Source of the DNA: Chitinibacter bivalviorum
Lineage (GTDB): Bacteria; Pseudomonadota; Gammaproteobacteria; Burkholderiales; Chitinibacteraceae
Length of the DNA: 64,000 nucleotides
NCBI RefSeq assembly: GCF_013403565.1
Contig: NZ_CP058627.1
Span: 1,798,001-1,862,000, forward strand
Direction of reading: 5' to 3'
Under the pieces are notes generated by a model, which was given only the letters and a program-made list of their open reading frames with translations, did not search any database and was not told the origin of the DNA. Position numbers and translations under genes: made by a program. This document shows, in pieces, positions 1 to 64,000 of the stretch; the first letter of the stretch is position 1; each line of letters begins with the position of its first letter.

Positions 1-857
1 TTGCCTACTACGCAACGGGGAGCCAAGCGGCTTTCCTGATGATGTTGGCGATTGCCTTGGTGCTGGGAGTGTTGTTGATTATCCCGATTGGCGGCGCCGA
101 TATGCCCGTGGTGGTGTCGATGCTGAACTCGTATTCGGGTTGGGCTGCGGCGGGGATTGGCTTTACGCTGGATAATCCGGTGCTGATTATTGCCGGTGCC
201 TGCGTGGGAGCTTCCGGTGCGATCCTGTCTTACATCATGTGTAAAGCGATGAACCGTTCAATCGTTTCGGTGCTGCTTGGTGGCTTTGGTGCCGAAGTGG
301 CAGCGGCTGGCGCAAGTGGCAGCGGGCAGAAAAACTACCGTTCCGGCTCGGCCGACGATGCGGCCTTCCTGATGGAAAATGCCGAAAAAGTCATCATTAT
401 CCCCGGCTATGGTTTGGCGGTATCTCGTGCGCAGCATGCCCTGCAAGAGCTGACCGATTTGCTGACTGAGCGCGGCGTTGATGTGCGTTATGCGATTCAC
501 CCGGTCGCTGGCCGTATGCCAGGTCATATGAATGTCTTGCTCGCGGAGGCTGAAGTACCTTACGAGAAAGTCGTTGAGATGGAAGAAATCAACAGCGAGT
601 TTTCCAGTGCCGATGTCGTGCTGGTGATTGGCGCCAACGACGTGGTGAACCCCGCAGCGAAAAATGACCCGAATAGCTCAATCTACGGGATGCCGATTCT
701 GGACGCGTACAAAGCGCGTACCGTGATGGTGGTAAAACGCTCAATGAGCGCGGGCTACGCCGGCTTGGATAATGATCTGTTTTATATGGACAAAACCATG
801 ATGGTATTTGGCGACGCCAAAAAAGTCGTCGAGGAAATGCTGCAAGCCGTTCACTAA
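1..857 (+). CDS. pntB: NAD(P) transhydrogenase subunit beta, 3' part
   Basis: C-terminal part of the membrane beta subunit of proton-translocating transhydrogenase, which reduces NADP+ with NADH using the proton gradient. The frame is open back to the window edge (first full codon at base 3), so the N-terminus is missing; about 284 residues of a usual 460 or so are present. The segment holds the last membrane helices ([20 protein letters not shown], then [15 protein letters not shown]), a short linker and the NADP(H)-binding domain III with [34 protein letters not shown] and [10 protein letters not shown], close to the E. coli protein throughout. pntA would be expected just upstream. A rho-independent terminator follows, so pntB is probably the last gene of its operon. 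Confidence 0.96.
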
Positions 858-884
858 TAATATGAACGACGCTCAGGGAAACTT

Positions 885-918
885 GGCCGCGACTCGCACG
901 AGTCCGCGGCTTTTTTTT
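885..918 (+). terminator. Rho-independent terminator after pntB
   Basis: A GC-rich stem (GCCGCGACTCG pairing with CGAGTCCGCGGC, one bulge) is followed by eight T residues, 28 bases after the pntB stop. Confidence 0.85.
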
Positions 919-1065
919 GCCTTTAATCAGCCCAAGCCCATGCACAGTTAAATCGGGCTTGTCGCCCAGTCAGCCTGCCATATGATGAGTTCAGTGGCTA
1001 AATTAAGCGGTGAAATTTGTTAGCCAACGCGTTATCCTTGTCGACTAAGTTAATGTGAGGAATAT

Positions 1066-1260
1066 ATGAGCGATCAAGCCCCTGCCATCCAACCCCAAGC
1101 CTGCCCCAAATGTGGCGCGCCCGCCGAACAACACAAAGCAGGTTCAAACCGCTTCTGGGTGCAATGCAGTAAATTAGGTCGCCAAGGCAATTGCAGCGCA
1201 ATTGGCCAGCAAGGCACGAATAAGAAAGAAGCCATTGCGGCGTGGAACAAACTCAAATAG
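1066..1260 (+). CDS. Lar-like small zinc-ribbon protein
   Basis: A 64-residue protein with an N-terminal CPKCGAP knuckle near residues 14-20, two later cysteines (VQCSK and GNCSA) and the C-terminal pattern KKEAIAAWNK. That arrangement is typical of the Lar (restriction alleviation) domain, named from a phage Rac protein but widespread as small zinc-ribbon proteins of unknown role. A GTGAGGA ribosome site lies seven bases before the ATG. It stands alone between the pntB terminator and a convergent membrane protein gene. No phage genes are nearby, so an anti-restriction role is not implied. The stop codon overlaps a copy of the 49-bp repeat. Confidence 0.75.
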   Translation: MSDQAPAIQPQACPKCGAPAEQHKAGSNRFWVQCSKLGRQGNCSAIGQQGTNKKEAIAAWNKLK

Positions 1261-1307
1261 GTATTACTCTGTAAATCATTATTTACAAAGCATTCGAGCA
1301 CATACCC
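1259..1307 (+). repeat. 49-bp palindromic repeat, copy 1
   Basis: Member of the dispersed 49-bp family described in the findings. It runs from AGGTATT to ATACCC and overlaps the lar-like stop codon. The centre holds a perfect hairpin, TGTAAAT-CATT-ATTTACA (1270-1287). The interior is diverged from the other copies; assignment rests on both ends, the exact length and the position. Confidence 0.6.
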
Positions 1308-1344
1308 TCGTCAAAATCTACAATATCAAATGATGTATGGCCAG

Positions 1345-1842
1345 TTAAGCCGCGCCATGGCGAGGGGTGCGGCGAAATAGCAGTCGATGTAGCCAAGTCG
1401 ATACACCGAGCAAAAATAAAAACGCCCCAAGCACAAATACCGGCGCCCAAGGTAGCCAATTGAGGGCTGGACGATTGATTATGGCGTTGCTGGGCTGACG
1501 TGGGTCATAAATCACTGACACGGTTTCTGGCACGCCACCTTGATATTCGCGCCCATTCCAGTCCTGAAAATAAATCGTTTGAGCATCATTGCGAAAAACC
1601 ACTACGGCAGTAAACCAGCGCTCTGCGCCGGGTGTGGCAGCGCCACGCTCGAGGTATTGCACGACTTGCCCTGTCGTTTGCTCGCCACGCACCATGAGCG
1701 CAAAGCGATCAATACCCGTCCAATAACCAAATCCCATCAGCAATAGCCCAACGCCCATTTGGATATACACGATAGCACGCAGATAGGACGCGCCCACTTT
1801 GGCGACATCATGATTGAGCGTAGTTTCATCGGGCATAGGCAT
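1345..1842 (-). CDS. DUF3592 membrane protein
   Basis: A 165-residue protein with two hydrophobic segments (about residues 24-44 and 130-152) flanking a soluble beta-rich region. The interior contains the hallmarks of the DUF3592 family: a TTGQVV start of the domain, a WFTAVVVF strand and VSVIYDPRQPSNAII. The biochemical function of the family is unknown; the sequence suggests an inner-membrane protein with one periplasmic or cytoplasmic loop domain. The first ATG was used, although no clear ribosome site precedes it and an ATG two codons later is equally possible. It is convergent with the lar-like gene and shows no operon partner. Confidence 0.8.
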   Translation of the reverse strand: MPMPDETTLNHDVAKVGASYLRAIVYIQMGVGLLLMGFGYWTGIDRFALMVRGEQTTGQVVQYLERGAATPGAERWFTAVVVFRNDAQTIYFQDWNGREYQGGVPETVSVIYDPRQPSNAIINRPALNWLPWAPVFVLGAFLFLLGVSTWLHRLLFRRTPRHGAA

Positions 1843-1939
1843 GGCTAAGACATCGAGCAGTCAATATCTTTGCATCTTAGTGGTAATAGATGACGTTGAG
1901 ATAGTTAATTGACGTATTTTGTAATTGTCGTCGCCCATA

Positions 1940-1966
1940 AAAAAACGCCTTCGATGAAGGCGTTTT
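1940..1966 (-). terminator. Terminator of the chitin-binding protein gene
   Basis: A perfect stem AAAACGCCTTC-GAT-GAAGGCGTTTT starts 20 bases beyond the stop of the minus-strand gene at 1986, with a T run on that strand. Confidence 0.85.
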
Positions 1967-1985
1967 GGTCATTTCATATTGCAAA

Positions 1986-4007
1986 TTACTGGCAGGTGCC
2001 TAAATCAGCCCACACGCCCCACTGACCAGTCAGGCTTGGGTTTTCATTCACAGTCCACCATTTAGACTGGTAATTGTGCTTGCCATAAGACACCACCGTG
2101 CCAGCCTTATCGTAAGACGTCGTCGCTGACCATGCTGGCGCGCACACCGTGATACCCGCTGCTGGCGTCGCCGTTGGTGCTGTGGTTGGAGCTACAGTTG
2201 GCACAGTGGTAGGTACGGCCGTTGGTGCAACTGTTGGTACTGCAGTTGAAGCAGGCGTAGGCGCTGTCGTTGGTGCTACCGTCGGCGCTGGTGTTGGCGT
2301 TACAACTGGTGCTGTAGTGGCTGTCGGTGCTGGTGTCGCAACCGCAGTTGGCGCAGGGGTTGCACCACTGGTCGTGCTGGTACGCCATACTTTGCCGCTA
2401 CCATCAGCGCCAGAATTGGTCGCAGGATCATCACCGACGGTATACCACATCGCAGTATAGGTCTGACCGCCTTGCGTTACGCAAGCGCCAGCCTGATACA
2501 CCATGCCAACTTGCCATGCGGCACAGTTGCTGCCAGCAACTGGCGTCGCTGTGGGCGCCAAAGTAGGCAATGGTTTAGTGCTGCCTTCGCCGTTGTTCAG
2601 ACCGAGAGCTTTAATTCGGTTCCACAACCAGCCACCATCGTCTTTCACATTATCCGTGCCAGCAATCGACGTGGTTGAACCACCACCCCAGATCACAGAA
2701 AACACATTGGCGGCTTTCAATTGATTTAGGTGGCCCGTTTGCCAGCATGAGGCTTCAGTGCTTGGACATTTGAGGAAATCTTTTACAGTAACCGCGCCAT
2801 TGAGCACATACGAGCTATTGGTCGGCATGGCTTTATCGCCGTAGTACGCTTGCAGATTGCTCGCTGCCGAATTCACATTGGCATCGCCCAAGATATAGGT
2901 CGCATCGCTGCTGGCGTGGTCGCCGCGGCTATCCACATCACCAGTCACTTGCAAATGACCGCCAGGCATTTGCCACAGCATCACCGGCTTGTCACCCAGT
3001 TGCTGCGACACTTGCTTCACGTACTCGGTATACACGCCATACGTTGGCGCGTTATACAAATAGCCGCCTTGCAAACCATTTTGCGCCATGGTCGAAAACA
3101 CATCGCGTTCCCACTTATCAAAGGCGATAAAGTCAGGATTCATATTTGCTTCTGGATTGCCATACACCTTCATGGTTTGCAGGAAGTTTTTCACTGCAGT
3201 GGCATGTGGCGTAATCAGGCTAGCGTCTTGGCTGGCTTGATGCAACCAGCCGTGACCAGTTTGATCGCCAGCCCAGACGTTGTAATGCCAGCCATAAGGG
3301 ATATTCGGGCCAAATTTGCGCACCAGCCAGTTCAATGAACGGATGTAATTAGGCAATGTGGTATTGCTGGCCATAAATTCAGCTGGAATATCAGCTTTGC
3401 TCAGACCCAAATAATCAAACGCCTCGTTCAAACCGCTCGCAACGGGTACGGCGTAATCAAATGGTGTTGGGCAATAGCCGGGTTGGCAAGATTTGTGCAT
3501 CTCGCCCAAGAAATCGGGGTTCAGCAACAGCGTTGCTGGCACTGGGTGCTTCGCGTCTTTATAGCTTTCAAGCTGTTTGAGCATGCTAATCAGGTTGATA
3601 TAGTGATTGCGCAAATAGTGCTTGGTGCTGTCATTGCTCAAATCAAGCTGAATGGTGTAGTGGCTAGAGCTGCCATCCACGGTGTAGAACACAATCGTCG
3701 GCATAAAAGTTTGCCCGGCCAGATTGCTTTCCATGCCGCGTACATACTGCATGATTTTTTGAATTTTGGTGTCGTTGGTAATAATCGTCTCACGATCACC
3801 ATCACCGCCTTGACCCGCATAGGTAAATAGCGCGTCCACTGGGCGCTGCTGCAATAATGGCAATTCAGAGCCACCATTGATCACGCCGCCCATTGATATC
3901 TTACTACTAGACCAGCCAGGCACTGCGGCCATCACAGGCGTTGCAATTTGGCTCGCCAGTAAACAGCTCAATACTGCGGTACGAATTTTATTGTTTGTTT
4001 TGCGCAT
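1986..4007 (-). CDS. Secreted chitin-binding protein, putative glycoside hydrolase with two CBM5/12 domains
   Basis: A 673-residue exported protein. Signal peptide 1-27 (cleavage near PVMA-AV); a large N-terminal domain about 30-475; a short PT-rich linker; a CBM5/12-type chitin-binding domain about 495-544 (AWQVGMVYQAG, YTAMWYTVGDDP); a 77-residue Pro/Thr/Ala linker 545-621; a second CBM5/12 domain 622-673 (TTSYDKAGTVV, YQSKWWTVNENP). The two aromatic-rich domains show that the target is chitin or a similar polysaccharide. The N-terminal domain lacks the DxxDxDxE motif of GH18 chitinases, and I do not recognise its family. Conserved-looking stretches are DFIAFDKWERD (292-302) and MLWQMPGGHL (343-352), suggestive of a TIM-barrel hydrolase, so acidic residues there are catalytic candidates. 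An AGGA ribosome site precedes the ATG. The gene is monocistronic. Confidence 0.8.
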   Translation of the reverse strand: MRKTNNKIRTAVLSCLLASQIATPVMAAVPGWSSSKISMGGVINGGSELPLLQQRPVDALFTYAGQGGDGDRETIITNDTKIQKIMQYVRGMESNLAGQTFMPTIVFYTVDGSSSHYTIQLDLSNDSTKHYLRNHYINLISMLKQLESYKDAKHPVPATLLLNPDFLGEMHKSCQPGYCPTPFDYAVPVASGLNEAFDYLGLSKADIPAEFMASNTTLPNYIRSLNWLVRKFGPNIPYGWHYNVWAGDQTGHGWLHQASQDASLITPHATAVKNFLQTMKVYGNPEANMNPDFIAFDKWERDVFSTMAQNGLQGGYLYNAPTYGVYTEYVKQVSQQLGDKPVMLWQMPGGHLQVTGDVDSRGDHASSDATYILGDANVNSAASNLQAYYGDKAMPTNSSYVLNGAVTVKDFLKCPSTEASCWQTGHLNQLKAANVFSVIWGGGSTTSIAGTDNVKDDGGWLWNRIKALGLNNGEGSTKPLPTLAPTATPVAGSNCAAWQVGMVYQAGACVTQGGQTYTAMWYTVGDDPATNSGADGSGKVWRTSTTSGATPAPTAVATPAPTATTAPVVTPTPAPTVAPTTAPTPASTAVPTVAPTAVPTTVPTVAPTTAPTATPAAGITVCAPAWSATTSYDKAGTVVSYGKHNYQSKWWTVNENPSLTGQWGVWADLGTCQ
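2145..2375 (-). repeat. Low-complexity Pro/Thr/Ala linker coding repeat
   Basis: Degenerate tandem units of about 12-18 bases encode the PTA(V)PT-type linker between the two chitin-binding domains. The periodic DNA also creates long spurious open frames on the opposite strand. Such tracts are prone to length change by slippage. Confidence 0.8.
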
Positions 4008-4220
4008 GTCTCATCCTCTCATGAATGGTTTTATTGCTCGCCTTTTGCTGACAAAAAGCTTGCAATTTTTATGGCGCAATTGATTTTTAAGCCGATTTGA
4101 AATCGTTTTTTACCTGAAAAATCAATCACGTAAAACCATCATTACGAGGGTTAATTCGCTTGTCAACTTTATTGCAGCACAGCCATAAACAGGTATTAGC
4201 TGGCTTACAAGATTGGTATC

Positions 4221-4258
4221 TTGAATAAGCGCTTTATTCAATTGGCATATGCAATTGG
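4221..4258. promoter_or_regulatory. Candidate operator upstream of the chitin-binding protein gene
   Basis: In the 436-bp gap 4008-4443 there is a perfect 8-bp inverted repeat TTGAATAA-N5-TTATTCAA (4221-4241). It runs directly into a near-palindrome ATTGGCATATGCAAT (4241-4255) flanked by two CAATTGG direct repeats 13 bases apart. This lies about 215 bases before the start at 4007. The symmetry suggests a repressor or activator site; the protein is unknown. Apart from this and the terminator at 4371 I see nothing else in the gap. Confidence 0.35.
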
Positions 4259-4370
4259 TTGCAGCAAAGCCTTAACTTCAATACCAGCAAAAATATCAAA
4301 TTTTGCGCAAAAACAGCTCATCGCGAGCGAGCGCCCAGCGCTATTGATGTAACCTGTAAGTAAGCAAACA

Positions 4371-4402
4371 ACAAAGCCATACCCCAATCGGTATGGCTTT
4401 GT
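4371..4402 (-). terminator. Terminator after dinB-family gene
   Basis: A perfect 13-bp stem (ACAAAGCCATACC / GGTATGGCTTTGT) with a six-base loop lies about 40 bases beyond the minus-strand stop at 4444. T-rich sequence follows on both strands. Confidence 0.75.
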
Positions 4403-4443
4403 ATTTATTATGAACCATCACTTTCAGGGCAATACATCCAAAG

Positions 4444-4947
4444 CTATTCGTTGAGCATAGATAGTAGCGGAATATCTGTAATCCCCACATCGACGCCATA
4501 TTGCTTGAGCAAGGTTCCGACTTGCCCGCGATGATGGGTTTGATGATTAAACAGGTGCTGTACCTGCACCCAGCGCGGTATCGTTTGGGTAAAACCATAC
4601 AGCTTGCTCGTCCAGGTCACGGGCTCGTTCAACCAGGCCTCAGTCAGCCCCGCAGCCCAATCGATCAGCCGCGCATCAAGCGCTTCGCGAGCGGCACGCA
4701 GTTGCTCAAATTGAACATACAGCGCTTCGCTCGACGGCGTCGTGACCAGCTCCTCGCCCGTAAAACGCGAGAGCCACATCAAATCACCCCATAAAATATG
4801 ATCCAGCGTACGCTGCACCGAGCCAAAAAACGCGCCCCGATCGGCTTTGCGCTGCTCATCAGTGAGGCTGGCAGCCGCCGCGTACACTTGCTGATTTTGC
4901 CATTGATTATAAGCCGCCATCAGTTGCGGCATATTGCCCTGAAACAT
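4444..4947 (-). CDS. DinB family protein
   Basis: A 167-residue member of the DinB/YfiT-like four-helix-bundle superfamily. The metal-binding histidines are visible: LDHILWGD near residue 50 and FNHQTHHRGQ near residue 135, the usual H plus HxxxH triad. Members bind divalent metal and often act as thiol-dependent transferases; the substrate here is unknown. The ATG at 4947 was chosen because AGGGG lies eight bases before it; an upstream GTG and ATG (4956, 4953) are too close to that site. It is a single gene with its own terminator. Confidence 0.85.
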   Translation of the reverse strand: MFQGNMPQLMAAYNQWQNQQVYAAAASLTDEQRKADRGAFFGSVQRTLDHILWGDLMWLSRFTGEELVTTPSSEALYVQFEQLRAAREALDARLIDWAAGLTEAWLNEPVTWTSKLYGFTQTIPRWVQVQHLFNHQTHHRGQVGTLLKQYGVDVGITDIPLLSMLNE

Positions 4948-5147
4948 CGCCATCACCCCTAGTTTGAACCTCAGTATTGTTCACTATCGCCAAGCTATTT
5001 CAATTTCTAAGCTAAAACAAAAACAAAAACAAAAACTATTGCCAATCAATCAGTCGCTTAGATACCAGCAACCACTAATCAGCTTACAGCCAGCTATCTT
5101 CAATACCTTTATATACTGCAATAGAACCAGCCCAATTGGAGGACATC

Positions 5148-5342
5148 ATGAACCCCAAAATTCTCGACACCACCGAACTGATCACCCTCGAAGATCAAGC
5201 TCAAGCCGTGATGCAGCAAAGCAAACCACAAAGCTATCTGTATGAAACAGCCAGTCGCTTAATGATGATTATGAAAATGGAGCAAATCCGCCGCGGTATC
5301 TTTGCCAGCCAAAGTGCGCAGCTACGCCAGAAAACCGATTGA
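5148..5342 (+). CDS. Small hypothetical protein, helical
   Basis: A 64-residue protein (MNPKILDTTELITLEDQAQA onward) with a strong GGAGGA ribosome site five bases before the ATG, which is the main support for the gene. It is predicted to be mostly helical, with a Met-rich central stretch (LMMIMKMEQIRRG), no membrane segment and no cysteines. I do not recognise a family. It is convergent with the membrane protein gene at 5368 and shares no operon. Confidence 0.6.
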   Translation: MNPKILDTTELITLEDQAQAVMQQSKPQSYLYETASRLMMIMKMEQIRRGIFASQSAQLRQKTD

Positions 5343-5367
5343 GCAGTCACATACAGACCACTTGGTC

Positions 5368-5946
5368 TCACCTCCCGTCGCTTGCTGCCGCTCTATAGCG
5401 AATCAAGCGCGGCGTACCCAAAGGCGATAGCAATAATTCGCCTTGGGTATTTTTCAAGCTCACAAGCCAACCACCATCCCAATTGCGCCGTAGCGTGGCA
5501 AAATCAAACTCAAATGGCAGGTGATTCAACAGCTCTGCAGACTGCAACATCTGTTGAGGCTGACCAACCGCATCAACACGGACAAAGATATTATTCGAAT
5601 ATATTCCTGCATTTTGATACAAACGCCACTCTATAGGCTGATTGCCCAACCATGCAGGTAGCACAAGCACCTGAGCTACGCGGCTTTGATCAATATTCTG
5701 ACGTGAATGAAACACATCAATATTAGCTACTTTACACTGCGTTTCTAAGGCACAACTTAATCGTGGAGCCAACCAATAAGCGCTGGCCAGCAAAACACAC
5801 AAAACCAGCCCCAGCCGTACTTTGAGCGCCATTTTTGGTGCCAAGATTGGCAAATGACTTGGCCAAACGGAGAACCAAGCCATTCCCATGCGGGCAAAAG
5901 GACTATCCATTTTCCGATCAATCAAGGTCTTTTTGTCATTTAGCAT
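5368..5946 (-). CDS. Hypothetical single-pass membrane protein
   Basis: A 192-residue protein with one hydrophobic segment about residues 43-60 (LGLVLCVLLASAYWLA), so the N-terminal 40 residues are probably cytoplasmic and the C-terminal 130 periplasmic. The periplasmic part includes DVFHSRQNIDQ, a Trp-rich VLPAWLGNQPIEWRLYQ stretch and RRNWDGGWLVSL. No family is recognised. AGAGGAA seven bases before the ATG supports the start. The composition is like its neighbours, and there is no operon partner. Confidence 0.65.
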   Translation of the reverse strand: MLNDKKTLIDRKMDSPFARMGMAWFSVWPSHLPILAPKMALKVRLGLVLCVLLASAYWLAPRLSCALETQCKVANIDVFHSRQNIDQSRVAQVLVLPAWLGNQPIEWRLYQNAGIYSNNIFVRVDAVGQPQQMLQSAELLNHLPFEFDFATLRRNWDGGWLVSLKNTQGELLLSPLGTPRLIRYRAAASDGR

Positions 5947-6069
5947 AGTAAGTTCCTCTGGAAATCATCTGCGCCATCCTTGCGCGATGTGCACTCAAAC
6001 TATATCCAACGCAGCAATAATTTATCCTGATGAAGCTTCAGTTTATTACTGATGATTTACCAGCTAACA

Positions 6070-7065
6070 TCACTTGACAGAGCCAAAAGTCTGCAAGACC
6101 ACTTTCCCAATATTATGGTTTTGCGCCAGATACTCATGCGCGGCCGCCGCTTCGCTGAACGCAAAAGTCCGATCAAGCGTGACACGAAATTCGCCGCTGC
6201 TAATGCGCGGCAGCACATATTCTCGTAGCGCTTGTGTTAATTGAGCTTTGCGCCCCAGCGGCAGGCTGCGCAGCGTCGAGCCCGTGATGCGCTGACGCTT
6301 CACCAGCAATAGCCCCAAATTGAGCTGCGCCTCAACGCCGCCCAAGAGGCCAATGACGATCATCTGCCCATCCTGATTCAAACAACGTTGATTACCAGCC
6401 AGATACGCGCCACCGATGGTATCCAAAATAAGATCAGCACCGCCCGCCGCTTTGACCTCGGCAGCAAAATCTTGCCTGCGATAATCGATCACCAAATCTG
6501 CCCCCAATTCGCGACAGAAGGCTTGTTTTTCAACAGAGCTGGTCGTGATCGCCACCCAAGCGCCGCAGGCTTTGGCCAGCTGAATTGCTGCAGCTCCCAC
6601 GCCGCTAGCACCAGCATGAATCAACACACGCCGCTCATTGCTGCTGCCGTCCAAACGCAAAGCGCCAAGCTCGATCAAATTCAGCCACACCGTCAGCCAT
6701 GCCTCGGGCAAGCTTGCCGCAGCAACATTACTCAGGGTATCTATCAGCAAGCAAGATAATGATTGCTCTAGCAGGCAATACTCCGCATAAGCACCACCCG
6801 CCACTAAGCCAAAAACCCGATCACCAACACGAAAATCACTGACGCCCTCGCCCAGTGCTAGCACCTCACCAGCGATTTCCAGCCCCAGAATTTCCGACTC
6901 GCCCGGCGGCGGCGGATATTTGCCGCTGGCCTGCACCAGATCGGCTCGATTGAGGCCCGCTGCGGCCACCTTCACCAGCAATTGGCCTGCAGCCGGCGTC
7001 GGTATCGGCGCGTCCCCTAGCAATAGCTCGCCTTGTTCGGCTGTCCAAGCTTGCATTACCGTCAT
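6070..7065 (-). CDS. NAD(P)H:quinone oxidoreductase, PIG3-like
   Basis: A 331-residue zinc-independent medium-chain dehydrogenase/reductase of the quinone oxidoreductase type. The N-terminal GroES-like half shows GLNRADLVQASGKYPPPPG and GLEIAGEV, very like the PIG3 subgroup. The Rossmann half shows HAGASGVGAAAIQLAKACGA (nucleotide-binding glycines) and GLLGG. It probably reduces quinones with NADPH in the cytoplasm. AAGGA lies eight bases before the ATG at 7065, preferred over the ATG at 7071. The segment EYCLLEQSLSCLLIDTLS departs from the usual family pattern exactly where a 49-bp match to the dispersed repeat lies (6735-6783). Confidence 0.88.
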   Translation of the reverse strand: MTVMQAWTAEQGELLLGDAPIPTPAAGQLLVKVAAAGLNRADLVQASGKYPPPPGESEILGLEIAGEVLALGEGVSDFRVGDRVFGLVAGGAYAEYCLLEQSLSCLLIDTLSNVAAASLPEAWLTVWLNLIELGALRLDGSSNERRVLIHAGASGVGAAAIQLAKACGAWVAITTSSVEKQAFCRELGADLVIDYRRQDFAAEVKAAGGADLILDTIGGAYLAGNQRCLNQDGQMIVIGLLGGVEAQLNLGLLLVKRQRITGSTLRSLPLGRKAQLTQALREYVLPRISSGEFRVTLDRTFAFSEAAAAHEYLAQNHNIGKVVLQTFGSVK

Positions 7066-7152
7066 GGCCATTGTCCTTGTGTTACAGCATTTTGCTCATT
7101 ATGAGTTGGCTCGGACACACCTAATGGCTTAGCCAAACCACTCGCTCGTCGT

Positions 7153-7605
7153 TTAAGTGTCATTGAATCTGCTCGGTTTAATCACAAAGCCTTTTTCAAT
7201 GCCGCTTTTAAAGCCCACCGACTCGTATACCGAATGCGCCGCGGTGAGCTGCTCACCCGACAGCAGCATCACTTTGTAGCAATCTCGCTGCCACGCTAGC
7301 ACCAGCGCAAATTCCAACACTTGGCGACTCAGCCCGCGGCGGCGATAGGCGCTGGCGGTGATCACATGTTCGATGATGCCAAACGGCCTAGCGCCATTGG
7401 CGATGCTGCGATTGATACTCAAAGCACAGGTCGCTGCCAACTCACCATCAAAGTCGGCAACGACGATCTGCGTTTGCGGATCATCGATGATTTGCCGCCA
7501 GCGCTCTTGCGCCAAGCCCTTCTCCAATACCGGATCATGGGGGCGGAGTTCTTGATACAAGCGCAGAACGCCCGCTAAATCATCATAATGCGCAACTCTA
7601 ATCAT
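7153..7605 (-). CDS. GNAT family N-acetyltransferase
   Basis: A 150-residue GNAT-fold acyltransferase. It starts IRVAHYDDLAGVLRLYQEL. The acetyl-CoA pyrophosphate loop YRRRGLSRQVLEF is near residues 88-100, after strand IIEHVITA, and motif B is HSVYESVGF, all in the usual order. The substrate is unknown. The ATG at 7605 has GGA five bases upstream; a TTG three codons earlier is a weaker alternative. It lies between the quinone reductase and a DUF1330 gene on the same strand, about 90 bases from each, so co-transcription is possible but unproven. Confidence 0.85.
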   Translation of the reverse strand: MIRVAHYDDLAGVLRLYQELRPHDPVLEKGLAQERWRQIIDDPQTQIVVADFDGELAATCALSINRSIANGARPFGIIEHVITASAYRRRGLSRQVLEFALVLAWQRDCYKVMLLSGEQLTAAHSVYESVGFKSGIEKGFVIKPSRFNDT

Positions 7606-7699
7606 AAGTTCCAAAGTCCATTTAACTCAGAGGTGGTAAGCATCAGCACAGTGAAGCCCAAATCATTAGGCTGGGCTTAGCCCATATCAGGCAGAATTC

Positions 7700-8005
7700 T
7701 TATCCTGGCTGCACCCCGTCATACCCTTCCACAATCACCAAATCAATCTCACAGGCTCCGTCGCGCAGTGCTTTGGCGTTTTGATACGGTACGGAGTTAT
7801 AGCAATCAAGGGCGGCTTGGTAGCTGGGGAATTCAACGATGGTGTTGCGTGAACGGGTATTGCCTTCTACGCATTGATACTGGCCAGCTCTAGCCAGATA
7901 CTGGGCGCCGTACTCTGCGAGAGCTGCGCCGTTGGCGGCGATGTAGGCTTGAAAGGTTTCTAGCTGGGTGATGTCGAGGCGGACGATCCAATATCCTTTG
8001 GCCAT
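7700..8005 (-). CDS. DUF1330 domain protein
   Basis: A 101-residue protein of the DUF1330 family, a small dimeric alpha/beta-barrel fold. It begins AKGYWIVRLDITQLETFQAY, with RNTIVEFPSYQAALDCYNS and VPYQNAKALRDGACEIDLVIVEG in the expected positions. No reaction is known for the family. The ATG at 8005 is chosen because it begins the domain; the longer frame to 8047 adds residues outside it. It is the next gene downstream of zapE on the same strand (67-base gap). Confidence 0.85.
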   Translation of the reverse strand: MAKGYWIVRLDITQLETFQAYIAANGAALAEYGAQYLARAGQYQCVEGNTRSRNTIVEFPSYQAALDCYNSVPYQNAKALRDGACEIDLVIVEGYDGVQPG

Positions 8006-8072
8006 GGCCTTGCCCTGATTTTTAGCGAAAGCAAAACCATAGCACAAAGTCAGATTCTTTCGTCACAAGCGA

Positions 8073-9224
8073 TCAGGTTTCGACTAGCCCTGCTTGCGCC
8101 TGCTCGACGCTCTGATGCGCCAGTGCGAGGTATTCTTTCGATTGCATTTCGGTCATGCGGCTGGCGGTACGGAAAAACTCACTGGCTTGCAGGCCGGAAA
8201 CGTAGACCTCTTCGACCGGCACATCGGCGGCAATGATCAGCTTAACCCGGTGGTCGTAAAACACATCGACCAGCCAGGTAAAGCGGCGCGCCAGATTGCT
8301 TTGCTCGGGTTTGAGTTTGGGTAGGCCCGATAAAAACACCGTGTGATATTCCTGCGCCAAGGCCAGATAATCAGCCTGACCGCGGCCATCGCCGCACAGT
8401 ACGGCAAAATCAAACCAGATCGCGCCCCCTGCGCGGCGGCGCGCTTTGACTTTTCGGCCTTCGATGGTGATATGCGGGTCTTCGTCGTGGGCGGTACTCA
8501 TTTTGGCAAATAGCTCGGCCATTTCGCGCTCGGTCTCGGGCGATTGCGGCTGCAAATAGGTGCGCGCGGCAGTGAGCGTGCGCAAGCGGAAATCTTGCCC
8601 TCCATCGACATTCAGCACATCCAGCTTGGCTTTGAGGAGCTCAATCGTTGGCAGGAAGTTGGCGCGTTGCAAGCCATTGGGATACAGGCCATCGGGTGGA
8701 TAATTAGAGGTCGTCACCAGCACGACATCACGGTTAAACAGTTGCTCCATTAGGCGGCCAAGTATCATCGCGTCGGCGATGTCGGAGACGTGAAACTCGT
8801 CAAAACACAATACGCGCACGGCTTTGGCCCATTTGTCGGCCACTTTGGCGAGCGGGTCATCACTGCCTTGCTGCGCGCGCAATTCGCGGTGCACTTCTTG
8901 TATAAAGTGGTGAAAATGCAGGCGCTTTTTACGTTTGTAGGGCAGCCCGGCGTAAAACGCATCCATCAGAAAGCTTTTGCCGCGCCCTACGCCACCCCAG
9001 AAATACAGGCCGCGTGGCAAATCTGGCGTCGGTAGCAGCGTTTTGCCGAATAAGCGATTGCGCTTTTGTTTAAATACCACCAGCAATTGCCACAAGGCTT
9101 CGAGCTTTTCAATTGCGGCCGCTTGTGATTCATCGGCAATAAAACCGGGTTGGCTAGCGAGCGATTGATACCAAGTCTGCGGGCTAACACCTGATTGGGG
9201 CGGGGCAATGACGTGCTGCGACAT
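8073..9224 (-). CDS. zapE: Cell division protein ZapE (AFG1-like ATPase)
   Basis: A 383-residue P-loop ATPase of the ZapE/AFG1 family. In E. coli, ZapE associates with the Z-ring and is needed for division under low oxygen or high temperature. Walker A is FWGGVGRGKSFLMD near residue 78, and Walker B is LCFDEFHVSDIADAMIL near residue 140. The sensor region is VLVTTSNYPPDGLYPNGLQR. Length is close to the E. coli protein (375). CGGA precedes the ATG at 9224; a TTG two codons earlier is possible. DUF1330 follows on the same strand. Confidence 0.95.
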   Translation of the reverse strand: MSQHVIAPPQSGVSPQTWYQSLASQPGFIADESQAAAIEKLEALWQLLVVFKQKRNRLFGKTLLPTPDLPRGLYFWGGVGRGKSFLMDAFYAGLPYKRKKRLHFHHFIQEVHRELRAQQGSDDPLAKVADKWAKAVRVLCFDEFHVSDIADAMILGRLMEQLFNRDVVLVTTSNYPPDGLYPNGLQRANFLPTIELLKAKLDVLNVDGGQDFRLRTLTAARTYLQPQSPETEREMAELFAKMSTAHDEDPHITIEGRKVKARRRAGGAIWFDFAVLCGDGRGQADYLALAQEYHTVFLSGLPKLKPEQSNLARRFTWLVDVFYDHRVKLIIAADVPVEEVYVSGLQASEFFRTASRMTEMQSKEYLALAHQSVEQAQAGLVET

Positions 9225-9272
9225 GGGCAATTCCGTGTATTTGATCGTGGCGATTATAAAGTCAAAAAGTAA

Positions 9273-9296
9273 AAAAGCCCCGAAATCGGGGCTTTT
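9273..9296 (-). terminator. Terminator of the peroxiredoxin gene
   Basis: A perfect 11-bp stem AAAAGCCCCGA-AA-TCGGGGCTTTT lies about 20 bases past the stop at 9317, with T runs on both sides. Confidence 0.85.
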
Positions 9297-9316
9297 CTTT
9301 GCAATTGCAGAGCAAA

Positions 9317-9922
9317 TTACAGTGCAGCTGCGTTTTCTGCCAAGTAGCTAGCCACGCCATCAGCGTCAGCTTTCATGCCTTTTTTACCTTTGTTCCAGCC
9401 AGCTGGGCAAACTTCGCCGTGCTCTTCGGTGAATTGCAATGCATCAACCACGCGCAACATTTCGTCGATATCACGACCCAATGGCAAGTTGTTGATCACT
9501 TGGTGTTGTACCACGCCTGATTTGTCGATCAGGAATGAGCCGCGCAATGCAACGCCAGCATCAGCCAATTCAACATCGTAGGCTTTGCAAATTTCGTGTT
9601 TAACGTCGGCCACCAAGGTGTAGCCCACTTGGCCAATGCCACCTTTTTCAACTGGGGTGTTGCGCCATGCAGCGTGGCTAAATTGGCTGTCGATCGACAC
9701 GCCGATGACTTCAACATTGCGTTTTTTGAATTCTTCCAGACGGTGATCAAATGCGATCAACTCAGATGGGCACACGAAAGTGAAATCGAGTGGGTAGAAG
9801 AAAATAACAGCGTATTTGCCAGCAGTAGCAGCTTTCAGATTGTAGCTATCTACGATCTCGCCAGAGCCCAATACAGCAGCAGCGGTGAAGTCAGGGGCTT
9901 GCTTTGCAACGAGTACAGCCAT
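9317..9922 (-). CDS. Typical 2-Cys peroxiredoxin (AhpC/Prx1 type)
   Basis: A 201-residue cytoplasmic thiol peroxidase that reduces hydrogen peroxide and organic peroxides. The peroxidatic cysteine lies in FYPLDFTFVCPSE near residue 53. The resolving cysteine is in EVCPAGW near residue 173, so this is a typical 2-Cys enzyme. GGIG and a C-terminal YLAENAAAL match peroxide-sensitive Prx1 types. AGGAG precedes the ATG. No ahpF is adjacent, so thioredoxin or another donor is likely to recycle it. It is divergent from the binding-protein gene at 10116 and ends in a strong terminator. Confidence 0.93.
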   Translation of the reverse strand: MAVLVAKQAPDFTAAAVLGSGEIVDSYNLKAATAGKYAVIFFYPLDFTFVCPSELIAFDHRLEEFKKRNVEVIGVSIDSQFSHAAWRNTPVEKGGIGQVGYTLVADVKHEICKAYDVELADAGVALRGSFLIDKSGVVQHQVINNLPLGRDIDEMLRVVDALQFTEEHGEVCPAGWNKGKKGMKADADGVASYLAENAAAL

Positions 9923-10115
9923 GTTAATACTCCTAGTGGGTGTGTTTAAACAAATGTGGCATCACTTTAGACATCGGGGCGAGGTGCGTCAAATCAAGAG
10001 TTTTCATCTAGCCAATAGGCAATTTCTATTTATACAACATTTAGGGAAAACACCGTTTGCCTTTTTCCTTACAAGTTGCCATGATGGTTAGGTTGCGATT
10101 TTTCGAGATACCGCC

Positions 10116-10997
10116 ATGCACATCTTTAAACAGCTTGCGCTATCCCTCACTGTGGGTCTAATTGCGATCAGTACCCCAGCCATGGCTGAGGACAAAGTGA
10201 TCACCATCTTAACGCAGCAAGATGTCTTTAATGACTATCAAAAATTCATCGGCCAGCGCGATCCATTATCCCTCACCCAATACGGTGGCCCAGCTTCGCG
10301 CCGCGATGTAGTGGAGCTGGTTTTGGTGCAACAAGCCCTCAAAGCCGGCGGCAATGAGCTGCCGATCAAGATCGTCAAAGTCGATAACACCAGTGACTCG
10401 TATAACCGCTACATTAAGGAAATCACCAGCGGCAGCGCGACGATGGGCGGCAACTCGGCTTGGCTCATTGATTTGAAGCCATTGGCGGATAAAGTACTGA
10501 TTAGCGAGCCCGTGATTCGCAATGGTGAATTCGAAGCGGGCCTCTACACCACCTCTGATAATGCTGAAGCGCGCTTATCGCGCACATTACCCGAGATTCA
10601 AAAGCTCACCGCCGTGGTGGCCGAGAGCTGGAAACCCGATGTGGCCACACTGGAAAGCCTTAAATTCAGTATTTTGCTCAAAACACATAGCTGGGATTCA
10701 ATGGTCGGCATGTTATTTAAAAAGCGTGCCGATGTGCTGCTCGCGCCTTTCCAGCCTACGCCTGATATGTCGATGGATGTGGGCGGCAAAAAGCTCGTAC
10801 CGATCCAGAATGTCAAAGTTGGCCTGCAAGGCAGCCGCCATTTCTTTGTGAGCAAAGTTGATCCAATGGGTGCCCAAGTGTCGAAGCAACTCAATGCCGG
10901 CTTGGAAAAACTACGGGAAAAAGGTCTGATCGATAAAGCCTATCGGGATGCCGGATTTTTTAACTCCGCCACCAAAAGTTGGAATCGTTTGAACTAA
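10116..10997 (+). CDS. Orphan periplasmic substrate-binding-like protein
   Basis: A 293-residue protein with a signal peptide (residues 1-24, cut after TPAMA) and a periplasmic binding-protein type 2-like body. Resemblance is to the amino-acid/SBP family 3 group: a lobe ending GLEKLREKGLIDKAYRDAGFF, a typical SBP_bac_3 C-terminus, and GLQGSRHFFVSK. No permease or ATPase gene is near, so it may act with a distant transporter, as a sensor, or in another periplasmic role. The ligand is unknown. It is monocistronic, divergent from the peroxiredoxin gene and followed by a bidirectional terminator. Confidence 0.75.
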   Translation: MHIFKQLALSLTVGLIAISTPAMAEDKVITILTQQDVFNDYQKFIGQRDPLSLTQYGGPASRRDVVELVLVQQALKAGGNELPIKIVKVDNTSDSYNRYIKEITSGSATMGGNSAWLIDLKPLADKVLISEPVIRNGEFEAGLYTTSDNAEARLSRTLPEIQKLTAVVAESWKPDVATLESLKFSILLKTHSWDSMVGMLFKKRADVLLAPFQPTPDMSMDVGGKKLVPIQNVKVGLQGSRHFFVSKVDPMGAQVSKQLNAGLEKLREKGLIDKAYRDAGFFNSATKSWNRLN

Positions 10998-11012
10998 ACC
11001 AAAGTGCCAAGC

Positions 11013-11048
11013 AAAAAAAACCGCCACAGGAAGGATGGCGGTTTTTTT
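11013..11048. terminator. Bidirectional terminator
   Basis: A stem ACCGCCA / TGGCGGT framed by A and T runs lies between the convergent genes ending at 10997 and 11065. Confidence 0.85.
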
Positions 11049-11064
11049 ATTTTGATTGAATTGC

Positions 11065-11655
11065 TTAGTGGCCTGAGCCGCCCAATGGCATCACGTCGCG
11101 GCCGTAGATTTCATTTAATACCTGAGCCATTGCCGCATAAATGGCCGATGCGCCGCAAATAATGCCTTCAACGCCAGCAATCTGCTTAATCGTGGCGCTG
11201 CCAGTGAAATCGCCTAAGGCCAGCAAAAAGAACAATACGGTGAGTGAGCCAAAAATAAATTGGGTGGCGAAATTCATTCTCAAAGTACCGATAAACAGGA
11301 AGGCAGTAAAAATACCCCATACCAGTAAGTACCAAGCCATGGCTGTTTCACTGGCTTTTGCAGCAATACCCATCTGAGGCATTACAATCAGCGCCACTAA
11401 GGTCAGCCAGAACATCCCATAAGACGTAAATGCGGTCATACCGAAGGTATTATTTTTCTTGGATTCCATGATCCCGGCAATGACTTGGGCAAGACCACCG
11501 TAGAAAATACCCATGGCTAAGATCATCGCGTTGAGCTCAAACAGGCCTGCATTATGCAAGTTGAGCAAAACGGTGGTCATACCAAAGCCCATCAGGCCTA
11601 GCGGTGCGGGGTTGGCGGATGTATCGGTGACTGTAATTTGAGATGCTTGGGACAT
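11065..11655 (-). CDS. Acetate uptake transporter, SatP/YaaH (GPR1/FUN34) family
   Basis: A 196-residue inner-membrane protein with six hydrophobic segments and the family signature [20 protein letters not shown] near the N-terminus. Members of this family (E. coli SatP, yeast Ato proteins) import acetate, succinate or related monocarboxylates with protons. The start at 11655 follows AAGGAAG at good spacing; the longer open frame has no ribosome site. It is a single gene convergent with the binding-protein gene. Confidence 0.92.
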
Positions 11656-11988
11656 TTCGCTTCCTTGCGAATTAAAATTTGCTCGCATTCTAACCCTTAC
11701 AGCTCGCTCCGTCCTTTGGGCATCATCAATGTTTCATATCAGAACGACATATTTTCTTGGTAATAATGCCGTATATCAAAATCCCCCTTAAAACCTGAAC
11801 CCAAATCCCGCACGCTCATTACATATGCCCTGTGCTTCTGCACGGCACAATCACAAGTGCTACCGACAGCGCCTATCAATTAGCAGCCTATGAAATATTT
11901 CCCTTTACGTCTTCAGTCAGTATTTCTTCTCATTCTGGCAACATCGATCGCTTAAGCTGACGTAACTGATTATTAATGAGCCGCACTG
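11656..11988. other. Intergenic region, 333 bp
   Basis: Divergent upstream region of the SatP-type gene (minus) and the hypothetical gene at 11989 (plus). It is AT-rich and should hold both promoters. I see no clear promoter pair, repeat, RNA or short gene with a convincing ribosome site. Confidence 0.5.
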
Positions 11989-12507
11989 ATGTCTATCCAT
12001 TCAAGTACCCTCAATCAGGTGTATTACAAGCTGCCACGGGGATTAAAGGCAATCCATACTCGCGATGATAGTAATGCCCTGAATGCCCAGCAGCGCCGCT
12101 TGTTGATCTTAATTGATGGGGAACGTACAGTTGCTGACCTCATGCAGATGTTGGGTACCGTTGAATTAATTGCATCACTGCAATTACTCAATGAACAAGG
12201 CTATATTGGGACAGAGCCGAGCAGATTAAGTGAACTATCTCTGACCCCAACCCCCGCCGCAGCCACCGAAACGACCCGTACGATTGACCCAGAGCGTATG
12301 GAAGCGGTCAAACAACTGATGTTGAGCAGTAGTCAGCAATGCTTAGGGCTAATGGCCAAGCCGCTGATTCGAGAAATCGAAGAAATTCGCTGTGAAAAAA
12401 CACTAAAAACCACGCTGGCGCGCTGGAATATGGCGCTGCGTGAGTCACGTACCGCAACACAACATGCTGATCAATTCTTGAAAGCGGCAAAAACCCTGCT
12501 GAGCTGA
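11989..12507 (+). CDS. Hypothetical protein with winged-helix-like N-terminus
   Basis: A 172-residue cytoplasmic protein. Residues 1-75 (NAQQRRLLILIDGERTVADL, then LIASLQLLNEQGYI) look like a small winged-helix module of the kind seen in some betaproteobacterial regulatory proteins. A Pro/Thr-rich linker about 88-103 leads to a helical C-terminal part (EIEEIRCEKTLKTTLARWNM). I cannot assign a family or function. The TraB/GumN gene starts 52 bases downstream on the same strand, so they may share a transcript. The start has only a weak ribosome site. Confidence 0.6.
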   Translation: MSIHSSTLNQVYYKLPRGLKAIHTRDDSNALNAQQRRLLILIDGERTVADLMQMLGTVELIASLQLLNEQGYIGTEPSRLSELSLTPTPAAATETTRTIDPERMEAVKQLMLSSSQQCLGLMAKPLIREIEEIRCEKTLKTTLARWNMALRESRTATQHADQFLKAAKTLLS

Positions 12508-12559
12508 GCGAGGCAAGATATACTGCCAATCTTTAGCATCTTGAATAAGGTTTGGCAGC

Positions 12560-13459
12560 ATGTTTGCACGTTTACGTCCTTTAGTGGTCCTGGCATTCAC
12601 CTCATGCTTAATGCTGATGGGGTGCTCCGCAAATTCTGAAAAGTCTTCCGCCAGTAATGCGGTGTTGTGGAAAATCGAAAAGTCAGGAGTTCCTGAATCT
12701 TGGCTATTTGGCACCGCCCATATCAGCGACTCGCGCGTTGCCAAATTCTCCCCTGCCGTTGAAGCTGCACTCAATCAATCAAAACACATCGGTACCGAGA
12801 TCAAAATCGACTTTGGCTCCATGATGGCCATGGGCAACGCCATGCTGACCAAAGAGCCAACGCTGCCTGCAAAATTAAGTGCAGAACAATATACCAAGCT
12901 ACTTCCCGAATTAGCTGCGCGTGAATACCCTGAAGTTGCAGCGGCAAAATTTAAACCTTGGGCTGCAGCCATGCTGCTGATGACCCCTGCGAAGGTCAAA
13001 GGTGAAATACCAATGGATATGCGCGTGATGAAACACGCCATGGAAAATGAAAAAGATTATTTCGGCGTTGAAACGGTTGATGAACAGCTGAGCTACTTCC
13101 AAAATATACCTGAAGCAAAACAAATTGTTCTGCTCAATGCCCTTATCAGTCAACAAGACAAATTGGCAAAATCCTACGAGCAATTGCTGAATGCCTACGT
13201 TAAGCAAGACCTAGATGCTTTACAAAAATTAGCTGAACAAGATGAAATTAGTTTGCCCGAGGCTGATCAAGCTTGGTTTAAGGAATGGCAAACTAAATTA
13301 ATCTCTGAGCGTAACCCAGTGATGGCCAAGCGCATCCAAGAACATTTACTCGAAGGAAATGCTTTCATTGCTATTGGGGCACTTCATTTACCTGGTAAAG
13401 ATGGCTTGATCGAACGCCTGCGCGCAGCTGGCTATACCGTAACGCCCGTATTGAAATAA
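12560..13459 (+). CDS. TraB/GumN family lipoprotein
   Basis: A 299-residue exported lipoprotein: hydrophobic signal ending in a lipobox (LMLMGC, Cys22), then the TraB/GumN domain. Family landmarks are WLFGTAHISDS at the start, EIPMDMRVMKHA centrally, the arginine-rich NPVMAKRIQEHL and the final FIAIGALHLPGKDGLIERL. The fold belongs to the Tiki/TraB superfamily, some of whose members are metalloproteases with GxxH and late GxxH motifs like the GTAH and GALH seen here. The substrate is unknown. AAGG precedes the ATG inside a short inverted repeat CTGCCAA/TTGGCAG (12523-12558), which could partly mask initiation. tas follows nine bases after the stop. Confidence 0.85.
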   Translation: MFARLRPLVVLAFTSCLMLMGCSANSEKSSASNAVLWKIEKSGVPESWLFGTAHISDSRVAKFSPAVEAALNQSKHIGTEIKIDFGSMMAMGNAMLTKEPTLPAKLSAEQYTKLLPELAAREYPEVAAAKFKPWAAAMLLMTPAKVKGEIPMDMRVMKHAMENEKDYFGVETVDEQLSYFQNIPEAKQIVLLNALISQQDKLAKSYEQLLNAYVKQDLDALQKLAEQDEISLPEADQAWFKEWQTKLISERNPVMAKRIQEHLLEGNAFIAIGALHLPGKDGLIERLRAAGYTVTPVLK

Positions 13460-13468
13460 GGACTCAAG

Positions 13469-14506
13469 ATGGAACTGCGTACATTGCATGGTACTGATTT
13501 ACAGGTATCCAAAATTTGTCTCGGCACCATGACATTTGGCGAGCAAAACAGCGAGTTGGAGGCACATCAGCAACTCGATTATGCGGTTGATCAAGGGATC
13601 AACTTCATTGATACCGCCGAAATGTACCCAGTTCCGGCAAAGGCCACGACACAAGGGCTGACCGAAGCGTATATTGGCACTTGGTTGGCTCGCCAAAAAC
13701 GCGACCAGCTAATCATCGCGAGTAAAGTAGCGGGCCCCAATCGCGGCATGGAATGGATGCGAGGCGGACCACAACTGACTAAAAGTCAGATTATTTCGGC
13801 GTGCGATGACAGCTTAAAACGACTGCAAACTGATTATTTGGACTTATACCAAATCCACTGGCCAGCGCGCCACGTTCCGATGTTTGGCCAGACGTATTAT
13901 GAACCCGAGCAAGAATATCCCAATGCACCGACGATTGAAGAGCAACTCGACGCCATGGCGCAGCTCGTTCAAGCAGGCAAGGTGCGCTATATCGGTGTTT
14001 CCAATGAAAGCGCATGGGGTGTTTCGGAATTTATCAAAGTTGCTGAGATCAACAACTTACCGCTAATTAAGACTATTCAAAACGTCTACAACTTAATCAA
14101 CCGAAATTACGATCACAATTTAAGTGAAGTCTGCCATCGAGAAAACATCAGCCTTTTGGCTTATAGCCCCTTGGCTTTTGGCCTGTTATCAGGGAAATAC
14201 CTCGATAACCCACAGGCTCTAGGTCGCATGACGCAATTTGCTAATTTTGGGGTACGCTACCTCAAACCACATGTACCACCAGCGATTGCGGCCTATCACC
14301 AACTCGCCCAGCAGCATGGTTTGAATACGGCACAAATGGCCCTCGCGTGGCTCTATAGCCGCTGGTATGTCGCAAGCACGATTATTGGTGCGACCAATAT
14401 GACGCAATTAGCACAAAATATCTCGTGCCATGATTTAGCGCTAACAGAAGAAGTAATTACCGGGATTGAAGAGATTCACCGCCGTTGCACTAGTCCTGCC
14501 CAGTAA
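13469..14506 (+). CDS. tas: NADP(H)-dependent aldo-keto reductase, Tas type
   Basis: A 345-residue TIM-barrel aldo-keto reductase very like E. coli Tas. Matching stretches are LGTMTFGEQNSE, DYAVDQGINFIDTAEMYPVP (Asp and Tyr of the catalytic tetrad), IIASKVAGP (Lys), LDLYQIHWP (His) and the cofactor loop ASTIIGATNMTQLAQNI. It reduces carbonyl substrates with NADPH in the cytoplasm; the natural substrate is not known. AAGGA lies seven bases upstream. It is probably co-transcribed with the TraB/GumN gene. A 49-bp repeat begins directly after the stop codon. Confidence 0.92.
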   Translation: MELRTLHGTDLQVSKICLGTMTFGEQNSELEAHQQLDYAVDQGINFIDTAEMYPVPAKATTQGLTEAYIGTWLARQKRDQLIIASKVAGPNRGMEWMRGGPQLTKSQIISACDDSLKRLQTDYLDLYQIHWPARHVPMFGQTYYEPEQEYPNAPTIEEQLDAMAQLVQAGKVRYIGVSNESAWGVSEFIKVAEINNLPLIKTIQNVYNLINRNYDHNLSEVCHRENISLLAYSPLAFGLLSGKYLDNPQALGRMTQFANFGVRYLKPHVPPAIAAYHQLAQQHGLNTAQMALAWLYSRWYVASTIIGATNMTQLAQNISCHDLALTEEVITGIEEIHRRCTSPAQ

Positions 14507-14507
14507 G

Positions 14508-14556
14508 GGGTATAGCCCTAAGATCTCGCATAAGTATTGATTTCACAGCAATACCC
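14508..14556 (+). repeat. 49-bp palindromic repeat, copy 2
   Basis: Runs from GGGTATAGC to GCAATACCC, beginning one base after the tas stop. One further G and C extend the ends symmetrically. It is in the 3' region between convergent tas and the ABC ATPase gene, whose own terminator lies at 14605. Confidence 0.8.
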
Positions 14557-14604
14557 CAGCAACACTCAAGATCTAACTCACGACAATCAGAATATATGGA
14601 CATA

Positions 14605-14630
14605 AAAAAACCCGCCGAAGCGGGTTTTTT
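14605..14630 (-). terminator. Terminator of the sugar ABC operon
   Basis: A perfect stem AAAAAACCCGC-CGAA-GCGGGTTTTTT lies 14 bases after the minus-strand stop at 14644. Confidence 0.9.
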
Positions 14631-14643
14631 TCTTTGTCTGAAA

Positions 14644-15750
14644 TTATTTTTTCAGACGTTTGAATGCCAGACCTTCAGCATCAAACAACATGCTGTGAGC
14701 TTCTGGGAATTTCACGCGAATTGCATCGCCGTATTTCAGACCAGTCATATTTGCAGGTAATTTCATGCAAATAATTTCGTTGATACCAGGGATTTCGATG
14801 TAAGCCAATACGATATCGCCCAAGTGTTCAGTCAAATCAACACGAGCTGGAATACCATCCGCATCACCATCAGCACACAATTCAATGTGTTCTGGACGAA
14901 TACCCAAGGTCACTTTGTCGCCGACTTTAGCGCGGCCAGCTTCTACTGAAGCGCGAACCGTGATGCCTTTTGGCAAGCGAACAACCGCAACACCTTGCTC
15001 AACGCCAACCAATTGAGCTTCAAACAGATTCATTTTTGGTGAACCCAAGAAGCTAGCTACGAACAAGTTAGATGGATTCTCGTACATTTCCAGCGGAGAA
15101 CCAACCTGCTGAATGATACCGGCATTGAACACAACGATACGGTCAGCCAGAGTCATCGCCTCTACCTGGTCGTGCGTTACGTACAGCATGGTAGTTTTCA
15201 ATTCTTGGTGCAGTTTTGACAACTCTACGCGCATATTTAAACGCAAAGCCGCATCCAAGTTAGACAATGGTTCGTCAAACAAGAATACTTTCGGGTTACG
15301 AACAATTGCACGACCAATCGCTACACGTTGACGCTGACCACCAGACAAAGCTTTTGGTTTACGTTCAAGCAAGTGAGTCATTTGCAAGATTTCAGCGGCT
15401 TTTTTAACGCGCTGATCAATCTCAGCTTTTGGTGTGCCAGACAATTTCAAGGCAAAAGCCATGTTGTCATACACGCTCATGTGTGGGTACAGAGCATATG
15501 ACTGGAATACCATCGCAATACCACGTTTAGAAGCGTGGATATCATTAGACAATGTGTCACCGATGTACAACTCACCCGCAGTGATGTCTTCCAAACCTGC
15601 AATCATACGCATCATGGTTGATTTACCACAACCAGATGGACCGACGAATACAACGAATTCGCCGTCTTTAATTTCAAGGTCTACACCTTTAATAACGCAT
15701 ACGTCTTTGGTGTAGTTCTTTTTAATATTTTTCAGTGTAACCGAAGCCAT
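14644..15750 (-). CDS. Sugar ABC transporter ATPase, UgpC/MsmK type
   Basis: A 368-residue ATPase of the CUT1 class that powers sugar import. The nucleotide-binding domain shows Walker A GPSGCGKST (near residue 37), Q-loop AMVFQSYALYPHMSV, signature LSGGQRQRVAIGRA, Walker B VFLFDEPLSNLD and the H-loop VTHDQ. The C-terminal 130 residues form the TOBE/OB regulatory domain (LGIRPEHIELC) typical of MalK, UgpC and MsmK. It is the last gene of a five-gene operon: two binding proteins, two permeases, ATPase. Such ATPases can serve several importers. Confidence 0.95.
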   Translation of the reverse strand: MASVTLKNIKKNYTKDVCVIKGVDLEIKDGEFVVFVGPSGCGKSTMMRMIAGLEDITAGELYIGDTLSNDIHASKRGIAMVFQSYALYPHMSVYDNMAFALKLSGTPKAEIDQRVKKAAEILQMTHLLERKPKALSGGQRQRVAIGRAIVRNPKVFLFDEPLSNLDAALRLNMRVELSKLHQELKTTMLYVTHDQVEAMTLADRIVVFNAGIIQQVGSPLEMYENPSNLFVASFLGSPKMNLFEAQLVGVEQGVAVVRLPKGITVRASVEAGRAKVGDKVTLGIRPEHIELCADGDADGIPARVDLTEHLGDIVLAYIEIPGINEIICMKLPANMTGLKYGDAIRVKFPEAHSMLFDAEGLAFKRLKK

Positions 15751-15810
15751 TTTTCGATTCCTTAGTGTCTTTTAGAAGCAGTCTGTGCCCAATGATTAAT
15801 TAACCAGCTC

Positions 15811-16653
15811 TTATTTCACTGCGCCATCAAGGCCAGAGATAAAGTAACGCTGCGTAAAGGCGAAGAAGATCAGAACTGGGATAATGGTCAATACAACTGC
15901 AGCCATCACCAAGCTGGTTGAAACAGCAAATGGACCAGTCAAGTCGTTAAACACACCCACTGCCAATGGCATTTTCTCGCGGGTAGACAAGATCAACTGA
16001 GGCCAAACGTAGTCATTCCAAGCATTTACCAAAGTAAAGATCGCCAGAGCAGCAATAGAAGGAGCTGTAACTGGTACCATCACACGCCACAAGATTTGTA
16101 ACTCAGTCGCGCCATCAACACGCGCGGCATCGATCAAATCTTGAGGAATCTGCTCAAACGCCTGCTTCATCAAAAAGATACCAAATGCGCCAGCCAAATT
16201 CGGCAAAATCGCACCAGTCAAGGTATCACCCAAGCCCAAATAACGAGTCATTGTAATGAAGTTAGGGATCATACCCACTTCCATTGGCAACATCATCGTA
16301 GCGATGATGGCAACGAAAATCAGGTTTTTACCAGGAAACTTCAGACGCGCCAGAGGATAACCTGCCAATACTGAAATAATAACTACACCAACAATCGTGC
16401 CAATTGACATCAATGTTGAGTTTTTCAGGTAAGTCATGAATGGGATTTCAGCAAATACGCGCTGGAACCACATCAGACCTGGGTCAGTCGGAATAAAGGA
16501 GCGTGGGAACAACCATGTATTAGATGGATCTTCCGACAAACCTACCGATACAGCCCACCAGAATGGGAAAATGGTGAAGATAGCAAACAACACCAACCCA
16601 GTGTATTGACCAAAGAGCTCAAGCGCTTTGGTAATTGTTTTACTTTTAGCCAT
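15811..16653 (-). CDS. Sugar ABC transporter permease, MalG type
   Basis: A 280-residue inner-membrane permease with six hydrophobic segments. The cytoplasmic EAA loop that docks with the ATPase is EQIPQDLIDAARVDGATELQ near residue 165, the standard EAAxxDGA form. It ends FISGLDGAVKG-like (ISGLDGAVK), characteristic of CUT1 MalG-type subunits. It pairs with the MalF-type subunit whose stop lies 21 bases upstream. Confidence 0.94.
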   Translation of the reverse strand: MAKSKTITKALELFGQYTGLVLFAIFTIFPFWWAVSVGLSEDPSNTWLFPRSFIPTDPGLMWFQRVFAEIPFMTYLKNSTLMSIGTIVGVVIISVLAGYPLARLKFPGKNLIFVAIIATMMLPMEVGMIPNFITMTRYLGLGDTLTGAILPNLAGAFGIFLMKQAFEQIPQDLIDAARVDGATELQILWRVMVPVTAPSIAALAIFTLVNAWNDYVWPQLILSTREKMPLAVGVFNDLTGPFAVSTSLVMAAVVLTIIPVLIFFAFTQRYFISGLDGAVK

Positions 16654-16674
16654 GATTATCTAGTCCTCGCTGTA

Positions 16675-17550
16675 TTAGTTCTTATCGCCGAAGAAACGGA
16701 ACTGAATGATCGCCAAGATCATGCAGAAGAACGTCACCACGAGGCCAGCGGCAGCAGCACGACCGAAGTTGTAGTTGCGGAACGCCTGATCGATTACATA
16801 GTAGAGCGCGGTATAAGTATCAGCTTGCCCTTTCGTCAATACCATTACCTCTTGGAAGGATTTGATCGCAGCAATGGTAGAGAGCAAAGTACACAGCAGA
16901 ATAGTTGGCTTAACCAGCGGTACAGTAATTTTCCAGAAACGTTGCCAAGCATTGGCACCATCCAGAATCGCAGCTTCTTCGATCTCAGGAGAGATCGCTT
17001 GCAAACCTGCGAGATACAGCACCATGTAATAACCAATACCTTTCCAGAAGGTAAAGACCATCACCATATACAAGGCGGTATCAGGGTTGCCAATCCAGTC
17101 AATTTGACCATCAACGCCTTCTGGCAAGACATGGATCATTTGGAAGAACCAAGTCAAAATACCATCGTATTTGTAGACGTTTTGCCAAACTACGGCTGCA
17201 ATTGAAACAGCAGCAATAACTGGAATGTAGTAAATAGCACGGAACATTGTCATGCCTGGTAATTTATTATTTACCAGCTTGGCAACGACCAAGGCAGAAA
17301 TTTGAATAACCGGAACGATTAGCAAATAGAGTAAAGAATTTTTCAAGGCATGATGAAATAACTCTTCTTTGTATAAATACTTGAAGTGTTCAAAGTTATT
17401 CCATGTGACATGACCGGAACCCAGATCGTAATTACCGAATGCTAGGTAGGTGTTAAATGCCACTGGCCAGAAAGTGAATATACCCATCAAGATCAAGGCA
17501 GGAGCCAAGAAGAGATAGGCTATGGCGGTATAGCTATTGGAATTTTTCAC
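16675..17550 (-). CDS. Sugar ABC transporter permease, MalF type
   Basis: A 291-residue inner-membrane permease with six hydrophobic segments. The EAA loop is LQAISPEIEEAAILDGANAW near residue 190, and the N-terminus (YLFLAPALILMGIFTFWPV) is typical of CUT1 MalF-type subunits without the long periplasmic loop of enteric MalF. The start codon is GTG with only a weak ribosome site. Together with the hairpin at 17591 this should keep permease synthesis below that of the binding proteins. Confidence 0.94.
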   Translation of the reverse strand: MKNSNSYTAIAYLFLAPALILMGIFTFWPVAFNTYLAFGNYDLGSGHVTWNNFEHFKYLYKEELFHHALKNSLLYLLIVPVIQISALVVAKLVNNKLPGMTMFRAIYYIPVIAAVSIAAVVWQNVYKYDGILTWFFQMIHVLPEGVDGQIDWIGNPDTALYMVMVFTFWKGIGYYMVLYLAGLQAISPEIEEAAILDGANAWQRFWKITVPLVKPTILLCTLLSTIAAIKSFQEVMVLTKGQADTYTALYYVIDQAFRNYNFGRAAAAGLVVTFFCMILAIIQFRFFGDKN

Positions 17551-17590
17551 GGCGCCACTCGACTGTTGTTTTTGATTTTTTTAGGAGAGA

Positions 17591-17619
17591 AACGAGACTG
17601 CCGCGAGGGCAGTCTCGTT
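17591..17619 (-). other. Strong intercistronic hairpin without U tract
   Basis: A perfect 12-bp stem AACGAGACTGCC-N5-GGCAGTCTCGTT lies between the first binding-protein gene (stop 17639) and the MalF-type permease (start 17550). On the minus strand it is followed by TTCTCTCC rather than a T run. It therefore looks like an mRNA 3'-protecting or attenuating element rather than a full terminator, comparable in position to the repeats between malE and malF of enteric bacteria. Confidence 0.7.
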
Positions 17620-17638
17620 CATAAAAAACTAACTAAAA

Positions 17639-18883
17639 TTACTTAGCCAGTTTTTCGTTCCAAGCTGCAACAGCAGCGTCCAGAGCAGCCTTAACTGGCT
17701 TGCGACCTTCGATCGCGTTCTGAACTTCGTCTTGCAGTTTTTTGGTCATTGCTGCCTCATCAGGCAATACACCTGGTGGAATAGTCAATGTACGAGCGTT
17801 GTCCATAGACTTAGCAGCTACAGCACGTGCTTGGTCAACTGGGTCAGCGCTGTTAGCACCAGTTTGGAAGTATGGATCCAAGTTGCCTTTCTTAGTCGAT
17901 GGGAAGGTAGTTTCAGTAGCTTTAGAGAAAGCAACTTGAGACTCATCGTTAGTCAGGAACAAGCCCAATTTAGCAGCAGCGGCTGGGTTTTTAGTACCTT
18001 TAGGTACTACAAAGTCCATCAACCATGCGCCGAATGCCATTTTACCTTCGCCAACTGGGAATGCAGCAACGCCAGTTTTACCGTAGATAGCTTTAGCATC
18101 AGTTTCAGTACGTTTCAGAGCTTGAGGAGCTGTAGTCATCATGGCGATTTTGCCTGAGTTGTACAAAGCGATCTCTTGTTCGAATTCGATTTTGAATGCG
18201 TCTTTAGGAATTACGCCTGATTTGTAAGCATCAGCAAATTTCTGAACGAAAGCAACGTGTTTAGGACCGTTAAATACAGCCTTGCCACCTTCGATCATTG
18301 GCAAACCAGCATAGTAGAACATGCCAGTGAAGTTAGACAATTTAGGAGCGAATGCAGCTACGCCAGTTTTGTCTTTGATTTGTTTACCAATTGTCATCAA
18401 CTCGTCGAAGCTTTTTGGAGCAGCTTTAACACCAGCTTTTTCAAAGATGTCTTTGTTGTAAGCGATGATAGATACAGAGTTGTAGAATGGGAAAGCGTAA
18501 ACTTGACCTTTAACAGTTACGTCTTTCAACGCAGCTGGCAGGTAGTCGTTTTTAGCAGCGCCCATGTACTGTTCAACTGGCAAGATGTTGCCTTGAGCAG
18601 CGAATTCGTGAACCCAAGGCACGTTGAAGTTAACCAACGCAGGTGGGCTACCAGCAGCGATTGCAGCTACGAGTTTAGGCTGGATTTGATCCCAGTTCAT
18701 GTCAACCCATTTAGCTTCAACGTCTTTGTTTGCTGCATTGAATTTAGCAACACGCTCTTTGAAGAATGGCTCGAATTTTGGAGCCAAGTTCATGGTCCAG
18801 AATTCCAAAGTTTCAGCAGCTTGCGCTTGAGCAGCTACTGCAAATACTGCAGCACCAACAACCAACATTTTCTTCAGCTTCAT
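17639..18883 (-). CDS. Sugar ABC transporter substrate-binding protein A
   Basis: A 414-residue periplasmic binding protein of SBP family 1. Signal peptide: MKLKKMLVVGAAVFAVAAQA, cleaved near AQA-AE. The body has family features such as YNKDIFEKAGVKAAPKSFDE, GKIAMMTTAPQ and LFLTNDESQVAFSKA. It would deliver the sugar to the permeases. The start at 18883 follows GAGGAAG; the longer frame to 18958 would place 25 extra residues before the signal peptide. It is a clear paralogue of the protein encoded at 19044-20291, sharing EAKWVD, KSFDEL, YKSG(V/A)IPKDA and the C-terminal WN(E/Q)KLAK. Confidence 0.94.
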   Translation of the reverse strand: MKLKKMLVVGAAVFAVAAQAQAAETLEFWTMNLAPKFEPFFKERVAKFNAANKDVEAKWVDMNWDQIQPKLVAAIAAGSPPALVNFNVPWVHEFAAQGNILPVEQYMGAAKNDYLPAALKDVTVKGQVYAFPFYNSVSIIAYNKDIFEKAGVKAAPKSFDELMTIGKQIKDKTGVAAFAPKLSNFTGMFYYAGLPMIEGGKAVFNGPKHVAFVQKFADAYKSGVIPKDAFKIEFEQEIALYNSGKIAMMTTAPQALKRTETDAKAIYGKTGVAAFPVGEGKMAFGAWLMDFVVPKGTKNPAAAAKLGLFLTNDESQVAFSKATETTFPSTKKGNLDPYFQTGANSADPVDQARAVAAKSMDNARTLTIPPGVLPDEAAMTKKLQDEVQNAIEGRKPVKAALDAAVAAWNEKLAK

Positions 18884-18982
18884 CTTGTCTTCCTCTTGAG
18901 TTATCGACAAAACGCTCGGAATTTCTTCCTCGCTTAAAAGTACACCCACTTCAGCCACCCTTGGCCTTGCGGATTTTTATTT

Positions 18983-19013
18983 GTGACGGCAGTTTACCAG
19001 AAAACTGCCGTTA
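18983..19013 (-). other. Second intercistronic hairpin without U tract
   Basis: Stem GTGACGGCAGTTT / AAACTGCCGTTAC (one G-U type pair, five-to-six-base loop) lies between the two binding-protein genes. No T run follows on the minus strand. Like the hairpin at 17591 it is placed to stabilise the upstream binding-protein message or to cause partial termination. Confidence 0.65.
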
Positions 19014-19043
19014 CAAAATTTGACAAAGAACAGAGCTAGCTAA

Positions 19044-20291
19044 TTACTTAGCTAATTTCTGGTTCCACATAGCAACAGCAGCATCCAGCGCTTCTTTAGC
19101 AGACTTGCGGCCAGTGATTGCTGCTTCAACTTCTTCATCCATTTTCTTGTTCATTGCTGCTTCATCAGGCAAACCTGAAACAGTCAGAGTGCGCGTATTT
19201 TTAATTGATACCGCAGCAACTGCCAGCGCTTTCTTAACTGGATCGGTAGATTTAGCACCTTCTTGGAAATAAGCATCATCTAGCGCTTTATTCGTAGATG
19301 GGAATGTTGCAGAGGCCTTAGCAAAAGCCAACTGTGATTCATCGTTTGTCAGGAATTTACCCAACTGAACTGCTGCGTCAACATTCTTCGCGCCTTTAGG
19401 TACAGACCACAGGAACAGGAAGCCGCCGAACGGGGTTTTACCACGCGCTTCTGGGAATGGAGCAACTCCAGTCACTGCATAAGTTTTTGGCGCATCAGTT
19501 TGAGTGCGTTTCAGAGCATGCGCACCTTCAGCAAAGATGGCGATTTTGCCAGCGCCAAAGCCGTTAACTTGAGACTCAAAGTCCATTTTGTACGCGTCTT
19601 TTGGAATCGCACCAGACTTATATGCTGCAGCAAACTTCTCAACCAATTTAACGTGCTCTGGGCTATTGAATACCGCTTTGCCGTCTTTAATAACTGGCAA
19701 GCCATCGTACAAGAACCAACCAGAGAAACCATCGTTTAATTTTGGAGCAAATCCAGTCACACCTGTTTTTTCTTTAACTTGCTTAGCAACAGCCAGCAAT
19801 TCATCAAAAGATTTTGGCGCTTCTTTGACGCCAGCTTTAGCCAACAAATCTTTGTTGTAGAACATAACGCCAGTAACTTGGTACCAAGGCAGGCCGTAAA
19901 CTTGGCCTTTAGCAGTTACGTCAGCTAAAGCGCCTTTGGTGTATACATTTTTAAAAGAAGCCGCTTGCTTTGTAATCGGCAAGATCAACTCTTTTTGAGC
20001 AAATTCATCCATCCATGGTTTTGGCAGGTTAACCAAACCTGGCACATTACCTGATGCTACAGCAGTAACCACACGTGCTTGGAATGCATCCCAACCTACA
20101 TCAACCCATTTCGCTTCAACTTGGGTTTGTGACGCATTGAATTTAGCAGTCAAATCTTTCATTACCGCATCAAACTTCGGCGACAAGCTATTTGACCAGT
20201 ATTCAACAGTTACTTTATCTGCAGCTTGAGCATTCATCATTGTGGCGGCAAACAGAGCAGCACCAAGAACCAGAGTACGTTTGAGTTTCAT
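19044..20291 (-). CDS. Sugar ABC transporter substrate-binding protein B
   Basis: A 415-residue periplasmic binding protein of SBP family 1 and first gene of the transport operon. Signal peptide: MKLKRTLVLGAALFAATMMN, cleaved near AQA-AD. Family features are MFYNKDLLAKAGVKEAPKS, GKIAIFAEGAH and FLTNDESQLAFAKASATFPS. It resembles its downstream neighbour over the full length, so the pair arose by tandem duplication; differences across the central ligand region suggest related but distinct sugars. AAGGA lies about nine bases before the ATG. The presence of a BadF-type kinase and a GntR/UTRA regulator suggests an amino sugar or chitin oligomer as ligand; this is inference. Confidence 0.94.
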   Translation of the reverse strand: MKLKRTLVLGAALFAATMMNAQAADKVTVEYWSNSLSPKFDAVMKDLTAKFNASQTQVEAKWVDVGWDAFQARVVTAVASGNVPGLVNLPKPWMDEFAQKELILPITKQAASFKNVYTKGALADVTAKGQVYGLPWYQVTGVMFYNKDLLAKAGVKEAPKSFDELLAVAKQVKEKTGVTGFAPKLNDGFSGWFLYDGLPVIKDGKAVFNSPEHVKLVEKFAAAYKSGAIPKDAYKMDFESQVNGFGAGKIAIFAEGAHALKRTQTDAPKTYAVTGVAPFPEARGKTPFGGFLFLWSVPKGAKNVDAAVQLGKFLTNDESQLAFAKASATFPSTNKALDDAYFQEGAKSTDPVKKALAVAAVSIKNTRTLTVSGLPDEAAMNKKMDEEVEAAITGRKSAKEALDAAVAMWNQKLAK

Positions 20292-20407
20292 TGCGAAGAT
20301 CCTTCAGTAGGTTGCATTGCAAGTGTGTTCAATACCGGAACGACAATAATCGACTCAAAATCGGGTAGTCAATCAAATCCGTCGTTACCAAACAAAAACT
20401 GTATCTA

Positions 20408-20440
20408 CTTCGTCAAAATGGCTTACGTTTCATGACGAAG
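20408..20440. promoter_or_regulatory. Candidate operator of the sugar ABC operon
   Basis: A perfect 8-bp inverted repeat CTTCGTCA-N17-TGACGAAG lies 117-149 bases before the start of the first binding-protein gene, in the 390-bp gap 20292-20681 that must hold the operon promoter. TTGACT followed by ATTATT-like sequence on the minus strand (around 20345-20375) is a possible promoter, but weak. The divided arms suggest a dimeric regulator, possibly the GntR protein encoded just upstream. I see nothing else in the gap. Confidence 0.4.
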
Positions 20441-20681
20441 GTATTTTCTCACCTACATCTAAGGAGTGTCCAAGCAAGGTAAAGTCTTATTTGCGCTTTA
20501 AGAAGTTGTTGAACCTAACGCATCACTGCGCATGGATTCCCACCCCTGTTCGTTCAGATCCATATTGCGGTTTTTATGTATGCGCACAGAGATTACAACA
20601 AAAATGCGGTCCGGTGAACTAAGTCACAAGGCATCCAATTTTGCTTACAGCAGAACCAATTTTTGGATTTTTAAACTTTTC

Positions 20682-20747
20682 AAAAAATAAAAAAAAAGCG
20701 CCTGTAGTCAAGAGCAGCAAATTAATGCCGCCAAACTACAAAACGCC
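20682..20747 (-). terminator. Terminator of the kinase-gntR unit
   Basis: On the minus strand, GCGTTTTGTAGT pairs with ACTACAGGCGC (with G-U pairs and one bulge) across a 25-base loop, followed by nine T then ATTTTTT. It begins about 40 bases after the gntR stop and separates the regulator unit from the transport operon. Confidence 0.65.
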
Positions 20748-20784
20748 TTCCACGAAAAATAAAATTACATTAAATTTCAATACA

Positions 20785-21525
20785 CTACTTATGCAACTCA
20801 ACCACGAAGTCGTAGTAATCACTTCTAAACCAAGAGTGAGTCAGCTCAATAGCAACACCATTCTCTAGATAACCAACACGAGTCAAATGCAACATTGCAG
20901 CTCCTGGCTCTACACCTGTAAGCCTAGCCAGCTCCTCTGTCGCATTTACTGCCCCCATGTTCTGTATCGCACGTACAACACTAATTCCTTCTTCCCGCAT
21001 GAAGTCATACAAAGACTCGCCGATCAACTCTGGATCGGGCACATAGTGATAGGGCAAAGATGTGTATTCAACCGCCATAACAGCATCATTTGCATACCGC
21101 AAGCGCGCCAAACGACTCACCCGACTATTGGGTGAGAGATTTAGCTTGAGCAACTCCTCAGTATTGGCCAACGCCACCTCACGGCTCAGCCATTTTGACG
21201 ATGGGCGAAATCCGCGCTGCTTGAGCATTTCCGACAGATTCGTCAGTCGGGTTAGTGGCTGCTCCAATTTCGGCGTGATATAGGTGCCAGAACCTTGCCG
21301 ACGTAGGATGAGTCCTTGCTCAAAAAGAAGGTCTAGCGCTTTTCGCGCGGTCACACGAGAAATGCCAAGAACATCACAAAATGTCCTCTCGGAAGGAAGA
21401 GGGTCGTCCGCTTTCCAAAACCCGGCATGAATTGCTGCGGCCAATTTGTGGCCAAACTGCAAATACAGCGGTGTTGCACTGTCATTATCTGGCTTCAACA
21501 CCAGTAATTTATTCAGATTTTGCAT
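20785..21525 (-). CDS. GntR family regulator, HutC/NagR subfamily (UTRA domain)
   Basis: A 246-residue transcription factor. The N-terminal winged helix about residues 15-80 has the GntR pattern PLPSERTFCDVLGISRVTAR with KALDLLFEQGLILRRQGSGT. The C-terminal UTRA effector domain (about 95-240) contains RLARLRYANDAVMAVEYTSL, ESLYDFMREEG and ATEELARLTGVEPGAAML. NagR/YvoA/DasR relatives respond to phosphorylated amino sugars, which fits the kinase and importer alongside. The start at 21525 follows GGTGAGGGTGGA. The kinase gene ends 25 bases upstream on the same strand, so the two form an operon. Confidence 0.92.
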   Translation of the reverse strand: MQNLNKLLVLKPDNDSATPLYLQFGHKLAAAIHAGFWKADDPLPSERTFCDVLGISRVTARKALDLLFEQGLILRRQGSGTYITPKLEQPLTRLTNLSEMLKQRGFRPSSKWLSREVALANTEELLKLNLSPNSRVSRLARLRYANDAVMAVEYTSLPYHYVPDPELIGESLYDFMREEGISVVRAIQNMGAVNATEELARLTGVEPGAAMLHLTRVGYLENGVAIELTHSWFRSDYYDFVVELHK

Positions 21526-21550
21526 TCCACCCTCACCATTTACCCAATGC

Positions 21551-22429
21551 TTATTTATATTCACGTGCGATCAAAATCAATGCGCCTGCACATGAATCTT
21601 TTTGTGGACGCGCAGTGGTCGCCAAGAACTCAGCAGGAATGTAGGGGCGCAACGCTTCAGACAATCCGCCACCACAAATCGCAATGGGTAACTCTGGTGC
21701 AGTAGCTCGTAAAGCTGAAGCGATATTGACAATCTCTTGCCCTGCATCATTGAGAAAGCTGCGAGCAACATCATCTGTTTGCCCAAACTCAACCACAATT
21801 GGAGAGAGTGAAGCGCATTCAGTTTGCTTCATTGCGCCCATCCACTCGAATACTTTTTCACGCGTATCGCCCGTCACAGTCAGTAGCTTACGACCAAAAT
21901 CGGTCATTGGGCGACGGCCATCCATAATGCGTTGGACATGGTTGATTGCTTTGAGGCCTAAAAATGCGCCTGAACCTTCATCGGAAGTTGGAAAGCCCCA
22001 GCCGCCAACTTCGAGTCGCTCTCCGCTTGGCAACCAAGCCTCACCAATAGAACCTGTTCCAATGGCAATAATTGCGCCATGCGCACCATTGTGTGCGCCC
22101 AATAAAGTTGAATAACCATCGGTTTCTACGATTATGCGACCAAAACCAGGGTTTTTATTTTCAAATTCTTGTGCCCAGGCTTTGACTGTTACACCTGACA
22201 ATCCAAAACCCACGGCACATTTACTAAAATCGCACTTTTCGATGCCCAGTTTTTTAAAAGCTTCGCGGACTGTTAAAGTGATATTGGTCCATGCTTTATC
22301 GATACCCTGACCCAATGCCGATGGACCGCCTTCAGCACGAACTTTTTCAACACCATCCAGACCAGCAATCGTTACTCGGGTACCTGTACCACCACCATCG
22401 ACACCAATCAGAAATTCGATTTGACTCAT
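21551..22429 (-). CDS. BadF/BadG-type sugar kinase, probable N-acetylglucosamine kinase
   Basis: A 292-residue kinase of the BadF/BadG/BcrA/BcrD ATPase family, which includes eukaryotic and bacterial N-acetylglucosamine kinases. The ASKHA-fold motifs are PHOSPHATE 1 IGVDGGGTGTRVTIAGLDG near residue 5, IAIGTGSIGEAW centrally (phosphate 2), GGWGFPTSDEGSGAFLG, and AICGGGLSEALRPYI (adenosine motif). It would phosphorylate a sugar entering by the adjacent importer. The start at 22429 follows GGGGAG; an in-frame GTG two codons earlier is unlikely. No nagA, nagB or hexosaminidase gene is in the window, so the exact sugar is not settled by context. Confidence 0.85.
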   Translation of the reverse strand: MSQIEFLIGVDGGGTGTRVTIAGLDGVEKVRAEGGPSALGQGIDKAWTNITLTVREAFKKLGIEKCDFSKCAVGFGLSGVTVKAWAQEFENKNPGFGRIIVETDGYSTLLGAHNGAHGAIIAIGTGSIGEAWLPSGERLEVGGWGFPTSDEGSGAFLGLKAINHVQRIMDGRRPMTDFGRKLLTVTGDTREKVFEWMGAMKQTECASLSPIVVEFGQTDDVARSFLNDAGQEIVNIASALRATAPELPIAICGGGLSEALRPYIPAEFLATTARPQKDSCAGALILIAREYK

Positions 22430-22529
22430 AATCACTCCCCTCCACTGCGAAAATCACTTAATACGGTTAATGGACTCAAACTCTTTTAGTTTGGAAAAAC
22501 ACATACCAGTTGATCAGTGTCATTTAGGA

Positions 22530-22541
22530 CGAACTAGACCA
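22530..22541. promoter_or_regulatory. Possible GntR/UTRA operator upstream of the kinase
   Basis: CGAACTAGACCA matches nine of twelve positions of the TGGTCTAGACCA palindrome known for DasR/NagR-type regulators, about 100 bases before the kinase start. A second short inverted repeat CAAACT-N5-AGTTTG (22477-22493) lies closer to the gene. Either could be the autoregulatory site of the downstream GntR protein. Confidence 0.3.
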
Positions 22542-22648
22542 ACACCAACAAAATCACGGCGTTAAAATGCAATATAGCTGATGTTACATTCAACGCAAGC
22601 ATACCAATTTAGAGATGCACACCATGAGTGTCAATCGCCAGACATAAA

Positions 22649-22674
22649 AAAACGCCCAAATTATTGGGCGTTTT
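22649..22674 (-). terminator. Terminator of the sulfur assimilation unit
   Basis: A perfect stem AAAACGCCCAA / TTGGGCGTTTT with a four-base loop lies 26 bases after the cysH stop. Confidence 0.9.
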
Positions 22675-22699
22675 GCGTTTAGCCAAAAAAAAACTGCTT

Positions 22700-23386
22700 T
22701 TAAATCTTCTTCGCGTGCAGACCACACTCTTTATTTTCAGGGTTTTCCCACCACCAGCGACCTGCGCGAACATCCTCACCCATAGCAATTGGGCGTGTAC
22801 AGGGTGCACAGCCAATCGACGGAACTCGTTGATCATGTAACTTGTTATACGGGATATTTTCGGCGCGTATGTATGCCCAAACTTCCTTTTCCGTCCACTC
22901 GATCAGTGGATTGAATTTTTCCAGACCATTGCCCGTATCAAACTCTTGGTAGCCTAAGTCAGTTCTGGTCGGGGACTGCTCACGGCGCAATCCTGTAACC
23001 CAAGCTTTACGATTTTTCAATGCACGCTGCAGTGGCTCAATTTTGCGCACATGGCAACAAGCTTTCCGTAATTCAACGGAATCATAAAATGCGTTAATGC
23101 CATTTTGATTCACGTATTGCTCAACCGAGGCCGTGTTTGGAAAATAAACTTGAATTGGGTGCGAAGGATAAGCGGCCGCAACTTCTTGCATCAATGTGTA
23201 TGTTTCAGCAGGAAGACGTCCGGTATCTAAACTAAAGACATCAATTGCCACTTGATGCTTTGCCAGCAAATGCGTAATCACCATATCTTCGGCACCAAAT
23301 GAATTGGCAAAAATGGCAGGTGAGAAATCAGCAGCAATACGCTGTAGCAAGGCTACGGTTTCAGTTAATTTTTCTTCGAAATTCAT
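22700..23386 (-). CDS. cysH: Thioredoxin-dependent adenylylsulfate (APS) reductase
   Basis: A 228-residue cytoplasmic reductase that converts APS to sulfite with thioredoxin. Motifs in order: FANSFGAEDMV (PP-loop region), IDVFSLDTGRL, ACCHVRKIEPL, VTGLRREQSPTR, GCAPCTRPI and the C-terminal active-site ECGLH. The paired CC...CxxC cysteines bind a [4Fe-4S] cluster, which marks APS reductases rather than enteric PAPS reductases that lack it. It lies 21 bases downstream of a TauE-type permease gene and opposite cysB. Confidence 0.94.
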   Translation of the reverse strand: MNFEEKLTETVALLQRIAADFSPAIFANSFGAEDMVITHLLAKHQVAIDVFSLDTGRLPAETYTLMQEVAAAYPSHPIQVYFPNTASVEQYVNQNGINAFYDSVELRKACCHVRKIEPLQRALKNRKAWVTGLRREQSPTRTDLGYQEFDTGNGLEKFNPLIEWTEKEVWAYIRAENIPYNKLHDQRVPSIGCAPCTRPIAMGEDVRAGRWWWENPENKECGLHAKKI

Positions 23387-23407
23387 CTCAATCTCGTCTT
23401 GTGAAAT

Positions 23408-24193
23408 TTAAAAAGCAAGTTTCCAGCCAATAAACACCAACATTGCCGCCAAGCACGGACGCAATACTTTATCAGAGACCCGACCCGAAAGATGGCTACC
23501 CAAGTAAATCCCTGGCAATGAGCCCATTAATAGATATCCCAACAAACTCCAATCCATATTACCCATGCCCGCGTGACCCAAGCCTGCAACCAAGGTCAGA
23601 GGTACTGCATGGGCAATCTCGGTTCCCACCAAACGCTTAGTCGGCAGTAATGGATACAAAATAAATAATGCGACAGTACCCAATGCACCTGCACCAATCG
23701 ATGTTAACGTCACGATAGATCCCAGCAATACTCCAACGAGAACCGTCAGAGCATTCAGGCGTGGGCCTGCCACATGAAAAGCATCGCCCGCATGTTTTTG
23801 TGAGAATGCGATCATTTGCGTTTTAAACACAATAGCCACCGCAGTAAACAACAAAGCAAAACCTAAACCTTGCTTAATGATGCTATTGAGCACCTTGGTA
23901 TCAGTGTGCAAATTATGTAAAACCAGCAAAGTCAGCGCTGCAGCTGGCACACTACCTAGCGCCAACCAACCCGTGATTTTCCAGTCGATATTTTTATTTT
24001 TCTGATGGACATACACCCCACCAGCCTTAGTGATGGCGGCATATAACAAATCGGTGCCCACCGCTGTCGCTGGATTGATCCCGAAAAATAAAAGGATGGG
24101 CGTCATTAAAGAGCCACCTCCCACGCCGGTCATCCCAACGATAAAACCAACGACTAATCCCGCGACGACAAAACCATACCAAGCTACGTCCAT
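23408..24193 (-). CDS. TauE/SafE family (sulfite exporter-like) permease
   Basis: A 261-residue inner-membrane protein with about eight hydrophobic segments in two repeats. The first repeat starts VGFIVGMTGVGGGSLMTPIL, the family signature; a related GAGALGTVALFIL occurs in the second. TauE/SafE proteins export sulfite or organosulfur compounds or import sulfate-like anions. Immediate linkage to cysH supports a sulfur oxyanion as substrate, although direction is not shown by the sequence. It is first in the two-gene unit and divergent from cysB. Confidence 0.9.
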   Translation of the reverse strand: MDVAWYGFVVAGLVVGFIVGMTGVGGGSLMTPILLFFGINPATAVGTDLLYAAITKAGGVYVHQKNKNIDWKITGWLALGSVPAAALTLLVLHNLHTDTKVLNSIIKQGLGFALLFTAVAIVFKTQMIAFSQKHAGDAFHVAGPRLNALTVLVGVLLGSIVTLTSIGAGALGTVALFILYPLLPTKRLVGTEIAHAVPLTLVAGLGHAGMGNMDWSLLGYLLMGSLPGIYLGSHLSGRVSDKVLRPCLAAMLVFIGWKLAF

Positions 24194-24307
24194 CTCTTAC
24201 ACCCGTTATTTTTATGAGTGTGGACATGATAACGCCCACAAATAGAAGCCTTTAGACTATTCTGTTACCATGATAGAAGGATTCGTTCTTTTGATTTGGG
24301 GTGAGTG

Positions 24308-25246
24308 ATGAAACTGCAGCAACTGCGTTATCTGGTCGAAGTCGCCAAACAAGGTCTCAATGTCTCGGAGGCAGCTGAAAAACTGCATACCTCACAACCT
24401 GGGATCTCAAAGCAAATTCGCCTGCTTGAAGACGAGCTGGGTGTACAAATTTTTATTCGTAATGGCAAACGAGTCGTCGATATTACCGCACCGGGACGCG
24501 AGATTTTACGAATTGCTGAACGCATTTTAATGCAATCCCAAAACCTTAAACGTATTGGTGAAGAATTTATCCAAGTTGAAAATGGCAGTCTCACCATTGC
24601 CACAACGCACACCCAAGCGCGCTACGCCCTGCCGAAAGTGATTCATGCTTTTTTGCAGCGCTACCCTAAAGTTCGCCTTTCCATCAAGCAAGGCAGCCCC
24701 ACTCAAATCAGTGAAATGGTGGTTGATGGTAGCGCGGATCTTGCAATCGCCACAGAAGGGATTGATCATTACCCAGAGCTGGCCATGCTCGACTGCTATG
24801 ACTGGAATCGCTGCATTATTGTGCCCAAGCAGCACCCTCTAACACAGCTTAATCGCAAGCTCACAATGCAAGATATCGCAGCATGGCCGCTCATTACCTA
24901 TGATTTTGCTTTTGCTGGCCGTTCAAAAATAAACCGCGCATTTGAAGAGCAAAACCTAACGCCCAATGTGGTGCTGACCGCGATCGACTCGGATGTGATC
25001 AAAACTTATGTTGAGCTTGGTTTGGGCATTGGTATTTTGGCTGGCATGGCGTTTGAGCCTGAACGCGATGTTGGACTGACCGCCATTGATGCCAGTCACT
25101 TATTCGAAAAATCCACAACCCATATCGGGATGCGCAAAGATGCGTACCTGCGTGGGTATGCGTATGACTTTATCGCTTTATTCGCACCACACTTAAGCCG
25201 CGCAGTCGTACAAGAAGCATTACTCTGTGAAGATATTGAAGACTAA
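24308..25246 (+). CDS. cysB: CysB-type LysR regulator of cysteine biosynthesis
   Basis: A 312-residue LysR-family regulator very like CysB. The helix-turn-helix is LNVSEAAEKLHTSQPGISKQ (residues 18-37), followed by RLLEDELGVQIFIRNGKR. The inducer domain carries TTHTQARYALP and QGSPTQISEMV, the N-acetylserine/sulfate-binding strands of CysB and Cbl. It probably activates sulfur assimilation genes such as the divergent cysH unit. The ATG at 24308 follows GGGGTGAG. The N-acetylserine precursor would come from CysE, encoded at 40011. Confidence 0.92.
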   Translation: MKLQQLRYLVEVAKQGLNVSEAAEKLHTSQPGISKQIRLLEDELGVQIFIRNGKRVVDITAPGREILRIAERILMQSQNLKRIGEEFIQVENGSLTIATTHTQARYALPKVIHAFLQRYPKVRLSIKQGSPTQISEMVVDGSADLAIATEGIDHYPELAMLDCYDWNRCIIVPKQHPLTQLNRKLTMQDIAAWPLITYDFAFAGRSKINRAFEEQNLTPNVVLTAIDSDVIKTYVELGLGIGILAGMAFEPERDVGLTAIDASHLFEKSTTHIGMRKDAYLRGYAYDFIALFAPHLSRAVVQEALLCEDIED

Positions 25247-25251
25247 TTGCT

Positions 25252-25300
25252 AGGTATATCGCTACAGTCATTTTAGAACAATGACTTTAGCGATATACCC
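25252..25300 (+). repeat. 49-bp palindromic repeat, copy 3
   Basis: A nearly complete palindrome: GGTATATCGCT...AGTCATT / AATGACT...AGCGATATACC with a seven-base loop and two mismatched bases. It starts five bases after the cysB stop, between cysB and the convergent NUDIX gene. Confidence 0.85.
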
Positions 25301-25305
25301 CAACT

Positions 25306-25869
25306 TCACTTCAACCCTTTCTGCTGCGCCCAAAAAATCCCACTGACGGTTTTAGCATCGGTAATCGAACCATCCATCACGCCAGTAACCAGCTCATCCA
25401 TACTCATCGAAATACATTCTACAAACTCGCCAGCATCCAACTTGGCTTCACCAGCGCTGAGATCTTTGGCGAGGAAGAGTTTAATTTCTTCATCGGTATA
25501 ACTAATAATGGGATGCAATACGCCTAGGTATTCCCAATGCTGAGCGGTATAACCCGTTTCTTCGAGCAATTCACGTTGCGCACACTCTAGCGGGTCTTCC
25601 CCTGCTTCAAGCTTACCCGCAGGAAACTCAATGAAGACGCGGTGCAAGGGATAGCGATACTGGCGCTCCAGCAGTAATCGACCATCGGGGAGTTGCGGAA
25701 TGACCATGACCGCACCGGGGTGCAAGATATATTCGCGAGTCGCTTCAGAGCCATCAGGCAGGCGAATAGTGTCACGGTTTACATGCAATAAATTTCCATC
25801 AAATACCCGCTGACTGCTCAGCGGCTCTTCATACAAATGGCTATCCTGTGGGGGCTGATTTTCGCTCAT
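25306..25869 (-). CDS. NUDIX hydrolase, ADP-ribose pyrophosphatase type
   Basis: A 187-residue hydrolase. The complete Nudix box spans GKLEAGEDPLECAQRELLEE plus TGY, with all Gly, Glu, Arg-Glu and Glu-Glu positions present. Flanking features (PGAVMVIPQLPDGRLLLERQ, YRYPLHRVFIEFPAGK, LGVLHPIISYTDEEIKLFLA) fit the ADP-ribose pyrophosphatase group, which splits ADP-ribose into AMP and ribose 5-phosphate. In some bacteria such enzymes act on ADP-glucose, which would be notable beside the glycogen cluster, but sequence alone does not show this. The start at 25869 is preferred over a TTG at 25902. Confidence 0.9.
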   Translation of the reverse strand: MSENQPPQDSHLYEEPLSSQRVFDGNLLHVNRDTIRLPDGSEATREYILHPGAVMVIPQLPDGRLLLERQYRYPLHRVFIEFPAGKLEAGEDPLECAQRELLEETGYTAQHWEYLGVLHPIISYTDEEIKLFLAKDLSAGEAKLDAGEFVECISMSMDELVTGVMDGSITDAKTVSGIFWAQQKGLK

Positions 25870-25903
25870 TATTTTTCTCAAGTTCTCGACTGATTTAGAC
25901 AAT

Positions 25904-25930
25904 AAAAACGGCAGCCCAAAAGGCTGCCGT
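25904..25930 (-). terminator. Terminator of the glycogen operon
   Basis: Stem ACGGCAGCC / GGCTGCCGT with a five-base loop and a T run on the minus strand, 22 bases after the glgP stop. Confidence 0.9.
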
Positions 25931-25952
25931 GAGTTTACTGCAAAAAGTAAAA

Positions 25953-28406
25953 TTAAAGTTTGACCGGCGTCGTATGCCAGATTTTCTCTGCATATTCCGA
26001 AATAGTGCGATCAGAAGAAAAATACCCCATCCCCGCCACATTCAGAATGGCTTTTTTCGCCCACTCTTCAGGCTTGGCATACAGTGCATCGACTTGATCC
26101 TGCGCGGCAATGTAGGACTCATAATCAGCCAGCAGTTGATAATGATCGCCCCAATTCACTAGCACATCGAAAATCACGCGATAGCGCTCTGGATCTTGCG
26201 GGCTGAAAAAGCCGTTGGCCAATTGATTGAGCACCTCACGCAATTCACTATTACTCTCGTAAATAGCACGTGGGTTATATCCATCGCGGCGCAGTGCATT
26301 CACTTCTTCGGTGGTATTGCCAAAGATGAAAATATTATCCGCGCCCACCGCCTCTTGCATTTCAACATTGGCACCATCCAGCGTACCAATTGTCAAAGCG
26401 CCATTGAGACCAAACTTCATATTCCCCGTACCAGAAGCTTCAGTCCCTGCGGTGGAAATTTGCTCGGATAAATCAGCGGCCGGGATAATAATCTCGGCCA
26501 AACTCACGCTGTAATTGGGGATAAACACCACTTTAAGTTTATCGCCGACGCGTGAATCATTATTGATTTTGATACCCACATCATTAATCAACTGAATCAC
26601 TAATTTAGCCATGCGATAAGCGGATGCCGCTTTACCAGCAAACACAACAACACGGGGTTGAATCGCTGCATCTGGGTCACGCAAGATGCGGTTGTACCGC
26701 GTAATCACATGCAGCACATTTAACAACTGGCGTTTGTATTCGTGAATTCGCTTTACCTGTACATCGAACAGCGCATCAGGATTAATCACCCCGCCCAGAT
26801 TGCGCGCCACATATTTCGCCAGTCGCTCTTTATTCGCATGCTTCGCATCGCGGAAATCTTGCACAAATTTAGGAAAGTCGATGTGCGATTTCAACTCGGC
26901 CAATTCATCCAAGCGCACGCGCCAAGTTTGGCCGATTTCACGATCGATCAAGCTCGATAATTGTGGATTAGCCAAGGCCAACCAGCGACGTGGGGTAACA
27001 CCATTAGTGACATTGGTGAAACGCTCAGGATAGATTTTGGCCAGATCAGCAAAAATCGACTCCACCATCAAATCAGAATGGAGCGCAGAAACACCATTTA
27101 TCGTGTGGCTGGCCACCACGGCCAAATAAGCCATCCGGACTTTGCGATCACCATGCTCTTCAATCAAAGAAACATTACGCAGTAAATCATGATCACCGGG
27201 GAATTTAGCCGCAACTTCTTTGAGGAACTTTTCGTTAATATCAAAAATAATCTTCAAATGACGCGGCAGTAAATGTCCCAACATGTCGACAGGCCAAGTC
27301 TCCAAAGCTTCAGACATTAAGGTGTGATTGGTATAACTAAAGACCTTGGACGTAATCGCCCAAGCTTCATCCCACTCGTAATTGGCTTCATCGATCAAAA
27401 CCCGCATCAACTCAGGAATCGCCAGCACGGGATGCGTGTCATTCAAGTGGATAGCGACCTTGTCATCCAGATTATCCAGATTGTCATGCGTCATGCGATA
27501 GCGGTGCAGGATGTCCTGCACGCTCGCCGCAACAAAGAAATACTCTTGGCGCAAACGCAACTCTTTGCCGCTGTAGGTTGAGTCATCGGGATAGAGCACG
27601 CGCGATACATTTTCTGACAAGTTTTTCTCAGCAACCGCAGAAAAATAATCCCCCTCATTAAATTTAGAGAGGTTAATTTCACGAGTTGATCGGGCAGTCC
27701 ACAAGCGCAAGGTATTGGTGGCCGTGGTATCAAAACCTGGAATAATAATGTCGTGCGCGACCGCGAGTACGTCATTTTGCGTATCTAGCCAGCGCACCTT
27801 TTTACCATCAGTTTCCAAGCGCCCGCCAAAACGGACACGGTAGCAAACTTCATCGCGCGGAAAGTCGAGAATATTGACCGAGCCCAGCCAAGTATCTGGC
27901 ACTTCAACCTGACGACCTTCAATAATCCGCTGCTTGAACATCCCGAATTGATAACGGATACCATAACCCATGCCAGGGATACCCAATGTTGCCATCGAGT
28001 CGAGAAAGCATGCCGCCAGACGACCTAAACCACCGTTGCCCAGCGCGGCATCAGGCTCCATATGCACCAGATCATCATAATCAATACCCATCTCATCGAG
28101 TGCGGTACGAACGGTTTCTTCCATATCAAGTGCAAGCAGCGCATTTGATAGTGCACGACCAATCAAAAACTCCATCGAGAGATAGTAGACGCGTTTAACA
28201 TCTTGTGAATATTGGGCACGCGTTGTTTGCATCCAGCGCTCAACCATTTGATCGCGCACGGTCAGAAAAGTCGCATCGAGCCAGTCTTTGGGTTGGGCGG
28301 CGACCGGGTCTTTGCCGATGGTGTACATCAGTTTATTGGCAATCGCTTTTTTAACTTCACTGACATCATGATGATTCGTTACATCATATTGAAACGGCAT
28401 GCTCAT
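25953..28406 (-). CDS. glgP: Glycogen phosphorylase
   Basis: An 817-residue PLP enzyme that releases glucose 1-phosphate from glycogen by phosphorolysis. The PLP-lysine region [20 protein letters not shown] is intact, as are the catalytic stretches [33 protein letters not shown] and [17 protein letters not shown]. Length is typical of bacterial GlgP. The ATG at 28406 has GGAG eight bases upstream. It is the last gene of the glycogen cluster, which also encodes the synthetic enzymes, so degradation and synthesis appear to be co-transcribed. Confidence 0.97.
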
Positions 28407-28485
28407 CAAGTGTTCTCCGTAAATTCATTATTATTTAAGTCAATCAACTCAATGATTGATTTGGCATCGCCCGTCTAAAAACGTA

Positions 28486-29919
28486 TTAAGCACCTAAGGC
28501 ACGGTACAGTTGCAGATACTGCTCGGCGGCGGCATGCCAGGCAAAATCACGGCTCATCGCCGTTTTTCGTACTGCTTTCCACTCTTTGGGTCGAGCCCAT
28601 AGCGCAAACATGCGACGTATACCCCTAGCCAGTTCATCGCCAGAAAATCCATCAAATACTGCACCTGTAGCAATACCCTCTTGCAAATTCTCAAGACTGC
28701 AATCAACCACCGTATCGGCCAAGCCGCCAACTCGTCTCACCAAAGGTAATGCGCCATATTTCAAACCATAGAGCTGCGTCAGCCCACAAGGCTCGAAGCG
28801 GCTGGGCACCATAATGACATCACTGCCGGCCATAATCTGATGGGAAAACGCTTCGTCATAGCCTATCTTGACCGCAATTTGCGTCGGATTTGCTGCCGCA
28901 GCGACACGGAATGCCGCCTCCATATTGGCATCCCCACTGCCGAGCAAGACAAATTGACCACCTCGCGAGGTAATTTCGTGCAATCGCTCTAGCACTAAAT
29001 GCAAACCTTTTTGCTCGGTGAGTCGGCTGACCACGGCAAATAAAGGGGCATCGCTGTTTTCCTGCAAACCCATGCTCAATTGCAACGCAGCTTTGCACTT
29101 AGCCTTAGCAGTTGGTTTTTCCGCGCTGTAGCTGGTCGCAATGAGTGCATCATTGGCTGGATTCCAAATCGCATCATCCACACCATTGAGTACCCCAGAC
29201 AAAGCTTCGCCGCGATCACGCAGCAAACCATCCAAACCGCAACCTTGCTCTGCCCCCGCAATTTCATGCGCATACGTTGGCGATACGGTCGTGACGCGGT
29301 CGGCAAAATAAATGCCCGCCTTCATAAACGATAAATGCCCGTGAAACTCCACGCCATTCACGCTAAAGAAATGAGCAGGCAAATCGACGGCAGCAAAATC
29401 AGACGGCGAAAACACCCCCTGATAGGCCAGATTGTGAATCGTAAATACCGTACGCGCTGGATGACCCACTGCAGCAATATACGCAGGCGCTAAACCTGCA
29501 TGCCAGTCATGTGCATGCACCACGCTCGGACGCCAAAATGGATCAACACCTTCGGCTAGGCGTGCAGCGACCCAACCCAAGACTGCAAAGCGCACATGAT
29601 TATCCGAATACGGATGCTGATTGCCATCTTGGTAAGGATTGCCACCCCGTGCATACAAATGCGGCGCATCAATCACGTAGACTCCGACACCCTCGGCGGT
29701 TTGCCCAAACAAGATACGCAACTCACCTGCGAAGCTGTGTAGGCTAACGACCTCGCCGCTGATGTCCAGACCTTGCATAATGGCAGGAAAGCCTGGCAGC
29801 AAAACACGGACATCCGCACCGAGCGGGCGCAGTGCAATCGGCAAAGCGCCGCTGACATCGGCTAAGCCCCCTGTTTTGAGCAGCGGAAACATCTCGGCGC
29901 AAACATGTAAAATCTGCAT
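28486..29919 (-). CDS. glgA: Glycogen synthase (ADP-glucose)
   Basis: A 477-residue GT5 glycosyltransferase that extends alpha-1,4-glucan chains from ADP-glucose. N-terminal substrate loop KTGGLADVSGALP (the KxGGL motif), AHDWHAGLAPAY, and in the C-terminal domain AVVSRLTEQKGLHLV and PSRFEPCGLTQLYGLKYG with the E-x7-E acid pair region. GAGG precedes the ATG at 29919. It sits between glgC, which makes its substrate, and glgP. Confidence 0.96.
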   Translation of the reverse strand: MQILHVCAEMFPLLKTGGLADVSGALPIALRPLGADVRVLLPGFPAIMQGLDISGEVVSLHSFAGELRILFGQTAEGVGVYVIDAPHLYARGGNPYQDGNQHPYSDNHVRFAVLGWVAARLAEGVDPFWRPSVVHAHDWHAGLAPAYIAAVGHPARTVFTIHNLAYQGVFSPSDFAAVDLPAHFFSVNGVEFHGHLSFMKAGIYFADRVTTVSPTYAHEIAGAEQGCGLDGLLRDRGEALSGVLNGVDDAIWNPANDALIATSYSAEKPTAKAKCKAALQLSMGLQENSDAPLFAVVSRLTEQKGLHLVLERLHEITSRGGQFVLLGSGDANMEAAFRVAAAANPTQIAVKIGYDEAFSHQIMAGSDVIMVPSRFEPCGLTQLYGLKYGALPLVRRVGGLADTVVDCSLENLQEGIATGAVFDGFSGDELARGIRRMFALWARPKEWKAVRKTAMSRDFAWHAAAEQYLQLYRALGA

Positions 29920-30000
29920 CAATCTATCCTCTTATCGTCATCAGCACGCATTGACTCTCATTATTGATAGAGAAAATGACCGACTGATGGCAAGGTGCAA

Positions 30001-31278
30001 TTATTTCAATTTCGCCAACATATCTTTGGTAATCAACGTCACGCCACCTTCCGAGCGATAGAAACGGCGCGCATCTTCTTCGGCATTTTCCCCAACGATT
30101 AGGTTTTCAGGGATTTCGCAGCCGCGATCAATCACGCAACGGCGTAAACGCGAACCACGCCCAATCACGACTTCGGGCAAGATCACCGCTGAATCAATCG
30201 TGCAAAATGAATGCACGCGAACTTGTGAGAATAGAACAGAGTTAATCACTAGTGAGCCAGAAACAATACATCCCCCTGACACCAGCGAATTGAGCGTCAT
30301 CCCGTGGCTGCCGTTGCGGTCTTGCACAAACTTAGCGGGTGGCAATTGCTCTTGTAGCGTCCAGATGGGCCAGTTTTTGTCATAGACATCGAGCTCTGGC
30401 GTAACGGATGCCAAATCCAGATTGGCAGCCCAGTACGCATCAACTGTGCCAACATCACGCCAGTAAGGGGCTGCATTTTGATCTTCGAGTACGCAAGACA
30501 GGCCAAATGGATGCGCAAATGCTTTACCTTCAGATACTGCTTTTGGAATCAGGTCTTTACCAAAATCATGCGTCGAGCCTTCGAGCTTGATGTCTTCTTC
30601 CAGCAAACGTTCCAGATAGGCCGTATTGAAAATATAAATACCCATCGACGCCAGCGACACAGCGTCATTCCCCGGCATCGCGGGTGGATTATCGGGTTTT
30701 TCAACAAAAGCGGTAATTTTACGGTCTTCGCTAATGGCCATGACGCCAAAAGCACTCGCTTCAACCCGTGGCACTTCGATACAAGCGACGGTGACTTCTG
30801 CGCCCAGCAGGACATGATCGACCAGCATGCGCGAGTAATCCATTTTATAAATATGATCGCCCGCCAGAATCACGACATAGTCTGAGCGGTAGGTGCGCAA
30901 AATATCCAGATTTTGATAAATTGCATCTGCGGTACCGCGATACCAGTGCTCTTCGTCAACACGCTGCTGCGCTGGCAGCACATCAACAAACTCATTCATT
31001 TCATTACGCAAAAACGACCAACCGCGTTGCAAATGGCGCATTAAGGAATGCGATTTATATTGCGTAATCACGCCGATGCGGCGAATGCCTGAGTTAATGC
31101 AATTGGACAAGGCAAAATCAATAATCCGAAATTTGCCGCCGAAATACACACCCGGCTTGGCACGATGATCGGTGAGTGCTTTGAGCCGTGAACCCCGCCC
31201 ACCGGCCAACACCAAGGCCACAGCACGGTTTGGTAGTTGGCGGGCTAAGGTTGCTTTGTCAATTAACTGAACTTCCAT
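30001..31278 (-). CDS. glgC: Glucose-1-phosphate adenylyltransferase
   Basis: A 425-residue nucleotidyltransferase making ADP-glucose from glucose 1-phosphate and ATP, the committed step of bacterial glycogen synthesis. The N-terminal catalytic domain shows [44 protein letters not shown] and FVEKPDNPP. The C-terminal left-handed beta-helix runs from about residue 300. The N-terminal arginine-rich segment that binds fructose 1,6-bisphosphate in related enzymes is present, so allosteric control is likely. Confidence 0.97.
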
Positions 31279-31348
31279 GATTCCTCTCCTGATTTTGAGC
31301 CGTGCTCGGCCTTGCGCATTATTAGAGTTGAGTTATTGTTGGTCGAAA

Positions 31349-32995
<1,647 letters not shown>

Positions 32996-33016
32996 CTACC
33001 CTCTTCAATCTATTCT

Positions 33017-35056
33017 TTAGTTTGTTTTTAATTGCAAAATCGTAATACTGCGCGCCGCCACTCGGCAGTCGCGACCAGAAAAATCCGATTGGGTATCACC
33101 CGTACTCGCCAAGCGCATCGTCCATTCGCCCACAGACAATGGTGGCAAGTGAAAATGCACCTGATGCGCAGACGCATTAATTAGCACGAGAAATTGATTC
33201 GACAACAACACCATCATCGCGCGCCCACCATGGTCATCCCAGTCGTGGGGCTGCATTGGGCTAGCGGATGGATTAAGCCAAACCACATCGGTGATGCCCG
33301 CCGCATCGGGCTGGCTGGTCCACCAATCATTTATGCTTAATGCATGACACTCGCGTCGAATGGCGATCAATTCGGCGATATAGTTGGTCAATTCTGAATT
33401 GGCGTTTTGCCAATTGAGCCAAGTTATTTCATTGTTTTGGCAATAGGAGTTGTTATTGCCTTGCTGGCTGTGCCCCAGCTCATCGCCCGCCAGCAACATC
33501 GGCGTGCCTTGGCTTAACAATACGGTGGCGAGCAAAGCCTTGCTGGCACGGAGCCGCAGTAAATTCACGCCTTCATCCGTCGACGGGCCTTCCAAGCCGC
33601 AATTCCAGCTCAGGTTGTGGCCATGGCCATCGCGGTTGTGTTCTTTATTGGCGTGATTGTGTTTGTGGTTGTACGACACCAAATCGCGCAGATTAAAACC
33701 ATCGTGTGCGGTGATGAAATTCAAACTCGCTTCGGGGCGACGGTGACCTTTATGAAAGGTATCACTTGAGGCGGCAAAGCGGCGCGCAAACATCGCGCGC
33801 GTCACACCATCGTGCAACCAAAATTTGCGCATTACGTCGCGGTATTGGTCGTTCCACTCGACCCAACCAACAGGGAAATGCCCCAGTTGATAACCGCCAG
33901 CGCCAATATCCCACGGCTCGGCGATCAATTTCACACTCGATAATTGCGGGTCTTGCGCAATGGCGGAGAAAAACGGCGCAAACGTCGTATATTTGCCATC
34001 CAAGCGTCCCAAAATCGGCGCCAGATCAAAACGGAAACCGTCGACGTGACATTCATTCACCCAATAGCGCAGGCTATCCATCACCAGCTGCAATACGCGA
34101 GGATGGCTGATATTCAATACATTGCCGCAGCCAGTCCAATTCTCGTATTGATCGGGGTGTTGTGGATTTAGAACGTAGTAACTGGCATTGTCGATACCAC
34201 GAAATGACAAGGTCGGACCGAGTTCATCGGTCTCGGCAGTGTGGTTAAACACCACATCCAAAATCACCTCAATGCCCGCGCCGTGCAGCGCTTTGACCAT
34301 CTCGCGAAATTCAGACAAGGGCGTAGTGCCGACCCGACCTGACCAATATGTTGATTCCGGCGCAAAAAAACTTTGCGTGTTGTAGCCCCAGTAATTTTGC
34401 AATCCGAGCTTTTGCAAACGCGGCTCATCGGCATGCAAATGCACGGGCAATAACTCGATCGCGCTAATGCCCAACTTCTTGTAATGCGCCAGCATCACGG
34501 GGTGAACCAAAGCCGCATAGCTGCCGCGAATTTCCGCCGGAATATCGGGGTGTAGTTGTGTCAAGCCGCGGACATGCGCTTCATAAATGACCGTTTGTGC
34601 CCATGGTGTTTTTGGCGCGGCATCGGCGCCCCAATCAAAAGGCTCGGAAACCACGACTGCCTTTTGTGCCACATGGGTATTATCTTGCGCATCAGGCTGA
34701 TTATGATCTAGCGAGCTATACCCTAGGCTAACATCATCGATCACATAGCGACCCAATACCGCCTTGGCATATGGATCGAGTAGCAATTTATTGGCATTAA
34801 AACGATGACCACGCTGCGGCAGATATTCGCCATGCACCCGATAGCCATACACCTGCCCCGGTTTGGCATCGGGTAAATAACCATGCCACACCCCATGCGC
34901 ACATTCGGGCAAAGCCAGCCGCGCCGTTTCGTTAATGCCATTCGCATCAAACAAGCACAGCTCGACCTTGCTGGCGTGCTCGCTAAACAGCGCGAAATTA
35001 ACCCCGTCGCCATCAAAGGTTGCACCGAGCGGATAAGGAGTGCCAGCCTCTAGCAT
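33017..35056 (-). CDS. glgX: Glycogen debranching enzyme
   Basis: A 679-residue GH13 isoamylase-type enzyme that removes short alpha-1,6 branches left by GlgP. It has an N-terminal CBM48-like domain (GVNFALFSEHASKVELCLFD). The GH13 motifs are DVVFNHTAE, GFRFDLAPILGR (nucleophile Asp), LIAEPWDIG (acid/base Glu) and FITAHDGFNLRDLVSYN. The start codon overlaps the glgB stop as TAATG, which indicates coupled translation. Confidence 0.96.
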   Translation of the reverse strand: MLEAGTPYPLGATFDGDGVNFALFSEHASKVELCLFDANGINETARLALPECAHGVWHGYLPDAKPGQVYGYRVHGEYLPQRGHRFNANKLLLDPYAKAVLGRYVIDDVSLGYSSLDHNQPDAQDNTHVAQKAVVVSEPFDWGADAAPKTPWAQTVIYEAHVRGLTQLHPDIPAEIRGSYAALVHPVMLAHYKKLGISAIELLPVHLHADEPRLQKLGLQNYWGYNTQSFFAPESTYWSGRVGTTPLSEFREMVKALHGAGIEVILDVVFNHTAETDELGPTLSFRGIDNASYYVLNPQHPDQYENWTGCGNVLNISHPRVLQLVMDSLRYWVNECHVDGFRFDLAPILGRLDGKYTTFAPFFSAIAQDPQLSSVKLIAEPWDIGAGGYQLGHFPVGWVEWNDQYRDVMRKFWLHDGVTRAMFARRFAASSDTFHKGHRRPEASLNFITAHDGFNLRDLVSYNHKHNHANKEHNRDGHGHNLSWNCGLEGPSTDEGVNLLRLRASKALLATVLLSQGTPMLLAGDELGHSQQGNNNSYCQNNEITWLNWQNANSELTNYIAELIAIRRECHALSINDWWTSQPDAAGITDVVWLNPSASPMQPHDWDDHGGRAMMVLLSNQFLVLINASAHQVHFHLPPLSVGEWTMRLASTGDTQSDFSGRDCRVAARSITILQLKTN

Positions 35057-37245
35057 TAATCTTTACTCCAGCGCAGATACACTGTCGCTAATGGGGGTAT
35101 TGTCATGCAAACTGACTCTGGTCTAGCGTGAGCAGCAATACATTCGGTAGGTAACTTCAAATTACCGGTATTGCTGCCGCCATAATATTCAGAATCTGTA
35201 TTGAGAATTTCACGATATACACCGGCCCGAGGCACACCGAGGCGATAGCCGTGGCGTGGTACAGGGGTGAAATTACTCACGACCACGATAAATTCATTCT
35301 CGTCTTCACCCTTGCGGATAAAGCTGAAAATCGAATTATCGGCGTCATCATGGCTAATCCACTCAAAACCGCGATGATCGAAGTCAATTTGATAGAGCGC
35401 AGGCGAATCGCGATACACCTGATTCAAATCGCGCACCAGATGTTGCACGCCACGGTGCCAGCCATTATCAGGATCATCGACTAAATGCCAATCGAGGCTA
35501 GTATCGTGATTCCACTCGCGGCCTTGCGCAAATTCGCACCCCATAAACAGCAATTTCTTGCCCGGATGCGCCCACATATAGGCGTAGTAAGCGCGCAAAT
35601 TAGCAAATTGCTGCCAGCAATCGCCGGGCATCTTGGCCAGCATCGAGCCTTTGCCATGCACCACTTCATCGTGCGAAATTGGTAGTACAAAATTCTCACT
35701 AAATGCGTACACCAAGCCAAACGTCAGCAAATGATGATGATATTTGCGATGCACCGGGTCTTGCTGCATATAGCGCAGCGTGTCGTTCATCCAGCCCATA
35801 TTCCATTTGTAATGAAATCCCAGCCCGCCCATCGCCGGTGGGCGTGACACCGATGGAAACGCAGTTGACTCTTCGGCCAGCGTAATCGCTTCAGGCCGCT
35901 CAACACCAACGACTTCATTCATCCGGCGCATAAAATCAATGGCTTCCAGATTTTCGCGCCCGCCAAATTGATTCGGAATCCATTCGCCGTCTTTACGCGA
36001 ATAATCGCGATACAACATCGAGGCCACAGCATCGACGCGCAGACCATCAATACCGTAACGCTCAATCCAATACAGCGCATTGCCAATTAGGTAATTGCGT
36101 ACTTCATTGCGTCCAAAGTTGTAAATCAGCGTGTTCCAGTCCTGATGAAAACCTTCGCGTGGATCGCTATGCTCATACAGATGCGAGCCATCAAATTGCG
36201 CGAGGCCATGGCTATCGGTCGGAAAATGACCAGGCACCCAATCGAGGATGACACCGATGCCGTTTTCATGTGCGGTCAATACTAAATGACGAAAATCATC
36301 AGGGGTACCAAATCGAGATGTCGGCGCATAAAGACCTAGCGGCTGATACCCCCACGAACCATCAAATGGATGCTCGTTCACTGGTAATAATTCGATATGG
36401 GTAAAGCCCATATATTTCACATAATCGATCAGCTCGACCGCCAGCTCGCGGTAGCTCAACCAGCGATTACCTTCTTCGGGGCGACGGCGCCACGAAGCCA
36501 GATGTACTTCATAAATCGAAACGGGCGCATTCAGAGCATTGGCGGCTTTACGCGTTTGCGTGCCTTCAACCCAAGCAGGCAGGCGTGCGACACGCGACGC
36601 AGTTGCGGGCCGCATTTCAGCCGAAAAACCATATGGGTCGGCTTTAATTTGCAACGCGCCATGTTGATCGATGATTTCGTATTTATAACCCTGCCCTTCC
36701 TGGACGTTCGGCAGGAAGATTTCCCACACGCCACATTCACGGCGCAAACGCATCACATGGCGGCGACCATCCCAGTAATTAAAATCGCCCACTACCGAAA
36801 CACGGCGCGCATTCGGCGCCCAGACGGCAAAAGCCACGCCATCGACGCCATCCATAGTGCGAAAATGTGTACCGAGGCGCTCGTACGGACGCAGCTGATT
36901 GCCTTCTCCGAGCAACCATAAATCCATATCCCCCAACACCGGCGGAAAACGATAAGGATCTTCGATATCCACCGTTTCGCCACGCCAAGTCACCTGCAAG
37001 CGATACGCAAAGTGATTCTTCCGCCGCGGCACCACTACGCTAAAAAAACCACGATCATCAATGCGCTCTAGCTGAGCGAGTTTTTTGCCGGTTTTACTTT
37101 CAATCAAGCTGCATTCACTAGCATTGGGTAGCCAAGCTCGAACTTGCAAAGCACCATCGCAAAGATGCATACCTAAAAAAGAAAATGGATCAGCGTGCAG
37201 GCCAGCACATACGGCGGCGATTTGTGCAGAATCGACAGGAATCAT
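35056..37245 (-). CDS. glgB: 1,4-alpha-glucan branching enzyme
   Basis: A 729-residue GH13 enzyme that makes alpha-1,6 branches. It has an N-terminal N1 domain, then a CBM48 domain ([20 protein letters not shown]). The catalytic barrel has [19 protein letters not shown] (nucleophile Asp), AEESTAFP (acid/base Glu) and [14 protein letters not shown], followed by a C-terminal beta domain. Length is like that of E. coli GlgB (728). GAGG lies five bases before the ATG. It is the first gene of the glycogen operon, so the operon promoter should lie in 37246-37418. Confidence 0.97.
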
Positions 37246-37359
37246 TCATGCCTCGAGGTAAGATTTGTTTTCTTGCGCAATTATTATTTATAGTCAAAGC
37301 TAACTAGTTTGCACTGCACAAGAATCTTATGCGCTCGGCTTACGATGACGCAAGCAAAG

Positions 37360-37385
37360 TACGGAAAAACCCGCATAATTCCGTA
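37360..37385. promoter_or_regulatory. Candidate operator before the alpha-glucosidase gene
   Basis: A perfect 7-bp inverted repeat TACGGAA-N12-TTCCGTA ends 33 bases before the alpha-glucosidase start, in the divergent region shared with glgB. It suits a repressor site for the alpha-glucosidase; the regulator is unknown. Confidence 0.35.
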
Positions 37386-37418
37386 AAACTACACACAAAT
37401 TCTGCAAGGATATTGGCC

Positions 37419-39050
37419 ATGGCAAAAAAGAACCCTGACTGGTGGCGTGGCGCGGTGATTTATCAGGTTTACCCCAGAAGTTTTCAAGATAGCAATGGCG
37501 ATGGTGTGGGCGATTTACCCGGCATCATCAGCAAAATGCCCTATCTGGCCGACCTAAACATCGATGCGATATGGATTTCGCCTTTCTTCAAATCACCGAT
37601 GGCCGACTTTGGCTACGACGTTAGCGACTATCGCGATGTCGACCCCCTGTTTGGCACGCTAGCTGACTTCGATGTTCTGCTCAAAGCCGCACACAAGGCC
37701 AAGCTCAAAATCATCATTGACCAAGTTTTGTCTCACACCTCAGAAGAACACGCCTGGTTTAAAGAAAGTCGCAGCTCACGCACTAACCCAAAAGCAGACT
37801 GGTACGTCTGGGCCGACCCCCAGCCCGATGGCACGCCTCCGAATAATTGGCTATCGGTCTTTGGCGGCAGCGCGTGGCAATGGGATAGTCGCCGCTGCCA
37901 ATATTATTTGCACAATTTCCTCACCAGCCAGCCCGACTTGAACTTCCATCATAAAGAAGTGCAAAAAGCCATTTTGGGCGAGGTGGAATTTTGGCTTAAA
38001 CGTGGCGTGGATGGCTTTCGCTTTGACGCCTGCATTTTCCATTTTCATGATAAAAAACTGCGCAACAATCCAGCCGCCCTCGTTGCCGACACCACCAGCG
38101 TTGCGGCGACCAATCCTTACGGCATGCAGCAACACAAATACGATAAATCGCAGCCAGAAAATATTAAATTTTTGAAAAAACTGCGCAAGTTGCTCGATAA
38201 ATATGGCGCCGCCAGCGTGGGCGAAATTGGCGACGATGATTCACCGAGCCGCATGGCCGAGTACACCGAAGGTGGCGATAAATTTCATCAGGCCTATAGC
38301 TTTGATTTGCTCACTGAAACCTTTACCGCCGCACACATCCGTCAGCAAGTCGAAACGATGGAGCAGAAATTTGCTCAGCTCGATAAACCAGGCTGGATGT
38401 GTTGGTCCATCGGCAATCACGACGTACCGCGCGTTGCAACGCGCTGGGGGAAAAATGCAGGCGGCGCTCAATTTGCCAAGCTGATGATCGCACTGCAAGG
38501 CAGCTTGCGCGGCTCATTTTGCATGTACCAAGGCGACGAACTCGGCCTGATCGAAGCCGATATTCCGTTTGAGTTATTGCAAGACCCCTACGGCAAAGCC
38601 TTCTGGCCCGAATTCAAAGGGCGCGACGGCTGCCGCACGCCGATGCCGTGGGAAGCGGGCAAACCCAATGCGGGCTTTTCCAGCGGCACACCTTGGCTCC
38701 CCATTCCCGCCGAACACGTCTTGGCCAGCGCCGACACGCAGGAAAAACCTCGCGAATCAATCTTGAATTTCACACGGCGTTTTTTGGCTTGGCGCCGCAA
38801 GCAGGCCATCATCGTCAAAGGCGAAATTCAATTCCTCCCCGCCCCCGAGCCTTTATTGCTGTTTGAGCGCGTCGATGACAAAAACAAAGTACTGATCGCC
38901 TTTAACCTCAGCGACAAGCCACAAAAAATCGACCCCCCCAAAGGCTGGGAAAAAATCACCGCCATGGATGGGCACGGTTTGATGGGCGGCGCGGTGAATA
39001 AAAAGCAAATTGTGCTGCAAGCTTGGGGCGGGTATTTCGGCATCATCTAA
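37419..39050 (+). CDS. GH13 alpha-glucosidase (oligo-1,6-glucosidase/maltase type)
   Basis: A 543-residue cytoplasmic GH13 enzyme that hydrolyses terminal glucose from malto- or isomalto-oligosaccharides. Start region WWRGAVIYQVYPRSFQDSNG. Catalytic motifs are DQVLSHTSEEHAW, GVDGFRFDACIF (nucleophile Asp), SVGEIGDDD (acid/base Glu) and SIGNHDVPRVATRWG. The ATG at 37419 has AAGGA upstream; the longer frame to 37329 has none. It is divergent from the glycogen operon and probably handles the short oligosaccharides released during glycogen breakdown. Confidence 0.92.
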   Translation: MAKKNPDWWRGAVIYQVYPRSFQDSNGDGVGDLPGIISKMPYLADLNIDAIWISPFFKSPMADFGYDVSDYRDVDPLFGTLADFDVLLKAAHKAKLKIIIDQVLSHTSEEHAWFKESRSSRTNPKADWYVWADPQPDGTPPNNWLSVFGGSAWQWDSRRCQYYLHNFLTSQPDLNFHHKEVQKAILGEVEFWLKRGVDGFRFDACIFHFHDKKLRNNPAALVADTTSVAATNPYGMQQHKYDKSQPENIKFLKKLRKLLDKYGAASVGEIGDDDSPSRMAEYTEGGDKFHQAYSFDLLTETFTAAHIRQQVETMEQKFAQLDKPGWMCWSIGNHDVPRVATRWGKNAGGAQFAKLMIALQGSLRGSFCMYQGDELGLIEADIPFELLQDPYGKAFWPEFKGRDGCRTPMPWEAGKPNAGFSSGTPWLPIPAEHVLASADTQEKPRESILNFTRRFLAWRRKQAIIVKGEIQFLPAPEPLLLFERVDDKNKVLIAFNLSDKPQKIDPPKGWEKITAMDGHGLMGGAVNKKQIVLQAWGGYFGII

Positions 39051-39161
39051 GCACCGCTGCCTTCTAGAACCATATGCAACACTTAGACCTAGAACACAGA
39101 CTTTGCGCCATACCCGTGGCAAAATCTGACTCTCGGCTTAAGAAAAAAACTAGGAATAGAA

Positions 39162-39788
39162 ATGAAACTGATCAAACTAGCAGTTTTGCTAAGCACTTTA
39201 GTAGCAGCAAGCTTTGCGCAGGCCTCCTTTAGCAACGCCAGCTTTGAAAACAACAACGTTAGCGGCGGGTATTTATATGCTCCCCAAGTTGTCGCCACCG
39301 GCTGGAGTTTTGCCAATGGCGCAGGAGTTTCCGCTAATAGCACGGCGTGGGGTGGTATCACCCAGAGCGGCAATTATTTTGCCTTCTTGCAAAATACAGC
39401 TTCAATTAGCCAGACTTTCAATAATACGAATGCGGCTAACTTGAGCTTCAGCTTCGATTTGGCGCAGCGTAGCGCATGGAATAATGGCGGAGCGCAAACG
39501 ATTGACGTGCTGTTTGATAATCAAAAATACGCCAGCTTTACTCCAAAAAACAGTTTGGGCTGGGATACGTGGGGCAGCTTTAGCTTTACGGTTAACAATG
39601 TAAATGCAGGTAGCCACACACTGGCCTTTATCGGGGTAAACCCACTCCATGCGGGCGATACTGCGGCATTCCTTGATAACGTCGCAGTCAATGTTGCGCC
39701 TGTGCCAGAGCCAGAGACCTATGCCTTAATGGGTATGGGTTTAGTTGCATTAATCGCCGCGCGCCGTCGCAAAATGAAGGCAGCTTGA
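39162..39788 (+). CDS. PEP-CTERM sorting domain protein
   Basis: A 208-residue exported protein. Signal peptide 1-21 (cut after SFAQA); a beta-rich body with many Asn, Ser and Gly residues that begins FSNASFENNNVSGG; and a C-terminal PEP-CTERM tail, VPEPETYALMGMGLVALIAA followed by RRRK. Such tails are processed by exosortase in bacteria that make exopolysaccharide; no exosortase gene is in the window. The body resembles the carbohydrate-binding-like jelly-roll domains common in these proteins. AGGA precedes the ATG. It is monocistronic with its own terminator. Confidence 0.9.
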   Translation: MKLIKLAVLLSTLVAASFAQASFSNASFENNNVSGGYLYAPQVVATGWSFANGAGVSANSTAWGGITQSGNYFAFLQNTASISQTFNNTNAANLSFSFDLAQRSAWNNGGAQTIDVLFDNQKYASFTPKNSLGWDTWGSFSFTVNNVNAGSHTLAFIGVNPLHAGDTAAFLDNVAVNVAPVPEPETYALMGMGLVALIAARRRKMKAA

Positions 39789-39825
39789 TTGGCGTTTGAT
39801 TGAAGCGATTCATCACTAGTATCAC

Positions 39826-39852
39826 AACGGCTCGCCTTGCGAGCCGTTTTTC
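39826..39852 (+). terminator. Terminator after the PEP-CTERM gene
   Basis: A perfect stem AACGGCTCGC-CTT-GCGAGCCGTT is followed by a T run. Confidence 0.9.
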
Positions 39853-39867
39853 CTTCCTTACCTAGTA

Positions 39868-39916
39868 GAGTATTGCCATGAAATCACTATAAATGTTGAT
39901 TTTTATGGCAATACCC
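39868..39916 (+). repeat. 49-bp palindromic repeat, copy 4
   Basis: Runs from GAGTATTGCCAT to ATGGCAATACCC, with long arms (about 18 pairs with two mismatches) and an A/T-rich loop. It lies just beyond the terminator of the PEP-CTERM gene, the only intergenic copy separated from its gene by a terminator. Confidence 0.85.
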
Positions 39917-40010
39917 CACCCACCTAACCAGCACGTCCACCGTAAACTTTCGGCATGGGCAGAAACCGAGTAAAATAGTCAGTCTTTCTAGCCAGACCGA
40001 AATCACCGCC

Positions 40011-40763
40011 ATGCTAGCCCGTTTGCGTGAAAATATTCGCGTGGTTTTTGACCGCGACCCTGCAGCCCGCTCGACACTGGAAGTGGTGATCTGTTATCCA
40101 GGTTTTCATGCATTAACCCTGCACATCGTGGCGCATGGATTGTGGAAGCGTGACTGGAAACTATTGGGGCGTATAGTCTCGCACGCCTCACGCTTCTTGA
40201 CTGGCATCGAGATACACCCCGGAGCCACTATCGGCCGACGGGTTTTTATCGATCACGGCATGGGCATTGTCATCGGTGAAACGGCCGAAATTGGCGACGA
40301 TTGCACGCTTTACCATGGTGTCACACTGGGCGGCACCTCATGGAATCATGGCAAGCGCCACCCGACCTTGGGCAAGGGCGTCATCATTGGCGCGGGCGCA
40401 AAGATACTTGGGCCAATTACGCTGCACGACGGCGCTAAGGTCGGCTCAAACGCTGTTGTGGTCAAAGACGTACCAGAAAACGCCACTGCAATTGGCATTC
40501 CAGCTCGCGTACTGGCGGCGCAAATCGAACAAGCTCGTGAAGAAAAAGCCGAACAACTCGGTTTTTCTGCTTACGGCGTGGGCGCTGATATGAACGATCC
40601 GATGGTGAAAGCGATCCATGGCCTGCTCGATCATTCGGTCACCACCGACAAACGCCTGGAAATGGTGCTGGCTCGTCTTGAAGCCTTGGGCGTTGACTGC
40701 GCCGAAGAAAGGGCAACAGCCGATAAGTTTGACCCAACTTACCTCAATAAAATCGTTGATTAA
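40011..40763 (+). CDS. cysE: Serine O-acetyltransferase
   Basis: A 250-residue cytoplasmic enzyme that acetylates serine to O-acetylserine for cysteine synthesis. N-terminal helical part, then the left-handed parallel beta-helix with hexapeptide repeats: [40 protein letters not shown] (catalytic His and Asp), [13 protein letters not shown]. The C-terminal tail is extended compared with short CysE forms. It directly precedes iscR, a common betaproteobacterial arrangement linking cysteine supply to IscS. No obvious ribosome site precedes the ATG. Confidence 0.95.
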
Positions 40764-40784
40764 GACCACCTAGCCCCCAAGAAT

Positions 40785-40842
40785 ATAGTTGACTGAACTA
40801 GTCGGGTTTTTACTTGACTAAAACACTAGGTTATTTTACGAT
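40785..40842 (+). promoter_or_regulatory. isc promoter with two adjacent IscR type 1-like sites
   Basis: Two 25-bp sites lie end to end. The first (40785-40809) begins ATAGTTGACTGAACTAGTC and matches the E. coli type 1 IscR consensus at nearly all positions. The second (40810-40834) begins TTACTTGACTAAAACACTAG and is somewhat weaker. The second site contains TTGACT (40814-40819), which with TACGAT (40837-40842) at 17-base spacing makes a plausible promoter for iscR. Holo-IscR binding would therefore block the -35 element, giving autoregulation. Confidence 0.75.
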
Positions 40843-40872
40843 TCGCTCTATGCTTTTCACCAAGGATGCACC

Positions 40873-41349
40873 ATGCGCTTGACCACAAAAGGCCGCTTCG
40901 CCGTTACTGCGATGCTGGATTTGGCCCTTCGCCAAGCCAATGGCCCCGTCACGCTAGCGGGCATTAGCGAGCGGCAACATATTTCGCTGTCTTACCTGGA
41001 GCAATTGTTCGGTAAGCTGCGCCGTCGTGAATTGGTTGAAAGCGTGCGCGGCCCCGGCGGTGGTTACTGTCTGGCGCGTGCCGCCTGTGAGATCACCGTC
41101 GCCGAGATTATCCAAGCGGTCGACGAGCCCATTGATGCCACCCAATGCGGCGGCCGCGAAAACTGTCGCGACGAATCGCGCTGTATGACGCACGATTTAT
41201 GGACCGAACTAAACACCACGATCCATGGCTTTTTATCGGGCGTCACGCTCGCCAGCCTGATCGAGAAACAGCAAGAGAAAACCAAACGTTGCGCGGACAC
41301 ACTCACGGTAGTGAAAGACCAGCGCCTTAGCGTTTTGAATGCCCATTAA
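40873..41349 (+). CDS. iscR: Fe-S cluster regulator IscR
   Basis: A 158-residue Rrf2-family regulator. Winged helix at the N-terminus ([32 protein letters not shown]). The [2Fe-2S] ligands Cys92, Cys98, Cys104 and His107 are all at the same positions as in E. coli IscR. In the cluster-bound form it represses the isc operon; the two sites upstream fit this. AAGGA lies before the ATG. The C-terminal tail after residue 135 is not conserved. Confidence 0.96.
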
Positions 41350-41391
41350 TTTATCGCCTAATTTAGTCGTATTGCATCCGGAGCAAAGCTC

Positions 41392-42606
41392 ATGACTCAG
41401 CAAAAACCAATCTATCTTGACTACTCAGCAACGACACCAGTTGATCCGCGCGTTGCCGCCAAGATGATTCCTTACCTCACCGAAATGTTTGGCAACCCAG
41501 CCAGCCGTTCGCACCCATTTGGTTGGGAAGCAGAAGCCGCGGTGGAAGAAGCCCGTGAGGAAGTGGCCAAGCTCGTCAATTGCGATCCGAAAGAAATCGT
41601 CTTCACCTCTGGCGCGACTGAATCGATCAATCTGGCGCTCAAAGGCGCGGCGCACTTTTACCAGACTAAAGGCAAACACATCATCACGGTAAAAACCGAG
41701 CACAAAGCAACGCTCGACACCGTGCGTGAACTGGAGCGCGAAGGCTTTGAAGCCACCTACATGGACGTGCAAGAAAACGGTTTGCTCGATCTAGAAGCAC
41801 TGAAAGCTGCGATCCGTTCAGATACGATTTTGATCTCTGTCATGTCAGTGAACAACGAGATCGGCGTGATTCAAGATATCGCGACGATTGGCGAAATCTG
41901 CCGCGAGCGCGGCATCGTGTTCCACGTGGATAGCGCACAAGCCACGGGCAAAATCGCGCTTGATTTGTCGAGCTTAAAAGTTGACTTGATGAGCTTCTCT
42001 GGCCACAAAACGTACGGTCCGAAAGGCATTGGCGCTTTGTATATTCGCCGCAAACCACGTATCCGTCTAGAAGCGCAAATGCACGGCGGCGGTCACGAGC
42101 GCGGTTTCCGCTCTGGCACTTTGGCGACGCACCAGATCGTCGGTCTGGGCGAAGCATTCCGCATTGCGCGGGAAGATATGGTTGAGGAAAACAAACGCAT
42201 CGGCGCGTTGCGCGATCGTTTGTGGAATGGCTTAAAAGCCATCGAAGAAACGCATTTGAACGGTGATATGGCGCAACGCGTGCCGCACAATCTGAACGTG
42301 AGCTTCAATTACGTTGAAGGCGAATCGCTGATTATGGCGCTGAAAGACTTGGCGGTATCGTCAGGCTCGGCCTGTACCTCTGCTTCGCTGGAGCCATCTT
42401 ACGTATTGCGCGCCTTGGGTCGTTCGGACGAATTGGCGCACAGCTCGATTCGCTTCACGATTGGCCGCTTTACCACGGAAGCCGAAATCGACTACGCGAT
42501 TGAGCTGATCAAAGGCAAGATCGACAAGCTGCGTGCGTTGTCGCCGTTGTGGGATATGTACAAAGAAGGTATCGATATCAGTACCATCGAATGGGCAGCC
42601 CACTAA
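41392..42606 (+). CDS. iscS: Cysteine desulfurase IscS
   Basis: A 404-residue PLP enzyme (same length as E. coli IscS) that takes sulfur from cysteine for Fe-S cluster assembly and tRNA thiolation. It has [14 protein letters not shown] at the start, [11 protein letters not shown], the PLP lysine in [19 protein letters not shown], and the mobile active-site loop [20 protein letters not shown] with Cys near position 328. The C-terminus, [15 protein letters not shown], is the IscU-binding tail. The 261-bp gap to iscU is unusually long and full of repeats. Confidence 0.97.
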
Positions 42607-42621
42607 AAATTGACTGCGGCT

Positions 42622-42699
42622 CGTGACGCCATACGGCGTTGCGAAACCGCTTGTTTACAGCAGTAAACGGCGCGGCTCCGCGCCTTGTCTGGCATCACG
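42622..42699 (+). repeat. Nested hairpin element between iscS and iscU
   Basis: An outer 10-bp stem (CGTGACGCCA / TGGCATCACG, one mismatch) encloses two perfect small hairpins, GTTTAC-AGCA-GTAAAC and GGCGCGG-CTC-CGCGCC, plus the alternative pairing GACGCC / GGCGTT. The transcript could fold into a branched structure. No U run follows, so it is not a standard terminator; it may process or stabilise the mRNA or be a dispersed repeat. Confidence 0.55.
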
Positions 42700-42787
42700 A
42701 TCCACGCCAATTTGCTTGGCTTAAATCAGATTCAGGCAACTGATAAAATTTGAGAACAATACAAAAATTCGCTGGCAAGAAGCACAG

Positions 42788-42822
42788 CCGCAGACAGTAC
42801 AAATAGTACGGCAAGGCGAAGC
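42788..42822 (+). repeat. Neisseria-like intergenic repeat motif
   Basis: The stretch from CCGCAGACAGTAC through AAATAGTACGGCAAGGCGAA resembles, from memory, an intergenic sequence very common in Neisseria genomes. It sits 45 bases before iscU. Its presence here supports placement in or near Neisseriales; the resemblance needs a search to confirm. Confidence 0.4.
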
Positions 42823-42867
42823 GACCCAGACAGCGGATTTTTGGCTTATTACGAAGAGGCACACGAA

Positions 42868-43251
42868 ATGGCATATAGCGAACAAGTACTCGACCACTAC
42901 GAAAACCCGCGCAACGTTGGCGCTTTTGATAAAGGCGACGACACCGTAGGTACTGGCATGGTCGGCGCGCCAGCCTGTGGCGACGTGATGAAGCTGCAAA
43001 TTAAAGTCGGCGAAGACGGCTTGATTACCGATGCAAAATTCAAAACCTACGGCTGTGGCTCGGCGATTGCTTCATCATCACTCGTGACTGAGTGGGTGAA
43101 AGGCAAAACGCTCGACGAAGCTTTGGCGATCAAAAACACCCAAATCGCTGAAGAATTGGCCTTGCCACCGGTTAAAATTCACTGCTCGATTCTCGCTGAA
43201 GACGCGATCAAAGCGGCGGTTGAAGATTACAAGCAAAAGCACGGCAATTAA
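42868..43251 (+). CDS. iscU: Fe-S cluster scaffold IscU
   Basis: A 127-residue scaffold on which [2Fe-2S] and [4Fe-4S] clusters are built. The three ligand cysteines are Cys37 (GAPACGD), Cys63 (YGCGSA) and Cys106 (KIHCSILA). The LPPVK motif recognised by HscA is at 99-103. The start at 42868 gives the standard N-terminus MAYSEQVLDHYENPRN; a longer frame adds nine residues with no ribosome site. It is followed by a 49-bp repeat before iscA. Confidence 0.97.
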   Translation: MAYSEQVLDHYENPRNVGAFDKGDDTVGTGMVGAPACGDVMKLQIKVGEDGLITDAKFKTYGCGSAIASSSLVTEWVKGKTLDEALAIKNTQIAEELALPPVKIHCSILAEDAIKAAVEDYKQKHGN

Positions 43252-43257
43252 TTCCCT

Positions 43258-43306
43258 GGGTATAGCGCCAAAGATCTTTCATCAATTGATTTTCGGCGCA
43301 ATACCC
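43258..43306 (+). repeat. 49-bp palindromic repeat, copy 5
   Basis: Runs GGGTATAGCGCC to GGCGCAATACCC, with one mismatch in the 12-base arms. It fills the iscU-iscA gap, starting six bases after the iscU stop and ending three bases before the iscA ribosome site GGAG. Confidence 0.9.
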
Positions 43307-43320
43307 TACTGGAGTAAAAC

Positions 43321-43644
43321 ATGGCACTGACATTAAGCGAAGCGGCAGCCAACCACGTTGCCAATTTCCTCAAAAAACGCGGCAAAGGCCTTGGCATTCG
43401 TCTAGCGGTGAAAACCTCAGGCTGCTCAGGGATGGCGTACAAGCTCGAATTCGTTGACGTTGAAAGCGAAACCGATCTGGTATTCGAGAGCTTTGGCACC
43501 AAGATTTATACCGATGCCAAATCATTGGCGTATCTTGATGGCACCGAGCTCGATTACACCAAGGAAGGCTTGAACGAAGGTTTCAAATTCAACAACCCGA
43601 ACGTGAAAAACGAATGCGGTTGTGGTGAAAGCTTCGGCGTTTAA
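43321..43644 (+). CDS. iscA: A-type Fe-S carrier IscA
   Basis: A 107-residue A-type carrier that accepts clusters or iron during Fe-S assembly. The three conserved cysteines are present: [16 protein letters not shown] (Cys35) and ECGCGESF (Cys99 and Cys101). Length and sequence match E. coli IscA. GGAG precedes the ATG, directly after a 49-bp repeat. Confidence 0.96.
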
Positions 43645-43655
43645 GGGCTTGCAAC

Positions 43656-43735
43656 GTAGGGGGCAATAAGGCGTGAGCCGCATTGCGCCATCGTCCTAAA
43701 AATCGGTGCAATGCGCGTAGCTTATTGCACCCTAC
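43656..43735 (+). repeat. 80-bp nested inverted repeat (GTAGGG type)
   Basis: Outer arms GTAGGGGGCAATAAG and CTTATTGCACCCTAC (one mismatch), and inner arms CGCATTGCGCC and GGTGCAATGCG. It fills the iscA-hscB gap. The GTAGGGTG-type ends recall dispersed elements seen in many proteobacteria and also the interior of the MITE at 61354. Confidence 0.75.
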
Positions 43736-43750
43736 CAGCTCACTATTCCC

Positions 43751-44281
43751 ATGATAGATTTCGCGCAATCCCATTTTGTCCTGTTTGGCCTCACCCCCGC
43801 GTTCAGCATCGACACGAAAACCCTCGATGCGCATTATCGTGAGCAAGTTGCGCAGTATCACCCCGATCGCTTTGCGACTGCCGCCGATGCCGAGCGTCTC
43901 GCTAGCCTGCAAGCGGCCACGCACATCAACGAAGCCTACCAAACGCTGAAATCCGCCCTGCCCCGCGCGCGTTATTTGCTGCAATTGGCGGGCGTTGATA
44001 CGCAGGAAGAAACCAATACCGCAATGCCGATGGATTTTTTGATGGCGCAAATGGAATGGCGTGAAAGTATTGCCGATGCCAAAGCCAGCCAAAATGTCGA
44101 TGCACTGGAAAATCTAGCGCGCGAAATGCGCGCTGAAATGCAAGCCTTAGAAGATAAACTCGCCACACAAATCGACGCGCAACAAGACTTTGTCAATGCA
44201 GCGATGAGCGTGCGAAAATTACGTTTTATGGAAAAGCTGGATCAGGAAATTGGTGACGCGATAGAAGCGGTTTTGTATTAA
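43751..44281 (+). CDS. hscB: Fe-S co-chaperone HscB
   Basis: A 176-residue J-type co-chaperone that delivers IscU to HscA and stimulates its ATPase. The J domain (about 5-75) has the HPD motif in QYHPDRFATAAD and NEAYQTLKSALPRARYLL. The C-terminal three-helix domain (PMDFLMAQMEWRESI) binds IscU. It lies between iscA and hscA as usual, but both gaps are occupied by repeats. Confidence 0.95.
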   Translation: MIDFAQSHFVLFGLTPAFSIDTKTLDAHYREQVAQYHPDRFATAADAERLASLQAATHINEAYQTLKSALPRARYLLQLAGVDTQEETNTAMPMDFLMAQMEWRESIADAKASQNVDALENLAREMRAEMQALEDKLATQIDAQQDFVNAAMSVRKLRFMEKLDQEIGDAIEAVLY

Positions 44282-44303
44282 ACGCTCTCGCACACCCCAG
44301 CCA

Positions 44304-44352
44304 GGGTATATGCCTGAAATCGTTTTAGATAAATAATTTCAGGCATATACCC
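44304..44352 (+). repeat. 49-bp palindromic repeat, copy 6 (perfect palindrome arms)
   Basis: The most symmetric copy: 17-bp perfect arms GGGTATATGCCTGAAAT / ATTTCAGGCATATACCC around a 15-base loop. It lies in the hscB-hscA gap, 22 bases after the hscB stop. No U tract follows, and hscA continues the operon. Confidence 0.95.
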
Positions 44353-44389
44353 TAATTATTCTTCACTGATTATTTTAGGATTTAAGCCA

Positions 44390-46282
44390 ATGGCTTTGTT
44401 GCAAATCTCCGAACCCGGCCTTTCAGCCGCACCTCATCAACACCGATTGGCGGTGGGGATCGACTTGGGGACGACCAATTCATTGGTAGCGACAGTCAAA
44501 AGTGGCAGCGCCGCTTGCCTGCCCGATCACGATGGCCGCGAGCTGCTGCCTTCGGTCGTGCATTACGGTCGTGAAGGCGATTTGTTAGTCGGTCGCAGCG
44601 CACAAGCCAAGCAAAACGAAGATCCCAGCAACACCATTGTGTCGGTGAAGCGCTTTATGGGCCGCGGCATTAACGACATCGCCGACCTGGCAACGCCGTA
44701 TCGCTTCGCCGATCCATCTACAAATCAGTCAGCCGAACAGTCGGCGGGCGAATCGGGCATGCTCAAACTAGTAACCCGCGCCGGCGTGAAAAGCCCGGTA
44801 GAAGTTTCAGGCGAAATCCTGAAAGCCCTGAAAGCACGTGCCGAAGAAAGTCTGGGCGGCGAACTCGTTGGCGCCGTGATCACCGTGCCCGCCTATTTCG
44901 ACGACGCGCAGCGCCAAGCGACTAAAGACGCGGCAAAATTGGCGGGGCTAAATGTCTTGCGCCTACTGAACGAACCGACCGCGGCCGCGATTGCCTATGG
45001 TCTGGATAATGCCTCCGAAGGCACGTATGTGATTTACGACCTGGGCGGCGGCACGTTTGACGTGTCGATTCTGGAGCTAACGCGCGGCGTGTTTGAAGTG
45101 CGCGCGACCAGCGGCGACAGCCAACTCGGTGGCGACGATTTTGACCACCGTATTTATTGCTGGATTTTGGAGCAGGCCGATATTCACGGCCCGAACGCCA
45201 ACGATCAGCGCCTATTGCTAACGCGTGCGCGCGAAGCGAAAGAATCGCTCACCGACCGCGATAGCACGCGCATCACCGCCGTGTTGTCCGATGGCGCCGT
45301 GATTGATTTGGAACTGACCGCCGAGCAATTCCACAAAATGACCGCGCATCAAATCAGCAAAACGTTGCTGCCGGTGAAAAAAGCGCTACGCGACGCGAAA
45401 TTAACGATTGAAGACATCAAAGGCGTCGTCCTCGTTGGCGGTGCAACGCGCATGCCGCATGTCCGCAAAGCGGTGCGCGAATTATTCGGCCAAGAGCCAC
45501 TCACCAACCTAGACCCCGATAAAGTTGTGGCGATTGGCGCGGCGATTCAGGCCAATGTGTTGGCGGGCAATAAGGGCGACGACGAATGGTTGCTGCTCGA
45601 TGTAATTCCGCTCTCGCTCGGTCTGGAAACGATGGGCGGCTTGGTGGAAAAAGTCATTCCGCGCAATAGCACGATCCCGACTGCACGCGCGCAAGAATTC
45701 ACCACATTCAAAGACGGCCAAACGGCGATGGCGATTCATGTGCTGCAAGGCGAGCGCGAGTTGGTGAGCGATTGCCGCAGCTTGGCGCGCTTCGAGCTGC
45801 GCGGCATTCCACCGATGGTGGCGGGTGCGGCGCGCATTCGCGTGACGTTCCAAGTCGACGCCGATGGTTTGCTGTCCGTTTCTGCGCGTGAGCAATCGAC
45901 AGGAATTGAAGCGAGCATTGCCGTGAAGCCATCGTACGGTTTATCAGACGATGAAATCAGCCGCATGCTGACCGAATCAATGACGCACGCGCAAATCGAC
46001 GTACAGGCGCGCAAACTCGCTGAAGCACGCGTCGAAGCCGACAGCATTGTCGCCGCCGTGCTGGTTGCGCTCGATACCGATGGCGACCTGATTAATGCCA
46101 ATGAACGGGCACAAATTGACGACGCGATTGCCAAGCTACGCGCCGCCAACGCGGCACAAGATGCGAATGCCATAATCGCAGCCACCGAACATTTAAATGC
46201 CACCACGGGCGATTTTGCCAGCCGCCGAATGGATGCCGCAGTCAAACGCGGTTTGGCTGGCCATAAAATTACTGAGCTTTAA
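44390..46282 (+). CDS. hscA: Fe-S chaperone HscA
   Basis: A 630-residue Hsp70-type chaperone specialised for IscU. ATPase domain: [46 protein letters not shown] and [17 protein letters not shown]. Substrate-binding domain from about 400 ([14 protein letters not shown]). ATP-driven cycles release the cluster from IscU. Slightly longer than E. coli HscA (616). Confidence 0.97.
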
Positions 46283-46295
46283 GGACTGATCCACC

Positions 46296-46634
46296 ATGAC
46301 TCAAATCGTTATTTTGCCGCACGCGACGCTGTGCCCTGATGGTGCAGTGCTCGACGTTGAGCCGGGTACGACCATTTGCGATGCACTGCTCGCCAATGAC
46401 ATTGAAATCGAACACGCTTGTGAAAAATCCTGCGCCTGTACCACTTGCCATGTATTGGTGCGCGAAGGTTTTAACAGCCTGAACGAAGCCGATGAGCTCG
46501 AAGAAGATCAACTTGATAAAGCATGGGGCTTGGAGTCTTGCTCACGCCTATCGTGCCAAGCCGAAGTGGCTGACACGGATTTGGTCGTTGAGCTGCCTAA
46601 ATACACGATCAATCACGCACGCGAACATCACTAA
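46296..46634 (+). CDS. fdx: ISC-type [2Fe-2S] ferredoxin
   Basis: A 112-residue adrenodoxin-type ferredoxin that donates electrons in Fe-S assembly. Cluster ligands Cys42, Cys48, Cys51 (HACEKSCACTTCHV) and Cys87 (RLSCQAEV) are at the E. coli Fdx positions. It follows hscA by 13 bases. A degenerate 49-bp repeat begins at the base after its stop codon. Confidence 0.96.
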   Translation: MTQIVILPHATLCPDGAVLDVEPGTTICDALLANDIEIEHACEKSCACTTCHVLVREGFNSLNEADELEEDQLDKAWGLESCSRLSCQAEVADTDLVVELPKYTINHAREHH

Positions 46635-46683
46635 GCGTATTGGCTTGAAAACCTTTGATTGATTAGCCTTCATGGCAATACAT
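46635..46683 (+). repeat. 49-bp palindromic repeat, copy 7 (degenerate)
   Basis: Runs GCGTATTGGC to GGCAATACAT in the fdx-iscX gap, starting immediately after the fdx stop. Both ends are diverged but the length is still exactly 49 bp and the GAAAAC...GATT core is recognisable. Together with the iscX ribosome site it fills the whole gap. Confidence 0.7.
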
Positions 46684-46699
46684 GACAGGAGTATCAATA

Positions 46700-46894
46700 A
46701 TGAAATGGACAGACACCCGCGATATCGCGATTGAATTGGCCGATAAATTTCCTGATGTTGACCCCAAAACCATCCGCTTTACCGATCTGCGCGACTGGGT
46801 GTTGGCATTAGAAGGCTTTGACGATGACCCGAAACATTGTGGGGAAAAAATCCTCGAAGCGATTCAAATGACGTGGATGGATGAGGCCGAATAA
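46700..46894 (+). CDS. iscX: Fe-S assembly protein IscX
   Basis: A 64-residue acidic protein that binds IscS and modulates cluster assembly, last gene of the operon. MKWTDTRDIAIELADKFPDV and FTDLRDWVLALEGFDDDP match the family over its whole length. The ATG at 46700 has AGGAG eight bases upstream; an in-frame start six codons earlier is not needed. Confidence 0.95.
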   Translation: MKWTDTRDIAIELADKFPDVDPKTIRFTDLRDWVLALEGFDDDPKHCGEKILEAIQMTWMDEAE

Positions 46895-46931
46895 TCATTT
46901 CGACTTTATTTATCGAATCGGCATAATTTGT

Positions 46932-46962
46932 AACAGCGTGGGCTTAATCTCACGCTGTTTTC
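46932..46962 (+). terminator. Terminator of the isc operon
   Basis: Stem AACAGCGTG / CACGCTGTT with a ten-base loop and short T run, 38 bases after iscX. Confidence 0.8.
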
Positions 46963-47015
46963 ATTTGAATACGCTAATATAGTGAAACCTAGTTTGCACC
47001 ATCGGCAGCATTTGA

Positions 47016-47951
47016 ATGTCACCTGAGCCCACTTCCGCTTTACAGCTCATTCGGCAAGCCCGCATTGATTTAGCGGCGCTGCTGGCTGATCCGCTTGCCG
47101 CCGACAATTTTGTCGCGGCGGTGTCTAATATTGTTCAGCTCATACAATCTGCGTGCCAACAATCCGTTGAAGTCTCGCTAGCGACGATTTTGCTCGAAAT
47201 CGAGACGCCCTACCCGATTCGCCATGCCGTTGATGTGGCCATCGTGGCCGAAATATCGCTGATTAATTTGGGTCGCACCGAGCTTGAGCGCGGGTCCATC
47301 TTGGCGGCGGCGCTGACCATGAATTTGGGCATGCATGCTTTGGAGGCCATCTTGGCCGAACAAGACGGCCCTTTGACCTCTGAGCAACGGGCGCAGATGC
47401 AAGCGCACCCACTGATCGGCCGCGATCAATTGCGCATGCTCGGTGTATCCGATATTCAATGGCTAGATTGCGTCGAGCAACATCACGAGGCGCCCGATGG
47501 CTCGGGCTATCCACGCAAACTCAAAGGCTCAGAAATTACCTTTGATGCCCGCCTGTTGGGGCTAGCCGATCGTTATTGCGCGATGCTGGCCAATCGCAGC
47601 TACCGTCGCCGTCATTTGGCCGATGCGGCCATGTTTACGTCACTGAATAGTGGCGCAGGCAGTCTGGATCAGAAATTGGCCCAACTGTTTCTGTCCACGC
47701 TGGGGCTGTACCCGCCCGGCAGTATTGTGCACTTGCTCAACGGCGAAACCGCCGTCGTCGTCAAGCGCGGCAAACTCGATAGCACGCCCTTGGTCTTGGC
47801 GCTGTTTGACGCCAAAGATAATTTACTTAGCCACCCGGTGTTGCGTAACACCGCAGACTTTGACTTGTCGGTGATTAATCTGCTCGATAGCCGGATTATT
47901 GCGGGGCAGCTACCGATGGTAAATATCTGGGGCGAAGCGGCTCAAGCTTAA
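47016..47951 (+). CDS. HD-GYP-like protein with degenerate HD motif
   Basis: A 311-residue cytoplasmic protein. Residues about 65-210 align by motif with HD-GYP phosphodiesterases, which degrade cyclic-di-GMP: His70, the HP of QAHPLIGRDQL (131-132), HHEAPDGSGYPRKLKG (156-171, the GYP motif) and Asp185. The metal-binding HD pair and following lysine, normally HDxGK, are replaced by MNLGM (102-106). The protein is therefore probably unable to form the usual metal centre and may bind the nucleotide or act by protein contact instead. A C-terminal domain (about 225-300) is of unknown type. It is monocistronic and ends in a strong terminator. Confidence 0.8.
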   Translation: MSPEPTSALQLIRQARIDLAALLADPLAADNFVAAVSNIVQLIQSACQQSVEVSLATILLEIETPYPIRHAVDVAIVAEISLINLGRTELERGSILAAALTMNLGMHALEAILAEQDGPLTSEQRAQMQAHPLIGRDQLRMLGVSDIQWLDCVEQHHEAPDGSGYPRKLKGSEITFDARLLGLADRYCAMLANRSYRRRHLADAAMFTSLNSGAGSLDQKLAQLFLSTLGLYPPGSIVHLLNGETAVVVKRGKLDSTPLVLALFDAKDNLLSHPVLRNTADFDLSVINLLDSRIIAGQLPMVNIWGEAAQA

Positions 47952-47972
47952 ATTAACCAACAGCAATGCATA

Positions 47973-47999
47973 AAAAAAGCGGCTACAGCCGCTTTTTTT
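47973..47999. terminator. Bidirectional terminator
   Basis: Perfect stem AAAAAAGCGGCT / AGCCGCTTTTTT between the convergent genes ending at 47951 and 48019. Confidence 0.9.
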
Positions 48000-48018
48000 A
48001 TGGTGTGGACTCATGCAA

Positions 48019-48303
48019 TTACTTAGCACATGGGCGCGGCATACTTGCGCGCTCACCGCGACGCTGATCGCGCATTTCACGCATTTTTTCATGCGCCGCT
48101 TTGCGCTCAGCTTCAGAGATGACGCCATCTTTATTGGTATCCATCATATTGAAGCGCTCGTCCATATGTTTCATGAATTCTGCACGGGTCACATCACCTT
48201 TAGGCATTCCTTCCGGCCCCGGGCCGTTCCCAGGCGCTGCCATCGCCAAAGAAGCAGCAGACAACAGGCCTGCAATACACAGTGCTTTGATAGAGTGACG
48301 CAT
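48019..48303 (-). CDS. Exported EF-hand protein
   Basis: A 94-residue exported protein. Signal peptide 1-22 (LSAASLAMA), then a Gly/Pro-rich stretch and a helix-loop-helix with one canonical calcium loop DTNKDGVISEAE near residues 55-66. An upstream helix (FMKHMDERFNMM) provides the E helix. The C-terminus is rich in charged residues. It probably binds calcium in the periplasm; its partner is unknown. Confidence 0.8.
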   Translation of the reverse strand: MRHSIKALCIAGLLSAASLAMAAPGNGPGPEGMPKGDVTRAEFMKHMDERFNMMDTNKDGVISEAERKAAHEKMREMRDQRRGERASMPRPCAK

Positions 48304-48385
48304 TTTCTTTTCCTCGGGTTAGAGCGCAATAGCGCGCTTGTATGTTATAACGCCTGACTCATTCAAACCGTTGACAAGGTAGATT

Positions 48386-48700
48386 ATGAATTTCGCTGAA
48401 CAACTGGCCCAGCTGCCAACCATCGATCATTTAGCCGCCATCGAATTACTGCATGGTGATGAGATCATTGCTCGTATTGAAAACAAACCCGGCCAAGCTG
48501 GCAGTGTTCGCGTGTATCACGCCTTGTTTCAAGAATTTGGCGCCATCAGCAATATTGCAGCACAAAAGGGTCTGCGCATTTACGCCGAGCATACTGCTGA
48601 CGCCGAGTTAAACCCTGGCAAACACCCCAATATTGATCGCTTGTTTCCAATTGCCGAAGGCGCAACACCTTTGGCCGTACGATTGATCGCTGCCGCGTAA
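48386..48700 (+). CDS. DUF2322 family protein
   Basis: A 104-residue protein of the DUF2322 type, recognised by IDHLAAIELLHGDEIIARIE, NKPGQAGSVRVYHALFQEFG and YAEHTADAELNPGKHPNIDR, which are conserved through the family. No membrane segment. The function is unknown; the members I recall are short cytoplasmic proteins of beta- and gammaproteobacteria. It is divergent from the EF-hand gene and stands alone. Confidence 0.8.
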   Translation: MNFAEQLAQLPTIDHLAAIELLHGDEIIARIENKPGQAGSVRVYHALFQEFGAISNIAAQKGLRIYAEHTADAELNPGKHPNIDRLFPIAEGATPLAVRLIAAA

Positions 48701-48813
48701 TACAACACCGCCAGTCAACGGCAGCATTGGGCTGATAGACACTGGAGACTCGGCCAAGGTTGCGCTTGATACAATCGGAAATTAGCATCATTCATATGCA
48801 GAGCCACGACCAC

Positions 48814-49626
48814 ATGACAAGTACAATCAAGGGTATAGCCCAACTTATCTTTTCAGCACTCGCATTGAGCAGCATACCCTGCCATGCCGAAGTAGATATG
48901 GGCAGTCTTGCTGTATCACCATTGAGCAATCACTCGGCCTCTAGCCCTATACCCGATGGCTTTATCGTCGGCGGTGTAGGGCTCTATGGACAGTCGCGTT
49001 ATCAAGCCGAAAGCAATACTACGATGGCGATTCCTGGCTTTCTGTATTTTGGCAGCCAGTTTTTGTTTCTCGGCGATCGGGTGCGCTACTACGTGTATAA
49101 CCAAGACGCGCTTTCAGCTTATCTTTACGGCCGAGTGCGAATGGGTAATCTCAACCCCGCTGACAATGCCGCATTTGCAGGCATGAACAAACGTAAATGG
49201 GAGTTAGAAGCGGGTTTGGGCGGCTCCTACATCACACCCTACGCGGTATTATCGACCCGCGCAGCGAGCGATGTCACCGGCACCAGTAATGGGCAAGAAT
49301 TACTGCTGTGGGCAGACTTCCCGATCAGCAGGGACAATTGGCTCATTATGCCCGGCGCTGGCGTTTTCATCCGTAGCGCCAACTTTTCGAACTATTATTT
49401 CGGCGGCGTATCGGCAAGCGAAGCAACTGCCACGCGTCCCGCATGGAATACGGGTACCACCGTCGATGTTGGTTTCTCTTTAATTACCTCGTATCGCTTT
49501 AATAAAAACTGGCTAGGCACTTTTTCTGCCAATTATGAGCTGTATGACTCGAGCATCAGAAATAGCCCATTGGTGCAACATCGCGGGGAACTGTATGTGA
49601 TCGCTGGGCTGGGGTATATGTGGTAA
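48814..49626 (+). CDS. MipA/OmpV family outer-membrane protein
   Basis: A 270-residue outer-membrane beta-barrel protein. Signal peptide about residues 1-26 (LIFSALALSSIPCHA). The body has alternating strands with GGVGLYGQSRY, GSQFLFLGDRVRYYVYN, ELEAGLGGSYITPYAVL and the C-terminal barrel end YVIAGLGYMW, as in MipA/OmpV. MipA of E. coli contacts murein synthesis enzymes; other members act as porins or adhesins. The start at 48814 gives a proper signal peptide. A stretch matching the 49-bp repeat (48831-48879) lies within the signal-peptide coding region. Confidence 0.85.
   Translation: MTSTIKGIAQLIFSALALSSIPCHAEVDMGSLAVSPLSNHSASSPIPDGFIVGGVGLYGQSRYQAESNTTMAIPGFLYFGSQFLFLGDRVRYYVYNQDALSAYLYGRVRMGNLNPADNAAFAGMNKRKWELEAGLGGSYITPYAVLSTRAASDVTGTSNGQELLLWADFPISRDNWLIMPGAGVFIRSANFSNYYFGGVSASEATATRPAWNTGTTVDVGFSLITSYRFNKNWLGTFSANYELYDSSIRNSPLVQHRGELYVIAGLGYMW
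48831..48879 (+). repeat. Possible 49-bp repeat inside a signal-peptide coding sequence
   Basis: Exactly 49 bases from GGGTATAGCCC to GCATACCC, with the TTATCTTTTC core like other copies. It would encode most of the MipA-like signal peptide (KGIAQLIFSALALSSIP). The ends and length match the family, but the coding context makes chance resemblance possible. Confidence 0.5.
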
Positions 49627-49662
49627 GAGCCATCAGGCAGTGACTGTATTTTCTTTTTGCAC

Positions 49663-49692
49663 AAAAAAAGGGCCAATTGCTGGCCCTTTTTT
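49663..49692. terminator. Bidirectional terminator
   Basis: Perfect stem AAAAAAGGGCCA / TGGCCCTTTTTT with a five-base loop between the convergent MipA-like and rhlE genes. Confidence 0.9.
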
Positions 49693-49720
49693 AATCCCGA
49701 CGCAAACCCAATTTTTGGAC

Positions 49721-51172
49721 TTATTCTTGCCCGAGCGGAGGGCGTTTTGGCAAAAACAGGGCCGCAATTTGCGGTGCGCGCTTTGGCAATTTGGGCAAAT
49801 CATTGGGCAGCGCCGGAATATCCATCGCATCGCGCGCCGCGCGCGATGGCATACGATCACCTGTTGGCACACCTTCGCGAACAGCAGCATCGCGAACATG
49901 TGAATCACGTTTCCCAAAGCGATCACGCTCATTGCGAGCACCACCACGGCTAGCGCCGCGCTCGCCACGATCTGAGCCGATGCGTTCACGCGTTGATTCG
50001 CGCTCGTCGATAATCTGGATCGTTCCTGGCGAAAAACCGGGCACTGGAATCAATGGCAAATCGCGTTTAAGCAAGGCTTTGATGCCGTTGTAGGCTTTGT
50101 CTTCTTCGGGCGCGACCAGCGAAATCGCAATGCCAGTTGCACCCGCGCGACCTGTACGGCCAATGCGATGCACGTAATCTTCAGGATTGGTTGGCAACTC
50201 AAAATTCACCACAAACGGTAAATCGGTCACATCCAAACCCCGCGCAGCAACATCCGTCGCCACCAATACTTTCGTTTCGCCCGCTTTGAATTTGTTCAGC
50301 GCTTCAGTACGGGCCTTCTGATCGCGATCGCCGTGAATCGCCTCGCAATTAAAGCCTGCGCGTTTCAAATCGCGTGAAACCTGCTCCGCACCAATTTTGG
50401 TACGACAAAATACGATCACCTGCGTCATCGCATGAATGCGGATCAGGTGTGCGAGCAAGGCGCGCTTGCGGCCCGACTCAACGGGGTGCAACTCTTGCTT
50501 CACCGATTCATTGGCCGAGTTTTGGCGCGCGACTTCGATCTTGACCGGATTATTCATAAACTCATTGCTGAGCTTGACGATTTCCGGCGCAAACGTAGCC
50601 GAGAACAGCAGCGTTTGCTTGCGATTGGTACACAACTTAAAGATTTCGCGAATATCGAGAATAAAGCCCATATCGAGCATACGATCGGCTTCGTCGAGCA
50701 CCAAAATCTCAACCTGCGACAAATTGATATTTTTTTGTTGAATATGGTCAAGCAAACGGCCTGGCGTGGCAACAAGCACTTCCACCCCATTACGCAAAGC
50801 CGGAATCTGCGCCTTGATATCCACGCCGCCGTACACCACGTGGCTGCGCAAGCCAGTGTATTTGCTGTAAGTCGCCACATTATCGTAAACCTGATCGACC
50901 AGCTCACGTGTTGGCGCCAAGATCAACACACGAATCGGATGGCGCGCGGGTGACACACTGGTACTGGCGTGACGGATAATTTTGGTCAGAATCGGCAGCG
51001 TAAACGCGGCGGTTTTACCGGTACCGGTTTGGGCTGCGCCCAACACATCTTGCCCGGTGAGGATGACTGGAATGGCTTGCGACTGGATCGCGGTCGGGTT
51101 TTCATAGCCCTGCTCGGCAACTGCCTTTTGAACTTCAGGCGCAAGGCCAAGCGTCGCAAATGTCATACCCAT
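49721..51172 (-). CDS. rhlE: DEAD-box RNA helicase RhlE
   Basis: A 483-residue ATP-dependent RNA helicase used in ribosome assembly and RNA turnover. Motifs in order: Q motif (GYENPTAIQSQAIPVIL), AAQTGTGKTAAFTLP, PTRELVDQV, TPGRLLD, LDEADRMLDMGF, FSATF, VLVATDVAARGLDV and HRIGRTGRAG. The C-terminal tail (about 380-483) is rich in Arg, Gly and Asp with RGERGASRGGARNERDRFGK and likely binds RNA without strict sequence. The best match is to the RhlE group. GGAG precedes the ATG. Confidence 0.93.
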   Translation of the reverse strand: MGMTFATLGLAPEVQKAVAEQGYENPTAIQSQAIPVILTGQDVLGAAQTGTGKTAAFTLPILTKIIRHASTSVSPARHPIRVLILAPTRELVDQVYDNVATYSKYTGLRSHVVYGGVDIKAQIPALRNGVEVLVATPGRLLDHIQQKNINLSQVEILVLDEADRMLDMGFILDIREIFKLCTNRKQTLLFSATFAPEIVKLSNEFMNNPVKIEVARQNSANESVKQELHPVESGRKRALLAHLIRIHAMTQVIVFCRTKIGAEQVSRDLKRAGFNCEAIHGDRDQKARTEALNKFKAGETKVLVATDVAARGLDVTDLPFVVNFELPTNPEDYVHRIGRTGRAGATGIAISLVAPEEDKAYNGIKALLKRDLPLIPVPGFSPGTIQIIDERESTRERIGSDRGERGASRGGARNERDRFGKRDSHVRDAAVREGVPTGDRMPSRAARDAMDIPALPNDLPKLPKRAPQIAALFLPKRPPLGQE

Positions 51173-51494
51173 ACCACTCCAATGTGCAATTTCAACTAAA
51201 GCGGCACTTTACACCATGCGCGCCTTGCTGAATACCGTAAACGACTCGAATGAAGCTGTACGGCGACCTAAGCGCTCTTTTTGCCGTTGATTGGCAGTTT
51301 TTGCGATGAATCAAGGCATTGCGCTGATCGCAGGTTCATTCTAGCCATGCCAAAGTAGGCACGGCGCACTCACAAACCGACAACGCCTTGCCACGACGTC
51401 CAAGTTGAAAAATCGCTGGCTCTGCAAGTACTAAGCACAGCGCGCTCAATTTTGCGTAAACTGGCGAAAATCCCACTCTGACTGGAGAAAACCC
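51173..51494. other. Intergenic region, 322 bp
   Basis: Divergent upstream region of rhlE (minus) and prmB (plus). A GGAG ribosome site sits before each gene. I see no clear promoter, terminator, repeat or small gene in it. Confidence 0.5.
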
Positions 51495-52403
51495 ATGTAC
51501 GAAACCGCCCGCGAATACCTGACTACTGTGCGTGACCTGCACCGCTTTGCCGTCAGCCGATTCAATGCTGCCGAGCTGTTTTATGGCCATGGCACAAGTG
51601 AAGCATGGGATGAAGCGGCCTATCTGATTTTGGCCACGCTGAAATTACCAATCGATCGCCTTGAACCTGTTTTTGATGCGCGCCTCTTGCCCGAAGAAGT
51701 AGAGCAAGTGCTCAATGTGCTGCAAGAACGTGTCGTCACGCGCAAACCTGCGGCATACCTCACCAAAGAAGCCTATCTGGGCGAGTTTAAGTTTTACGTC
51801 GATGAGCGTGTGATTGTGCCACGCTCATTCATCGCCGAGATCATGATGAATGGCGCACTAGAGCCTTGGATCGAATATCCAGAGCTGATTCACAATGCGC
51901 TCGACTTGTGTACGGGCTCAGGTTGCCTGGCCATTTTGATGGCGCACATCTTCCCAGATGCGGCAATTGATGCGGTTGATTTATCACCGGACGCGCTCGA
52001 TGTCGCGGAAATCAATGTGCTCGACTACAGCTTGGGCGATCGCGTCGATTTGCTCGACTCGGATTTATTCAGCGCCGTCTCGGATATGAAATACGATTTG
52101 ATTATTTCAAACCCACCGTATGTTGATGCGCACAGCGTGGAAGAATTGCCGCCAGAATATCTGCATGAGCCAGAAATGGCGCTGGGTAGCGGTGAAGACG
52201 GTCTGGATATTACCCGCCGCATCTTGGCTGAAGCGACGACGCACCTCAATCCGCAAGGCGTTCTGGTCGTTGAAATCGGTCACAACCGCGATGTACTGGA
52301 AGAGCAATACCCAACGCTGCCCTTTATCTGGTTGCCGACTGAATCGGGCGATGGATTTGTATTCCTGTTGACGCGCGAAATGCTGGTTGAAGCTGGCTTG
52401 TAA
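51495..52403 (+). CDS. prmB: Ribosomal protein L3 glutamine methyltransferase
   Basis: A 302-residue SAM-dependent methyltransferase that methylates the side-chain amide of a glutamine in ribosomal protein L3. Features: helical N-terminus with FGHGTSEAWDEAAYLIL-like FYGHGTSEAWDEA, the SAM-binding DLCTGSGCLAILMAHIFPDA (near 138) and the catalytic NPPYVD near 200, followed by LPPEYLHEPEMALGSGEDG, which is diagnostic for PrmB rather than PrmC. GGAG precedes the ATG. It ends 10 bases before a 49-bp repeat. Confidence 0.95.
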   Translation: MYETAREYLTTVRDLHRFAVSRFNAAELFYGHGTSEAWDEAAYLILATLKLPIDRLEPVFDARLLPEEVEQVLNVLQERVVTRKPAAYLTKEAYLGEFKFYVDERVIVPRSFIAEIMMNGALEPWIEYPELIHNALDLCTGSGCLAILMAHIFPDAAIDAVDLSPDALDVAEINVLDYSLGDRVDLLDSDLFSAVSDMKYDLIISNPPYVDAHSVEELPPEYLHEPEMALGSGEDGLDITRRILAEATTHLNPQGVLVVEIGHNRDVLEEQYPTLPFIWLPTESGDGFVFLLTREMLVEAGL

Positions 52404-52412
52404 TTAACTAAA

Positions 52413-52461
52413 GGGTATATTGATGAGATGCTTTATTTAAAAGATCTGCATTGATATACCC
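52413..52461 (+). repeat. 49-bp palindromic repeat, copy 8
   Basis: Runs GGGTATATTGATG to GCATTGATATACCC between convergent prmB and the diguanylate cyclase gene. The outer eight bases of each arm pair perfectly. It is the only hairpin-like element between the two genes. Confidence 0.85.
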
Positions 52462-52468
52462 TTCACCA

Positions 52469-53770
52469 TCACCCCAACTCAACGCGATTTCGGCCACCGC
52501 CTTTGGCTCGATATAGGGCCTGATCGGCGCGCTCGATCAGAGCACTAAACTGCTCACCAGGCACCCGCGTTGCCACGCCGCACGAACAAGTTACCCTCAT
52601 CCCTTCTGGCCAGCTGGCCGCCTCAACGATGGCGCGAATTTTCTCCGCCAAAGCACTCGCCGCTAACTGAGGCAAGCCCGGGCTCACCACCAAAAACTCC
52701 TCGCCCCCCCAGCGCACGAGAGCATCTGCGTGTCGTATTTCACGCCCCACCAAGAGCGCAAACTGTTTGAGCACCTCATCACCAACCGCATGGCCATATT
52801 GATCGTTAATCCGTTTGAAAAAATCCAGATCGACAAACACAACACTTAGGCCAGCTTCGCTCGGTAAATCGTCATGCCATTGCAGCAACAGAAAATCGCG
52901 CAAACCCTCGCGATTGAGCACGCCCGTGAGCGGATCAATTTGGGCTTTATTGCTCAAGACTTGGGCTTGGATTTCCAGTACTCGGTTTATTTGCTCAAGC
53001 TCGCTCATTTGTGCCCGCTTGAGATGAAAACGTTCGCGATACGCTAGTAACTCCAGCAGCAACCAGATAAAGCCGAAGAGCATCCATGCAATCACAATGC
53101 CGAGCAGCAAATTAATCAGGCTGATCCATTTCCCGCGAAATTCGATTGATCGGATTTCGATTTGATAATTTCCGCTCACGACTTGGCCGGGTGTGGCAAT
53201 TTCGACTTGCGGCACATTATTGAGCTTCATATCGGTGAGTAGAAATGGGATATTTTTTTCATCAACCCACCATGTCGCCACCCGGAAAAACCGCAGGGGA
53301 ATCACAATCTTGCCATCATCAGGCACCACGACCTCAAGTTCATTCACTTTTAATGACAATGGGTCGGTTAGATTAGAAAATTCGGGCTCATAGTTGCGCA
53401 AATAGATGCGCAATTTCTTATTGCCCGGCGAGACCAGACGAACATCTAACGCCATCGTGTCGAATTCAGATAAATCGACCCCAGCAGGAGGCGCCGCCAG
53501 CCGCAAACTCGCCTCGCAAAATGGCCATTGATATGCTGTGGCATCCAGCGCGCACTTTACAATCGTGGCCTGATTAGCCTGCTCAAGCTGCGCAATACTC
53601 TTCCCCCCTAGCGAACGATCATCAATGGGCGAGAAGAGCTTGCTGTCCTGCTGGCCATCAATGCGTAGCACTCGGGTCATGCCAAAATGCTGCCACAGCA
53701 ATAAGCAGATCGACAGCAGCATTAAGCTCAGCATTGCGATGCGCAAAATATTTAATGCACGATTTGTCAT
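52469..53770 (-). CDS. Membrane-bound diguanylate cyclase
   Basis: A 433-residue protein that makes cyclic-di-GMP. N-terminal membrane segment about residues 8-27, a periplasmic region of about 180 residues with a jelly-roll-like pattern, a second membrane segment (LLLGIVIAWMLFGFIWLLLE, about 215-235), a short coiled coil and a C-terminal GGDEF domain. The active site is RWGGEEFLVV. The product-inhibition I-site RxxD is present as RHAD, five residues before GGEEF. The periplasmic part presumably senses a signal. It is a single gene. Confidence 0.92.
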   Translation of the reverse strand: MTNRALNILRIAMLSLMLLSICLLLWQHFGMTRVLRIDGQQDSKLFSPIDDRSLGGKSIAQLEQANQATIVKCALDATAYQWPFCEASLRLAAPPAGVDLSEFDTMALDVRLVSPGNKKLRIYLRNYEPEFSNLTDPLSLKVNELEVVVPDDGKIVIPLRFFRVATWWVDEKNIPFLLTDMKLNNVPQVEIATPGQVVSGNYQIEIRSIEFRGKWISLINLLLGIVIAWMLFGFIWLLLELLAYRERFHLKRAQMSELEQINRVLEIQAQVLSNKAQIDPLTGVLNREGLRDFLLLQWHDDLPSEAGLSVVFVDLDFFKRINDQYGHAVGDEVLKQFALLVGREIRHADALVRWGGEEFLVVSPGLPQLAASALAEKIRAIVEAASWPEGMRVTCSCGVATRVPGEQFSALIERADQALYRAKGGGRNRVELG

Positions 53771-54098
53771 AGATTAACCACCGAAATTAAGGTGCATACT
53801 GCAGCACGAAGCGACATAACAGTTAGGGTCGGATGCCATTGGTTGCTCTCTTTCACTCTAGTTGATCAGAGTCTTTGAATACGGAAAGATTCATTTCAAA
53901 TCGCTAATCTAGCGGCAATGGCAATATTTGCCCCATCACACGCTCTACCATACTTATTTAAAAGCAAATTTTGGCCATCACGCGGCCTAAGCCTTTACTA
54001 GCAAGCATGAATTTCTGATGAATGACCCAATACGATCTTGTCAAACATCGTCAGCAATCTTTATACTGTCGGTCAATTGTTATCTGCGCGAGCGTTTC

Positions 54099-54251
54099 AT
54101 GCTGGAATTTTTGATTATCACCCTGATTGTCTTGGCCTGTTTGCCGTTTATTCCTTGGCCAAAATGGGGAAAAAAGAAATCCTTGCTCGATCAACACCTC
54201 CATCCGCTCACAACGATTGCAGGTCCGATTGATCCAGATGAAAAAGATTAA
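54099..54251 (+). CDS. Small membrane protein
   Basis: A 50-residue protein: one hydrophobic helix at the N-terminus ([19 protein letters not shown]), then a basic KWGKKKS patch and a short acidic tail. The start at 54099 is chosen because the upstream 27 codons (frame open from 54018) look non-coding and the hydrophobic helix then begins at residue 2. The ribosome site is weak (GCGCGAGCG). No family recognised. Being short and weakly supported it could be a chance frame, although a 49-bp repeat lies directly after its stop, as it does after other real plus-strand genes. Confidence 0.45.
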
Positions 54252-54254
54252 GGC

Positions 54255-54303
54255 GGGTATTACCTCCAAATCCTTTTCAGCCAAGCCCTACCCAGCCATA
54301 CCC
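54255..54303 (+). repeat. 49-bp palindromic repeat, copy 9 (degenerate)
   Basis: Exactly 49 bases from GGGTATTACC to GCCATACCC, three bases after the small membrane protein stop. The interior keeps the CAAATCCTTTTC core, but the right arm is diverged. Confidence 0.7.
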
Positions 54304-54382
54304 CACCCGAAACAACTCGCGTAATTTCCCCCGATCCCGAACAGCGACGATCCAGACGAAGCGGCGTACAATACGATCGCTT

Positions 54383-56185
54383 ATGTCCAATACACCACCT
54401 CACTCCACAGCCCTGCATTTTCTCGAGCATGTTTTTGGCTACCGTGCTTTTCGCGGCATGCAGGAACAAATCGTCACTGCGCTTTGCGCGGGTGAAGATG
54501 CACTCGTTCTGATGCCCACTGGCGGCGGCAAGTCGCTGTGTTATCAGATCCCAGCCTTGGTGCGCGCAGGCTGTGCCATTGTGGTTTCTCCGCTCATTGC
54601 CTTAATGCAAGATCAGGTAGAAGCACTCAAGGAAGTCGGCGTTGCGGCCGCTTTTCTGAACTCGACCCTGGATGCACAAGCCGCGCGTGACGTTGAGCAG
54701 GCCTTGCTCAATGGTCAACTCAAATTGCTCTACGTCGCGCCCGAACGATTGATGACGCAGCGCTTCCAATCGCTCTTGCGTCAGGCGCATATTTCCTTAT
54801 TTGCCATTGATGAAGCGCATTGCGTCTCGCAATGGGGCCATGATTTTCGACCCGAATACTTGGCGCTCTCGGTCTTGGCCGACGATTTTCCCCATGTACC
54901 ACGTATCGCACTGACCGCCACAGCGGATCATGCAACCCGTGCAGAAATGAAGCAGCGGCTGCATTTAGAACACGCCCACGAATTTGTCGCCAGCTTTGAC
55001 CGCCCCAATCTGCGCTACACCATTGTCGAGAAAAAAACCGCCCGCGACCAATTACTCACTTTTTTACGCCGCGAACACGAAGGCGACTCTGGCATTGTCT
55101 ACTGCCTGTCGCGCAAAAAAGTTGAAGACACCGCCGCTTGGCTGCGCACGAAAGAAATCAAAGCCCTTCCCTATCATGCAGGGCTTGACGCCAGCACGCG
55201 CGCGAAACATCAGCAAATCTTTTTGCGCGAAGAAGGCGTCGTCATGGTCGCAACAATTGCGTTTGGCATGGGCATCAATAAACCCGATGTGCGCTTTGTC
55301 GCGCATCTGGACTTGCCCAAATCAATCGAAAATTATTATCAAGAAACGGGCCGAGCAGGACGCGATGGTTTGCCTGCCAATACTTGGCTCGCCTATGGCC
55401 TCAATGATGTCATGCTGCTGGCCGAAATGATTGAACAAGGCGGCAGCCCCGATGAGCAAAAACACGTCGAACGCCGCAAGCTCGACGCCATGCTCGGCTT
55501 GGTGGAAGCGACCGAATGCCGCCGTACTGTGTTGCTGGGCTATTTTGGCGAACAAACCGTTCCTTGCGGCAATTGCGACAATTGCCTCAATCCGCCGCAA
55601 TTGGTTGAAATGAGCCAAGCAGCGCAAAAGGCGCTTTCCTGCGTTTATCGTACTGGCAATCGCTTTGGCGTCGGGCATTTGGTGGATGTTCTGCGCGGAA
55701 AAAGTAGCACCAAGGTCAAAGAATACCTGCACGACAAAATCAGCACTTTTGGTATCGGCAAAGACATTGACGAAGCCAGCTGGCGTGCCGTATTTCGTCA
55801 ACTATTGGCCAAAGGTGCCTTGCAACTCGCTCCCGAAGGGCATGGCGGTCTGCAGTTGACCGACTCAGCGCGCCCCTTCTTAAAGGGCGAAACGCCGCTC
55901 TACTTGCGCGCAAGGACTGAGAAATTTAGTTACCGGGGCGATAAAGACAGTGAATTTAGCTCGCCCGCCGATCAGGCACTCTGGCAGGCTTTGCGCAAAT
56001 TGCGCAAACAGTTGGCCGACGAAATAGAAGCCCCTGCTTACCATGTCTTTGGTGATGCCACGCTTAAAGAAATGGTGCGCCTGCGGCCGCTCGATCATTA
56101 CGAGCTATCTCGGATCAGCGGTGTGGGCGATCGCAAACTTGAAAAATATGGCGACGCATTCTTGCGGGTGCTCAATAGTCAATAA
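54383..56185 (+). CDS. recQ: ATP-dependent DNA helicase RecQ
   Basis: A 600-residue 3'-5' helicase of recombination and fork repair. The helicase core shows [29 protein letters not shown] (Walker A), [19 protein letters not shown] (DEAH), ALTATAD and [15 protein letters not shown]. The zinc-binding site [12 protein letters not shown]...CGNCDNC (near 380) and the RQC winged helix follow. The HRDC domain is at the C-terminus ([20 protein letters not shown]). Length is typical. No ribosome site is evident before the chosen ATG, which begins [19 protein letters not shown] as in relatives. Confidence 0.96.
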
Positions 56186-56308
56186 TGCGGCTCGCAACGC
56201 TGCGCGCCTTAAAGATGTAGTAAACCGACAGAAGTTACAAATGTTTACCCAAATTACGTGCAGGAACACTTTCAGCGTTGTTTTTGTGTTGCGTCCCAAC
56301 AAGTTACA

Positions 56309-56337
56309 TTGACAGTCGCTTGGCCGAAGCCTAGATT
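56309..56337 (+). promoter_or_regulatory. Sigma-70 type promoter for a candidate small RNA
   Basis: TTGACA (56309-56314), a 17-base spacer and TAGATT (56332-56337), a full -35 consensus and a four-of-six -10. No open frame with a ribosome site follows before the terminator at 56409. Confidence 0.55.
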
Positions 56338-56343
56338 GAGCAT

Positions 56344-56435
56344 TGACACTTTGGCTGGCGTTTGGAAGGCGTTGCCCGATGCTGTCTCGACTGTATTAAA
56401 TTTTTTCCAGCCCCACTTTTGTGGGGCTTTTTTTT
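56344..56435 (+). ncRNA. Candidate small RNA between recQ and a phosphotransferase gene
   Basis: A promoter at 56309-56337 would start transcription near 56344. A strong rho-independent terminator, AGCCCCAC-TTTT-GTGGGGCT followed by seven to eight T (56409-56435), lies about 220 bases after recQ, too far to be its natural end. The predicted RNA of about 92 nt has GGCTGGCGTTTGGAAGGCG and an A/U-rich stretch (TATTAAATTTTTT) just before the terminator stem, as in Hfq-binding RNAs. I do not recognise the family. The alternative is that the terminator simply serves recQ with a long 3' untranslated region. Confidence 0.5.
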
Positions 56436-56446
56436 ATCTTTACAAC

Positions 56447-57367
56447 TTAAATTGCGGCCAATAGTGGCTCTGATTTGAGTAATTGCTGCACCTTGGCGAT
56501 TTTACGCGCCAAAATAGCTTCATCGCAGACGCCCGTTTGACGAATCTGGCGCACATCGCAAAATAAGCCAAAATAAGCCAAACGCAGCCTAACCGCAGCG
56601 TCAAAACTGGATTTTTTCAGGTAGTTATTCAGCAGCTTCAGATCAGGCCGCACCGCATCGAGGTGCACCAAATCGAGCTCGCAATGCGCAAAGCGCGCCA
56701 TACCCGGATCAATCACGCCACACAAACGGTGTGTATCGGGATCAACCAGAAAATTAGCCGCGTGCGCATCGCCATGAATCATGCTGCTGCTCGTCACGTT
56801 GGAAGGTGGAATACGTTCAAAGACAGCGGCCAGATCAATCAAGCTGGTGCGCAGAGCTGCACTCACTGTCTCGCTCGCCTCGGGGCTTTGCAGCCACTCA
56901 ACCCGATTGGCCAAGTCTTTCAGATAAGCTTGCGCAAAGGTGTCGTGCCAAGCCCCGGTTTCATCTTGAAATCCTTTTTCGCAGGAAATCGCGTGCAGTG
57001 TTCTCAGCCAATCGACAAAATCATCGGCAAAGCGGTCAATTTCAATCGGCGATTCCAGCTCATGACTAGCTGGCGCACCATGAATATAGGTCAAGATCAG
57101 CGCCTCACCGCGCTCGCCAGGCTGATGAACGGCGATGACTTCAGGCAAAGCGTAGCCATGCACATAACGACGCAAAACACCGAGCGCATCCGCTTCGCGC
57201 TGCGCTTGATTGGGCTGGCGATAACATTTGAGCACAGCACGCAGACGGCCAACTTGCACGAGATAAACATCGGCCTGAAAGCCGGTAATCTTTTCCACGG
57301 AACTGGCATTTGCGCCCAAATAGGTTTGGCACAACCGCTCCACTTGCCCTTGCTCGAGAATAAACAT
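56447..57367 (-). CDS. Phosphotransferase (APH/choline kinase-like fold)
   Basis: A 306-residue kinase-like protein. The small lobe contains VGRLRAVLKCYR (ATP-binding Lys). The catalytic loop is MIHGDAHAANFLVD near 198-211 with Asp and Asn in place, followed by GVIDPGMARFAHCELDLVHL, the DFG-equivalent. This pattern belongs to the aminoglycoside phosphotransferase/fructosamine kinase superfamily. The substrate is not evident, and the surroundings do not suggest antibiotic resistance. GAGGTGAG precedes the ATG. Confidence 0.8.
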   Translation of the reverse strand: MFILEQGQVERLCQTYLGANASSVEKITGFQADVYLVQVGRLRAVLKCYRQPNQAQREADALGVLRRYVHGYALPEVIAVHQPGERGEALILTYIHGAPASHELESPIEIDRFADDFVDWLRTLHAISCEKGFQDETGAWHDTFAQAYLKDLANRVEWLQSPEASETVSAALRTSLIDLAAVFERIPPSNVTSSSMIHGDAHAANFLVDPDTHRLCGVIDPGMARFAHCELDLVHLDAVRPDLKLLNNYLKKSSFDAAVRLRLAYFGLFCDVRQIRQTGVCDEAILARKIAKVQQLLKSEPLLAAI

Positions 57368-57492
57368 GGCTCACCTCTACGTCATCATTGGCACTGAGGA
57401 TGCGCTTTCGGCGTAAGCGATGTTTTGCGCTGGCACAAAAAAACTTCACATCGGAATTTGAATTCCTACTTTTACCGCAACTTCTGGTGCCT

Positions 57493-59967
57493 TTATTGCA
57501 AGATTTGTAAAGGTGAGGTCTTCGACAGCCGCCATAAACGCCGCCCTACCGTGACCGCCGCCAGCAACATGCCCGCCAGCGCCGAGTAGAATGGCAAGCT
57601 CCAATTGATTAGCCAAGGCAATTTAAACAAGGTCTGGGCGACGTACCAAGCCCCCACTGCGGCCACCGTGCCGGCCAGTAAGCCCGCCACAGCCCCCAGC
57701 AACAGGCTTTCCAGCCACCAGATCTGCGCGATTTTGCGCGTACTAGCCCCCAACGCCCGCATCAACGCCGCCTCGTAACGACGTTCGGCTTCATTGGTGT
57801 CGAGCGCCGCCAGCAAGACGGTCAAGCCTGCGAGCAAACACATCACAAATACCAAGCGCAAGGCTGCGCTGGCCAGACTGATCACCGACTCAACTTGAGC
57901 CAGCACTTGCCCCACGTCGATCACCGTCACATTCGGCAACGCATGCACGAGCTCTGGCACCAGTTGCTTGGCGCTCGGCGGCAGATAAAAACTACTGATC
58001 AAACTGCTCGGCTGTCCCTGCATCATGTACTCGCTGCCGATCACAAAGAAATTCGCGCGAAACGAGCCCCAATTGACTTTGCGAAAATTCACCACCGGCG
58101 CACTCACCGCCGTACCAGCAATATCAAAGGTCAGCACATCGCCTAGCTTGATGCCCAATTGCTTCGCCAGCTCAATTTCAACCGACCAACCGGGCTGATC
58201 TACGCGCAATGCTGGCCCCTCCACGCGCTGATTATCGCTGCGTTCATCATCGCCCCATGAGAGATTAAATTCTCGCTCTGCAAGGCGCTGCGCTCGCTCT
58301 TCGGTAAAAGCGCGTGGATTGACCGCGACCTGATTGTGCAAGGTCCAGCGGCCACGTATCATCGGTAAGATTTTCGGCTCAGCGAGCCCTGCCCTGGTAA
58401 ACAATTGCGCAAATTGTGCCTCCTGTTCGGGCTGAATATTCACGGCAAAATGATTCGGTGCGTTAGCGGGCACTTGATTGCGCCAAGCGGCGAGCAGGTC
58501 TTGCTGCACAACGGTGAGCAGCCACAAACCGCACAAACCCAGCATCAGCGCGGCTAATTGCGCCAACACTAAGCCGGGTTGACGCAGCATCTGCCGCAAG
58601 GCAATTTTCGCCGCACCGCGCGGAAATAATCGCTGCAATAGTTTGAGTATCGCCCAACCCAAGGCGGCAACCAGCAAGAGCGCTAGCACAATACCCCCAC
58701 CCACTATAGCCGCCAACTTAATATCCTGAGATATTTGTATCAATATACCCGCCATGGCCAATATCGTTATGCCGTATTGCCACAACCAATGGGCGCTAGG
58801 GACTAATTCGCGGCGCAAGACGCGTAATGGCGACGTTTTGGCCAGAGTCAGCAATACTGGGCCCGCCGAGCCCAACAATAAAACCAAACCGAGTCCACTC
58901 GCCCACAACCACGGCGCAAGACTCGCGGCCGGTAATGCAGCGGGAAGTTGATCGGCAATCGCAAATACTAAAATCAACTGCGCCAGCCAGGCCAGCGCGC
59001 CGCCCATTACTGCAGCAAAACCCAGCAGCAATAGCAACTGACTTAACAGCAGCCGCCGCACCATGGCCTGACTCGCCCCCAGCGTCCGCAGCAAAGCGAC
59101 CGTATCAAAATGGCGCAAAGCAAAGCGTCGTGCCGCCAGCACAATGGCAACCGCCGCCAAGACACCCGCCAAGAGTGCAGCCAGACGCAAAAAGCGCTCG
59201 GCGCGATCAATGGCTTCTTTGAGCTCGGGGCGCGAGTCACGCACATTCTCGAGGCTTTCCCCGCGAGCCAATTGCGGTTTTACCGCTTGCTGCCAGCGCG
59301 CAAGGCTAGCTTCATCACCCGCGACCATCAGCCGATACTTCACCCGACTGCCAAAGCCCAATAGACCGCTGCGCGCCAAATCGGCCTCATTCATCAATAC
59401 GCGGGCCTGCAAGCTAGAAAAATCAAAGGCCGCATCCGGCTCGCGGTCGATAATGCCGCGTACTTTTAATTTGAGCTGACCCAGGCTAATGTCATCACCG
59501 ACCTTGAGCCGTAACACCGCTTGCAATCGCTGATCAATCAGCGCCTCGCCTGCGCGCGGGGTCTGCGCCACATCAGGGGCCAGCACGGTCAACTGACCGC
59601 GCAGTGGGTAAGTTGCACTCACCGCCTTCACGGAGGCCAGACTCGTTTGCTCTCCCGCACTGACCATCGATGGAAAGGTGGCTGAGCTGGCCAACCTCAA
59701 ACCGTCTTGTTGGGCTAATTGCGCGTATTTGGGGGCAATCGCATGATCGGCAATCAGTACCGCATCTGCGGCTTGCAGTTGATTGGCTTGCCCGAGTAGC
59801 AATCGCTCGACGCGCTCGGTAAGCATCCCGACTGCGGTCAGCGAAGCAATGGCGATCGTCAGCGCCAAGAGCAGCGTTTTATATTCGCCAGCGCTCATGC
59901 TGCGACGAAACAATTTCCAATCTAGCGCCCAACGAGTGCGCGATGGCATTAAGCTAGGTGCTGTCAT
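57493..59967 (-). CDS. ybbP: ABC transporter permease, YbbP/FtsX-like
   Basis: An 824-residue inner-membrane protein with two FtsX-like domains: an N-terminal helix and large periplasmic region, a four-helix bundle near 260-460, a second periplasmic domain and a final set of helices ending RLWRLSKTSPLQILQ. This layout matches E. coli YbbP (804). With YbbA and TesA it forms a conserved neighbourhood; the substrate is thought to be lipid- or envelope-related but is not established. Its start overlaps the ybbA stop as ATGA. The segment GILIQISQDIKLAAIVG coincides with a possible repeat copy. Confidence 0.9.
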   Translation of the reverse strand: MTAPSLMPSRTRWALDWKLFRRSMSAGEYKTLLLALTIAIASLTAVGMLTERVERLLLGQANQLQAADAVLIADHAIAPKYAQLAQQDGLRLASSATFPSMVSAGEQTSLASVKAVSATYPLRGQLTVLAPDVAQTPRAGEALIDQRLQAVLRLKVGDDISLGQLKLKVRGIIDREPDAAFDFSSLQARVLMNEADLARSGLLGFGSRVKYRLMVAGDEASLARWQQAVKPQLARGESLENVRDSRPELKEAIDRAERFLRLAALLAGVLAAVAIVLAARRFALRHFDTVALLRTLGASQAMVRRLLLSQLLLLLGFAAVMGGALAWLAQLILVFAIADQLPAALPAASLAPWLWASGLGLVLLLGSAGPVLLTLAKTSPLRVLRRELVPSAHWLWQYGITILAMAGILIQISQDIKLAAIVGGGIVLALLLVAALGWAILKLLQRLFPRGAAKIALRQMLRQPGLVLAQLAALMLGLCGLWLLTVVQQDLLAAWRNQVPANAPNHFAVNIQPEQEAQFAQLFTRAGLAEPKILPMIRGRWTLHNQVAVNPRAFTEERAQRLAEREFNLSWGDDERSDNQRVEGPALRVDQPGWSVEIELAKQLGIKLGDVLTFDIAGTAVSAPVVNFRKVNWGSFRANFFVIGSEYMMQGQPSSLISSFYLPPSAKQLVPELVHALPNVTVIDVGQVLAQVESVISLASAALRLVFVMCLLAGLTVLLAALDTNEAERRYEAALMRALGASTRKIAQIWWLESLLLGAVAGLLAGTVAAVGAWYVAQTLFKLPWLINWSLPFYSALAGMLLAAVTVGRRLWRLSKTSPLQILQ
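58702..58750. repeat. Possible degenerate 49-bp repeat inside ybbP
   Basis: On the plus strand it runs from CACTATAGCC to AATATACCC, exactly 49 bases. Only the right end matches the family fully. It would encode GILIQISQDIKLAAIV on the minus strand. Weak evidence; listed because of the length. Confidence 0.3.
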
Positions 59968-60680
59968 CGCGCCTCCTCAGTCGTTGGCGCCAACCATTCA
60001 ATGACTTCACCACCCTGCAAACGCAAACGATGTGAGCAGCGTGCAGCCAGCATTTCATCGTGTGTCACCAGCACCAGCGTCGCCCCCATTTCGCGATTGA
60101 GCTCAAATAGCAAATCGGCGATCACCGCCCCCGTCGCGGTATCAAGGCTGCCAGTAGGTTCATCGGCAAACAGGACGGCAGGCTTGGGCGCAAAGGCCCG
60201 CGCCAGCGCCACCCGCTGTTGCTCGCCGCCCGAAAGTTGGCGCGGTAAATGATTCAGACGATGTTTCAAACCCACCCGCTCTAGCCATTTCAAGGCGCGA
60301 GCCTCGGCATCGACGTCGCCGATTAACTCCAGCGGTAGCATGACATTTTCTAAAGCCGTTAATTCGGGCAGCAATTGAAACGATTGAAAGACAAAGCCAG
60401 CCAATTGGCCACGAACACGCGCGCGGCCGTCTTCATCGAGCAATTGCAAAGCTTGTCCTTGCAACAGCACCTCACCCTGCGTGGGTAAATCCAGCCCCGC
60501 CAACAGCGCCAGCAAGCTCGATTTACCTGAGCCAGAGCGCCCCACAATCGCCAAACTAGCGCCAACTGGTACACTGAAATTAATATCATGCAAAATCGTC
60601 AGCGACTGCGCCTCGGTCTCGACCGACTTATGCAAATGATGCACCGCAATCATGGCAGCTTTTGGAGTAAATTCAGACAT
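59964..60680 (-). CDS. ybbA: ABC transporter ATPase, YbbA/LolD-like
   Basis: A 238-residue ATPase pairing with YbbP. Walker A AIVGRSGSGKSSLLALLAGL, signature QLSGGEQQRVALARAFAPKP and Walker B LFADEPTGSLDTATG, with H-loop VTHDE. It is very like E. coli YbbA. The ATG at 60680 was chosen, giving an overlap of the start codon with that of tesA on the other strand. A TTG two codons earlier (60686) has better spacing from AAGGA and is a real alternative. Confidence 0.92.
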   Translation of the reverse strand: MSEFTPKAAMIAVHHLHKSVETEAQSLTILHDINFSVPVGASLAIVGRSGSGKSSLLALLAGLDLPTQGEVLLQGQALQLLDEDGRARVRGQLAGFVFQSFQLLPELTALENVMLPLELIGDVDAEARALKWLERVGLKHRLNHLPRQLSGGEQQRVALARAFAPKPAVLFADEPTGSLDTATGAVIADLLFELNREMGATLVLVTHDEMLAARCSHRLRLQGGEVIEWLAPTTEEAR

Positions 60681-61284
60681 GTTCAAACGTTTCCTTATCA
60701 GCCTATTCGGCGGTTTAAGCTTGCAGCACGCGGCCTTTGCGGCCGACCCCGTGATACTGGTGTTTGGCGACAGCCTCTCGGCGGGTTACGGCATCGCGGC
60801 CAATCAGGCTTGGCCTAGTTTGCTCGGACAACAGTTGGTGCAACAAGGTAAAAAATATCGCGTGGTCAATGCCAGTGTGTCAGGTGAAACGACAGCGGGA
60901 GGGCTAACAAGATTCCTTGCGACACTCAAACAACATCAGCCTAAATGGGTTATTTTGGCGCTGGGCGCGAACGACGGGCTACGCGGACTACCCATCGCGA
61001 CCATGCAAAACAATCTGGCCGAGATGATTCGCCAGTCTCAAGCCAGCGGCGCCAAAGTGCATTTAATCGGGATGCAAATGCCGCCCAATTACGGCGCGGC
61101 CTACACCCAGCAATTTGCCGCGGTTTACCCCGCCCTTGCCAAACAATATCGCACCAGCCTGACGCCATTTTTATTAGCACCGATCATTCAGCAAAATAAC
61201 TACTTTCAAGCGGACCAGTTTCACCCGACTGCGGCAGCGCAGCCACTGTTGCTGAAAGCGATTTTGCAAGATCTAAAACTATAA
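60679..61284 (+). CDS. tesA: TesA-type arylesterase / acyl-CoA thioesterase I (lysophospholipase L1)
   Basis: A 201-residue periplasmic SGNH hydrolase. Signal peptide 1-20 (LFGGLSLQHAAFA). Block I VFGDSLSAGYGI contains the nucleophile Ser, block III is LALGANDGLRGLP, and block V is DQFHPTAAAQ with catalytic Asp and His. It hydrolyses acyl esters and thioesters. Gene order divergent from ybbA-ybbP is the same as in E. coli. GGAG lies 11 bases before the ATG, inside the ybbA coding sequence. Confidence 0.94.
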   Translation: MFKRFLISLFGGLSLQHAAFAADPVILVFGDSLSAGYGIAANQAWPSLLGQQLVQQGKKYRVVNASVSGETTAGGLTRFLATLKQHQPKWVILALGANDGLRGLPIATMQNNLAEMIRQSQASGAKVHLIGMQMPPNYGAAYTQQFAAVYPALAKQYRTSLTPFLLAPIIQQNNYFQADQFHPTAAAQPLLLKAILQDLKL

Positions 61285-61294
61285 ATACCCACCA

Positions 61295-61343
61295 AGGTAT
61301 AGCCTTGCAATCATTTTAAATAAATAACCTCGAGGCAATACCC
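61295..61343 (+). repeat. 49-bp palindromic repeat, copy 10
   Basis: Runs AGGTATAGCCT to AGGCAATACCC, ten bases after the tesA stop and two bases before the target duplication of the MITE at 61354. Confidence 0.85.
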
Positions 61344-61353
61344 ACAAAAACAA

Positions 61354-61548
61354 GGGCATGTTCAGATGACGTGTTGATAACAAGAATCGTAGGGTGGGTT
61401 AGCCCCTTAGGGCGTAACCCACCGTGACGCGACATAAAGAAAAGCAGCGTAACGGTGGGTTACGGCTTAGCCTAACCCACCCTACGAATATCGTTTTTCC
61501 TAGTCAAACCAAGTACTGTTCATATCAACACATAATCTGAACATGCCC
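61354..61548. mobile_element. MITE of 195 bp with 8-bp target duplication
   Basis: Terminal inverted repeats GGGCATGTTCAGAT / ATCTGAACATGCCC continue inward (ACGTGTTGATA / TATCAACACAT) and then into inner arms CGTAGGGTGGGTTAG / CTAACCCACCCTACG. The right arm carries about 24 extra bases. Flanks are an exact 8-bp duplication AAAAACAA (61346-61353 and 61549-61556). No open frame encodes a transposase, so it must be moved in trans. An 8-bp duplication and GGGC ends are reminiscent of IS1595-type elements; this assignment is inference. Confidence 0.85.
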
Positions 61549-61572
61549 AAAAACAATCTAACTCAGCCATAA

Positions 61573-61599
61573 AAAAACGCCACATCCTGTGGCGTTTTT
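61573..61599 (-). terminator. Terminator of the lpoA-yraN-diaA-dolP operon
   Basis: Perfect stem AAAAACGCCACA-TCC-TGTGGCGTTTTT, six bases after the dolP stop. Confidence 0.9.
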
Positions 61600-61605
61600 C
61601 GGTTA

Positions 61606-62186
61606 CTACTGCATGGGTGCTAATGGCTGGATCAGCTTCACGACACGACTCACTCCCGAGACGGAAGCGGCCAGCGCAGCTGATTTATCCGCCAAGGCCG
61701 GTGTACTCATCCCCAGCAAATACACGACAGTGCGGTCGGTAATAACTTGGATATGAATATTCGACGGATCGCCACTCGAGGTAAAGATCGCGCTTTTTAC
61801 TCGGGTGGTGAGCTGCGTATCATTCAGCCGCTCGGTGGTCGTTGAAACTGGGCCGACAAACAGCTCGTTAAACACGCGCTTGGTTTGTGGGAAAGAACGC
61901 GCAATTTGCTCGGCTTTGGCTTTTGCCGCCTCATCGGGCACTTCGCCCGTCAGCAATACTGCACCACCAAATGTATTCACCGAGACATGCGCGCGGTCTT
62001 TCCATTCATCTATGATTTTGGCACTGAGATTGGCGCCCAATTCCGTATCGGTTTTAATCATCGCCGTTGGACGCGGATCTGCCCCAACCCACGCTCCGAC
62101 CGCAACGCCACCGACCAACACCAAAGGCACACATGCGCTCAGCCCCAAACTGGCGGCGATAATGGCAGCGCTCACAACTCGCTTCA

Positions 62187-62187
<1 letters not shown>
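61606..62187 (-). CDS. dolP: Outer-membrane lipoprotein DolP with two BON domains
   Basis: A 193-residue lipoprotein. Signal peptide with lipobox LGLSAC (Cys19), a hydrophobic glycine-rich stretch, then two BON domains (about 46-113 and 122-188: DTELGANLSAKIIDEWKDRA, FGGAVLLTGEVPDEAAKAKA; TTRVKSAIFTSSG, VVYLLGMSTPALADKS). DolP (YraP) supports outer-membrane integrity and binds anionic phospholipid at division sites. The start overlaps the diaA stop as TAATG. Confidence 0.93.
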
Positions 62188-62780
<593 letters not shown>

Positions 62781-62805
62781 TTATCCTTATTAATTGCATT
62801 TTGCG

Positions 62806-63141
62806 CTATGCGCTGATGCAGTTCTTCAGCCAAGTAATGGCTTGATCGTCAATGCAAATGGCATCAAATCGGCACGCGGGCGTGGATTTGATACTTTGTA
62901 AATAATATTGGGCAGTCGCCAATAATTTGGCCTGCTTTGCTGCGGTAATACTGGCCGCAGCCCCACCAAAACGGCTAGCCCGACGCATGCGGACTTCCAC
63001 AAACACCAATTGCGCGCCATCCTTGGCGATCAAATCGATTTCCCCCGCTCGGCAAGCCCAATTGCGGGTGATGATGGTTAAGCCTTGTTGCTGCAGATAT
63101 TCGGCCGCTTGTTGCTCGGCTTGGCTGCCTTTTAAATTCAT
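62806..63141 (-). CDS. yraN: YraN family (UPF0102) endonuclease-fold protein
   Basis: A 111-residue protein of the UPF0102 family with a restriction-endonuclease-like fold: LKGSQAEQQAAEYLQQQGL, ITRNWACRAGEIDLIAKDG (GEIDLI with acidic residue) and LVFVEVRMRR (EVK-like). The function is unknown; the fold suggests nucleic-acid cleavage. Start overlaps the lpoA stop as ATGA. Confidence 0.93.
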   Translation of the reverse strand: MNLKGSQAEQQAAEYLQQQGLTIITRNWACRAGEIDLIAKDGAQLVFVEVRMRRASRFGGAAASITAAKQAKLLATAQYYLQSIKSTPACRFDAICIDDQAITWLKNCISA

Positions 63142-64000
63142 GGTGCGCTCGCGCTACGGCCCATCGTACGCAGTACCATTTCGCGCGAGATCACATTATT
63201 GTCGCCCATCGTTAATATGCCGGTGAGCCCTTCCAGATGATCGATGGTGCCATCATTGATTAAGATGGCGGCGATTCGCCAAGCATCAACCCCTAAAGCA
63301 AATAAACGTTCTAAATCATTTGAGCTAGAACGCGTGCGATTATATAGCTCATAGCCTTCTTGCTTTGGATTTGCCAGCCAGGGCATATCCAAATATTTCA
63401 CCCCTGTCAGATCCACCATCGTCGTCGCGCCAAGGCGACCGGGGTCGATTTGGCTGGTGGCATAGACAGGTCGCTCATTGCCTAAGAAGGGGCGAATAAT
63501 GCGGGCATTTTTCGCATCCATCGCCAAAAACACTGAGTCGGCATAGGCTTGGCTTAATTGCTCTTTTAAACCGCTGGCATCACGTTTGGCATTGCCGATG
63601 CTAATGATGGTGGGGCTGCTGCCATTTTTCGCTTCCCACGCGCTTGCAAAGCCTTGCGCCAATCGCTGCCCCAAAGTATCGGCACTTTGCAATACAACCA
63701 CTTGGTGCAAGCCATCGAGCTTCATTTGCTGCGCTGTATCCATCGCATCGGCTTCTACCGCAAGGCCAAAACTATATAGTTTTGTTTGCGGCAAGGTTGT
63801 TTGATCAAAGCCATTGAGCGCGACCACAGGGACTTTAATCTCCGTGCTATCAGCAAGGAAATTTAACGCCGACTTGGTCAATGGCCCAATGACCGCTTTT
63901 GCACCACCTTCGACGGCTTTTTTATATTGCGCCTGAATATCTTCTTCTTTATCCGTCGTATCAAAGACACGAACCAGCGGCGAATCGGCGCCGCCATACA
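63138..64000 (-). CDS. lpoA: Penicillin-binding protein activator LpoA, 3' part
   Basis: C-terminal part (about 287 residues) of a periplasmic binding-protein type 1-like domain as in LpoA, the outer-membrane lipoprotein that activates PBP1A. The frame is open to the window edge; the track-like internal TTG near 63881 is not the start because the coding sequence continues upstream with KAVIGPLTKSALNFLADS. Other features are VVLQSADTLGQRLAQGFASA and DAWRIAAILIN near the end. The gene order lpoA-yraN-diaA-dolP is the same as in E. coli and other proteobacteria. Confidence 0.9.
   Translation of the reverse strand, partial: YGGADSPLVRVFDTTDKEEDIQAQYKKAVEGGAKAVIGPLTKSALNFLADSTEIKVPVVALNGFDQTTLPQTKLYSFGLAVEADAMDTAQQMKLDGLHQVVVLQSADTLGQRLAQGFASAWEAKNGSSPTIISIGNAKRDASGLKEQLSQAYADSVFLAMDAKNARIIRPFLGNERPVYATSQIDPGRLGATTMVDLTGVKYLDMPWLANPKQEGYELYNRTRSSSNDLERLFALGVDAWRIAAILINDGTIDHLEGLTGILTMGDNNVISREMVLRTMGRSASAP

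Follow-up and report, generated by a model that had tools for sequence, protein, structure and literature searches.

A two-fold symmetric 49-bp site dispersed through genes and gaps of the Chitinibacter bivalviorum chromosome

Sites in the window

The window, a 64,000-bp stretch of the Chitinibacter bivalviorum chromosome, contains 19 sites with the 8-base core GTAT-N37-ATAC, against 0.3 expected. With at most one mismatch allowed in the twelve end bases, 14 sites of length 49 were found; dinucleotide shuffles of the window yielded a mean of 0.025 in the same search, with a maximum of 1 in 40 shuffles. A sequence-only reading had described ten intergenic elements of exactly 49 bp. All ten lie where that reading placed them, have that length and carry the core, and nine core sites had escaped it. 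Seven of the 19 core sites are located inside predicted genes, and the family is therefore not only intergenic.

Several of the reported copies occupy convergent gaps. Site 1259-1307 has an interior score of 16.1, and site 14508-14556 has exact ends and is preceded at 1 bp by a stop codon. Site 25252-25300, a near-perfect palindrome, fills its gap at 5 bp from both genes; this gap exists elsewhere only in genomes G002 and G015, both of which contain a core site there. Site 52413-52461 also fills its gap, leaving 9 bp to one gene and 7 bp to the other, and recurs in G015, and site 61295-61343 is present in all five genomes with that gap. Tandem gaps accommodate site 39868-39916 (one end mismatch, interior score 18.5) and site 43258-43306, two genes before hscA, whose gap holds a core site in seven of eight clade genomes. 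Site 44304-44352 lies 37 bp upstream of hscA and is matched in the same gap in six of the eight clade genomes, and site 46635-46683, with the variant ends GCGTAT/ATACAT, in seven. Site 54255-54303 is positioned upstream of recQ and has exact ends. Two intergenic sites were absent from the earlier list: 4389-4437 (interior score 14.0, ends CGGTAT/ATACAT) and 48831-48879, which has exact ends and resides in a gap that exists elsewhere only in G002 and G005, each with a core site in it.

The sites within genes vary in strength. On the minus strand, gene 6070-7071 contains site 6735-6783 and gene 31349-32992 contains site 32482-32530, each with one end mismatch; the G004 orthologue of the latter gene has an exact site nearby, but with a 15-bp alignment gap in that stretch. 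The glgX gene (33017-35056, minus strand) contains site 34675-34723, which is exact in all six genus genomes examined. Site 35095-35143 lies in gene 35056-37245 (minus strand), and the ends of this site are exact in the orthologous genes of G001, G004 and G005. Weaker matches with two end mismatches are observed at 7855-7903 in gene 7700-8005 (minus strand) and at 40169-40217 in gene 40011-40763 (plus strand), and the core match at 2453-2501 in gene 1986-4007 (minus strand; interior score -3.1) is probably due to chance. A one-mismatch pattern with a GGGTAC end at 36303-36351, also in gene 35056-37245, was not counted as a site because it lacks the core and is conserved like its protein. A search for Rfam RNA families gave no match above the gathering score in the window.

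Abundance, symmetry and conserved position

GTAT-N37-ATAC constitutes the invariant, two-fold symmetric core of the 49-bp site. It occurs 222 times in 864 kb of the C. bivalviorum genome, compared with ~7 occurrences expected from other spacings, which extrapolates to about 900 core sites per chromosome. The exact pattern GGGTAT-N37-ATACCC has 243 copies genome-wide and the reversed-pattern control has none, which clearly rules out chance occurrence and confirms that one real family with an exact length, shared ends and hundreds of copies had been recognized. In a 400-kb stretch, length 49 gave 30 exact matches and eight other lengths gave none. Among the genomes examined, 13 from three genera contain 100-291 exact copies each, and the remaining 48 contain only 0-3. 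In two other species, core sites number 53 and 48 per 200 kb, against means of 1.6 and 2.2 for other spacings. When inverted 5- and 6-mer pairs with a fixed spacing were sought de novo, the 49-bp site ranked top in seven clade genomes but was recovered only weakly in G014, so that the sensitivity of this search is limited; three outgroup genomes, of which 40, 20 and 20 kb were searched in the same way, yielded nothing comparable. A limited literature search found no description of the site.

The information profile of 92 noncoding sites is symmetric, with peaks at positions 3-6, 12, 15, 18 and 20-21; those at 12 and 18 are only weakly developed in the other two species. Sites near the ends of stretches were left out of the logos and the end analysis. 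The two arms match the two-fold consensus independently, and the halves are independent in coding copies. In a comparison of site orientation with replication, strand skew is stronger in site interiors than in flanks in both 400-kb samples (GC skew 0.23 versus 0.16 in the first), but both halves match the consensus equally, and thus no functional direction is claimed.

The positions of the sites are conserved between genomes. Same-gap sharing of sites was observed for 76 genome pairs, compared with a mean of 30 and a maximum of 50 in 2000 permutations. The comparison of G004 with G005 displayed little overlap. Across 15 genome pairs, 76 site alignments contained 39 conserved cores, 7 lost cores and 30 cores with gaps, although these alignments are not independent because the same sites recur across pairs. 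Sites at orthologous positions persist while their interiors diverge. In glgX, all 12 end bases are invariant in six genomes, and only 63 of 345 amino-acid-invariant columns keep one codon (Met and Trp left out). This site aligns without an indel against G011, G020 and G016, and G014 lacks the stretch; it sits in a variable stretch, so that in this single example the position is permissive and the motif itself is conserved. Two coding sites align without an indel against three outgroup genomes, and a third coding region exhibits an alignment gap of 15 bp, not 49. As read from the sequence alignments, these comparisons show that two coding copies arose in place. If ~900 copies are redundant, it is difficult to see why single sites should be conserved, unless each matters or drive maintains them.

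A 195-bp IS1595-type miniature element (MITE) at 61354-61548 (plus strand), with terminal repeats GGGCATGTTCAGAT...ATCTGAACATGCCC, is inserted 10 bp beyond site 61295-61343. It is flanked by 8-bp target duplications (AAAAACAA) at 61346-61353 and 61549-61556, a length usual for IS1595. All 15 full-length copies of the MITE lie 8-11 bp from a 49-bp site, 12 of them at exactly 10 bp, and 10 of the 15 have perfect 8-bp target duplications; five of nine further MITE loci in G001 and G004 also lie exactly 10 bp from a site. The distances of the 15 full-length copies use a best-site choice and cover alignments of at least 150 bp, and the test was repeated with exact cores. A 77-aa fragment beside the same MITE end matches NF033547 (E 2.4e-12) with 47.2 bits, below the 75-bit cut-off. 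The IS1595-type element would take its address from the site, or from the protein bound there, and integrate ~10 bp outside the site. The fixed distance could also reflect direct DNA recognition by the transposase, which needs no bound host protein. Tn7 at attTn7 and Tn5053 at res are transposons that home to protein-bound sites, and the MITE resembles them in its nearly fixed distance from the site but differs in having hundreds of possible addresses.

Protein docking, DNA uptake and self-marking

The comparisons show a two-fold symmetric recognition site that is present in many hundreds of copies, in genes and in gaps, at positions kept across species. It is very probable that this symmetric, conserved site with coding copies of in-place origin is recognized by a protein. 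The site looks like a docking site rather than a copied repeat because it is kept in gaps and genes and serves as a landing address for the MITE. The docking partner would be a putative multimeric, lineage-specific DNA-binding protein, with predicted contacts at bases 3-6, at about bases 12-18, in the AT-rich centre and at their mirror images. These contacts would be about one helical turn apart, and therefore a dimer whose subunits each have two heads, or a tetramer, on one DNA face would fit. The protein may have a housekeeping or organizing role throughout the chromosome, in which the sites would also mark native DNA. No binding protein was found: among the candidate families compared, ParB-type HTH (with no difference in counts), Y1_Tnp and prepilin N_methyl domains failed to distinguish genomes with sites from those without.

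The fixed chromosomal positions and the proposed protein recognition of the 49-bp site have parallels in parS, matS and KOPS, which are recognized by proteins at fixed chromosomal positions. The 49-bp site differs from these in being longer, bipartite and of similar density across the sampled chromosome regions, and its copy number greatly exceeds that of parS or matS. We know of no chromosome-organizing protein whose site is both this strict and this abundant. The complete reading, which combines the symmetric site with docking of a lineage-specific multimeric protein, a chromosome-wide role, the MITE address and the hairpins, is put forward tentatively and falls a little short of probable. 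A broader claim is somewhat probable, namely a chromosome-wide addressing system in three genera with ~900 sites, at which either a dedicated multimeric protein marks or organizes native DNA or a structurally new, independently evolved uptake signal operates, and a transposon lands at a fixed distance. A chromosome organizer would leave a footprint about every 4 kb, and its occupancy, spacing and evolution would be readable from sequence in a dozen species. An uptake signal of independent origin and very different recognition mode would bear on the roles of selection and drive in the spread of such motifs. The site-reading transposon would supply naturally tagged insertions and offer a way to find the protein.

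The main rival, by analogy of distribution, is an uptake signal, with which competent cells would take up kin DNA carrying the site and transformation-biased exchange would spread and maintain it. DUS in the Neisseriaceae and USS in the Pasteurellaceae are uptake signals kept by such exchange. Treangen et al. 2008 (PMC2397512) place DUS in the core genome and not in genes of recent acquisition, at permissive yet highly conserved positions, and describe inverted DUS pairs that act as terminators. Frye et al. 2013 (PMC3630211) mention dyad-symmetric DUS pairs. The distribution of the 49-bp site resembles that account of DUS: it is over-represented at hundreds of copies or more in a lineage-specific manner, as uptake signals are, lies in the core genome in both genes and gaps, has permissive yet conserved positions, as in the variable stretch of glgX, and is partly reused as likely terminators, with hairpins in convergent gaps. 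Recently acquired DNA is also depleted of sites, in a small sample of 62,950 bp of plasmid-like DNA and a 25-kb stretch. No site within two end mismatches was found in the plasmid-like, internally repeated contig C2 (42,950 bp) or in 20,000 of the 30,683 bp of the plasmid-like contig C3, which contains one bare core (0.31 expected). In the 25-kb stretch, where a phage-type integrase is encoded, strong-ended sites are absent and a single bare core lies at position 374,637 of contig C1. A scan for viral contigs found nine stretches. ComEC, a necessary condition only, was found in all eight site-bearing genomes searched, but it occurs in 35 of 37 genomes, most of which lack the sites. Counts of type IV pilin-like N-termini do not separate the genome groups either. 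The form of the site also argues against this role. DUS are single words of 10-12 bases, whereas a single short word of about 10-12 bases does not suffice here, where two boxes are held at a spacing of exactly 37 bp; GGGTAT on its own shows no enrichment (642 occurrences, of which 251 are within sites, versus an average of 415 across all hexamers). An uptake role is a serious but rather unlikely alternative to docking of an organizing protein.

A self-mark by which a defence or DNA-modification system would tell native from foreign DNA agrees with the frequent sites of the chromosome and with the plasmid-like DNA examined, in which none was found within two end mismatches. To our knowledge, the spacers of restriction-modification sites are far shorter than 37 bp, and we consider this explanation improbable.

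Hairpins, operators and mobile repeats

Core sites are enriched 7.0-fold in convergent gaps, 3.5-fold in tandem gaps and 1.38-fold in divergent gaps, and sites in tandem gaps lie a median of 14 bp after the stop codon. This placement would suit RNA hairpins that act as terminators or 3' message stabilizers, as would covariation between the arms in short convergent gaps. However, 80 of the 222 core sites are in coding sequence and lack covariation, and no U-tract follows the sites (T is at most 40% at each of the 25 following positions of 108 downstream-oriented sites). By eye, some sites also adjoin separate terminator-like hairpins. Hairpin RNA as the main function was rejected on the coding copies without covariation, and an intrinsic terminator on the missing U-tract, which leaves the hairpin explanation with little likelihood.

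The sequence-only reading had proposed that compensatory change preserves the hairpin. In its ten selected copies, 8 to 20 of 22 arm positions pair (20 at 44304 and 19 at 25252), and 71.4% of cells are paired, versus 64.0% after shuffling, a level reached by 0 of 500 shuffles. In unselected samples, with nine partial-overlap sites listed apart in the placement and covariation counts, the proposal holds for part of the family. Coding sites (n=80) have 4.89 matches of 16 versus 4.85 expected, with no covariation excess, and gap sites (n=133) have a small excess of 6.77 versus 6.32 (p 0.008, nominal and per group). This excess stems from a tail of near-palindromes, with 11 or more matches in 16 of the 133 sites against 3.8 expected, and is concentrated in short convergent gaps (n=21; 9.33 versus 7.16). 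Some copies there may additionally have turned into real hairpins that probably terminate transcription in both directions.

Operators of an ordinary gene regulator would share the two-fold symmetry of the site, but this explanation is very unlikely for sites that number ~900, as extrapolated, are least enriched in divergent gaps and often lie in coding sequence.

The weakest explanation, a mobile palindromic repeat such as a REP/RAYT product or a minimal MITE, agrees with the copy number, the symmetry and the enrichment near gene ends but was rejected as extremely improbable, since many copies are coding, two of them align without an indel against outgroups, interiors differ between orthologous copies, and four site-rich genomes (G003, G005, G014 and G015, with 272, 200, 154 and 100 exact sites) have no Y1_Tnp match at E 0.001. 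The RAYT link suggested for a dispersed repeat is not supported, although the C. bivalviorum genome has one weak Y1_Tnp match. Insertion is possible for some intergenic copies because intergenic flanks could not be aligned. REP/BIME elements are likewise palindromic, present in hundreds of copies near gene 3' ends and targeted by insertion sequences, the last as reported in PMC1525189. The 49-bp site differs from them in its fixed length, its many coding copies, its in-place origin where testable and its lack of a requirement for a RAYT.

Direct pairs of GGGTAT stand out at spacings of 54 (16 pairs) and 53 (12 pairs), and the next direct spacing has two. Three tentative variants of this type, all with a spacing of 54, lie in coding sequence on the minus strand of the window at 11312-11371, 28619-28678 and 58691-58750.

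Definition and anatomy of the 49-bp site

The 49-bp symmetric site has the full ends GGGTAT and ATACCC and an 8-base core of GTAT-N37-ATAC. All ten elements listed in the sequence-only reading of the window were recovered, each 49 bp long with GTAT at bases 3–6 and ATAC at bases 44–47 in common. The spacing of the two ends is unique: when exact GGGTAT...ATACCC pairs were counted over 400 kb at length 49 and at eight alternative lengths, all 30 hits fell at 49. The window contains 14 sites with at most one end mismatch (shuffle mean, 0.025) and 19 cores (0.3 expected). Two 400-kb stretches and the window, together 864 kb of the own genome, contain 222 copies of the core versus a mean of ∼7 for other spacings, which extrapolates to ∼900 copies on the 3.58-Mb main contig. 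The earlier estimate of hundreds of copies in the genome was borne out by 243 copies with full ends (control, 0), and GGTAT-N37-ATACC was found 448 times in the whole genome (control, 4).

The information profile of 92 noncoding sites reaches its full value at positions 3–6, with additional peaks near positions 12, 15, 18 and 20–21, followed by the mirror image. The peaks at 15 and 20 persist in two other species, in which those at 12 and 18 are barely visible. The right box can be ATACCC or ATAC with a GTAT that begins 12–13 bases further on. This additional GTAT follows 26 of 51 oriented ATACNT ends versus 17 of 251 ATACCC ends, and the variant goes with the only prominent direct GGGTAT spacings, 54 (16 pairs) and 53 (12 pairs), which recur in the two other species (6 and 6). 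GGGTAT by itself shows no enrichment, with 642 occurrences overall, 251 of them within sites, versus an all-hexamer mean of 415.

Gene position, arm pairing and conservation in genes

The ten listed elements had been described as intergenic, but the family is not restricted to intergenic DNA. Of the 222 core sites, a simple custom gene caller placed 80 wholly within predicted genes and 133 in intergenic DNA; the other nine are centred in a gene. The 80 coding sites are not due to chance because only ∼7 chance sites are expected in all. Site density in the own genome is 7.0-fold in convergent gaps, 3.5-fold in tandem gaps, 1.4-fold in divergent gaps and 0.46-fold in coding DNA, and the pooled values for two other species are 6.1, 3.6, 1.4 and 0.6, respectively. 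Sites in tandem gaps follow the stop codon at a median of 14 bp versus 148 bp expected.

If the hairpin were the conserved object, the two arms would be expected to covary. Coding copies exhibit no arm covariation in the own genome (4.89 of 16 matches versus 4.85 shuffled; 80 sites) or in two other species (4.73 versus 4.73; 51 sites). Gap copies of the own genome display a slight pairing excess (6.77 versus 6.32, p 0.008) that is due to a subset of 16 among the 133 sites, each with 11 or more matches (3.8 expected). The excess is greatest in convergent gaps shorter than 120 bp, both in the own genome (9.33 versus 7.16, p 0.0005; 21 sites) and in the two other species (8.29 versus 6.06, p 0.0135; 7 sites). 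Tandem gaps show an excess in two other species (p 0.006; 34 sites) and no significant excess in the own genome. The proposal that compensatory change preserves the hairpin is only partly borne out: the structure test is positive for the ten copies that prompted it (71.4% paired versus 64.0%; 0 of 500 shuffles), and coding copies give no support. Because covariation is nil in coding copies and small in gaps, each half fits the consensus independently, as in the DNA site of a symmetric protein. Some copies at gene ends have additionally turned into real hairpins.

The coding site at 34675–34723 in glgX (33017–35056, minus strand) has exact ends in all six own-genus genomes examined, and its core is retained, as judged by eye, in the one g11 orthologue. 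In the six genomes, 12 of 12 end bases are invariant versus 11 of 37 bases in between. A single codon is kept at only 63 of the 345 amino-acid-invariant columns of glgX, with Met and Trp left out. In the clade member G014, the glgX stretch with the site is wholly missing. The pattern at 36303, in which the core is absent and conservation follows that of the protein, was therefore not counted as a site.

An IS1595-type MITE beside the sites and the content of possible foreign DNA

A 195-bp IS1595-type MITE (61354–61548) starts 10 bp past the end of the site at 61295–61343. In all 15 full-length copies of the own genome (aligned over 150 bp or more), the best-scoring site is located 8–11 bp outside one end, at 10 bp in 12 copies, 11 bp in two and 8 bp in one. 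The 8-bp target duplication is perfect in ten copies and not in five. At nine further loci in two other clade genomes (G001 and G004), five have an element end exactly 10 bp from the site, and a single end was recognised at the other four. An exact-core check of 51 single MITE ends in the clade DNA examined located an outside core site within 400 bp of 19 ends, at 10 bp (16), 11 bp (2) or 8 bp (1); the remaining 32 have no such site and include some solitary ends and many that form the far side of the same elements. The 61295 gap contains the site without the element in the other four genomes, and the site therefore preceded the element there. A 77-residue fragment by the same ends, at two G001 contig ends, matches the IS1595 transposase model (E 2.4e-12, under the model cut-off).

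The MITE family contains an internal inverted repeat around GTAGGGTGGGTTA, and its insertion distance from the 49-bp sites is nearly fixed. Short matches to the inner part are dispersed through related genomes. G001 contigs end within an apparent repeated IS1595-family insertion sequence, of which no intact copy was recovered.

Two small contigs of the own genome, C2 and C3, carry relaxase-primase genes. Neither the whole of C2 (42,950 bp, repeated genes) nor the 20,000 bp covered of the 30,683-bp C3 contains a site within two end mismatches; a single bare core match is present in C3. A third small contig, C4, contains a GlmS-like gene and three sites in 20,000 of its 28,994 bp. C4 also encodes an SbcC-like ATPase and a Mu-type transposase C-terminal domain and is possibly a chromosome piece beside a Tn7-like insertion. 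The large repeated ORFs of C2 (43 kb), including a relaxase-primase fusion, are ∼13.5 kb apart, and C2 may be a multimeric plasmid or may reflect an assembly artefact. On the main contig, a 25-kb stretch at ∼358–383 kb has no strong-ended site and one bare core match. This stretch contains phage-type integrase and primase-like genes and is probably an integrative element.

Distribution, putative function and origin

Exact copies number 100–291 in 13 of 61 genomes (six of the own genus and seven from two further genera) and 0–3 in the remaining 48. The shorter pattern GGTAT-N37-ATACC exceeds eight copies in 4 of 300 genomes of the order, with 259–448 each, all from the three site-bearing genera. 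In a scan of one genome per species (84,980 species), in which own-genome records were possibly left out, an 18-base version matched 33 stretches. Records of Deefgea, Chitinibacter and Chitinilyticum account for 30 of these, and three metagenome bins, one of them Iodobacter, account for the rest. The portions of the open-licence literature covered on hexamers, the clade genera and palindromic repeats contain no description of the site.

The two-fold symmetry, the strict spacing across four helical turns, the DNA-level conservation within a gene and the use as a transposon address point to the 49-bp site as a putative target of a multimeric protein. An in-cell, chromosome-wide function is tentatively favoured, at slightly below an even chance, because it fits the transposon targeting and the site size. 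Function as an uptake signal is the main rival and is considered less likely. The site distribution fits well with DUS, described as conserved, partly terminator-forming motifs of the core genome and permissive positions (PMC2397512, PMC3630211), but DUS is a single short word, unlike the 49-bp site. Searches for three families (ParB-type HTH, Y1_Tnp and prepilin N_methyl) provided no candidate for the protein that would bind the site.

The glgX site region aligns with three outgroup sequences without an indel, and the site therefore arose in place. A second coding site (35095–35143), in the adjoining gene (35056–37245, minus strand), is likewise indel-free, and a third coding region (32482) has an alignment gap of 15 bp, not 49 bp. 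A repeat that moved as a mobile unit is argued against by these indel-free coding sites and by four site-rich genomes in which Y1_Tnp has no match. Eight clade genomes were compared over a syntenic region, in which the orthologous gap contains a core site in seven of eight genomes at 43258, six of eight at 44304, seven of eight at 46635 and five of five at 61295, and the interiors of these orthologous sites are strongly divergent. Among all orthologous gaps that measure 50 bp or more, a site is common to the same gap in 76 genome pairs, and 2000 permutations gave 30 on average and 50 at most.
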